Origin: Actinomycetes bacterium
GTDB taxonomy: Bacteria > Actinomycetota > Acidimicrobiia > Acidimicrobiales > Ilumatobacteraceae
Direction of reading: 5' to 3'
Length of the DNA: 33,362 nucleotides
Assembly: GCA_025358125.1 (NCBI GenBank)
Contig: JANYKS010000116.1
Location: 1-33,362, forward strand
Part shown: piece by piece, positions 1 through 33,362 of the stretch
Layout: each line of letters starts with the position of its first letter
How positions within the stretch are numbered: position 1 is the stretch's first letter
The notes under the pieces: model-generated
The model's input: the letters and a program-made list of their open reading frames with translations, nothing else
What the model was told of the DNA's origin: nothing
Database searches by the model: none
Position numbers and translations under genes: made by a program

Positions 1-1149
1 GCTCGGGCTCGCCGAGCCGGCGAGCCCGAGCGACGTGGCAAGTGCGGCGCGATGGCTGATTGCGGACCCGAAGAGAGCCTCACCCGACTTCGCCCGCTTG
101 AGGAAGAAGTGCAGATCGTGCTCCCACGTGTAGCCGATCCCGCCGTGGAGCTGGAGCCCTTCACCGACGAGAAGGCGTTGGCAATCCCCGGCAGCTGCCT
201 TCGCGAGGGAGACCGCCTCCGCCCGGCGGGAGTCTTGCTCGGCGATCGTCAGCGCCGCGTAGTAGCAGAGCGAACTGGCCCGCTCGACGGCGAGGTACAT
301 GTTCACAAAGCGGTGCTTGAGCGCCTGGAACGAGCCGATCGGGCGCCCGTACTGCTCGCGCACCTTGGCGTACTCCAGCGTCATTTCGAAGATCGCTCGG
401 CAGGTGCCGACGGTGGAGATGGCGAGCGCAGCCGTGGCCTCCTGGACGGCCCGCTCGACAGCGGCCGCCACCCCATCGACCCCCGGGGCGGCCAGAACGC
501 GGTCGTCTGGGACTTCGACCGACTCGAACCGCAGGTCGCTCACCTGCACCGTCGGGTCGATGACCGATCGCGGGTGCACCGTGACCATGACGCGTGGCAC
601 GACGAACGCCCCGATGCCCTCGACGCCCTGCGATCCGACGCCGCGCGCGATCACGAGGATCTCGTCGGCGGTGGCGCCGTCGATCACCGACGTTTTGTCG
701 CCCTCGAGGATCCAGCCTGCATCGCCTCGACGGGCGGTCGTGCGCACGGCGTCGAGCGTCCAGCGCCCGCCCTCGGCAAACGCGAGCGCGCCGGTCAACT
801 CACCTGCGGCCACGGCAGACAGGAACCGCTGATGGTGCGTCTCGGCGCCGATCTCGCGCACCGCGGGTGCGAACTGGGTGACCGTGCCGAGGAACGGCCC
901 CGGCGCGACGCGACGCCCGAGCTCCTCGGCGACGATCGCCACCTCGAGAAATCCCATGCCGAGGCCGCCCAGCGGCTCGGCGATCGCGAGCGCAGGCCAG
1001 TAGAGCTCGACCATCTGTTTCCAGAGGACGTTGGGATCGCCCTCGCCCTCGTACACCGAGCGCACCAACATCGGCGTACAGATACCACTCAGCACGGTCC
1101 GCACGTTGTCGCGCAGCTCGGACTCGTTCTTGGAGAACTCCAGATCCAC
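1..1149 (-). CDS. Acyl-CoA dehydrogenase (FadE-like), 3' end cut by window edge
   Basis: This would be a flavoprotein that oxidises an acyl-CoA to the 2-enoyl-CoA and passes electrons to electron-transfer flavoprotein. The 383 visible codons cover nearly a full family length (about 370-390 aa). The C-terminal flavin-domain signatures are clear: YAKVREQYGRPIGSFQALKH near residue 260, and LHGGIGYTWEHDLHFFLKRA followed by a SGEALFG segment near the end. The N-terminal helical domain reads MDLEFSKNESELRDNVRTVL. I chose the GTG at 1149 because the upstream strand reads GGAAGGAAAAC directly before it and homologues start the same way. No stop codon lies in the window, so the true end is outside. 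Long open frames on the plus strand over this region are shadows. The gene has no visible link to the hydrogenase locus, and the substrate cannot be told from sequence. Confidence 0.88.
   Translation of the reverse strand, partial: MDLEFSKNESELRDNVRTVLSGICTPMLVRSVYEGEGDPNVLWKQMVELYWPALAIAEPLGGLGMGFLEVAIVAEELGRRVAPGPFLGTVTQFAPAVREIGAETHHQRFLSAVAAGELTGALAFAEGGRWTLDAVRTTARRGDAGWILEGDKTSVIDGATADEILVIARGVGSQGVEGIGAFVVPRVMVTVHPRSVIDPTVQVSDLRFESVEVPDDRVLAAPGVDGVAAAVERAVQEATAALAISTVGTCRAIFEMTLEYAKVREQYGRPIGSFQALKHRFVNMYLAVERASSLCYYAALTIAEQDSRRAEAVSLAKAAAGDCQRLLVGEGLQLHGGIGYTWEHDLHFFLKRAKSGEALFGSAISHRAALATSLGLAGSASPS
2..30. repeat. Perfect 12-bp inverted repeat at the left edge
   Basis: Bases 2-13 (CTCGGGCTCGCC) are exactly complementary to 19-30, with a 5-base loop. 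The stem is very GC-rich. It falls in the last visible codons of the acyl-CoA dehydrogenase, where it reads LGLAGSASPS. It could be a hairpin at the gene end, but no T-run is visible because the window stops here. Confidence 0.5.
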
Positions 1150-1461
1150 GTTTTCCTTCCTCCCTCGGGGCTCGCGCTCCGATGGCAGCACTGCTTCATC
1201 GGCTTGCAGATGTCGGATGGGCCAGGGGTATCGATGCCGCATGAGCCCGGCACTGAGAACAATTCCGTCGCACCTGCCGGCGACGCATGCTACATCTAAC
1301 AACAACGTCAGTCGACCCCGGTGGTTGCCCGTCTTGCCGAGCCGACAAACCCGAAGCGAAGGACGCGCCATGCCCTCACGTCACGCTTCACCACCTGAAC
1401 CGCGAGAGTCTGAGGACCAAGTCCCCTAGCGAATGCGGTTGGATGATCGGATGATTTCCGT
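1150..1461. other. Intergenic region between divergent acyl-CoA dehydrogenase and Usp remnant
   Basis: About 310 bases lie between two divergent genes and hold no convincing gene. Open frames here read as low-complexity Arg/Ser-rich shadow protein. The only element I can point to is the DosR-like dyad at 1411-1426, close to the Usp remnant. I see no confident -35/-10 pair for either gene. Confidence 0.5.
1411..1426. promoter_or_regulatory. DosR/DevR-like dyad upstream of Usp remnant
   Basis: The minus strand reads GGGGACTTGGTCCTCA, which contains the dyad GGAC-N3-GTCC. Established knowledge: DosR (DevR) boxes of actinobacteria are built around GGGAC..GTCCC, and universal stress proteins are typical DosR targets. 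The spacing between half-sites is one base shorter than the usual consensus, so it may be weak or decayed, like the gene it precedes. It ends about 35 bases before the ATG at 1462. Confidence 0.35.
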
Positions 1462-2144
1462 ATGGCCGACAGAACGATGGTATTCGGCGACGACGGATCG
1501 ATTTCGGCTGATCTTGCATGGTTGTGGATCAACTGCCACCCGTGGCCGCAATGGCGAATCGAGGTCGTCGCAGCCGTGATGCCGTCTCTTGATCGGGTCT
1601 CAACCGAGGGTAGCGAACTTCACGAATGGCAACCAGCCAACCCGCGCCGCGCCTTGTCCGACTCCCGGATCGACGAGGTCATCCATCTGACGTGTGAGCT
1701 GGACCCACGGCTCGCACTCTCGCGGTCGGCGGATCTGTTGGTCATTGCCCTCGTGGACCAGGTCTCGCGAAGGCGATGCATCTTGGTAGCACCGCGGAGT
1801 AGCGGTGGGTCGACCAGCTGATCGTGACCATTGTCGGTGTTGACGATGGTCGCGCCGCTGTCGAGGAGGCCGTCGAGGCCGCGTCTGTGCCGCTCACTGC
1901 GGTGGGAGCAGACGTACGCCACAAGATCCTGTGCGGCGTACCGACCGTTGAGCTTTTGCGTCATCTGGAGCAGAACAACCCTGACCTGGTCGTGCTCGGA
2001 ACGCGAGGGCTGACCGGCCTGCCGCGTTTGCGCCGCGGCTCGACGGCCGGTGTTCTCGCTCACGCCACGCAGAGTTCGGTTCTGCTGGCGTCTGATCAAG
2101 CAGCCGATGAGAAGACCGGCCTCGGCGTCGGAAACGGCGAGTAG
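1462..2144 (+). pseudogene. Two-domain universal stress protein (UspA family), degraded
   Basis: The first frame starts MADRTMVFGDDGSISADLAW, a typical UspA N-terminus, and runs through LSRSADLLVIALVDQ. After about 1760 the family signature continues in another frame: from 1764 it reads LAKAMHLGSTAE and then hits an in-frame TAG at 1800-1802. The same frame resumes as VDQLIVTIVGVDDGRAAVEE and ends with the second Usp nucleotide-binding signature LVVLGTRGLTGLPRLRRGST. There is therefore a frameshift just before 1764 and a nonsense codon. The second domain also seems to lack its first strand and helix (the usual VDGS segment), which suggests an internal deletion. Two short open frames (1462-1821 and 1824-2144) could still be translated, but I judge the gene non-functional. 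Intact relatives are ATP-binding stress and dormancy proteins, often controlled by DosR. Confidence 0.75.
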
Positions 2145-2252
2145 CGGTTGTCGTGGTCTGCTCGGCGGCCGCTGCTGCCCGGCGAGAGCAAGCAACGACT
2201 GGCCAACGATCTCGGCCACCTTGCCCACATGCCGTTCCGCGCCTTCCCGCGC

Positions 2253-2837
2253 TCACACGACCAGGGTGGGAGCGGTCGTCACGCAGACGTCGATCACATC
2301 GACATACGGGTCATGGTTGCGAACTGCATCTCGAGCGAGGTCTGCGAGGAATGACCGACGATGAGGATCGGTGTCATGGTCCCCTTGACACAGATCGACG
2401 ACGATACGACGCTCCAGGCGATGCACACTGACAGTTGCTGCACCGGGCGGGAGCCGTCGCTGTACCGCTTCCGCGTATGCAGCCTCGACTCGGCGCCGGG
2501 CAACGGTCGCTTGCGATTCGATCAGACCGGACTCGTCGTCAGCGACCTCCGGATCGATCGTCATCGTCGGTACGCGATGCCGTTTGGCGCACACGAAACC
2601 CATCTCGTTGAGACCTGAGGTCGTGGATTCGCTGCTGACGAGCACCGCAAGGTCGACGTGAGCCCGAAGCGGACACTCGGACGGCCTGCTCACGCTACGG
2701 CAGGGCCCACCGTCTTCGTCGTTGCACGACACCACTGCGTGACCGCGACGGGTCCACCCGTCACGGAACTCCTCACCGCTCCCGACATCCGACTCGACCA
2801 ACATCACCCTCATCCGGTGAGGCAACTGACTGGTCAT
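2253..2837 (-). CDS. Conserved-type hypothetical protein, response-regulator-like N-terminus
   Basis: A 194-aa protein that I cannot name. After a short leader the N-terminus reads MRVMLVESDVGSGEEF, resembling the first strand and loop of a receiver or Rossmann-like fold. A Cys-containing stretch follows (SCNDEDGGPCRSVS, SECPLRAH, then FVCAKRHRVP). The C-terminal half is acidic and Arg-rich with HRRSFLADLARDAVRNHDP. There is no signal peptide or membrane segment, so it is probably cytoplasmic. The ATG at 2837 forms an ATGA overlap with the stop of the upstream CBS-domain gene, which argues for translational coupling and for this start; an internal ATG at 2813 is the alternative. From memory, similar proteins occur in actinobacteria near stress and dormancy genes. 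Its partnership with a CBS protein fits a nucleotide-responsive stress unit, but that is inference. Confidence 0.65.
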   Translation of the reverse strand: MTSQLPHRMRVMLVESDVGSGEEFRDGWTRRGHAVVSCNDEDGGPCRSVSRPSECPLRAHVDLAVLVSSESTTSGLNEMGFVCAKRHRVPTMTIDPEVADDESGLIESQATVARRRVEAAYAEAVQRRLPPGAATVSVHRLERRIVVDLCQGDHDTDPHRRSFLADLARDAVRNHDPYVDVIDVCVTTAPTLVV

Positions 2838-3295
2838 TGGCTGGATCCCGCGGTGGCTACCGGTACCTGGCTGTCGTGGTGAGCGAACAGCAACTCGGCC
2901 GTGACAGGTCGCACGATGTCAGCCAGCTCCCGGGACAGCACGACCAGCAGGTCGTCCACCGTGATCATGCCGAGGAACTCGCGGTCGCGCATCACAGCCA
3001 CGCGCCGGACGGCGTGGGTCCGGAACAGTTCGAACGCGGAACGCGCATCTGCATCCGCCTGAATGCTGATGACGGGTGCGGTCATCACGGAGTCGACGCG
3101 GACATCCGCCGGCAGCCGACGAGCCATCGCCCGCCGGACGAGGTCGCGGTCCGTCACGACGCCGACGAGCGAGCCGGAGTCGACGATCGCGAGACAGCCG
3201 ACACCTGCCTGCTCCATCCGTTCTGCTGCCTGGGTGATAGTGGTGTCGGGGTGAACGGTGACGCCAGGACGGTTGATCAGCTCGATTGCACGCAT
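2834..3295 (-). CDS. Tandem CBS-domain protein
   Basis: A 153-aa protein made almost wholly of two CBS motifs (about residues 8-60 and 70-127). The first includes HPDTTITQAAERMEQAGVGC and GVVTDRDLVRRAMA; the second includes MTAPVISIQADADARSAFEL and FLGMITVDDLLVV. Such Bateman modules usually bind AMP, ATP or similar adenosyl ligands and sense cell energy state. There is no attached enzyme, transporter or DNA-binding domain, so it probably acts on a partner. The start at 3295 has a good Shine-Dalgarno (AAGGAGAAACGA before ATG). Its stop overlaps the next gene by ATGA. A DosR-like box lies about 65 bases upstream, as expected for a hypoxia or dormancy gene. It lies downstream of hypD on the same strand, but the 135-base gap suggests a separate unit. 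Confidence 0.9.
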   Translation of the reverse strand: MRAIELINRPGVTVHPDTTITQAAERMEQAGVGCLAIVDSGSLVGVVTDRDLVRRAMARRLPADVRVDSVMTAPVISIQADADARSAFELFRTHAVRRVAVMRDREFLGMITVDDLLVVLSRELADIVRPVTAELLFAHHDSQVPVATAGSSQ

Positions 3296-3359
3296 TCGTT
3301 TCTCCTTCTTTCGAAGCGAATCGGTATGCGTTCATCGTGGCGTCCGAAACCGGGCCCGG

Positions 3360-3379
3360 CTAGGGCTGAAGGTCCCGAT
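3360..3379 (-). promoter_or_regulatory. DosR/DevR-like box upstream of the CBS gene
   Basis: On the minus strand this reads ATCGGGACCTTCAGCCCTAG. Against the published DosR consensus TTSGGGACTWWAGTCCCSAA, the GGGAC and CCC half-sites line up at the correct spacing. It lies about 65 bases before the CBS start. No dosR/dosS genes are in the window, so this is a pattern call only. Confidence 0.4.
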
Positions 3380-3430
3380 TGTGGGAGTCATCGCGCCGCT
3401 CGGATCTGCGAAACGACACGATCCAGACCT

Positions 3431-4558
3431 CTAGCGCGAACGGCCAAGCGTCACGGCCACCTCTCGATGCACTCGGCCGAAGTTGTAGTACGCCGCGCAT
3501 GCCCCCTCGGATGACACCATGCACGTTCCGATCGGTGTCTCCGGTGTGCACGCAGTACCGAAGACCTTGCACTCCCACGGTTTGATGACGCCCTTCAGAA
3601 CCTCACCACATTGGCACGCTTTCGGGTCGGCGACCCGGACGCCGGGAACCGCATAGCGCAGCTCGGCGTCGAAGTCCGCGAACTCCGGCCGCAACCGCAG
3701 CGCGCTCTGCGAGATGAAACCGAGCCCGCGCCACTCGAAGTGGGGCCGCAACTCGAACACCTCGGCGAGGATCTGCAGCGCTCGTGGATTACCTTCATCG
3801 CGCACGACGCGCGTGTACTGGTTCTCGACCTCGCAGCGGCCCTGGCGGATCTGCAACAGCAGCATCACGATCGCTTGCAGGATGTCGAGTGGCTCGAACC
3901 CCGCTGTCACCAACGGCTTGCCGTACTTCTCCGGTACGAACCGGTACGGCCGGTTGCCGACGACCGTCGACACGTGGCCGGGACCGAGGAAACCGTCGAG
4001 CCGGAGGTCGGGTGATTCGAGGATGGCCTTGATCGGGGGCACGATCGTCACGTGGTTCGAGAACACGTGGAAGTTGGTGACGCGCTGTTCCCGTGCGTGT
4101 AGCAGCGTGATAGCCGTCGAGGGCGCAGTGGTCTCGAAGCCGACTGCGAAGAACACGACGTTGCGGTCGGGGTTGTCGACTGCGATTCGAAGGGCATCGA
4201 GCGGCGAGTACACGAATCGCACGTCAGCGCCCCGAGCCTTCGCGCCGAGCAGGTTGCCTTTGCTCCCCGGCACGCGCATCATGTCGCCGAACGACGTGAA
4301 GATCACTCCTGGTGTCTCGGCGATGGCGATCGCGTCGTCGACGCGCCCCATCGGGATCACGCACACAGGGCAACCCGGCCCGTGCACCAGCTCGACGCCT
4401 TCCGGCAGCACGTGCTCGATGCCATGTCGATAGATGGTGTGGGTGTGCCCGCCACACACCTCCATGAACTTGAAGTGGTCGTCACCGGCGAGATCGACGA
4501 TGCGTGCGACTACAGAACGAGCAGCCACCGGGTCGCGATACTCGTCGACGAACTTCAT
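3431..4558 (-). CDS. hypD: Hydrogenase maturation protein HypD
   Basis: HypD is the scaffold on which the Fe(CN)2CO group of [NiFe] hydrogenase is assembled with HypC. The protein is 375 aa, the normal family length. Conserved elements are visible: EVCGGHTHTIYRHGIE with the catalytic Cys at about residue 35, and GPGCPVCVIP with Cys63 and Cys66. GFETTAPSTA and NQYTRVVRDEGNP follow. The C-terminal [4Fe-4S]-binding segment has cysteines in ACQCGEVLKG, PWECKVFGTAC, GTCM and EGACAAYY. It starts at ATG 4558, 7 bases after the stop of the small membrane protein, and is the last gene of the hydrogenase locus. HypC lies two genes upstream. Nothing looks damaged. Confidence 0.97.
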   Translation of the reverse strand: MKFVDEYRDPVAARSVVARIVDLAGDDHFKFMEVCGGHTHTIYRHGIEHVLPEGVELVHGPGCPVCVIPMGRVDDAIAIAETPGVIFTSFGDMMRVPGSKGNLLGAKARGADVRFVYSPLDALRIAVDNPDRNVVFFAVGFETTAPSTAITLLHAREQRVTNFHVFSNHVTIVPPIKAILESPDLRLDGFLGPGHVSTVVGNRPYRFVPEKYGKPLVTAGFEPLDILQAIVMLLLQIRQGRCEVENQYTRVVRDEGNPRALQILAEVFELRPHFEWRGLGFISQSALRLRPEFADFDAELRYAVPGVRVADPKACQCGEVLKGVIKPWECKVFGTACTPETPIGTCMVSSEGACAAYYNFGRVHREVAVTLGRSR

Positions 4559-4565
4559 CGGTGCC

Positions 4566-4817
4566 TCATCCCGTCGGGCGCAGAACGGTCGACCAGGCCG
4601 AACCCCCGTCGTTGCCCTGGGCTTGGAGACGCTCTGCGAGGAGTCCCCCGCCCTTGCTGAGCAGGCTGCGCGCCATCGAGAGCCCTCCGGCCATCATGTC
4701 GTGGGCTTCGTCCGACGACCTGATCGCCTTCCAAGCCCCCTTCAGTTCTTCCAACTCATTCGCACCGGCCTTCGTGCCCATGACGTAGCCGACTATCAAA
4801 CCGATCAAAACTCCCAT
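4566..4817 (-). CDS. Small membrane-anchored protein (83 aa), copy 1
   Basis: The N-terminus MGVLIGLIVGYVMGTKAGAN is a single glycine-rich membrane segment of the YtxH-like kind. It is followed by an amphipathic, soluble tail (ELEELKGAWKAIRSSDEAHD and a Ser/Leu/Gly stretch). I do not recognise a function. The start overlaps the end of hypC by 13 bases, and hypD starts 7 bases after its stop, so it is embedded in the maturation operon. A paralogue lies at 18417-18680 with the same layout (MG-hydrophobic-GYVMG-AG, then a helix containing AIR-SDE-HD). That paralogue also sits next to a YceI-domain gene. The repeated pairing suggests the small protein and YceI domain work together, perhaps at the membrane; that is inference. 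Confidence 0.8.
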   Translation of the reverse strand: MGVLIGLIVGYVMGTKAGANELEELKGAWKAIRSSDEAHDMMAGGLSMARSLLSKGGGLLAERLQAQGNDGGSAWSTVLRPTG

Positions 4818-5125
4818 CGTTCACCATCTCCTCTTGTTGTAGGTCCTGTGGTCATTGTCGTCGGCGAGGTCATCAACGCCTCGACCTCGTCGGTGAAGGC
4901 CTCGCCCATCATCTGCAACGACGCGAGGGCGAGGCGGGCCTCCTCCTCGTCGATCTTCGACATCGCGAATCCGACGTGGATGAGCACCCAGTCACCCGGC
5001 ACGACGTTCTCGTCCTCGAGCAAGCCGATGTTGATCATCCGGCCGACTCCGCTCACATCGACACGAGCGAGATGTTCGTGTGTCGGATGCATCTCCACGA
5101 CCTGACCCGGGATCCCGAGGCACAT
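4805..5125 (-). CDS. hypC: Hydrogenase maturation chaperone HypC/HupF
   Basis: HypC carries the Fe(CN)2CO precursor with HypD and delivers it to the large subunit. The N-terminus MCLGIPGQVVEM has the essential Cys2, which becomes accessible after Met removal. The beta-barrel core follows (ARVDVSGVGRMINIGLL, VVPGDWVLIHVGFAMSKIDE). At 106 aa it is longer than the usual 75-95 aa because of a C-terminal Thr/Pro-rich tail. The start at 5125 is one base from the YceI stop, and its end overlaps the small membrane protein start. A second HypC-like domain occurs inside the fusion at 16639-17376. Confidence 0.95.
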   Translation of the reverse strand: MCLGIPGQVVEMHPTHEHLARVDVSGVGRMINIGLLEDENVVPGDWVLIHVGFAMSKIDEEEARLALASLQMMGEAFTDEVEALMTSPTTMTTGPTTRGDGERWEF

Positions 5126-5126
5126 G

Positions 5127-5639
5127 TCAGCTCTCCTTCTCGGCGACGATTTCTACACGAACCATCACTTCGGGTTGAACCTTCAACATCAGAATCCTCG
5201 GCGGCTCCATGCCGAAGTCGCGGATGTCGAAGGTCGACTGGCCCGTCAGCTTCACTGCCTCGCCGTCGAGGCCTTCGAATGTCATCTGGTCCTCGTACGA
5301 CCGGGTCACACCGCGGAACGTAAGATCGCCGTTGACAACAAGACCCGCCTCGCCGTTGTGCGCTTTCATCAGCTTGAGGTCGCCGGCAATCGTCGGAAAA
5401 CGTCGGGAGTCGATCCGCCGCCGCAATTCACGGTCTTCGAGCGCCTTACCCGAGGTGAGGTTCTCGACTGGGAACTCGAGATGGCCGCGAGGCGCCAAGT
5501 CGAGGTTGATCTTTCCGTCACGGATGTCCAGCTCGAGCCAGCCATCGAGTCCGTCGGCCTCGGTGTGGATCGGATGCACGTTCGAACGCGCGTCAATCCA
5601 CACGTGCGACCGTTTCGGGTCGATCCGGTATCGGGCCAT
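5127..5639 (-). CDS. YceI-family lipocalin-like protein
   Basis: A 170-aa YceI-domain protein; the family folds as an extended lipocalin-like barrel that binds polyisoprenoid chains such as quinones or their precursors. Typical features are an N-terminal RYRIDPKRSHVWIDARSNV, the LTSGKALEDRELRRRIDSRR segment, GDLTFRGVTR, and a C-terminal DIRDFGMEPPRILMLKVQPE strand pair. There is no signal peptide, so unlike E. coli YceI it should be cytoplasmic. It lies in the hydrogenase operon between the 34-aa membrane peptide and hypC, one base from hypC. A homologous domain is fused to a PadR regulator at 18716-19825. I infer that it handles the lipid electron acceptor of the hydrogenase. A general isoprenoid role, or an as yet unknown maturation role, are alternatives. 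Confidence 0.9.
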   Translation of the reverse strand: MARYRIDPKRSHVWIDARSNVHPIHTEADGLDGWLELDIRDGKINLDLAPRGHLEFPVENLTSGKALEDRELRRRIDSRRFPTIAGDLKLMKAHNGEAGLVVNGDLTFRGVTRSYEDQMTFEGLDGEAVKLTGQSTFDIRDFGMEPPRILMLKVQPEVMVRVEIVAEKES

Positions 5640-5645
5640 GGACGA

Positions 5646-5750
5646 CTACATCGCCCGGATCTTGAGGTAGCGAGCGATGTCGGGGAGCGACTTCACGACA
5701 AGGCCTGCAACCACTGCCAACAGCAACGAGAACAGAAAACGGTGGATCAT
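5646..5750 (-). CDS. 34-aa single-span membrane peptide
   Basis: A short gene too small for most ORF callers. The peptide starts MIHRFLFSLLLAVVAGLVVK, a clean hydrophobic helix, then SLPDIARYLKIRAM with a basic tail. The ATG at 5750 forms an ATGA overlap with the stop of the protease gene, and the stop lies 6 bases before the YceI start. Gene spacing alone therefore supports it. I recall a family of small actinobacterial proteins (DUF6893) with the same SLPDIARYLKIR ending; this is from memory. It probably sits in the membrane with the basic tail in the cytoplasm and may anchor or dock a soluble partner such as the YceI protein or the hydrogenase. Confidence 0.75.
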   Translation of the reverse strand: MIHRFLFSLLLAVVAGLVVKSLPDIARYLKIRAM

Positions 5751-6229
5751 GATGGGAGCTCCTCCTGGAGGTTGGAATAGATATCGGCGAGAACCCGGCG
5801 GACCGTTTCGACGGCCGGCGCGATTGCTGCGGTGACGGGTTCGGACAACCCGATGCCCTCCTCCACGGTGAGCGGCTCGCAGCCGACCACCACGACATGC
5901 GGCACATGGCCACCCATGCTGGTCAACAGGCCGAGCACGACGGCCGGGTTCATCGAGTGAGCGTCCATGCCATTTGCTTCCACCGACTCGACGTCTGGCT
6001 CGAAGATCGCGACCGTACCCGGCTCTTCGCCCATCGGCATCGCGTCGACGAGCACCAGCGCGTCGTAACCATCGAGCAATTCGAACGACAGGTGCACGCC
6101 GCGGATGCCGAAGTCTGCAACCTTGACCCCGGCAGGCACCGACATCCCGTCCATGCGCTTGACGACCTCGACGCCGAAGCCGTCGTCACCGAGGAAGATG
6201 TTGCCGATGCCGGCGACGAGCACATTCAC
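5747..6229 (-). CDS. Hydrogenase maturation protease (HyaD/HycI family)
   Basis: This endopeptidase removes the C-terminal extension of the hydrogenase large subunit after nickel insertion. The 160-aa protein begins MNVLVAGIGNIFLGDDGFGV, the family signature. Candidate nickel-sensing residues are the Glu after GFGV, the Asp in LVLVDAM, and the His in DAHSMNP. The GTG at 6229 overlaps the upstream stop as GTGA; longer readings upstream give only shadow sequence. Its target is clear: the large subunit at 9537-11336 has a 24-residue tail after its DPCxxCxxH motif. Confidence 0.95.
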   Translation of the reverse strand: MNVLVAGIGNIFLGDDGFGVEVVKRMDGMSVPAGVKVADFGIRGVHLSFELLDGYDALVLVDAMPMGEEPGTVAIFEPDVESVEANGMDAHSMNPAVVLGLLTSMGGHVPHVVVVGCEPLTVEEGIGLSEPVTAAIAPAVETVRRVLADIYSNLQEELPS

Positions 6230-7629
6230 GCCAGCACTTCGATCTCGTCGGGGTGGAAGTACAGGAACCGGCCTTGCCACTCGAACATGTCGCGGGCCGG
6301 ATCGTCGTCGAGCACGACGGCGACGTGTTGGTTGCCGTCGACGTCGTTGAAGACCCCTTTCACCACGGCCAACTGGCCCGCGTAGAACAGATCGTGGGCG
6401 TCGGCCCGACGGGAGGGATTCAGGCGCACGCGCGTGCCATTGGCAACCTCGACGCCGCCGATCTGCATCACGTCCGTGAAGGGATCGAAAGACGAGTCCT
6501 GTCCGGGGTCCCACCACGGCACCGACGGATTGCCGCCATCTCGCTCGGACGCGACGGGCGCCGTATCGATCGGTCGCAGCGAGCGGACCGCTCCGTGCAG
6601 TCGCGACCAGATCTCCTCGGGCAGGTCGTCGCAACGGTCGATGATGGCCGCTGCGCGTGGATCCGTGCCGCGGGCCTCCGCCTTCTCCTCGTCGGTCAGG
6701 GTCATCACCCGCAACGCGAGGATCTCGTCGATCTCGGTCGAGTCACAGAAGTTGCCAACGCTCTCAGGCGCGACCGCCGGGTAGTCGTAGAGGATGATCG
6801 GAGACGACAGCATCACGCTGGCGGTGACCTCGTTTCCGATCAACACCGGGAACGTGCCGTCGCTCGTACAGCCGGCGACGGCCTGCTCGGCGAACGCCGC
6901 AGGCTCCAACAACGACACGAACGACGCATCGTCGACCGCCAAAAGGGTGTGCACCGCAATCAACGACCGGCGCATGGCGGTGTCGCGATCCGCGCCCTGT
7001 TCGTTCCAGGCCGTCGTGTTCTCGACAGTGATCGAGACCTTGAGCAGCGCTGCATCCCCGTCTGCCCATCGAGTCGAGATGCGAACCACGCCATCGACCC
7101 GCTCGCACCGCCGGATTGCGCGACCGATGGTCTCACCGCCGGACCCGCGGAACAGTTCGACGTCGTCGCCGGCCACCAACGTGAACCGGTGCTCCTTGGC
7201 CGCATCGGCGAGTGGCAGCAGCGCAAGGACATCGACATCGATCTCGTGGTCGACCGCTTCGTCCCACGCCACCACCATTCTGCCCCCGACATGCAGCGAG
7301 GCGACGGGCGTGAACGTCGTTCCATCGTCGGCGCTTGCCTCGACGTCGCGATGCTTGACCTGGAGGCAGCGGATCCGCACGGTGAACATCGGTTGATCAC
7401 CCGGATCGACGATCACCTCACTGCGCATCGACCATCGTTCCGACCCGCACGAACGCGCGTGGTTCTCTGGGGCGAGCACACCGAACTGCCACCGCAACTG
7501 GTTCTTCTGCGCCGATGCCCGGTACGGGTACAGCACATAACCTTCGTAGAGCACGGCGTCGGCGACGAGGCGCGCCGACGCAAAACGGTCCGCTCGAACG
7601 GCAGGAACTTCGGAGGTTGCGCTGCTCAC
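6226..7629 (-). CDS. Hydrogenase-locus hypothetical protein (467 aa)
   Basis: I recognise this only as an unnamed protein type seen in group 1h hydrogenase operons. The N-terminal part (AVLYEGYVLYPYRASAQKNQ, then RWQFGVLAP) and the middle contain several beta-rich stretches (VDGVVRISTRW, LLKVSITVENTTAWN). The acidic C-terminal domain reads AVVLDDDPARDMF and FLYFHPDEIEVLA. There is no signal peptide, membrane span or Cys cluster. The true start is the GTG at 7629, because it makes a GTGA overlap with the DUF6084 stop and the conserved segment begins soon after; the reading frame stays open further upstream, but that part is antisense to its neighbour. Being coupled between DUF6084 and the protease argues for a role in assembling or partnering the hydrogenase. 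Confidence 0.75.
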   Translation of the reverse strand: MSSATSEVPAVRADRFASARLVADAVLYEGYVLYPYRASAQKNQLRWQFGVLAPENHARSCGSERWSMRSEVIVDPGDQPMFTVRIRCLQVKHRDVEASADDGTTFTPVASLHVGGRMVVAWDEAVDHEIDVDVLALLPLADAAKEHRFTLVAGDDVELFRGSGGETIGRAIRRCERVDGVVRISTRWADGDAALLKVSITVENTTAWNEQGADRDTAMRRSLIAVHTLLAVDDASFVSLLEPAAFAEQAVAGCTSDGTFPVLIGNEVTASVMLSSPIILYDYPAVAPESVGNFCDSTEIDEILALRVMTLTDEEKAEARGTDPRAAAIIDRCDDLPEEIWSRLHGAVRSLRPIDTAPVASERDGGNPSVPWWDPGQDSSFDPFTDVMQIGGVEVANGTRVRLNPSRRADAHDLFYAGQLAVVKGVFNDVDGNQHVAVVLDDDPARDMFEWQGRFLYFHPDEIEVLA

Positions 7630-8264
7630 AGGTCCTCTCCCGCTTCCTTCAACAGCATCTCGAAGGTCTCGTCCCACGTCCGCAGTGCCCGGTCCACTTT
7701 GTAGCGTTGCAGCGAGTCGAGTGTCTGGCGTCCCAGACGCAGCCATGCGCAGTTGGGAAAGTACAGGTCCATCATCTCGCGCCAGAGGGCGACCGGCAGC
7801 CGGTACGACGATTCTTCGCTCCACGACACGGGCACAGCGCTCAAACCGGCTGCGCTCTTGGCGAACACGGTACCCGAGAACATGACGACGATCGGGATTT
7901 CGCCGTCATCGAGCGCATGCATGTACTTCGTCGATGCGATCTCGAAATCGTACGTGCACGTGATCGGCAGGTCGACCTCGGTGCTGTCGCTGAAGCCGTT
8001 GACCGTCATACCCACGTTTGCCCACAGGAACGGCCGCAACGTGTCGCCCCAGCGCGGCGTCTCACCGAACAGCTCCGTGAGGCGACGTTCTTCGGCGCCT
8101 TCGTAGTGGCGTCGCTTCGGTTCGATCATGATCTGGCAACGGAGTGCCATCGCGTGCACGGGGCTATTTGCGGGCGAGGTGATCCGCAAGCGAAGCATCA
8201 GTGTGGGCACTGCTGCGAACGCCTCCGCTCGTGCGCCCAGAACCTCGAACGAGACCGGGCTCAT
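7626..8264 (-). CDS. DUF6084-type hydrogenase accessory protein
   Basis: A 212-aa protein beginning MSPVSFEVLGARAEAFAAVP. It has the RLRITSPANSPVHAMALRCQ segment and an R-Y-EG-EERRL-ELFGE-PRWGDTLRPFLW motif. Later it has PVSWSEESSYRLPVALWREM. From memory this matches DUF6084, a family of unknown function found with actinobacterial-type hydrogenases. It has no membrane segment or metal-binding Cys cluster. It appears to be a beta-sandwich-like soluble protein. Its ATG at 8264 overlaps the DUF5947 stop (ATGA) and its stop overlaps the next GTG (GTGA), so it is likely made in step with both neighbours. Confidence 0.8.
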   Translation of the reverse strand: MSPVSFEVLGARAEAFAAVPTLMLRLRITSPANSPVHAMALRCQIMIEPKRRHYEGAEERRLTELFGETPRWGDTLRPFLWANVGMTVNGFSDSTEVDLPITCTYDFEIASTKYMHALDDGEIPIVVMFSGTVFAKSAAGLSAVPVSWSEESSYRLPVALWREMMDLYFPNCAWLRLGRQTLDSLQRYKVDRALRTWDETFEMLLKEAGEDL

Positions 8265-8953
8265 GACCGAACGCCCTCCGCCGAGGTCCGTGCCGAGGTC
8301 CGCGCTGGACGAGCGCGGGCGCGCACACGATCGAAGAACGCGTCGAGCGCGGCGTGCGCTTCCGCACCGCCGTCGAAGCCCCGCCACAGCCTCCTCAGCT
8401 CGCCCACCAGCTCGTAGCAGACGTCGATCGGCACGAGGTAGCACTCTGCCTGCGCCTGCGCCACACCCGTGCGACGATCTGCGCTGCGCACGAGGAACGC
8501 TTCGACATCGGGGCGCAGGGTCGAGAGATCCGGGTTGGCGCCGACGATCTCGTCCCACGCCTCCAGTGACAGCAACGATTCGGTGGCGCCGGCCGGGCTC
8601 GGATAGAACCCAGCGACACGACCGAGCGCCGAGTTCACGAAGAAGAAGGCGACACCGACAGGGATCTGGAGCGCGTCCCACTCCGCAGCGGAGAGTGTGA
8701 AGTCGGGGAACGAGACGAAGCGGTCCGGCACGGAGCGGAATCTCGCGCCACCGGCGCCCTCGGGGGCGAACACCAAATAGCACGGCCGGCACGCGCACAT
8801 CAGCGCGCGGGTTTCGAGATCGACCACATGCCCGTGCTCGTCGGGGATCAATTCCGCGCAGAGCTCGCAGCGCTCGCCGGGGCGCGGCTTCGGCTTCAGC
8901 CGTATGTCGCCGATCCTTTTCAGGACCGCGCTCAGCGGCTGGCCTTCACTCAC
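8261..8953 (-). CDS. DUF5947-type zinc- or Fe-S-binding accessory protein
   Basis: A 230-aa protein with an N-terminal cysteine cluster: Cys29 and Cys32 (CELC), then Cys53, Cys55 and Cys58 (LMCACRPCYLVF). This looks like a zinc finger or a small Fe-S site. The rest includes FPDFTLSAAEWDALQIPVGV and VGANPDLSTLRPDVEAFLVR, which I associate from memory with DUF5947, a family tied to group 1h hydrogenase loci. No enzyme motif is seen. It is coupled by ATGA overlaps both to the NifU-like gene before it and to DUF6084 after it. The Cys cluster and the NifU neighbour hint at cofactor assembly or electron transfer, but that is inference. Confidence 0.82.
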   Translation of the reverse strand: MSEGQPLSAVLKRIGDIRLKPKPRPGERCELCAELIPDEHGHVVDLETRALMCACRPCYLVFAPEGAGGARFRSVPDRFVSFPDFTLSAAEWDALQIPVGVAFFFVNSALGRVAGFYPSPAGATESLLSLEAWDEIVGANPDLSTLRPDVEAFLVRSADRRTGVAQAQAECYLVPIDVCYELVGELRRLWRGFDGGAEAHAALDAFFDRVRARARPARTSARTSAEGVRS

Positions 8954-9534
8954 GACACGCTCACATCCGATGCGAGCGCCGCGCCGCAGCCGCTCGCAGG
9001 ATCGAACGCGAGGATCGGCTTGGAGGTCAGTGAAATTGGAGTTACGACGTCAGGTTGGGTCGGCTCCTCGACATCGATGATCACGATTTCGGGCGCTGCC
9101 TCGACGATGGCTCGCTCCACGGTCGTGCGCAGCGTGACCGCCGATGAGGGGCAGCCGTCGCAACTCCCGAGCAACCTCAGGTGCACGGCACCGAGGCGCT
9201 CGTCGATATCCAGCAATTCAACGTCCCCGCCGTGGCCCGCGAGGAACGGCCGCACGCCTTCGAGTGCACGCTCGATGCGCACGATCAGATTATCGGGGTG
9301 CAACCCGTTGGCGACGAGCAAGCTGGCCAACAGATCGTCGGCAACGATCAGGCCGACGAGATCCGGTGCGTGCTGCTCGGCCAACTTCATGATCCGAGCG
9401 AGTCCTGAGCCGTACAACTGGCTGACGAGCTGCACCAGCTCGACGGCCTGGTCGAAGACGCGAGGGTCGACCCTCGCCTGCAACTGTTCGAGCGAGCGCT
9501 CGATGGTGTCGCCGATGGTTCGCTCGTTCGACAC
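8950..9534 (-). CDS. NifU C-terminal-domain protein
   Basis: A 194-aa protein whose middle (about residues 84-155) is a NifU-like domain with the signature LLGSCDGCPSSAVTLR, giving Cys125 and Cys128. Such domains hold a transient [4Fe-4S] cluster for delivery to apo-proteins. The N-terminal part is helical (IGDTIERSLEQLQARVDPRV, FDQAVELVQLVSQLYG) and lacks the NifU scaffold domain. The chosen start is GTG 9534, two bases after the hhyL stop, preceded by AGGACC. A likely job is supplying clusters to the small subunit, which needs several; alternatively it could be an electron-transfer partner. Confidence 0.9.
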   Translation of the reverse strand: MSNERTIGDTIERSLEQLQARVDPRVFDQAVELVQLVSQLYGSGLARIMKLAEQHAPDLVGLIVADDLLASLLVANGLHPDNLIVRIERALEGVRPFLAGHGGDVELLDIDERLGAVHLRLLGSCDGCPSSAVTLRTTVERAIVEAAPEIVIIDVEEPTQPDVVTPISLTSKPILAFDPASGCGAALASDVSVS

Positions 9535-9536
9535 GC

Positions 9537-11336
9537 TCAGATCAGGTCCTCGTGATTGAGCATCGTTGGCGAATGCATCTTCTTGACGACGTGCCCCTTG
9601 CCCAGATACATGTGGACGCCGCACGGCAGGCACGGATCGAAGCTGCGCACGGTGCGCATGATGTCGATGCCCTTGAAGTGCTCGAGATCGTTTTCCTCGA
9701 AGATCGGGCAACCCTGCACCGCGTCCTCATACGGGCCGGGTGTTCCGAAGGAGTCGCGCGGGTTGGCATTCCACGGCGTCGGCGGATACGGGTGGTAATT
9801 CGCGATCTTGCCGTCGCGGATCACCATGTGGTGTGACTGCACGCCGCGCACGGCCTCGGTGAAACCGCAACCGATACCGTCCTCGGGTACCGTGAACGGC
9901 TCCCACGTCTTGGTCCTGCCGGCCCGCACGTCCTCGAGCGCCTTGTCGAGGAAATGCAATGCTGCGGCGGCCGCATAGGCCTGGAAGTAGGTGCGGGCAC
10001 GGTTGCGTTCGATCGTGTTCGACCACTTCGGGATCTTCCATTCGAAGCTCACCGGGCCCTTCAGCGCGGTCTTCGGAAGATTGATCTTCACGCTCGTACC
10101 CGTGGCCTGCACGTAGCCTCCGAGATCGACGAGGCCGGACAATGCGGTCGACCACAGCCGGGCGAGCGGACCGCCACCCGTATCGAGTGCGAGGTGGTCC
10201 TTGCCGTCGAACCAGCGAGGTGACATGACCCAGCTGTAGTTACCGTCGAAGTCACGTTTTTGCGGCTTCGGGATCGTCGTCTGGTTCCATGGGTGGTTGC
10301 GGTCCACGGGGTTGCCCAGCGGATCCTTGGTGACGAAGATCTCCTGGTCCTCCCAGCTCTCGTAGAAGGAGTGGCCGAGCAGGATGCGGATACCGAGGTT
10401 GATGTCGACGAGATCGTTGGTGACGAGTTTGCCGTCAACGATCACGCCCGGCGTGACTCCCATCGCCCGGCCCCACTGACTCATGTCCCTGTAATCGAAG
10501 TTGCAGACATCGGGATCCTGGAACGAGCCCCAGCAGCCGAGCAGGATGCGACGGTTGCCGACCTGCTCGTACCCCGGCATCGCCTCGTAGAAGAAGTCGA
10601 ACAGGTCGTCGTGCAGTGGCACGACCCGCTTCATGAACTCGACGTAGCGCATCAACCGGCTGGCATAGTCGGTGAACAGCTGAATCGTCGCAGTAGTGCC
10701 GACACCACCGGGATACAGCGTCGAGGGGTGCACGTGGCGGCCCTCCATCAGGCAGAACATCTCACGCGTGTACCGGCTGACCTGCAACGCCTCGCGGTAG
10801 AAGTCGCCGGTGAACGGGTTCAACTGGCGCATGATGTCGCCGATCGTCTTGCAGCCGTGCTCGCCAGCGTGCGGAGCTTCGGTGCGGTTTGCCAGATCGA
10901 GCACGCCGGGATTGGTCTCGGCGACCATCTTTTCGCAGTAGTCGACGCCGACGAGGTTCTCCTGGAAGATGTTGTGGTCGAACATGTACTCGGCCGCCTC
11001 GCCGAGGTTCACGATCTGTTCGGCGAGCGCCGGCGGTTTCACGCCGTACGCCATGTTCTGTGCGTAGCACGAGCACGTCGCATGGTTGTCGCCGCAGATG
11101 CCACAGATGCGGCTCGTGATGAAGTGGGCGTCGCGCGGGTCCTTGCCCTTCATGAAGATGCTGTAGCCCCGAAAGATCGACGACGTGCTGTGGCACTCGG
11201 CCACTGTCTTGTTCGCCCAGTCGATCTTGGTGTAGATGCCGAGGCTGCCGACGATGCGTGTGATCGGGTCCCACGCCATTTCGATGAGTTGCTTGCCTTG
11301 ACCGTCCGGCCGCAGGTTTTCAGTGACTGTTGCCAT
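9537..11336 (-). CDS. hhyL: [NiFe] hydrogenase large subunit, group 1h (actinobacterial high-affinity) type
   Basis: Catalytic subunit that splits H2 at the NiFe site. The protein is 599 aa. The N-terminal nickel ligands are Cys78 and Cys81 in SRICGICGDNHATCS. The C-terminal pair is Cys569 and Cys572 in FDPCLPCGVHMYLG. After His575 there is a 24-residue tail, the expected substrate of the protease at 5747-6229. The sequence style (MAWDPITRIVGSLGIYTKID, HSTSSIFRGYSIFMKGKDPR) is that of group 1h/5 enzymes that oxidise atmospheric or sub-atmospheric H2. The ATG at 11336 is 5 bases from the hhyS stop. The group call rests on motif style plus the CxxD site in the small subunit, not on a tree. Confidence 0.95.
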   Translation of the reverse strand: MATVTENLRPDGQGKQLIEMAWDPITRIVGSLGIYTKIDWANKTVAECHSTSSIFRGYSIFMKGKDPRDAHFITSRICGICGDNHATCSCYAQNMAYGVKPPALAEQIVNLGEAAEYMFDHNIFQENLVGVDYCEKMVAETNPGVLDLANRTEAPHAGEHGCKTIGDIMRQLNPFTGDFYREALQVSRYTREMFCLMEGRHVHPSTLYPGGVGTTATIQLFTDYASRLMRYVEFMKRVVPLHDDLFDFFYEAMPGYEQVGNRRILLGCWGSFQDPDVCNFDYRDMSQWGRAMGVTPGVIVDGKLVTNDLVDINLGIRILLGHSFYESWEDQEIFVTKDPLGNPVDRNHPWNQTTIPKPQKRDFDGNYSWVMSPRWFDGKDHLALDTGGGPLARLWSTALSGLVDLGGYVQATGTSVKINLPKTALKGPVSFEWKIPKWSNTIERNRARTYFQAYAAAAALHFLDKALEDVRAGRTKTWEPFTVPEDGIGCGFTEAVRGVQSHHMVIRDGKIANYHPYPPTPWNANPRDSFGTPGPYEDAVQGCPIFEENDLEHFKGIDIMRTVRSFDPCLPCGVHMYLGKGHVVKKMHSPTMLNHEDLI

Positions 11337-11341
11337 GGTCT

Positions 11342-12397
11342 TTACCCCAGATCTCCCTTGTAGCCGGTGAGCAACTTGTTGCCCTTTACTCTCCACTTCG
11401 GTTCTTCGTCGACCGTCTTGGCCGTGATCTTGCGCAAGCTGCGGATCGCCGTGCCGTAGAGACCGCTGACGAGCGTCGACACCCGCGCACCGGGCGGTTC
11501 GTCCATGAACGGCATGAACTTGTCAGGAAAGCCGGGCATCGTGCAGCCGATGCAGATGCCACCGACGTTGGGGCAACCTCCGACACCGTTGATCCAGCCG
11601 CGCTTCGGTACGTTGCATTTGACGACGGGTCCCCAGCAGCCGAGCTTGACGATGCATTTCGGCGAGCCGTACTCGGTCGCGAAATCCCCCTGCTCGTAGT
11701 AGCCCGCACGGTCACATCCCTCGTGAACGGTGGCGCCGAACAACCACTGCGGCCGCAGGGCGTCGTCGAGCGGGATCATCGGTGCCTGCCCTGTCGCCTG
11801 GTACAGCAGGTACGTGATGGTCTCTGACATGTTGTCCGGATGGGCTGGGCATCCTGGCACGCAAACGATCGGAATGCCGGCCTTGGACTTCCAACCCCAA
11901 CCAAGATAGTCCGGCACGCCCATCGCGCCCGTCGGGTTGCCGGCCATCGCGTGGATACCGCCGTACGTCGCGCACGTGCCGACCGCCAGAATGGCGAGCG
12001 CGTTCGGTGCGAGGCGGTCGAGCCAGGCGTTCACCGTCATCGGCTGGCCGGTCTCGGGGTTGTTGCCGAAGCCGGTCCAGTAGCCCTCGCCGGTGATTTC
12101 CTCGTTCGGGATCGAGCCCTCGACGACCAAGACGAACGGCTCCAACTCCCCCCGAGCGGCTTTGAAGTACCACTCGAGGAAGTCGTCGGCGCCGCCGTTC
12201 GGGCCGCATTCGAAATCGATCAGCGGCCAATGGACGGCGATCTTCGGTAGCCCCGGCAATCCGCCCAGCGCGATCTCTTCGATGGTGGGTTGTGTCGCCG
12301 CGGTCAAGGCGACCGAATCGCCGTCGCAGCCGAGACCGGCGTTGAGCCAGAGGATATGGACGACCAGTTCGTCCGGAGGGGCTTCCGTAGCCGTCAT
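11342..12397 (-). CDS. hhyS: [NiFe] hydrogenase small subunit, group 1h type
   Basis: Fe-S electron-relay subunit, 351 aa. The proximal cluster site is unusual: Cys24 and Asp27 (GLGCDGDSV) replace the normal CxxC; Cys142 (VGTCATYGG) and Cys183 (VPGCPAHP) complete it. Established knowledge: a 3-Cys/1-Asp proximal cluster is a mark of the actinobacterial-type oxygen-tolerant enzyme. Likely distal and medial ligands are His225, Cys228, Cys248, Cys254, Cys261, Cys275, Cys282 and Cys285. There is no twin-arginine signal, so the enzyme stays on the cytoplasmic side. The start at 12397 has a strong AAAGGAG Shine-Dalgarno. It has its own promoter candidate and a structured leader upstream. Confidence 0.96.
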   Translation of the reverse strand: MTATEAPPDELVVHILWLNAGLGCDGDSVALTAATQPTIEEIALGGLPGLPKIAVHWPLIDFECGPNGGADDFLEWYFKAARGELEPFVLVVEGSIPNEEITGEGYWTGFGNNPETGQPMTVNAWLDRLAPNALAILAVGTCATYGGIHAMAGNPTGAMGVPDYLGWGWKSKAGIPIVCVPGCPAHPDNMSETITYLLYQATGQAPMIPLDDALRPQWLFGATVHEGCDRAGYYEQGDFATEYGSPKCIVKLGCWGPVVKCNVPKRGWINGVGGCPNVGGICIGCTMPGFPDKFMPFMDEPPGARVSTLVSGLYGTAIRSLRKITAKTVDEEPKWRVKGNKLLTGYKGDLG

Positions 12398-12402
12398 GCT
12401 CA

Positions 12403-12479
12403 CTCCTTTGTGCCACGGCGCCGACAAGATCCGGCGCACGTACGATGGTCGGTGCCGGGGACAGCGATCATCGTGGCAC
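12403..12479 (-). promoter_or_regulatory. Structured 5' leader of hhyS
   Basis: An 8-base inverted repeat brackets the leader: 12472-12479 pairs with 12410-12417 (GTGCCACG/CGTGGCAC). Inside it a 6-base stem (12432-12437 with 12418-12423, GCGCCG/CGGCGC, 8-base loop) is nested. The 3' arm touches the Shine-Dalgarno at 12403-12409. Folding could limit or time translation. I do not match it to a known riboswitch. Confidence 0.4.
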
Positions 12480-12495
12480 CGATGGGACTGGCCCC

Positions 12496-12524
12496 GTTCT
12501 ACGCCGGCCTCGGGAATTCGTCAA
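12496..12524 (-). promoter_or_regulatory. Candidate sigma-70-type promoter for hhySL
   Basis: On the minus strand TTGACG (12519-12524) and TAGAAC (12496-12501) are separated by exactly 17 bases. Transcription would begin near 12489, giving a leader of about 90 bases before the hhyS ATG. It lies between hypF and hhyS, so the structural genes may be driven separately from the upstream hyp genes. Confidence 0.5.
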
Positions 12525-12547
12525 TGAGTGCGTTTTGCACTGCTCAC

Positions 12548-12563
12548 CCACACGGCCGTGTGG
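12548..12563 (-). terminator. Hairpin just after hypF
   Basis: A perfect 16-base palindrome (CCACACGGCCGTGTGG) starts 3 bases after the hypF stop. It has no following T-run, so it is a weak intrinsic terminator at best. It could instead be an RNA-processing or stability stem that separates hypF from hhyS levels. Confidence 0.35.
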
Positions 12564-12566
12564 CGA

Positions 12567-14876
12567 TCACACGGACGCGAACGCGGCGATTGCCGCCTGG
12601 CCGACGCTGATGCCGCCATCGTTGGGTGGGATCACAGTGTGTACGAGCACATCAAAGCCCTCGGTGCGCAAGCCGGTCGCCACCACATCGGTGAGGCGCG
12701 CGTTCTGGAAGACACCACCGGTCAGGGCAACCGTGTCGAGCCGATGCTCGGCGGCAACCCTGCGTGCCATCTCGACCGTGGCGCGTCCGAACGCCTCGTG
12801 GAAACCGGCTGCGATCAGCGCTGGTTCGACACCGGCGTCGAGATCGAGCAGGAGCGCGCCAACCAACGGCGCCGGATCGAGCACGAGCGCATCACCCTCA
12901 CGCGCTATCGCGACCGCTCCGTCGTAGCGAGGCGCTTCGCCGCGGCCGACGGCGCAGGCCATGGCTTCCAACTCGATCGCAGCCTGGGCCTCATAGCTGA
13001 CCCGTTGTCGCCCACCCAACAGTGCGGCGACGGCATCGAACAACCGGCCTACGCTCGTGGTGACCGGTGACGAGGAGCGCTCGGCGAGATCGAGCACCAA
13101 CCCCACCCTTGTTTCGTCGACACCGTGTGTGTGCGCTCGCCGCGCGGCTTCTTCGCGCCCATTCGCCGCAGCTGCCCACACCGCACCCATCCGCCACGGC
13201 TCGCGGATGGCGGCAACGCCGCCGGGCATCCGGACGGGGCGGAGATGGGCGACCCGGCGTGATGACACGAAGTCGGCGATGAGCATCTCGCCACCCCACA
13301 GTGACCCGTCGGGCCCGTAGCCGAGGCCGTCATAGGTGATGCCCAGCACTGCCTCCGTGCGGCCGTGCTCGACCATGCATGCTGCAACGTGGGCGTGATG
13401 GTGCTGCACGGAGACCGCCGGTAGGTCCAGCTGCGCGGCGTACTTGCTCGACAGATACTCGGGGTGCATGTCGTGAGCGACGACCTCGGGCACGACCCCG
13501 TACAGCCGGGCGATGTGATCGACCGCCTGCAGGAACGACCGATACGTGGCGAGGTGCTCGAGGTCGCCGATGTGATGACTCGGCACCACCCAGCCGTGCT
13601 TGGCGACGCTCACCGTGCTCTTCAGCTCGGCTCCGACGGCAAGCACGGACCGCTTGGCCCGGAACGGCAGGCCGAGCGGCTCGGGCGCGTACCCACGCGA
13701 GCGTCGGAGCACCTGCAGCCTGGCGGGTGTGGCGCGAACCACCGAGTCGTCGCAGCGGATGTGGATCGGGCGGTCGTGCAGCAACAGACCGTCGACGAGC
13801 GGGCCGAGGCGCGCCACTGCGTCGTCGTCGTTGTGCGCGATGGGTTCGTCGCTGAGGTTGCCACTCGTCATCACGAGCGGCCGCGCCGCGCGCGCGAGCA
13901 TCATGTGGTGCAGCGCGCTGTAGGGCAGCATCAACCCGAGTTCGCCAAGACCCGGCGCGACACCGTCGGCAACGTCGCTGCCCGTCCGGCGTGGTGCCAG
14001 CACGATCGGGCGGCGGATCGACGACAGCGCGCCCGCAGCGACATCGTCGAGCTCGCAGAGCCGATGCGCGGCTGCCAGAGACGCGACCATCACGGCAAAG
14101 GGCTTGTCGTCCCTGGCCTTGCGGCGGCGAAGCTCTGCTATCGCAGCGCTGTTCGTCGCGTCGGCCACGATGTGATAGCCGCCGATGCCCTTCATTGCCA
14201 CGATCTGCCCGGAGATCACGGCGCCAAGAGCTGCATCGAGCGCCGCCGGACCGACGATTGCGCCGTCGGTGACGCCGCCGATGCCATCGACTCCGCCAGA
14301 CATGTCGTGCCACGCGAGCCGCGGGCCGCATGCCGGGCAGGCGTTCGGTTGGGCGTGAAACCGCCGGTTCGCGGGGTCGTCGTACTCCGCTCGACATCGC
14401 GCGCACATCTCGAAGCCGGCCATCGTCGTGGCCGGCCTGTCGTAGGGCACGCCGAGCACGATGGTGTACCGCGGTCCGCAGTTCGTGCAATTCGTGAACG
14501 CGTAGCGATAGCGCCGATCGTCTGGGTCGTCGACCTCCGCCAGGCAGTCGGCACAGGTGGTCGTGTCGACGCTCACGGGCACGTCGGCCGAGCCCGCATC
14601 AACGCTTTCGACGATACGGAACCCCGTCGATGCACCGGACGGCTGCAACCGCTCAGCGGTCACGGCCGCAACACGGGCAAGCGGCGGCGCGTCGTCGACG
14701 AGCAACCGGGTCAGCTCGGCGATGCGGTCAGCGGTGCCTTCGACGTCGATGAGCACTCCGGCGCTGTCGTTCAGTACATAGCCCGTGAGCCCGAGCGCAA
14801 CCGCGTGGCGGTAGACGAATGGCCGGAAGCCGACGCCCTGCACCGTACCGGTGACCCGCAGCCGTTCCCTGGACAT
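12567..14876 (-). CDS. hypF: Carbamoyltransferase HypF
   Basis: HypF makes the cyanide ligands of the NiFe site: it activates carbamoyl phosphate and transfers the carbamoyl group to the C-terminal Cys of HypE. The 769-aa length is normal. The N-terminal acylphosphatase domain has GTVQGVGFRPFVYRH. Two zinc fingers follow (CADC with CTNCGPRYT, and CARC with CPACGPRL). Next comes a YrdC-like domain (AMKGIGGYHIVADATN, KPFAVMV). The Kae1-like domain has the metal motif HHHAHVAACMVEHG and ends LTGGVFQNARL, IPPNDGGISVGQAAIAA. I chose ATG 14876; a GTG at 14888 is possible. Its partner hypE is directly upstream with a gap of 19 bases. Confidence 0.97.
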   Translation of the reverse strand: MSRERLRVTGTVQGVGFRPFVYRHAVALGLTGYVLNDSAGVLIDVEGTADRIAELTRLLVDDAPPLARVAAVTAERLQPSGASTGFRIVESVDAGSADVPVSVDTTTCADCLAEVDDPDDRRYRYAFTNCTNCGPRYTIVLGVPYDRPATTMAGFEMCARCRAEYDDPANRRFHAQPNACPACGPRLAWHDMSGGVDGIGGVTDGAIVGPAALDAALGAVISGQIVAMKGIGGYHIVADATNSAAIAELRRRKARDDKPFAVMVASLAAAHRLCELDDVAAGALSSIRRPIVLAPRRTGSDVADGVAPGLGELGLMLPYSALHHMMLARAARPLVMTSGNLSDEPIAHNDDDAVARLGPLVDGLLLHDRPIHIRCDDSVVRATPARLQVLRRSRGYAPEPLGLPFRAKRSVLAVGAELKSTVSVAKHGWVVPSHHIGDLEHLATYRSFLQAVDHIARLYGVVPEVVAHDMHPEYLSSKYAAQLDLPAVSVQHHHAHVAACMVEHGRTEAVLGITYDGLGYGPDGSLWGGEMLIADFVSSRRVAHLRPVRMPGGVAAIREPWRMGAVWAAAANGREEAARRAHTHGVDETRVGLVLDLAERSSSPVTTSVGRLFDAVAALLGGRQRVSYEAQAAIELEAMACAVGRGEAPRYDGAVAIAREGDALVLDPAPLVGALLLDLDAGVEPALIAAGFHEAFGRATVEMARRVAAEHRLDTVALTGGVFQNARLTDVVATGLRTEGFDVLVHTVIPPNDGGISVGQAAIAAFASV

Positions 14877-14895
14877 CGCGCCGCCGGACACGGCG

Positions 14896-15981
14896 TCAGC
14901 AGATGCGCGGGAGCGGGTCGCCGACGAGCATATCGACGATCCTCGTCCCACCGAAGCTGGTCAGCAGCACGACGATGGCTTGCGGCTCGGCCATGATCTC
15001 GCCGATCCGGGTCGCGTCGGCGCCCAGCGGGTTCGACCGCATCGCTTCGAGGGCGGCGTCGGCCTGCTCCGGTGCGACCACGACGAGCACCTTGCCCTCG
15101 TTGGCGACATAGAGCGGATCGATCCCGAGCAGATCACAGGCACCCACCACGGCGGGGGCGATCGGCAGCAGCGACTCGTCGAGGACCACCGCAAGGTTCG
15201 TGTCGCGAGCGAGCTCGTTGCACACCGTCGCGACGCCGCCGCGAGTTGGGTCGCGCATCCAGCGCGTGGAGGGCGCAGCATCGAGCAGAGCCGCGACGAG
15301 TTCACCGAGCGGGGCCGTGTCGGATCGGATGTCCGCATCGAGCATGAGGTCGCCGCGGGCCAGCATCACAGCCATACCGTGGTCGGCCATGTTGCCCGAG
15401 AGCAGCACCACGTCGCCCGGTTGCACGTACTCGGGTCCGAGGTGCCGCCCGGCCGGAACGATGCCGATGCCGGCCGTGGTGATGTAGAGGCCGTCGGCCG
15501 CCCCCTTGCCCACCACCTTGGTGTCACCGGTGACGATGACGACGCCGGCGGCCGCAGCGGCCTCTGCCATGTCGGCGACGATTTCGCGCAGCTCGGCGAC
15601 GGGGAAGCCCTCCTCGATCACGAATCCCGCCGACAGCCATACCGGCTTGGCTCCCGAGACCGCGAGGTCGTTCACGGTGCCGTGCACCGCGAGGTGACCG
15701 ATCGAGCCACCGGGGAACTGACGCGGCTGCACGACGAACGAATCCGTCGTAAAGGCCAACCGTTCACCGGTGGGCAGTGTGAGGGTCGCGGCGTCGGCCA
15801 GAGGCGTGCGGTCCCCTGGCGCGAACGCCTCGACGAACACGGCATCGACCAGCGCAGCGGACGCCTTGCCGCCCGCCCCGTGGGCCATTGTGATCATGTC
15901 GTCGATCAGCCGCGGCCGCCGTCGGCGGAACGCCTCGATCCGTTCGAGGACCTCTGCCTCCCGATCGCCGGGTGTCGTCAT
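14896..15981 (-). CDS. hypE: Hydrogenase maturation protein HypE
   Basis: HypE dehydrates the carbamoyl group received from HypF to a thiocyanate on its last residue, which becomes the CN ligand of iron. The protein is 361 aa and ends PRIC, so the required C-terminal Cys361 is present. Typical AIR-synthase-like motifs are visible: MAHGAGGKAS, FTTDSFVVQP, NDLAVSGAKPVWLSAGFVIE, VTGDTKVV, RDPTRGGVATV and VANEGKVLVVV. The ATG at 15981 overlaps the stop of the SIS gene (ATGA), which settles the start over longer upstream readings. Confidence 0.97.
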   Translation of the reverse strand: MTTPGDREAEVLERIEAFRRRRPRLIDDMITMAHGAGGKASAALVDAVFVEAFAPGDRTPLADAATLTLPTGERLAFTTDSFVVQPRQFPGGSIGHLAVHGTVNDLAVSGAKPVWLSAGFVIEEGFPVAELREIVADMAEAAAAAGVVIVTGDTKVVGKGAADGLYITTAGIGIVPAGRHLGPEYVQPGDVVLLSGNMADHGMAVMLARGDLMLDADIRSDTAPLGELVAALLDAAPSTRWMRDPTRGGVATVCNELARDTNLAVVLDESLLPIAPAVVGACDLLGIDPLYVANEGKVLVVVAPEQADAALEAMRSNPLGADATRIGEIMAEPQAIVVLLTSFGGTRIVDMLVGDPLPRIC

Positions 15982-16637
15982 CGCCCGTTCTCCTCGTTCG
16001 CCATTCGCGCCTGCACGTCTCGCCACAATGCGAAACCGAGCGCCGCCTGTGTCTCCTGGATCCGGTGGACACTGTCGGAGTTGACCATCAGGCAGTGCTT
16101 CACGTGTCGTGACTGCGCCATCTCGCCGCCCGAGTAGCCCGCGATGCCGATCGTCAGCATGCCCCGGTTTGCGGCTTCGGTGAACGCGTTCAGCAGGTTG
16201 CGGGAGTTGCCGCTCGTCGACAGGCCGATCGCGATGTCGTCGCTGCCGGCGTGTGCCATCAACTGCCGCGAGAACACGAGATCGAACCCGACGTCGTTAC
16301 CGAGGGCCGTCAGCACGGCGGAGTCGCCGACGAGGTTGCGCGCCGGCAGCGGTCGGCCCCACGGTGGCTCGATGAACAGCGCAGCGAGCGACGCCGCGTC
16401 CGTGGAACTGCCGCCGTTGCCGAACACGAACAACCGGCCACCTCGGGCGAATCGATCGGTCATCGCCGCAGCCGCTGCCCCGACTGCGGTAGCTGATTGC
16501 TCGAGCGTCACACGACGGAGTTCCGCGCTCGCCGCTGCCTTACCGCGTGCGGACTCGGCGAGGTCGATCAACAGCGCGCCGGCGTCGCGCTCGTCCGCCT
16601 CGATGAACGGATAGAGGAAGTCGGTGCGTTCGGTCAT
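15978..16637 (-). CDS. SIS-domain protein (GmhA-like)
   Basis: A 219-aa single SIS-domain protein similar to phosphoheptose isomerase GmhA. It has FVFGNGGSSTDAASLAALFI near residue 75 and IGLSTSGNSRNLLNAFTEAA near residue 145, the sugar-phosphate-binding loops. The C-terminus has VHRIQETQAALGFALWRDV, close to the GmhA signature with its Glu and Gln. In GmhA it would turn sedoheptulose 7-phosphate into glycero-manno-heptose 7-phosphate, but no other heptose genes are nearby. From memory, GmhA-like proteins recur in actinobacterial-type hydrogenase loci, so a maturation role is more likely. It starts at ATG 16637, one base after the fusion gene's stop, and overlaps hypE by ATGA. Confidence 0.85.
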   Translation of the reverse strand: MTERTDFLYPFIEADERDAGALLIDLAESARGKAAASAELRRVTLEQSATAVGAAAAAMTDRFARGGRLFVFGNGGSSTDAASLAALFIEPPWGRPLPARNLVGDSAVLTALGNDVGFDLVFSRQLMAHAGSDDIAIGLSTSGNSRNLLNAFTEAANRGMLTIGIAGYSGGEMAQSRHVKHCLMVNSDSVHRIQETQAALGFALWRDVQARMANEENGR

Positions 16638-16638
16638 G

Positions 16639-17376
16639 TCAAGGCAGCACTGCGATGGCAACACCGGCGTGGATCAGCACGAGATCGCCCGGCGCGACCG
16701 CGTCGAGGATCATCGTGTCGATCATCTCGACGCCCCGCGCCGTACGCACGCTGAAAGAGGAGGGGCCGTTCGTGGCGATCACTTCGCCGAGTCGGCCTTC
16801 GTCCGAGCAGGTGATGCAGACCTCGCCGTCCCCGCACTCCGCCTCGTCGGTTGCAGCGAGCAACCCGGGATGTTCGAAGCAGACGTGGGTCAGCTCCCAC
16901 AACACGTGATAGAGCAGCACCATCCGGCCATCGTGCACGGCCAGGCCCTTCTGCTCGTCGTCGTCGTCATCGACCCACAGGATGTGATCTGCGGCCCGCG
17001 CCGTCGGCGGCTCACCGGCGCCGATCCAGATGGTCATTGCGCCCCAGGCCTCGGCGCGGCGCATAACGGCGAGCGTCGAGGAGGAGTCGCCGCTGCTCAC
17101 GGCGAGTACGACGTCGCCCGATCGCACCAGCGATCGAAGCACGACCGCCGGATCCGATGCGTCGACGCTCACCGCTGGCAACGCCCGTTTGCCGACCAGC
17201 ACCGGGTGCACGAACTCGACCGCGACATGACGGGCGTGCTCGGGCCACTCGGGAGCGATGCACCACAGCGTGCCTCCTCCGGCGAACCGCCGGGCAAGCG
17301 ACAGCGCAGCGATCGCGAGCGGGTCACCGATGTCGACATCGCGGCCGCCGCGGAGATCCTCTGCCATGGCCGTCAT
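16639..17376 (-). CDS. SIS-HypC fusion protein
   Basis: A 245-aa protein with two parts. Residues 1-180 are a SIS-like domain (DPLAIAALSLARRFAGGGTL; VVLAVSSGDSSSTLAVMRRA). It ends with an acidic DDDDDE stretch and HVLWELTHVCFEHPG. Residues 186-245 are a HypC/HupF domain: CITCSDEGRLGEV, GVEMIDTMILDAVAPGDLVL and IHAGVAIAVL. In normal HypC the working Cys is residue 2; here the candidate Cys187 and Cys190 are internal. It is the first gene of the long operon, starting at ATG 17376 with GGAGG eight bases upstream and a promoter candidate beyond. Being next to a second SIS protein suggests a SIS heteromer carrying a HypC arm (inference). Confidence 0.85.
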   Translation of the reverse strand: MTAMAEDLRGGRDVDIGDPLAIAALSLARRFAGGGTLWCIAPEWPEHARHVAVEFVHPVLVGKRALPAVSVDASDPAVVLRSLVRSGDVVLAVSSGDSSSTLAVMRRAEAWGAMTIWIGAGEPPTARAADHILWVDDDDDEQKGLAVHDGRMVLLYHVLWELTHVCFEHPGLLAATDEAECGDGEVCITCSDEGRLGEVIATNGPSSFSVRTARGVEMIDTMILDAVAPGDLVLIHAGVAIAVLP

Positions 17377-17424
17377 TGGTCGTACCTCCGTCAAGCCGCG
17401 CCGGGCGCGGTCGTCATCGCTCGG

Positions 17425-17453
17425 ACAGTACGCCTTTCCACCCGTGCCAGCAA
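17425..17453 (-). promoter_or_regulatory. Candidate promoter for the SIS-HypC/hypEF operon
   Basis: On the minus strand TTGCTG (17448-17453) and TACTGT (17425-17430) are 17 bases apart. The start codon at 17376 lies about 50 bases further on with a GGAGG. The site is in the 133-base gap shared with the divergent PAS gene, so both could be controlled here. Confidence 0.45.
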
Positions 17454-17509
17454 GGGCAGACATCGCGCCGGTCGATGCGCGGACAATGGCGCGATAGTGT
17501 TCGATCACC

Positions 17510-18436
17510 ATGAGGGATCCGATCGAGGATGTGGCCGATGCGGTGCTCGTGTTGGCAAAGGATGGTCGGGTCGTCCGCGCGACGCCCGCTGCCGCCGAGA
17601 TTCTCGGCGTCGCGCCGGGCGAGCTCCTCGGCCGCACCGTCAGCCTCGTCGAGAGCGCCAGCGGCAACCGCGAGGGCGGCTTCAGCGGGCGGGCGGTGCT
17701 CGACATCTTCGCCGATCTTTCGAGCCTCGCGTTGTTCAGCCAGGACACAACCGGCCACATCGTCAGTTGGAACCGAGGCGCAGAACGGATCTTCGGCTAC
17801 TCCGAGGACGAAGTTGTCGGCCACGCGCTGAGAATGTTGGCGCCCAAGCACTTGCGTGCCGACCTGGAGTCGGTCCAAGAACGAGTCGCAGCGGGAGAAC
17901 GCGTCGAACGAGAGTTCACCGAGATACGGCGCAAGGACGGCATGCCGATTCCGATCGCGCTCTCCGTGTCCGCTGTCACCGGAGCATCCGGCGCATTCAT
18001 GGGTGCGGTCGGCGTTGCCCAAGAGCTCACCGAAACCCGCCTCGCACAGGCTGCGCTGGCCGAGGTGGAGCAGCGGTTCCGGGAGTGGGAGGCGCTCGCG
18101 CACGTCGGCCGCTGGCTGTGGGACGTCGGCAGCGACGCGGTGCAGTGGAGCGACGAGCTCCACCGCATGCACGGGGTCGACCCACGCGACTTCGACGGCA
18201 CGCTCGACGCGCACCTCAGCGTGGTGCACCCTGACGACCGCGATCGCGTCCGCTCGTTGATGGAGGGTGCCGTGGCGACGAGTCAGCCGTACGAGGACGT
18301 GTACCGCGTGGTGGGCGCCGACGCAGTGACACGCTCGTTCGCAACGCGCGCCGAACCAGCCGTCGGCTCGTCAGGTGATGTCGTCGGCGTGCGCGGCGTC
18401 AGCCACGACGACACGCTCAGCGCCCTCCGACGATGA
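17510..18436 (+). CDS. Three-PAS-domain protein without output domain
   Basis: A 308-aa cytoplasmic protein with about three PAS folds. PAS1 covers residues 5-65 (ADAVLVLAKDGRVVRATPAA, LGVAPGELLG). PAS2 covers about 75-175 (DTTGHIVSWNRGAERIFGYS; EIRRKDGMPIPIALSVS). PAS3 covers about 195-300 (GRWLWDVGSDAVQWSDELHR, VVHPDDRDRVRSLM). It ends SHDDTLSALRR with no kinase, GGDEF, HTH or other effector, and no membrane segment. PAS domains sense redox, oxygen or small ligands. It is divergent from the hydrogenase operon and its end overlaps the convergent small membrane gene by 20 bases. The start ATG at 17510 has no strong Shine-Dalgarno. It may be a partner-type sensor, or a truncated kinase; I see no decayed kinase remnant downstream. 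Confidence 0.85.
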   Translation: MRDPIEDVADAVLVLAKDGRVVRATPAAAEILGVAPGELLGRTVSLVESASGNREGGFSGRAVLDIFADLSSLALFSQDTTGHIVSWNRGAERIFGYSEDEVVGHALRMLAPKHLRADLESVQERVAAGERVEREFTEIRRKDGMPIPIALSVSAVTGASGAFMGAVGVAQELTETRLAQAALAEVEQRFREWEALAHVGRWLWDVGSDAVQWSDELHRMHGVDPRDFDGTLDAHLSVVHPDDRDRVRSLMEGAVATSQPYEDVYRVVGADAVTRSFATRAEPAVGSSGDVVGVRGVSHDDTLSALRR

Positions 18437-18680
18437 GCCTCACCCGCGCGACGAGATCGGTCGGCGCACCGGGCTCGTCGGTCCGCTCCCGCGCCCGTTC
18501 CACCATTGCCGCCATCTCCCGCAGCGAGTGGGCGGCGTGGGTGCGCACCGCCTTGACGAAGTCGTGGAACTCGTCGGATTCACGGATCGCGTGAACGGCA
18601 TCGACCACCTCGTCAAGGCTTTCGCCCCCGGCCCGTGAGCCCATCACATACCCGGCGGCGAAGACCAGCAGCAGTCCCAT
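18417..18680 (-). CDS. Small membrane-anchored protein (87 aa), copy 2
   Basis: Paralogue of the 83-aa protein at 4566-4817. It begins MGLLLVFAAGYVMGSRAGGE, one glycine-containing membrane helix. The soluble helix contains VHAIRESDEFHDFVKAVRTH, and the tail is charged. A purine-rich Shine-Dalgarno (AAAGGGGAAGTC) lies before the ATG. It sits 35 bases downstream of the PadR-YceI gene on the same strand and likely shares its transcript. Function unknown; the repeated neighbourhood with a YceI domain is the main clue. Its 3' end overlaps the end of the convergent PAS gene. Confidence 0.8.
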   Translation of the reverse strand: MGLLLVFAAGYVMGSRAGGESLDEVVDAVHAIRESDEFHDFVKAVRTHAAHSLREMAAMVERARERTDEPGAPTDLVARVRLIVGGR

Positions 18681-18715
18681 GACTTCCCCTTTCTCTGTGT
18701 TGCTCCCGCTCCCCG

Positions 18716-19825
18716 TTACAGCCCATTAGCCCCATGAGACCGGCTCGGCTGCTCGAGTTCTGCTTCGAGCTGCAACTTTACGACGACATCCGGATAGATC
18801 CGCAACATCAACACCGTCGGCGATGCAATGCCGAAGTCGCGAATGTCGACCACCTGCTCGCCGCGCACCACCATCGTGTGATCCGACGACATGACCACCG
18901 CGACGGTTCCGTCGAGCGGCCTTTTGACCCCGTGGAAGGTCATTTCGCCGACGAGCCGGTAACGCCCGCTGGAGCCGAGGGCCGTGCACCCACGCAGCTC
19001 GAGGCTCACGCTGGGATGGCGGCGGGCATCGATCCGGCGCAACAACTCTGCGTCGTAGAGACTGTTCCCAGACTGCAGGCGTTCGACGTCCATCTGGAGA
19101 TGCGCCGTCGGGAGAGGCTGTGGGCAGATCCGGCGACCGGCGACGGACGCTTCGATGACGCCGGCGACGCCGATCGCGCCGAAGGTGATCGGCCCGACCG
19201 ACGAGCGGGCGTCGATCAACACGACCGACCGGTCCGGCACGACTCGGAACCGGATCACCTCGGGGCGCCGGGAATCGATGTCCGCCGGATCGCAGCCGAT
19301 CTCGGCCCAGGCATCGGGCCCAGCCGCTGACAACGAGGACCGTCGGCTCCGATCGATCCGAGATGTCGACGAAACCGGTGACCACGGTGTTGCCGTCACC
19401 GCGTGCCAACCACCCTCGACCTCCGCGAGAACCGCGTCGACGGTGCCACTGGCCACGTAGCGGCGAAGCACTCGATCAAGTCCGTCGCGCTCCTGCTTGA
19501 TCACGCCCATCCAGGAGCGCAGCACCTGCTCGCCCTCTTCGGTCAGGCAGTATGCACGGCGGCCCTGTCCGGCCCGCGGCGCCTCCGGCGACGAACCGAC
19601 CAGTCCGTCGAGTTCGAGTTGGGCGAGCGCCCGGTACACGCTCGGCCGATCGACGTGACCCACCCGCAACTCGTCCACACCCTTGGCCAGGCTGTAGCCG
19701 TGCTGCGGTGCCTCGGCCAGGAGGAGCAGGATCGCGGGGAGCAGGAAGTGTCGCGGCGCTGCCAACTCGAACCGGGAACGTCGGCTCGGCTGCCAGCCGA
19801 CTGTCGTAGCATTGTGCTCGGTCAT
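18716..19825 (-). CDS. PadR-type regulator fused to a YceI domain
   Basis: A 369-aa protein. The N-terminal domain (about 25-115) is a PadR winged helix: FLLPAILLLLAEAPQHGYSL, VDRPSVYRALAQLELDGLVG and GRRAYCLTEEGEQVLRSWMG. A linker of about 75 residues follows. The C-terminal domain (about 195-360) is YceI-like and clearly related to the protein at 5127-5639. Shared motifs are VLIDARSSV, LQSGNSLYDAELLRRIDARR, GEMTFHGVKRPLDG and DIRDFGIASPTVLMLRIYPD. The fusion looks like a transcription factor with a lipid or quinone-sensing barrel as its ligand domain (inference). It is divergent from hypA across a 105-base gap, and is followed by the small membrane protein, so hypA and its own operon are the obvious targets. 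The reading frame is intact across the junction. Confidence 0.87.
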   Translation of the reverse strand: MTEHNATTVGWQPSRRSRFELAAPRHFLLPAILLLLAEAPQHGYSLAKGVDELRVGHVDRPSVYRALAQLELDGLVGSSPEAPRAGQGRRAYCLTEEGEQVLRSWMGVIKQERDGLDRVLRRYVASGTVDAVLAEVEGGWHAVTATPWSPVSSTSRIDRSRRSSLSAAGPDAWAEIGCDPADIDSRRPEVIRFRVVPDRSVVLIDARSSVGPITFGAIGVAGVIEASVAGRRICPQPLPTAHLQMDVERLQSGNSLYDAELLRRIDARRHPSVSLELRGCTALGSSGRYRLVGEMTFHGVKRPLDGTVAVVMSSDHTMVVRGEQVVDIRDFGIASPTVLMLRIYPDVVVKLQLEAELEQPSRSHGANGL

Positions 19826-19879
19826 TGCTGCCCCCGGACCACTTCAGCGAAGCGGTGGCGTTGCATGAATTGCGTCCTT

Positions 19880-19910
19880 CCTATATTCCCCGTGGCCGAT
19901 TGTCAAGACA
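19880..19910 (-). promoter_or_regulatory. Candidate promoter and operator in the padR-yceI/hypA gap
   Basis: On the minus strand TTGACA (19901-19906) and TATAGG (19880-19885) are separated by 15 bases, a little short. The -35 is embedded in a small dyad, TGTC-AA-GACA (19901-19910), a possible operator half-site pair for the PadR fusion. The dyad is short, so this is a lead only. Confidence 0.35.
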
Positions 19911-19930
19911 GCGTCCTCTATGCTGCGCCC

Positions 19931-20281
19931 GTGCATGAGGTGTCGATCTGCACCGCGATCGCCAAGATCGCACATCAGGCCGCGGCCGGACGGCCCGTCG
20001 AACGCGTCCGTGTCGATGTCGGTCACCTGCGCCAGGTGGTGCCGGACACGCTGTGCCACTGCTGGGAGATGGTGGTGTTCAACACGCCTCTCGACGGTGT
20101 GCCGCTCGAAGTCAGCGAGATCCCGGCGGTGATCGAATGCCGACAATGCGGGGCGCGCACGCAGCTCGACGAGCCGATCTTCCGCTGCGGATCGTGTGGG
20201 TCCACCGAAACGAGCGTGATGAGCGGCAACGAACTGTACGTGACGTCGCTCGACATCACGGCCGACGCCTCGGGTCCGTAG
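19931..20281 (+). CDS. hypA: Nickel chaperone HypA
   Basis: HypA inserts nickel into the hydrogenase large subunit together with HypB. The 116-aa protein begins MHEVSICTAIAKIAHQAA from a GTG at 19931; the essential MHE start with His2 (nickel ligand) fixes this start even though the frame is open far upstream. The zinc site has Cys70 and Cys73 (ECRQCGA) and Cys86 and Cys89 (RCGSCGS). It is the only hyp gene on the plus strand, divergent from the PadR-YceI regulator and convergent with hypB (30-base gap). Confidence 0.96.
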   Translation: MHEVSICTAIAKIAHQAAAGRPVERVRVDVGHLRQVVPDTLCHCWEMVVFNTPLDGVPLEVSEIPAVIECRQCGARTQLDEPIFRCGSCGSTETSVMSGNELYVTSLDITADASGP

Positions 20282-20311
20282 ACCGCGCGGTGCGGTCGCC
20301 GTCGCACCCGA

Positions 20312-21163
20312 TCATGAACCGATCGAAACCAGCCAGCTGCACCATTCGTCGAGTCCTTCGCCGGTCTTGGCCGACAGCTCGATCACCTCGACCCCCGGAT
20401 TGACGTCGTGGAGATTGGCGTAGAACCGGCCGAGCTCCACGTCGAGGTACGGCAGCAGGTCGATCTTGTTGATCACGACGAGATCGGCCGACCGGAACAT
20501 GACGGGGTACTTCAGCGGCTTGTCCTCACCCTCGGTCACGCTGAAGATCATGGCGCGCGCATCTTGGCCAACGTCGAACTCCGCCGGGCACACGAGGTTG
20601 CCGACGTTCTCCACGACCACGAGGTCGAGATCTGCGAGCGGCAGACGGGCCAGTGCCGACCGCACCATGGTCGCGTCGAGATGGCATTCACCGCCGAACC
20701 CGTTGGCGGTATTGACGAGCGACACCGGTGCGCCGAGGCCCGCCAGCCGTTCGGCGTCGAGCGAGGTCTCGATGTCACCCTCGATGATGCCGACCCGCGG
20801 TGACCCACCGAGGCGGATCAACGTTTCGCGCAGCAAGGTGGTCTTACCGGCACCCGGCGACGACATGAGGTTGACGACACGAACGCCGGCGCTGGCGAAA
20901 TCGGCGCGATTGGCGTCGGCTGTGCGATCGTTCTCGCCGAGGATCCGTTCCAGGACATCGACCCGCAGCGCTCCCGTCTCATAACCCGAGTGGTCACCGA
21001 CGAAGTTGCCCGACGCTTCGCCGGGGTCCAGATCGTGTCCGGCATGATCATCGTGTCCGGCATGATCATCGTGGCCGGCATGATCATCGTGGCCGGCATG
21101 ATCGTCGACACCATGATCGTGGGTGTGCCCGGTTCCGCCGGCATGATAGTGAAACCGACCCAT
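20312..21163 (-). CDS. hypB: Nickel-binding GTPase HypB
   Basis: HypB is the GTPase that drives nickel delivery with HypA. The 283-aa protein has a His/Asp-rich nickel-storage N-terminus (residues 5-45, with DHAGHD units). The P-loop SSPGAGKTTLL is at about 101-111. GDIETSLDAERLAGLG, GGECHLDATMV (nickel site) and NKIDLLPYLD follow. The C-terminal ELSAKTGEGLDEW is normal. The His-rich part is encoded by four 18-base direct repeats at 21032-21103. It has a monocistronic look: convergent with hypA on one side, head-to-tail with cbbR on the other. Confidence 0.97.
   Translation of the reverse strand: MGRFHYHAGGTGHTHDHGVDDHAGHDDHAGHDDHAGHDDHAGHDLDPGEASGNFVGDHSGYETGALRVDVLERILGENDRTADANRADFASAGVRVVNLMSSPGAGKTTLLRETLIRLGGSPRVGIIEGDIETSLDAERLAGLGAPVSLVNTANGFGGECHLDATMVRSALARLPLADLDLVVVENVGNLVCPAEFDVGQDARAMIFSVTEGEDKPLKYPVMFRSADLVVINKIDLLPYLDVELGRFYANLHDVNPGVEVIELSAKTGEGLDEWCSWLVSIGS
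21032..21103. repeat. Four tandem 18-bp repeats in hypB
   Basis: Units start at 21032, 21050, 21068 and 21086. The first two read ATCGTGTCCGGCATGATC and the last two differ by one base (GTGG for GTGT). Each unit encodes one His-Asp-rich six-residue block of the HypB metal-binding tail, so copy number would set nickel-buffering capacity and could vary by slippage. Confidence 0.9.
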
Positions 21164-21248
21164 TGGCCCTCCCTTGAGGTTCTACTCGGCGCGAAACCTA
21201 CACCGATCGCGTCGAGTGTCAAGCGCGAACGTGGCGCCGCGTGGGCGG

Positions 21249-22151
21249 TCACGGGAAGTGAGCGGCGCCACAATCGGCAAGGAACTCCCAGAACAACTCG
21301 CCCGCCGGCCCCAGCCGCTTCGAGGGGCGGCGGACCACGAACCACTCGCGGACGATCGGGAACCCGGCGACGTTGACCACGACCAGGCGCCCATCTTCGA
21401 TCTCGGCGGCAACAGTGTGGGCGGAGATCAAGGCAATGCCGAGATCGGCGATCACGGCTTGTTTGATCGTCTCGTTGCTGGCGATCTCCATGCCGATGCG
21501 CGGTTCGATACCGGCGGTCGCGAAGAAGCGCTCGGCCAGCGACCGCGTCCCCGACCCGTGCTCGCGCACGAGGAACGTTTCGTCCCCCAGTCGGCGCTGG
21601 GTGATGCGCGCGCTGCCGGCGAGCGAGTGCCGCGGCGATGCGATGATTACGTGTGGGTGCTCGCCGATGGGAGCGATGACGAGATCGAGTTCAGCCGGGG
21701 GGCGCCCCATGATCGCGAGATCGAGTTCGAAATCGGTCAAGGAGCGAACCGTCTCGTCGCGGTTGCCGATGACGAGCCGGATGTCGACCTCTCGATGGGT
21801 GGCCCAGAAGGCCGCCAGCAACTGCGGCGCGAAGTACTTTGCCGTCGAGACGGCCCCGAAGACCAACGTACCCGAGCGCCCATCGCGCAAGGCATCGAGC
21901 AGGCGATCGCAGCTCGTCAGCTCGGCCTCGATCCGCGCCGTCGTGGCAAGCAGTTCACGGCCTGCATCGGTGGGGTGTAGGCCGCGATCGGTGCGCTGAA
22001 CGAGCGCCATACCGACACCTCGCTCGAGCAGTCGCAGTTGCTGGGCGACGGCGGGAGGCGTGACGTGCAGTTGCTTCGCCGCCCCGGCGATGGTGCCCGC
22101 GTGAACAGTAGCGGCGAGTGAGCGCAACTGCTTCAAGGTCGTATCACCCAC
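21249..22151 (-). CDS. cbbR: LysR-type regulator, probable CbbR
   Basis: A 300-aa LysR regulator. The N-terminal winged helix reads LKQLRSLAATVHAGTIAGAA, HVTPPAVAQQLRLLERGVGM and RTDRGLHPTDAGRELL. The effector domain follows (GAVSTAKYFAPQLLAAF; FLVREHGSGTRSLAERFF; ASNETIKQAVIADLGIALIS). The GTAKYF-like and HGSGTR-like segments are typical of CbbR, which activates Calvin-cycle operons in response to metabolites such as NADPH or RuBP. It is divergent from the fbp-prk-cbbLSX operon across a 116-base gap, the classic CbbR arrangement. Start is GTG 22151 with GAGGAG five bases upstream. Confidence 0.9.
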   Translation of the reverse strand: MGDTTLKQLRSLAATVHAGTIAGAAKQLHVTPPAVAQQLRLLERGVGMALVQRTDRGLHPTDAGRELLATTARIEAELTSCDRLLDALRDGRSGTLVFGAVSTAKYFAPQLLAAFWATHREVDIRLVIGNRDETVRSLTDFELDLAIMGRPPAELDLVIAPIGEHPHVIIASPRHSLAGSARITQRRLGDETFLVREHGSGTRSLAERFFATAGIEPRIGMEIASNETIKQAVIADLGIALISAHTVAAEIEDGRLVVVNVAGFPIVREWFVVRRPSKRLGPAGELFWEFLADCGAAHFP

Positions 22152-22267
22152 GGCTGCTCCTCTGTCTCTTGGCCTCGCCCGTGCAGCATAGATGGAAAAG
22201 AATTTGTTTCGATGATGCGCAGATCATTGATCTTTACTTCGCCCCGGTCGTGCGTCAAGATCGACCC
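22152..22267. promoter_or_regulatory. cbbR/cbb operon divergent control region
   Basis: The gap is locally AT-rich for this genome. It contains TCATTGATCTTTA (22224-22236), matching the CbbR pattern TNA-N7-TNA. It also has the dyad GATCA-T-TGATC (22222-22232). A TATGCT (minus strand, near 22185-22195) could be the cbbR -10. I cannot fix the cbb operon promoter. Confidence 0.5.
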
Positions 22268-23233
22268 ATGCCCGTCGAACAGCTCATCCAACTGGACGCT
22301 CGTCTCGATTCGTGGTGTGAGGGAGATACGCGCCGCGACGAGATCGCGCGAACGGTGAAGGCCATGGCGTCGGCATGTTGCTCGATCGCGGCGATGCTCG
22401 CCGACGGCGAGCCCGCCGCCGACGCTCGCGCCCACGACGCGATCACCGCTGCGGCTGCGATCGCGCCGGTTGCCGAGCTCTGGACCGCATCGCTGGACTC
22501 GTCCGTCCGTACGGGCGGCGGTGGGTCGCTCGCGTTGGTGGTCAAGCCACTCGACGGCGCGCTCGGCCCGACGGGAATGCGCGGCACCATCTTCTCCATC
22601 CTGGGCGGTCCGGCTCCGTTCCTTGCAAGGGGACGGCGGCAGGTGGCAGCGGGCCTGGTCGTCTATGGGCCGGCAACGTCGCTAGCCCTGACCGTCGGCG
22701 CCGGGACGGATCAGTACCTGCTGAACGGCCGAACGGGTGAGGGCCGTTTCGTCCGCGCCCTCGGCCTGCCCACCTCCACTCGCGACTGTGCGATCGACGT
22801 GTCGAGATACCGCCGCTGGCCGGCATCCGTTCGGACCTACGTGGACGACCTGTTCGCCGGATCTGATGGTCCGAGGGGCGCGGACGCCGACCTTCGGTGG
22901 AGCGGCGTGCTCTCGGCGGACGCGCTGCGAATCCTCAACTGCGGTGGGGTGTTCGTGTCACCGCCCGAAGAGCGCGTCGGTGGCGCCGACGGCCGGCTGC
23001 GGCTGATCGACGAAGCGAACCCGCTCGCGTTCTTGGTCGAGCAGGCCGGTGGGATGGCCACCGACGGCACCGAACGGCTCCTCGACAAACGACCGTCCAG
23101 GCTCCAGCAACGCACACCGATGATCTTCGGCGACCCCTCGGCCGTGACGACGTTCGGCCACTACATGTCGAAGCAGCCGTACTCCGGCGAGCACTCCCCT
23201 CTCTTCGGCCGCCGCGGCCTCTTCCGGGCCTGA
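22268..23233 (+). CDS. Class I fructose-1,6-bisphosphatase-like protein with altered active site
   Basis: Position (first gene of a cbb operon) and fold motifs point to fructose-1,6-bisphosphatase, which would regenerate RuBP precursors. Recognisable parts are GTIFSILGGPAPFLARGRRQ, AAGLVVYGPATSLALTVGAG, DADLRWSGVLSADALRIL, NCGGVFVSPPEE and DEANPLAFLVEQAGGMATDG. The 321-aa length is close to normal. However, the metal-binding motif DPLDGSS is changed to KPLDGAL (Lys93 for Asp). The N-terminal GE-QK-LD segment and the SEE acidic pair are not evident. The Glu of DEANP is kept. This is unlike an ordinary active enzyme. It could be impaired, act on another sugar phosphate, or be regulatory. Start is ATG 22268. 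Prk follows after 5 bases. Confidence 0.85.
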   Translation: MPVEQLIQLDARLDSWCEGDTRRDEIARTVKAMASACCSIAAMLADGEPAADARAHDAITAAAAIAPVAELWTASLDSSVRTGGGGSLALVVKPLDGALGPTGMRGTIFSILGGPAPFLARGRRQVAAGLVVYGPATSLALTVGAGTDQYLLNGRTGEGRFVRALGLPTSTRDCAIDVSRYRRWPASVRTYVDDLFAGSDGPRGADADLRWSGVLSADALRILNCGGVFVSPPEERVGGADGRLRLIDEANPLAFLVEQAGGMATDGTERLLDKRPSRLQQRTPMIFGDPSAVTTFGHYMSKQPYSGEHSPLFGRRGLFRA

Positions 23234-23238
23234 TCGAG

Positions 23239-25576
<2,338 letters not shown>

Positions 25577-25589
25577 ACAGGAGAAGATC

Positions 25590-25949
25590 GTGCGATTGAC
25601 CCAAGGTGCCTTCTCATTCCTACCGGACCTGACCGACGTTCAGATCACCGCCCAGATGCTGTACTGCATCGACCATGGCTGGCCGATCAGCATCGAATAC
25701 ACCGACGATCCCCACCCGCGCAACACCTACTGGGAGATGTGGGGCCAACCAATGTTCGACCTCGTGTCCCCTGCACCGGTGATGGACGAACTGACCCGGT
25801 GCCGTGAGGCGCGAGTCGGGTCCTACATCCGTCTCGTCGCGTTCGAGTCCACCCGCGGCTGGGAAAGTGTGCGACTGTCGTTCATTGTCGGACGACCCGA
25901 CGTCGAACCGGGGTTCCAAGTGGTCCGCGCTTCGGGTCCCGTCCGGTGA
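25590..25949 (+). CDS. cbbS: RuBisCO small subunit
   Basis: Small subunit of form I RuBisCO, 119 aa. The N-terminus [20 protein letters not shown] and the segment [20 protein letters not shown] with [10 protein letters not shown] are family hallmarks. The C-terminal hairpin extension typical of red-type small subunits is present ([20 protein letters not shown]). Start is GTG 25590 with AGGAGAAGATC upstream. It lies 13 bases after cbbL and its stop overlaps the cbbX GTG (GTGA). Confidence 0.96.
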
Positions 25950-26842
25950 AGCCGTTGGCGCCAGGAGCCGAAACCGTCGACCTCGACGCGGAGCGTCGCG
26001 AGGCCGGGATCGACACCTTCCTCGCCGACCTCGACGCCAAGCTCGTCGGCCTCGCGCCTGTCAAGCAGCGCATCACCGAGATCGCGTCGTTGCTCTTGGT
26101 CGATCGGGTGCGCCATCGGCTCGGGTTGTCGGCCGACCCGCCCACGCTCCATATGAGCTTTACCGGCAACCCGGGGACCGGCAAGACCACGGTTGCGATG
26201 ACGATGGCCGACATTCTCCACCGCCTCGGCTACCTGCGCACGCCGCGCGTGATCTGCGTGACGCGTGACGACCTCGTCGGCGAGTACATCGGCCACACCG
26301 CGCCGAAGACGAAGGAGGTCATCAAGCGAGCACTCGGTGGCGTGCTCTTCATCGACGAAGCCTATTACCTGCACCGCCCGGAGAACGAGCGCGACTATGG
26401 TCAGGAGGCGATCGAGATCCTGTTGCAGGTGATGGAGGAGCAACGCCAGGATCTTGTGGTGATCCTGGCCGGATACCCCGATCGGATGGAACGTTTCTTC
26501 GGCTCCAACCCCGGGTTCCGGTCGCGGATCGCCCATCACATCGACTTCCCCGATTACAGCGACGACGAACTCGTCGACATCGCGGTGTTGCTCCTCGACC
26601 AGCAGTCGTACCAGCTCTCGGCACAGGGCCGCGACGCGATGCGGGCCTACATCGGCCGCCGCCGATCGCAACCGCATTTCGCCAACGCTCGTTCGGTTCG
26701 CAACGCGCTCGATCGGGCCCGGCTCCGCCAAGCCCATCGACACTTGACCACAGGCGTCGTTGCAGTTGCGGACCTGATGGTCATCGAGGATGTGGATCTA
26801 TTGGCGAGCCGGGTCTTTTCCGGATCGATCGCCATCCACTGA
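25946..26842 (+). CDS. cbbX: Red-type RuBisCO activase CbbX
   Basis: AAA+ motor that frees RuBisCO from inhibitory sugar phosphates by pulling on the CbbL C-terminal tail. The 298-aa protein has Walker [17 protein letters not shown], Walker [13 protein letters not shown], and the sensor segment [16 protein letters not shown]. The pore-loop region has [37 protein letters not shown] and [19 protein letters not shown] are also typical. Start GTG 25946 overlaps cbbS (GTGA). Its presence confirms that the RuBisCO is of the red lineage. It is the last gene of the cbb operon and converges with the FkbM-like gene 18 bases on. Confidence 0.96.
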
Positions 26843-26860
26843 CCCCGCCCGGTATTGGGT

Positions 26861-27844
26861 CTAGACCACAGAGCCATGGGCTTGTCGTCGAGTTGTCCGT
26901 GGCGTGGCGGTGTCCGAGGGGATCGCTGTCGGCCGCACGATTCCGATCCGGCCGAGAATGCCGCGCTCGATTGCCGACGTGTGCACCCCGAGGACGTGGC
27001 GGGCGGGCCATGGGCGGGTCACGAGGAATTCGTCGTCGAAGCGGGCGACCTCGTGCAGGACGCGCTCGATCGGATGGAAGAAGAAGAAGCGATACCCGTG
27101 ACCGGCGAGGCGACCGTACGCGGTGAGTGACTGCGTTCCGATCAAGAGGACGAGGACGTCCGCACGGCCCTCGCTGAGGAACGGGTCTGCTCCCTCGAGC
27201 ACCGCCGGCTCGAACCCGGCGACGTTGATCTTCAACACGTCGACCCGGTCGATGCCGAGATCACGGCATTCGTCACTGAGCGTCCGGACCGGCACGAGCG
27301 TCCCGTCCGCAGCGCCGACGACCGAATCAAGGCGGCTGAGATATGCCTTTGGTGCTGTGGTGAAGAGAGCTTCGCCCGATTCTGCCGACAACGCCGTCTG
27401 ATGCAGCACCACGCGATCGGACACCCCGTTGAGCTCGACGTTGCGTCGGAGGCTGCGGATGTTGGCGATGCTGGGTTCGAAAGCGTGCACGGCGGCGCTC
27501 GGGAGACGGGCGGCGAAGACACTGAACTGGCCGATGCCGGCCCCTACATCGATGACGATCCAAGAAGTTTTCGACACCAGCCGGAGGAATTCGAACTCCG
27601 GATCGATGAGGTCGCCGAACACGACGAGCGCCGGCACGAGTTGGCTCGGATAGTCGTACGTCAGTGTGCCACCGGAACGCAGATGCACTGCGGCAGATGT
27701 CGGCCGCCGGACGCGCAGCGCGATGAGGCGTGCAGCACCTTGAATTGTCGCGCCGACACCGACGGTCCTGACGCCCCACACGAGTTTGTGCGCCCCTGCC
27801 CTGGCCTTCCCGAGGCGACGTTCGAGTCGGTCGCGGACGTCCAT
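26861..27844 (-). CDS. FkbM-family methyltransferase-like protein
   Basis: A 327-aa SAM-dependent methyltransferase-like protein. The SAM-binding motif I is IVIDVGAGIGQFSVFAARL, followed by HAFEPSIANIRSLRRNVELN and VLHQTALS. The usual FkbM motif KIDVEG-E is altered to LKINVAGFEPAVLEGA, losing its two acidic residues. The C-terminal tail is basic and Thr-rich. In polysaccharide clusters such enzymes O-methylate sugars. It is last in the envelope operon, 15 bases after the beta-helix gene. Substrate unknown; the changed motif makes activity uncertain. Confidence 0.8.
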   Translation of the reverse strand: MDVRDRLERRLGKARAGAHKLVWGVRTVGVGATIQGAARLIALRVRRPTSAAVHLRSGGTLTYDYPSQLVPALVVFGDLIDPEFEFLRLVSKTSWIVIDVGAGIGQFSVFAARLPSAAVHAFEPSIANIRSLRRNVELNGVSDRVVLHQTALSAESGEALFTTAPKAYLSRLDSVVGAADGTLVPVRTLSDECRDLGIDRVDVLKINVAGFEPAVLEGADPFLSEGRADVLVLLIGTQSLTAYGRLAGHGYRFFFFHPIERVLHEVARFDDEFLVTRPWPARHVLGVHTSAIERGILGRIGIVRPTAIPSDTATPRTTRRQAHGSVV

Positions 27845-27859
27845 CAGCTCGCCGTGACG

Positions 27860-28858
27860 TCAGTGGGCGCTGACGGCGGCACCCGTCGTGTCATCGACAT
27901 TGCCCGTCCAGACCGGGGTATTGGCAACGATGGAGGAGTAGCCCCAGTATCCGCTGCCGAGCCGGTTGCCGGTGAACGACACACCCGAAATCGCTCCGCC
28001 GCTGAACTGCCCGTCGGAGTAGACCGTGTATCCGCCTCCGAGGAGACGGTTCCCGGTGACGGCAACGTTGGCCGTCGGGCCGAAGTAATTGTCGATCATC
28101 ACCGCCGACGTCTGGTCGTGGTTGCTGACGTCGACGGTGTTGTGCTGGATGACGATGTTCGACAGGTCGCCGTCGATCTGAATGCCGTCGTAGTGCGGGG
28201 AACCCGGAGCGCCCAGGTCGTGGATGTAGCTGTCCCGCACCGTCGAGTTACTGAACGGTGCGACGCCGTTCTCGACCCCGTAGATATTGGCGCGGACCAC
28301 GGTCGCGGGGCCGTAGACCCCCATCGAGTTCGACGTGCCGGAGAGACCGCGCCCGTTGATCTCCGTGTCTTCGATTCGCACACCGGTGACACCGGCTTTG
28401 ACGCGGACGAGGGCGAAGTCACTTCCCGTCACTCGGCTGTTGCGAAGGACCACGTCCGAAGCGTTGATCGTGACGGTGCCGCTGATATCGAGCCGATCGA
28501 GGACGGTACCGGCCGTGTTCACCGTGACCGAACCGGATGGCTGCAGGACCATACCCGCCGGCACACCCGTGGTCGCCGCCGATGGGAAGCCATTTGTCGC
28601 CGGTGGCGAACCCGGTGCGGTGGGGGGTGGCGACGGAGGCGCGACGCGAACGGCGGCCGCCCTGGCTACGGCAGCGGACCGAACGACAACCACACCCGGG
28701 AGGGCTTCTGGGCCACCCGCTGCGGCGGTAAAAGGTAAGGCCGGCTTCAGTGTCAACCCGATCAGTCCGACAACGGCTAATGCCGATACGAGCACGCCGA
28801 GCACGCGACGGCCGTGTGATCGCTGGTTGAAACTCCGTGGAATGTGTTGCTGCTTCAT
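27860..28858 (-). CDS. Secreted or anchored parallel beta-helix protein
   Basis: A 332-aa protein. The start MKQQHIPRSFNQRSHGRRVL leads into a membrane helix (GVLVSALAVVGLIGLTLKPA), so the rest is outside the cell or anchored. A Pro/Ala-rich linker (APPSPPPTAPGSPPATNG) is followed by right-handed parallel beta-helix repeats. They are visible as VTINASDVVLRNSRVTGSD, IVIQHNTVDVSNHDQTSAV and VAVTGNRLLGGGYTVYSDG. Such folds bind or cleave polysaccharides (pectin-lyase-like). I see no certain catalytic residues. The start at ATG 28858 has GGAGG about ten bases upstream. It follows wecB with a 63-base gap. Confidence 0.8.
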   Translation of the reverse strand: MKQQHIPRSFNQRSHGRRVLGVLVSALAVVGLIGLTLKPALPFTAAAGGPEALPGVVVVRSAAVARAAAVRVAPPSPPPTAPGSPPATNGFPSAATTGVPAGMVLQPSGSVTVNTAGTVLDRLDISGTVTINASDVVLRNSRVTGSDFALVRVKAGVTGVRIEDTEINGRGLSGTSNSMGVYGPATVVRANIYGVENGVAPFSNSTVRDSYIHDLGAPGSPHYDGIQIDGDLSNIVIQHNTVDVSNHDQTSAVMIDNYFGPTANVAVTGNRLLGGGYTVYSDGQFSGGAISGVSFTGNRLGSGYWGYSSIVANTPVWTGNVDDTTGAAVSAH

Positions 28859-28921
28859 GCGGAACGACCCTCCGGTCATTTCCCTCTCGGTCAGCCGACC
28901 GTCCCGCCCGTTCACGGAACT

Positions 28922-30145
28922 CTAACCGACGGACGTGGCGACGAGACGCTGATGACCGAATTCCGGATCTGCCGCCCGGGAAGCGAAAACATCTGCCACG
29001 GCCCGGCCGGCGACGAATTCCGCCGACTGATTCTCGCCGAGTACCGCAGGAATGAAGCTCGGTCGCCGCTGATCGGCAATCAACACGTCGACGATGCGCT
29101 CACACGCACTCCCGTCCCACAGTTCGATAGGAGCCTTGTACCGTTTCGACGAAAGTGCCCTGCCGGCCGCAGCCACGATGACATCGTGATCGAACCCGAC
29201 CAGAGTGTTCGTGCCCAGCGTGATCGTGATCGGCCGTTCGGTGTTCTCTCGGATCGTGAGACAGGGCACACCGAGAACGGTCGTCTCCTCCTGGACCCCG
29301 CCCGAGTCGGTGAGCACGATCGCTGCCCCGGCTTCCAGCGCGAGGAAGTCGAGATAGGTCTGTGGTTCAACGAGGCGGATTCTGGAGGCGTCGATCGAGA
29401 CGGGCGAGCGCGCCAACATCGCCAGGGTGCGGGGATGCACCGGGAACACGAGTGGCACGGCTCGCGCGACCTCGTCGAGTGTCCTCATCATCGCTTCCAT
29501 GCGGGCGTGATCGTCAACGAGCGCCGGGCGGTGCAGCGTGACCAGCCCATACCGTTGTGGCAGCGCGAGGTCCGCGTGGATGGTCCGCAGGCGCGCCATC
29601 TCGATGGCACCGAGGAGACTGTCGACCATCACATTGCCGACTCGATGAATCCGAACCGGTTCAACGCCTTCGGCCAACAGGTTCCGATCGGCATCGGCGC
29701 TCGGCGTGAACAGCCAGGTGGCGAGTCCGTCGACCACGATCCGATTGACCTCCTCTGGCATCGAACGATCGAACGAGCGGAGCCCGGCTTCGACATGCCC
29801 GACCGGGATGCCCGCCTTGGCTGCCACCAGCGTGCAGGCAACGGTCGAGTTGACATCGCCGACGACAAGGACCGCGTCGGCCGCGTTCGACGCCAACCAC
29901 TCTTCGAACGCCACCATCACGGCAGCCGTTTGCACGGCGTGTGTACCGGATCCCACCCCGAGATTCGCGACCGGTTCGGGTATCCGCAACATCTCGAAGA
30001 AGCTGTCGGACATGACGGCGTCATAGTGCTGGCCGGTGTGGACGAGCGATGCCTCGATGCCGGCCGCCGCACAGGCGCGCAGGAGCGGGGCGACCTTCAC
30101 GAAATTCGGTCGGGCTCCTGCCACGACCACGGGGCGTCGGATCAT
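28922..30145 (-). CDS. wecB: UDP-N-acetylglucosamine 2-epimerase (non-hydrolysing)
   Basis: Interconverts UDP-GlcNAc and UDP-ManNAc for envelope polysaccharide. The 407-aa protein has the family motifs AGARPNFVKVAPLLRA at the N-terminus and VHTGQHYDAVMSDSFFE. VGDVNSTVACTLVAAKAGIP, HVEAGLRSFDRSMPEEVNR and LTDSGGVQEETTVLGVPCLT follow. The C-terminal part is slightly longer than usual. ATG 30145 overlaps the stop of the WecG/TagA gene (ATGA), which makes the ManNAc-using step its direct partner. Confidence 0.93.
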   Translation of the reverse strand: MIRRPVVVAGARPNFVKVAPLLRACAAAGIEASLVHTGQHYDAVMSDSFFEMLRIPEPVANLGVGSGTHAVQTAAVMVAFEEWLASNAADAVLVVGDVNSTVACTLVAAKAGIPVGHVEAGLRSFDRSMPEEVNRIVVDGLATWLFTPSADADRNLLAEGVEPVRIHRVGNVMVDSLLGAIEMARLRTIHADLALPQRYGLVTLHRPALVDDHARMEAMMRTLDEVARAVPLVFPVHPRTLAMLARSPVSIDASRIRLVEPQTYLDFLALEAGAAIVLTDSGGVQEETTVLGVPCLTIRENTERPITITLGTNTLVGFDHDVIVAAAGRALSSKRYKAPIELWDGSACERIVDVLIADQRRPSFIPAVLGENQSAEFVAGRAVADVFASRAADPEFGHQRLVATSVG

Positions 30146-30897
30146 CTCGTCCTCCTCCACTCGCGCGCGGTCAGGCCGAGGAACTTCGTGTTGCCGACCA
30201 GATAGCGCTTCCACATTCGCCGCGGCTCCTGGCAGAGCCGGTACAACCACTCGCAACCGATCCGCTGCACCCAAACGGGCGCTCTTCGGACCTTTCCGGC
30301 AAGCACGTCGAAGGATCCACCGACACCCATCACGAAGGGGACGCCGAGGTCCCCGAGGTGCTGGTGGAGCCAGTATTCCTTGCGCGGACTCGGAATCGCG
30401 AGGAAGAGAAAATCCGGGGATGCCATCCGTATCGCGTCGATCACCTCGCCGTCGTCACTCCAGTAGCCGTTCCGCGCACCGCAGATCTGGATCCCCGGAT
30501 GGCGTTTGCGGAGGCGCCGGATCATCTCGTCGAGCACTTCGTCGGTCGCACCGAGGAAGTAGAGCCGATGGCCGGTTGAGGCCGCCCGTTCGACGATCGC
30601 GGTGAAGAGATCGACACCGGCCACCCGTTCGGGCAACGGCCGGCCGAGAAGTCGGCTCGCCCAGACCACCGAGGCGCCGTCGGCGTTGACCAGATCGCAG
30701 CCGTCGATGATCTCCCTCAACTGCTCATCGGCGTCCATCTGCACGACCTTGGACGCGTTGAGGACGACGTGTTGCGAGGGCACACCCCGATCGGCGAGTT
30801 CGAACGCGCGATCAAGTGTCTGACCGGCGTCCAGTGCGTCGATGTGGACACCGAAGAGCTGCACCTGCGGGCCGGGGTAGTGATCGGTGATCGTCAT
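30142..30897 (-). CDS. WecG/TagA/CpsF-family glycosyltransferase
   Basis: Transfers a ManNAc-type sugar from UDP to a lipid-linked acceptor in teichoic-acid or enterobacterial-antigen-like synthesis. The 251-aa length is typical. Motifs: QHVVLNASKVVQMDADEQLR, LVNADGASVVWASRLLG, YFLGATDEVLDEMIRRLRKR and FLFLAIPSPRKEYWLHQH. It ends with the conserved RIGCEWLYRLCQEPRRMWKR. ATG 30897 has AAAGGAG upstream and overlaps the previous stop (ATGA). WecB next door supplies the likely donor UDP-ManNAc. Confidence 0.92.
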   Translation of the reverse strand: MTITDHYPGPQVQLFGVHIDALDAGQTLDRAFELADRGVPSQHVVLNASKVVQMDADEQLREIIDGCDLVNADGASVVWASRLLGRPLPERVAGVDLFTAIVERAASTGHRLYFLGATDEVLDEMIRRLRKRHPGIQICGARNGYWSDDGEVIDAIRMASPDFLFLAIPSPRKEYWLHQHLGDLGVPFVMGVGGSFDVLAGKVRRAPVWVQRIGCEWLYRLCQEPRRMWKRYLVGNTKFLGLTAREWRRTR

Positions 30898-32018
30898 GCT
30901 GTTGCTCCTTTGAGTGCTGACATCGAATCCCGCCCAGACCATGCCTCGAGGATCCATCCGAGGTGGTACGGCCGGCACGTGGTGTTGATCTCGAGCCCAC
31001 CCAGATCGACGCTCGGGCGGCGACCCGATACCGCCAGCACGGAGTTCGCCGAGAGATTGCCGCGGCGAGCCACGGCGCCTCGGCGGCGGATGGATCTGTG
31101 AGCAAACCGTTCCCCAGCCTCGTAGAAGTCGAAGGCAAGTTCGTTCTTGCCGAGGCACCACTGAAATCCCTCGACAGCGGCGCGTGCGTACGCCTCGTCG
31201 CCCGTGACCTCCGCCAACGCGAAGAACGCCATCGGAGCCATCGCGTCCTGGTGGACGGAGTAGATCTCGTAGCGCTCGACGACGACACCACTGTCGGCGT
31301 GGAAGAGCCACGGCCAACCTCCATCGGGCTGGCGGAGGTCGATCAGTACGTCTGCGAGCCGCACCGCCCTCTTCTGCGCGCCGGATGCCAGATCGTGCCG
31401 CGCGAGTTCGCTGAAGGCGAGCAGGGAGTAGATCTCGGTCGCGAAGTTGGGGAGGCGGGATCGCCAGTGCCCACGTTCGTCATGACGCAACAGCGGCGTG
31501 GTTCGGGATCCGCGGTGGTACAGATTCGTCACGGCCCGATCGAGGACTGCTGTCGCGGGGAGGCCGCCGACCTGGGCCTCCACGGCTCCGAGGACCAGCC
31601 AGGCGATCTCCATTCCCTCGAGGCGGCCAAGCCCGGTGTCGGCCGATCGCCGATCGAGCGCCGCCAGGGTGGACCTCGCTGTCGGCGCGCCCATCCGAAC
31701 GTCGGCCCAGAGGAGGAGCCCGAGATCGCCGACACCGAGGCCCTCGCGGTGAGCGTGGATCTGACGGTGAAGCTCGTTCGGGTCGATCGCGACGTCGCCT
31801 CCCGTCCGCGAACGGCGGAGCAGTCCGAGCAGGACCATGATCGAATACCGCACCGACTCACCGCGCAGCAGGGGCACGTCTCGTGGGCGGTCGAAACACA
31901 TCAAGCCGCTCGCACGACGAAGGCTGGGAAGCGCGTCATTCGCGAACTGCGTCAGCGAAGCGACATCACCCACCCGCCCATCACCGAGACGGGGGGCGCC
32001 TGTCTCGAAAGCGTTCAA
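30894..32018 (-). CDS. Alpha/alpha-barrel-like protein of unknown function in polysaccharide operon
   Basis: A 374-aa soluble protein that I cannot assign. Repeated helical stretches ending in Gly/Trp-rich turns (LADVLIDLRQPDGGWPWLFH, MAPMAFFALAEVTGDEAYA, FQWCLGKNELAFD) resemble (alpha/alpha)6 barrels such as glycoside hydrolases, epimerases or cyclase-like folds. The C-terminal end has LEINTTCRPYHLGWILEAW. There is no signal peptide or membrane span. It is coupled by ATGA to the glycosyltransferase upstream and to the TagA-like gene downstream, so it likely acts on the same glycan precursor, but its reaction is unknown. Confidence 0.75.
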   Translation of the reverse strand: MNAFETGAPRLGDGRVGDVASLTQFANDALPSLRRASGLMCFDRPRDVPLLRGESVRYSIMVLLGLLRRSRTGGDVAIDPNELHRQIHAHREGLGVGDLGLLLWADVRMGAPTARSTLAALDRRSADTGLGRLEGMEIAWLVLGAVEAQVGGLPATAVLDRAVTNLYHRGSRTTPLLRHDERGHWRSRLPNFATEIYSLLAFSELARHDLASGAQKRAVRLADVLIDLRQPDGGWPWLFHADSGVVVERYEIYSVHQDAMAPMAFFALAEVTGDEAYARAAVEGFQWCLGKNELAFDFYEAGERFAHRSIRRRGAVARRGNLSANSVLAVSGRRPSVDLGGLEINTTCRPYHLGWILEAWSGRDSMSALKGATA

Positions 32019-33262
32019 CTTCGACTCCTCTCGGCGTACGCGGCCGGGTTCGGATGCGGGGCGATCAGGGTTGGCCTCGGGCTCCTCGCCGCTGCGTCAC
32101 CGCCGAGCCCGAGTAGCGATGCGAGCACCCAGGCCCGTTCCGTCCAGCTGTGCCCGCCTGCGAAGGCCCTCCGCCGTTCCATGGCAATCGGGTCCCTGGC
32201 GCCGGCCACTGACCGTGCAACGGCCTCGGCGAAGGCCGATGGAGTGTCGGCCACCACGATCTGGTCGGTTGCCAGCCACCGGATGCCGGGAAGCCCGGTG
32301 GACACCACAGGGCGTCCGGCTGCCAGGTACTCCAAAGCCTTGAGCGGGAAACTCGAACGATTGAACTCGGTGTCGGCGTAAGGAACGAGTCCGACGTCGA
32401 CATGTCCGAGATACGCCGGAATCTGGTCGAAAGGACGAGAACCCACCCACGCGACGTGTGGGCAGGCACACAGTGCCGCCATCCGTTCCGGCTCGAAGCC
32501 GGGCACACAGGGACCAACCATGAGCAGTGACATCCCGCTGGCGGCTACTCCTTCGAGCAGGGACAGATCCGTTCTCGCATTGAGGTGGCCGACGAAGCCT
32601 GCCACGGGTGCAGGGAGACGAACATCCGGGGCGACCGGCACCACATCAGTCAGAGCCATCGTCTCCGCATCGCAGCCGTTCGGGAAGAACCGGGCATCGA
32701 GTCCTTCGGCGCGGAACCGCTCCACGGCTCGTTCACTCACGGCGATCACGAGGTCCGACCGCGCCGCGATCCGTCGGTCCCCGGCCACGAGCCGGGCGCG
32801 GTTCATCCGCCACAGATCGGCGGCTGATGCCGGATCGTCGGTCCACCAGTAGACCTTCCGGGCGTCGGGGCACGCGTCGAAGACGTCGAGGAACGGCCAC
32901 GCACTGATGATCGCCGCGGGGGTCGCTCCGAGCCGGCGAACGGCATGGACGATAGCCCTCCGCACGAGCAGCTCCGTCGAGCGCACCACTGGCGCCGACA
33001 GCGGTTTCGGCGCGACGACCGGCGTGAGCTGAGCGAGCGAGTCGCCGATCAGCCGCAGTCGCGGATGCTCGAGCATCGCAGCCAGTTCGGGGCGGCGGCG
33101 AGGCGTCAGATGTGACACCGGCGGGTCCACGTACAGCACCCGCGTATGAGCTGCGAGATGCTCTGCCAGATGCACGTCGTGCATCTTCTTCTCACCGCGG
33201 AAGTGATTGCCGCCGCAGATCACCACCAGGTCGTCACCACTCCAGCTCACAGGAACGAGCAC
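32015..33262 (-). CDS. GT-B glycosyltransferase (GT4-like)
   Basis: A 415-aa two-domain glycosyltransferase. The N-terminal domain has DLVVICGGNHFRGEKKMHDV and the acceptor-side segments VYWWTDDPASAADLWRMNR and VIAVSERAVERFRAEGLDA. The C-terminal donor domain has VAGFVGHLNARTDLSLLEGV, WVGSRPFDQIPAYLGHVDVG, and the sugar-nucleotide signature FPLKALEYLAAGRPVVSTGL. There is no membrane segment. The start is GTG 33262; a second GTG 12 bases in is also plausible. It is the first gene of the envelope operon in view. About 100 bases remain upstream to the window edge, with nothing I can assign. Confidence 0.88.
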   Translation of the reverse strand: MLVPVSWSGDDLVVICGGNHFRGEKKMHDVHLAEHLAAHTRVLYVDPPVSHLTPRRRPELAAMLEHPRLRLIGDSLAQLTPVVAPKPLSAPVVRSTELLVRRAIVHAVRRLGATPAAIISAWPFLDVFDACPDARKVYWWTDDPASAADLWRMNRARLVAGDRRIAARSDLVIAVSERAVERFRAEGLDARFFPNGCDAETMALTDVVPVAPDVRLPAPVAGFVGHLNARTDLSLLEGVAASGMSLLMVGPCVPGFEPERMAALCACPHVAWVGSRPFDQIPAYLGHVDVGLVPYADTEFNRSSFPLKALEYLAAGRPVVSTGLPGIRWLATDQIVVADTPSAFAEAVARSVAGARDPIAMERRRAFAGGHSWTERAWVLASLLGLGGDAAARSPRPTLIAPHPNPAAYAERSRS

Positions 33263-33362
33263 CTCATCACACCGTGGTCACCGGTCGGGCGTGCCCGAGC
33301 GAAGCGGGCACCGCAGTCGCACTGCAACTCCTCGTTCAGCGGGGGCCCCCCGGTACAGACCC

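Follow-up and report, generated by a model that had tools for sequence, protein, structure and literature searches.

A putative sensory gene set and a candidate membrane anchor accompany a group 1h hydrogenase in a stretch of 33,362 nucleotides from a member of the Ilumatobacteraceae (hereafter, the window). In the reading that joins these parts, and on which we are evenly divided, a PAS protein, the second of two small membrane proteins (SMP2), and a PadR–YceI fusion would form a sensory cassette for hhySL, while a 34-aa DUF6893 peptide would tie the enzyme to the membrane. What was observed is the linkage and synteny of the genes, their domain and fold assignments, a promoter footprint, and the conservation of the peptide; from these we infer all binding, the identity of the ligand, whether transcription is raised or lowered, the topology, and the anchor role. 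Soil bacteria scavenge atmospheric H2, a process described as the hydrogen cycle's primary sink (PMC6883350), and a 2026 paper lists the induction of Hhy as an open question (PMC13098282). The peptide is a direct, easily deleted candidate for the partner that ties group 1h enzymes to the membrane, and a lipocalin-type regulator, if true, would explain, in one lineage, how an enzyme of this kind is turned on. The features assigned in the window are as follows.

3431–4558, minus strand: presumably hypD, from relatives and gene context
4566–4817, minus strand: SMP1, small membrane protein of 83 aa, operon type, from relatives; no Pfam family
4805–5125, minus strand: a gene that we take to be hypC, from relatives in the same gene context
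5127–5639, minus strand: free YceI protein (Pfam PF04264, 52 bits; cut-off 23.7)
5646–5750, minus strand: DUF6893 peptide, 34 aa (Pfam PF21833, 43 bits; cut-off 24.6)
5747–6229, minus strand: hydrogenase maturation protease (Pfam HycI, NCBIfam hydrog_prot)
6226–7629, minus strand: Hhy operon protein, conserved, of unknown function; relatives found in 85 of 119 sources (the window and 118 loci, some of which overlap)
7626–8264, minus strand: DUF6084 protein (Pfam, 296.6 bits in a longer frame)
8261–8953, minus strand: DUF5947 protein with two CxxC motifs (Pfam, 240 bits)
8950–9534, minus strand: NifU-domain protein with CxxC, an HhyE relative of the short type (Pfam NifU, 76.7 bits, scored on the ORF 8950–9711)
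9537–11336, minus strand: hhyL, group 1h hydrogenase large subunit, from identity to relatives
11342–12397, minus strand: hhyS, hydrogenase small subunit, from synteny and NCBIfam matches below cut-offs
12496–12524, minus strand: predicted hhyS promoter (TTGACG, 17 bp, TAGAAC), with the same spacing in L039, L024, and L075
12521–12541, minus strand: predicted operator, a palindrome (AGTGC-N5-GCACT, then CATTGA) that abuts the −35 box
17510–18436, plus strand: PAS protein, 308 aa, with only PAS families over Pfam cut-offs; convergent with SMP2
18417–18680, minus strand: SMP2, small membrane protein of 87 aa, sensory type, from the gene context of relatives
18716–19825, minus strand: PadR–YceI fusion, predicted one-component regulator (Pfam PadR, 46.4 bits, cut-off 27; C-terminal YceI, 35.6 bits, cut-off 23.7; matches to NCBIfam PadR models below their cut-offs only)
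19931–20281, plus strand: hypA (Pfam HypA, 98.5 bits), divergent from padR-yceI

The hydrogenase operon

Judged from its sequence, HhyL of the window is a close relative of known group 1h enzymes, sharing 90% identity with its counterpart in L039, 81–86% with those of the other loci kept, 82% with that of a Mycobacterium, and 75.4% with the pHG1 enzyme of C. necator H16; it is predicted to oxidize H2 at trace levels. Three loci share the arrangement in synteny, namely the window, L039, and G131 (the last without SMP1), and others share it in part.

The original prediction held that no dedicated electron carrier is encoded here, which was wrong, since an HhyE relative with a NifU domain and a DUF5947 protein are both encoded downstream of hhyL. 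H2 oxidation in M. smegmatis needs the NifU-domain protein HhyE, of which truncated forms have also been noted (PMC6883350). The window protein retains the NifU-like domain with its CxxC but lacks the two C-terminal CxxC motifs of the full-length type, a pair that is present in the HhyE protein of an M. intracellulare plasmid.

The DUF6893 peptide

A 34-aa membrane peptide had been predicted beside the free YceI gene; the ORF is there, and we identified its product as Pfam DUF6893, with a single hydrophobic segment and then SLPDIARYLKIRAM at the C terminus. To quantify its conservation, we used the hhyL loci closest to that of the window (the best 80 of at least 589 listed, a sample biased towards close relatives), and the peptide was at a fixed place, about 3–4 kb behind hhyL, in all 70 loci with at least 5 kb downstream (68 strictly, 2 as variants). 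The count leaves out the other 10, in which hhyL is followed by less than 5 kb; the peptide was still visible in 2 of them. The strict count is partly circular because the profile was built on 59 motif-selected peptides from these same loci; the single window peptide as query and the Pfam model nevertheless agreed with the profile-based result. Codons differ under constant residues, with six codons used for R27, for example.

Similar peptides are present in C. necator and M. parvus, where they are missing from the PLSDB gene tables seen, which are incomplete. In a sample of the phylum, 10 of 27 hhyL genomes gave no match over the Pfam DUF6893 cut-off; the peptide was also absent by its own profile from G388, G409, and G452, the Pfam-negative genomes inspected in this way, with G390, G413, G462, G536, G568, and G584 lying outside that inspection. 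Some genomes hold extra copies, one of them on a 4.3-kb contig (G468:C155) on which no hydrogenase gene was recognized.

The group 1h subunits of M. fumariolicum are described as having no membrane helices, yet the activity is membrane-associated, and the tie has been ascribed to an unknown partner (PMC7174314). We regard DUF6893 as the best candidate for the membrane link that is missing in group 1h hydrogenases, and as a better candidate than the free YceI protein. The peptide would span the membrane once, with its conserved, positively charged C-terminal tail towards the cytoplasm, where the tail would hold HhySL–HhyE at the membrane. Rather less probable, in our estimate, is that the peptide, instead of anchoring the enzyme, helps in its assembly or works with the maturation protease as its partner. 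The peptide gene does lie mostly close to the protease gene in the loci inspected, but the order is peptide, then protease, in the M. intracellulare plasmid and the reverse in Kitasatospora, and other hydrogenases, to our knowledge, mature without such a peptide.

The C. necator enzyme has been described as cytoplasmic (PMC7174314), which counts against an anchor role, given that the peptide is present there.

YceI genes, their partners, and the hhyS promoter

Two YceI domains, one free and one fused to PadR, had been predicted, and both were confirmed by Pfam and by genome search. The AlphaFold model of the free protein (pLDDT 92.3) matched 1wub, 5ixh, and 1y0g in Foldseek with TM scores of 0.79–0.82, and all 21 PDB matches at E ≤ 0.001 were YceI-type or polyisoprenoid-binding entries; the model thus points to a retained YceI-type, lipocalin-like barrel. 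Alternation of hydrophobic and polar faces along its strands was computed by picking the more hydrophobic face each time. No signal peptide was seen by eye in the free protein. The model of the fusion was poor (pLDDT 59.4), too poor for a structure search. A YceI tree separates the operon type from the regulatory type; the free gene lies between DUF6893 and hypC in the window, L039, G131, G203, and G111, and the fusion also occurs in L039, L024, and L173 and, with its PadR side truncated, in L171.

The two small membrane proteins proved to be paralogous, as proposed (E values of 1.6e-8 and 9e-9; 35% identity). Membership in a Pfam family was rejected for both, with none over a cut-off. Each had been placed beside a YceI gene, which is true of SMP2, adjoining PadR–YceI, but not of SMP1, which hypC (4805–5125) separates from the free YceI gene. 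SMP1 relatives adjoin hypC in L039, L120, L130, and L210, while SMP2 lies next to PadR–YceI and the PAS gene in the window, L039, L024, L171, and L173. All 13 places scoring at least 53 bits for the SMP family belonged to a hydrogenase locus (8) or adjoined YceI (5), although 10 of the 13 had themselves gone into the SMP profile (A5). The PAS protein, missed earlier, travels with SMP2 and PadR–YceI, and a PAS gene adjoins 11 of 12 YceI–SMP pairs, once with a GGDEF-EAL output. The exception is G233, where the PadR gene is unfused and the stretch read contains no PAS gene. The YceI–SMP pair thus looks like a sensory cassette, and in PadR–YceI, which joins a DNA-binding to a lipocalin-type domain, a sensing role is plausible.

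Linkage to hydrogenase genes was counted in 296 genomes of the class. Eleven of the 17 YceI places with at least 180 bits were beside hydrogenase genes (a class that includes contigs with hyp genes only, namely G244, G221, and one piece of G203), compared to 0 of 21 below 180 bits. The YceI profile (A2) was built from hydrogenase-locus members and favors such members, 5 of the 17 being its own rows; with these excluded, the count was 6 of 12. The flanks available for the 21 weaker places contained neither hydrogenase genes nor SMP or PAS genes, and in ten longer YceI frames, nine of them weaker places, no second Pfam domain was found. On these counts, chance association of the module was rejected. 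So was the module as part of every Hhy locus: among the 80 closest hhyL loci (the best 80 of at least 589 listed; flanks up to 10 kb, some shorter), the free YceI gene, together with SMP genes, occurred in one, L039. The predicted co-occurrence with the hydrogenase exceeds chance within the class but is seen in just one of these 80 loci.

These counts bear directly on the earlier proposal of menaquinone delivery to a cytoplasmic hydrogenase by the free YceI and the small membrane proteins, with PadR–YceI reporting the quinone state. We find this proposal very doubtful: with one locus in 80, most such enzymes seem to manage without the free protein, and no such YceI (E ≤ 1e-12) was found in four of the nine genomes of the class with an hhyL of at least 72% identity (G196, G096, G146, and G225). 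In addition, the YceI–SMP pair stands beside PAS genes on contigs without a recognized hydrogenase gene (G212 and G197), and an HhyE relative is encoded. The position of the free YceI gene in five loci would suit delivery, as would the ubiquinone-8 or isoprenoids held by YceI proteins elsewhere (PMC9113575) and the precedent of Huc, described as bringing menaquinone to itself via HucM (PMC10017518).

The ligands described for YceI relatives are varied, including polymyxin B and alpha-tocopherol (PMC9113575), and the barrel might instead sense a fatty acid, a polyprenyl phosphate, or an oxidized lipid, as part of a general membrane-stress cassette placed by the hydrogenase. Occurrence of the cassette away from recognized hydrogenase genes, including the GGDEF-EAL case, is in line with this account, which we nonetheless rate as somewhat improbable; the hydrogenase linkage in 11 of 17 places speaks against it, and sequence cannot tell which ligand is bound. 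By analogy, quinone is a possible ligand of PadR–YceI.

We then considered where PadR–YceI might act. The footprint RGTGY-N5-RCACTCATTGA was found at the hhyS promoter in four genomes (the window, L039, G131, and L075), with a 17-bp spacer in each and no further match among 213 loci; the own genome of the window gave one match with up to one mismatch allowed. All four have PadR–YceI, with the YceI part off the contig in L075; they are possibly closely related, in which case some of the conservation would reflect shared ancestry. The original prediction had the fusion acting on the promoters of hypA and its own operon; its sensing role holds as a plausible inference, whereas the footprint lies at the hhyS promoter and had no match in the padR–hypA region. 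A palindrome upstream of the −35 box fits an activator as well as a repressor.

It is unlikely, in our view, that PadR–YceI regulates the hyp genes or its own operon only and that the hhyS palindrome is another regulator's. Such a division would agree with the divergence of PadR–YceI from hypA in the window, with G111 and G203, in which the fusion is present but the exact footprint is missing (a weak palindrome variant was seen by eye), and with G225, which has a similar palindrome and no PadR–YceI in the 20 kb read. The presence of PadR–YceI, once cut, in every genome with the exact footprint argues against it, as does G111, where PadR–YceI is divergent from hhyS. The same orientation probably holds in L075 and G203, where a PadR gene is divergent from hhyS and the contig end cuts it before the YceI part.

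In the joint reading of cassette and anchor, PadR–YceI would bind the hhyS promoter at the palindrome abutting the −35 box, and its YceI barrel would hold a hydrophobic molecule from the membrane, with menaquinone or some other isoprenoid as the likeliest, and receive it there via SMP2. The PAS protein would contribute a redox or oxygen input, such that hhySL transcription would be set by the membrane redox or energy state, while in the structural operon the paralogous pair of free YceI and SMP1 would buffer or present the same ligand. The timing of enzyme production may be under the control of this sensor gene set, which was found mainly in one group of bacteria. The furthest-reaching version, which we think has a small chance of holding, would make DUF6893 an overlooked group 1h subunit, serving as anchor and quinone-side contact from Actinomycetota to Proteobacteria, and the YceI-lipocalin/PAS/SMP genes a menaquinone switch of atmospheric H2 oxidation in Acidimicrobiia.

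Comparison with known systems

The window shares with the Hhy loci of M. smegmatis and C. necator the order hhyS, hhyL, NifU, DUF5947, DUF6084, unknown, and protease, followed by hyp genes. It differs from them in its added YceI, PadR–YceI, PAS, and SMP genes and in a short HhyE relative without the C-terminal CxxC pair. By its model, the free YceI protein has the fold of YceI lipocalins such as TT1927b, BcnA, E. coli YceI, and GNA1030, at 12–20% identity over the 21 YceI-type matches. However, no signal peptide is visible and the second YceI copy is fused to PadR, and the usual partner gene described for YceI is that of cytochrome b561 (PMC9113575). The fusion has the N-terminal domain of PadR family regulators and differs from them in its C-terminal YceI domain; no report of PadR joined with YceI was found in the literature searched.

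For the DUF6893 peptide, the closest parallels lie in other hydrogenases. HucM of Huc is likewise a separate subunit, through which a soluble hydrogenase gains its link to the membrane and to menaquinone (PMC10017518), but as described there it is an amphipathic tube of 188 aa, in contrast to 34 aa with one hydrophobic span. HylTM1–5 of group 1l are short membrane proteins in high-affinity hydrogenase clusters, and group 1m clusters encode two single-helix proteins of 82–92 aa (PMC9561532). The HylTM genes are described as lying between the two subunit genes, in contrast to that of DUF6893 behind hhyL.

Predicted genes and their surroundings

The five open reading frames named in the original prediction are all present in the window, one entire 33-kb contig of a host genome of 4.06 Mb in 118 contigs. 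They are listed here with a PAS protein gene:

4566-4817, SMP1, small membrane protein (SMP) of the operon type, 83 aa
5127-5639, free YceI
5646-5750, 34-aa peptide, identified as DUF6893
17510-18436, PAS protein, 308 aa, convergent with SMP2
18417-18680, SMP2, SMP of the sensory type, 87 aa
18716-19825, PadR-YceI fusion

Pfam recognised the YceI domain in both the free gene and the PadR fusion, and one further YceI is encoded elsewhere in the host genome. SMP1 and SMP2 share 35% identity and are thus related, as had been claimed, but the claim that each SMP sits beside a YceI gene fails for SMP1, from which free YceI is separated by hypC. The structure model of free YceI (pLDDT 92.3) gave 21 PDB matches at E ≤ 0.001, all YceI-type entries, including TT1927b, which is described as polyisoprenoid-binding. 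PMC9113575 reports bound isoprenoid in most YceI structures and ubiquinone-8 in a Neisseria YceI.

The statement that no electron carrier is encoded proved wrong: candidates are a relative of HhyE, the NifU-domain protein of the Hhy (group 1h [NiFe]-hydrogenase) operon, and a DUF5947 protein that contains two CxxC motifs. Without HhyE, M. smegmatis does not oxidise H2 through Hhy; truncated forms of the protein are documented (PMC6883350). No CxxC motif is present in the C. necator protein that carries a NifU family annotation (L204:13812-14390). On a Mycobacterium intracellulare plasmid, genes for NADH-quinone oxidoreductase (subunits A to G) start directly behind the Hhy operon (L206:18865-25734). 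Once corrected on SMP1 and on electron carriers, the original observation is a good one.

Two further stretches of the window were noted:

16639-17400 (-), SIS-domain-like protein whose C terminus is HypC-like (25.6 bits, below the cut-off of 28.5), adjoining a second SIS protein; both have relatives in other Hhy loci
21249-26842, after the hydrogenase genes: LysR-type regulator, fructose bisphosphatase, phosphoribulokinase, RuBisCO large and small subunits, AAA protein; this gene set is known from atmospheric chemosynthesis (PMC9561532)

Linkage of YceI and SMP genes to hydrogenase loci

A profile of seven YceI domains, searched in 296 genomes of the class, found 38 places in 29 genomes, and the flanks of all 38 were examined, some being cut by contig ends. 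At 180 bits or more, 11 of 17 places adjoined hydrogenase structural or hyp genes (two each in G000, G131, G203 and G111; one each in G233, G244 and G221), while six did not (two in G212, three in G197, one in G188); without the five places that were profile rows, the count was 6 of 12. None of the 21 weaker places lay beside hydrogenase genes in the flanks examined. With the SMP profile, 13 places scored at least 53 bits, 10 of them rows of the profile itself; eight belong to hydrogenase loci and the other five adjoin YceI. The remaining places listed were all below 40 bits. SMP1-like genes also occur in stretches where no YceI was recognised: next to hypC in G225, and flanked by DUF6893 on one side and hypC on the other in G468 and G380.

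In a YceI tree of 39 rows, a single clade of 21 (99/97) unites the operon and regulatory types. Inside it, seven members of the operon type group together (97/96), and G244 joins them weakly (86/67); this group also includes two genes without hydrogenase nearby (L148, L149). Another clade, of 13 members (93/88), comprises the SMP, PAS and PadR types and includes a PadR group (91/78).

The module had been proposed to deliver quinone to the hydrogenase, and this now appears unlikely. Among the best 80 of at least 589 hhyL (large-subunit) loci in the genome collection, whose flanks reached at most 10 kb and less in some, YceI and the two SMPs were seen only in L039, an Acidimicrobiia MAG that is also the closest relative by HhyL (90%). 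L075 has a PadR gene of the PadR-YceI kind whose frame exits the contig where YceI would start. Within the class, hhyL at 72% identity or more was present in 9 of 296 genomes, and YceI of this kind in five of these nine versus 24 of the 287 others; the 24 include fragmented genomes that do carry hydrogenase genes (G111, G244, G221). The remaining four hhyL genomes (G196, G096, G146, G225) had no such YceI at E ≤ 1e-12. That such a YceI was not found in most of the 80 hhyL loci or in these four genomes argues against its being required for quinone delivery.

The proposed sensory cassette and the region upstream of hhyS

Relatives of the PAS protein lie beside SMP and PadR-YceI in L039, G131 (L024), G111 (L173) and G203 (L171), and beside YceI-SMP pairs in G221 (L174), G212 (L176, L177) and G197 (L178, L179, L180); the L177 protein bears GGDEF and EAL domains. 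At the twelfth YceI-SMP pair, in G233 (L027), no PAS gene was recognised in the stretch read, and the PadR gene is unfused. PadR-YceI is divergent from hhyS, the small-subunit gene, in G111 (L173), as are cut PadR genes in L075 and G203 (L023), with the YceI part either missing or carried by a different contig.

Upstream of hhyS in the window, the palindrome AGTGC-AAAAC-GCACT lies two bases before a predicted -35 box, itself followed by a 17-bp spacer to the -10. The footprint RGTGY-N5-RCACTCATTGA was found, with identical spacing, in five of 213 loci from four genomes (the window, L039, G131 twice, L075); the 213 loci and the window sum to 2.84 Mb, overlaps counted. The whole host genome holds one occurrence with up to one mismatch. 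The core GTGY-N5-RCAC, taken alone, was present ahead of hhyS in 13 of the 110 sources compared; the four footprint genomes account for six of these, and G225 is among the others. With up to three mismatches allowed, the window gave one extra match, at 6946, against a chance expectation of about one; the padR-hypA region, originally proposed as the target of PadR-YceI, gave none. The sensing half of the prediction is plausible, now with the hhyS palindrome as a candidate operator deduced from sequence. Its position just upstream of the -35 box would be compatible with activation and equally with repression.

The DUF6893 peptide behind hhyL

The DUF6893 peptide is the more general find. Seventy of the same best 80 hhyL loci had at least 5 kb after hhyL, and 68 of them carried the peptide with its exact C terminus 2.9-4.05 kb downstream; L078 (a Thermoanaerobaculum MAG) gave a weaker match (E 0.028), and in L099 the frame continues beyond the usual end. 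No other match in the 70 loci combined E < 0.01 with the DUF6893 C terminus. Across 71 sequences distinct as DNA, five residues never change (Asp24, Arg27, Tyr28, Arg32 and the terminal Met), while their codons vary where possible; the last 34 codons give a pN/pS of 0.60.

In a sample of the phylum, the Pfam cut-off was passed in 17 of 27 hhyL genomes versus 9 of 319 others. In eight of these nine, the match sits on a cut or reduced locus next to hydrogenase or hyp genes (G541 with only hypC, at a contig end), and the one in G491 looks like chance. Four of the ten hhyL genomes that gave no Pfam match were inspected: G388, G409 and G452 lacked the peptide by profile too, and in G335 the contig stops just after hhyL. 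G433 (L123), perhaps with a reduced Hhy locus, retains the peptide along with the protease and hyp genes; the small subunit is matched there only over a short length, and hhyL was not recognised. G331 and G384, of the same genus label, have hhyL. Two different DUF6893 peptides lie close together in G131, G111 and G225 (L140, L144, L210:11525-11934).

Like peptides lie behind the protease gene in C. necator H16 (16.6 bits by profile) and Methylocystis parvus (spotted by eye), in gaps of the incomplete PLSDB gene tables. Three of four other plasmid Hhy loci (M. intracellulare, Embleya, Kitasatospora) have one, and the Streptantibioticus locus has no clear equivalent. Hydrogenases of 39-44% identity gave no peptide match in 13 partly overlapping stretches, most with short flanks.

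We found no description of the DUF6893 peptide or of the PAS-SMP-YceI cassette in the literature covered, which excludes most subscription journals. The nearest systems already described are HucM (PMC10017518) and, from PMC9561532, HylTM1-5 together with the single-helix proteins found in group 1m; the M. fumariolicum operon encodes two other membrane proteins, reportedly absent in Actinobacteria (PMC7174314).
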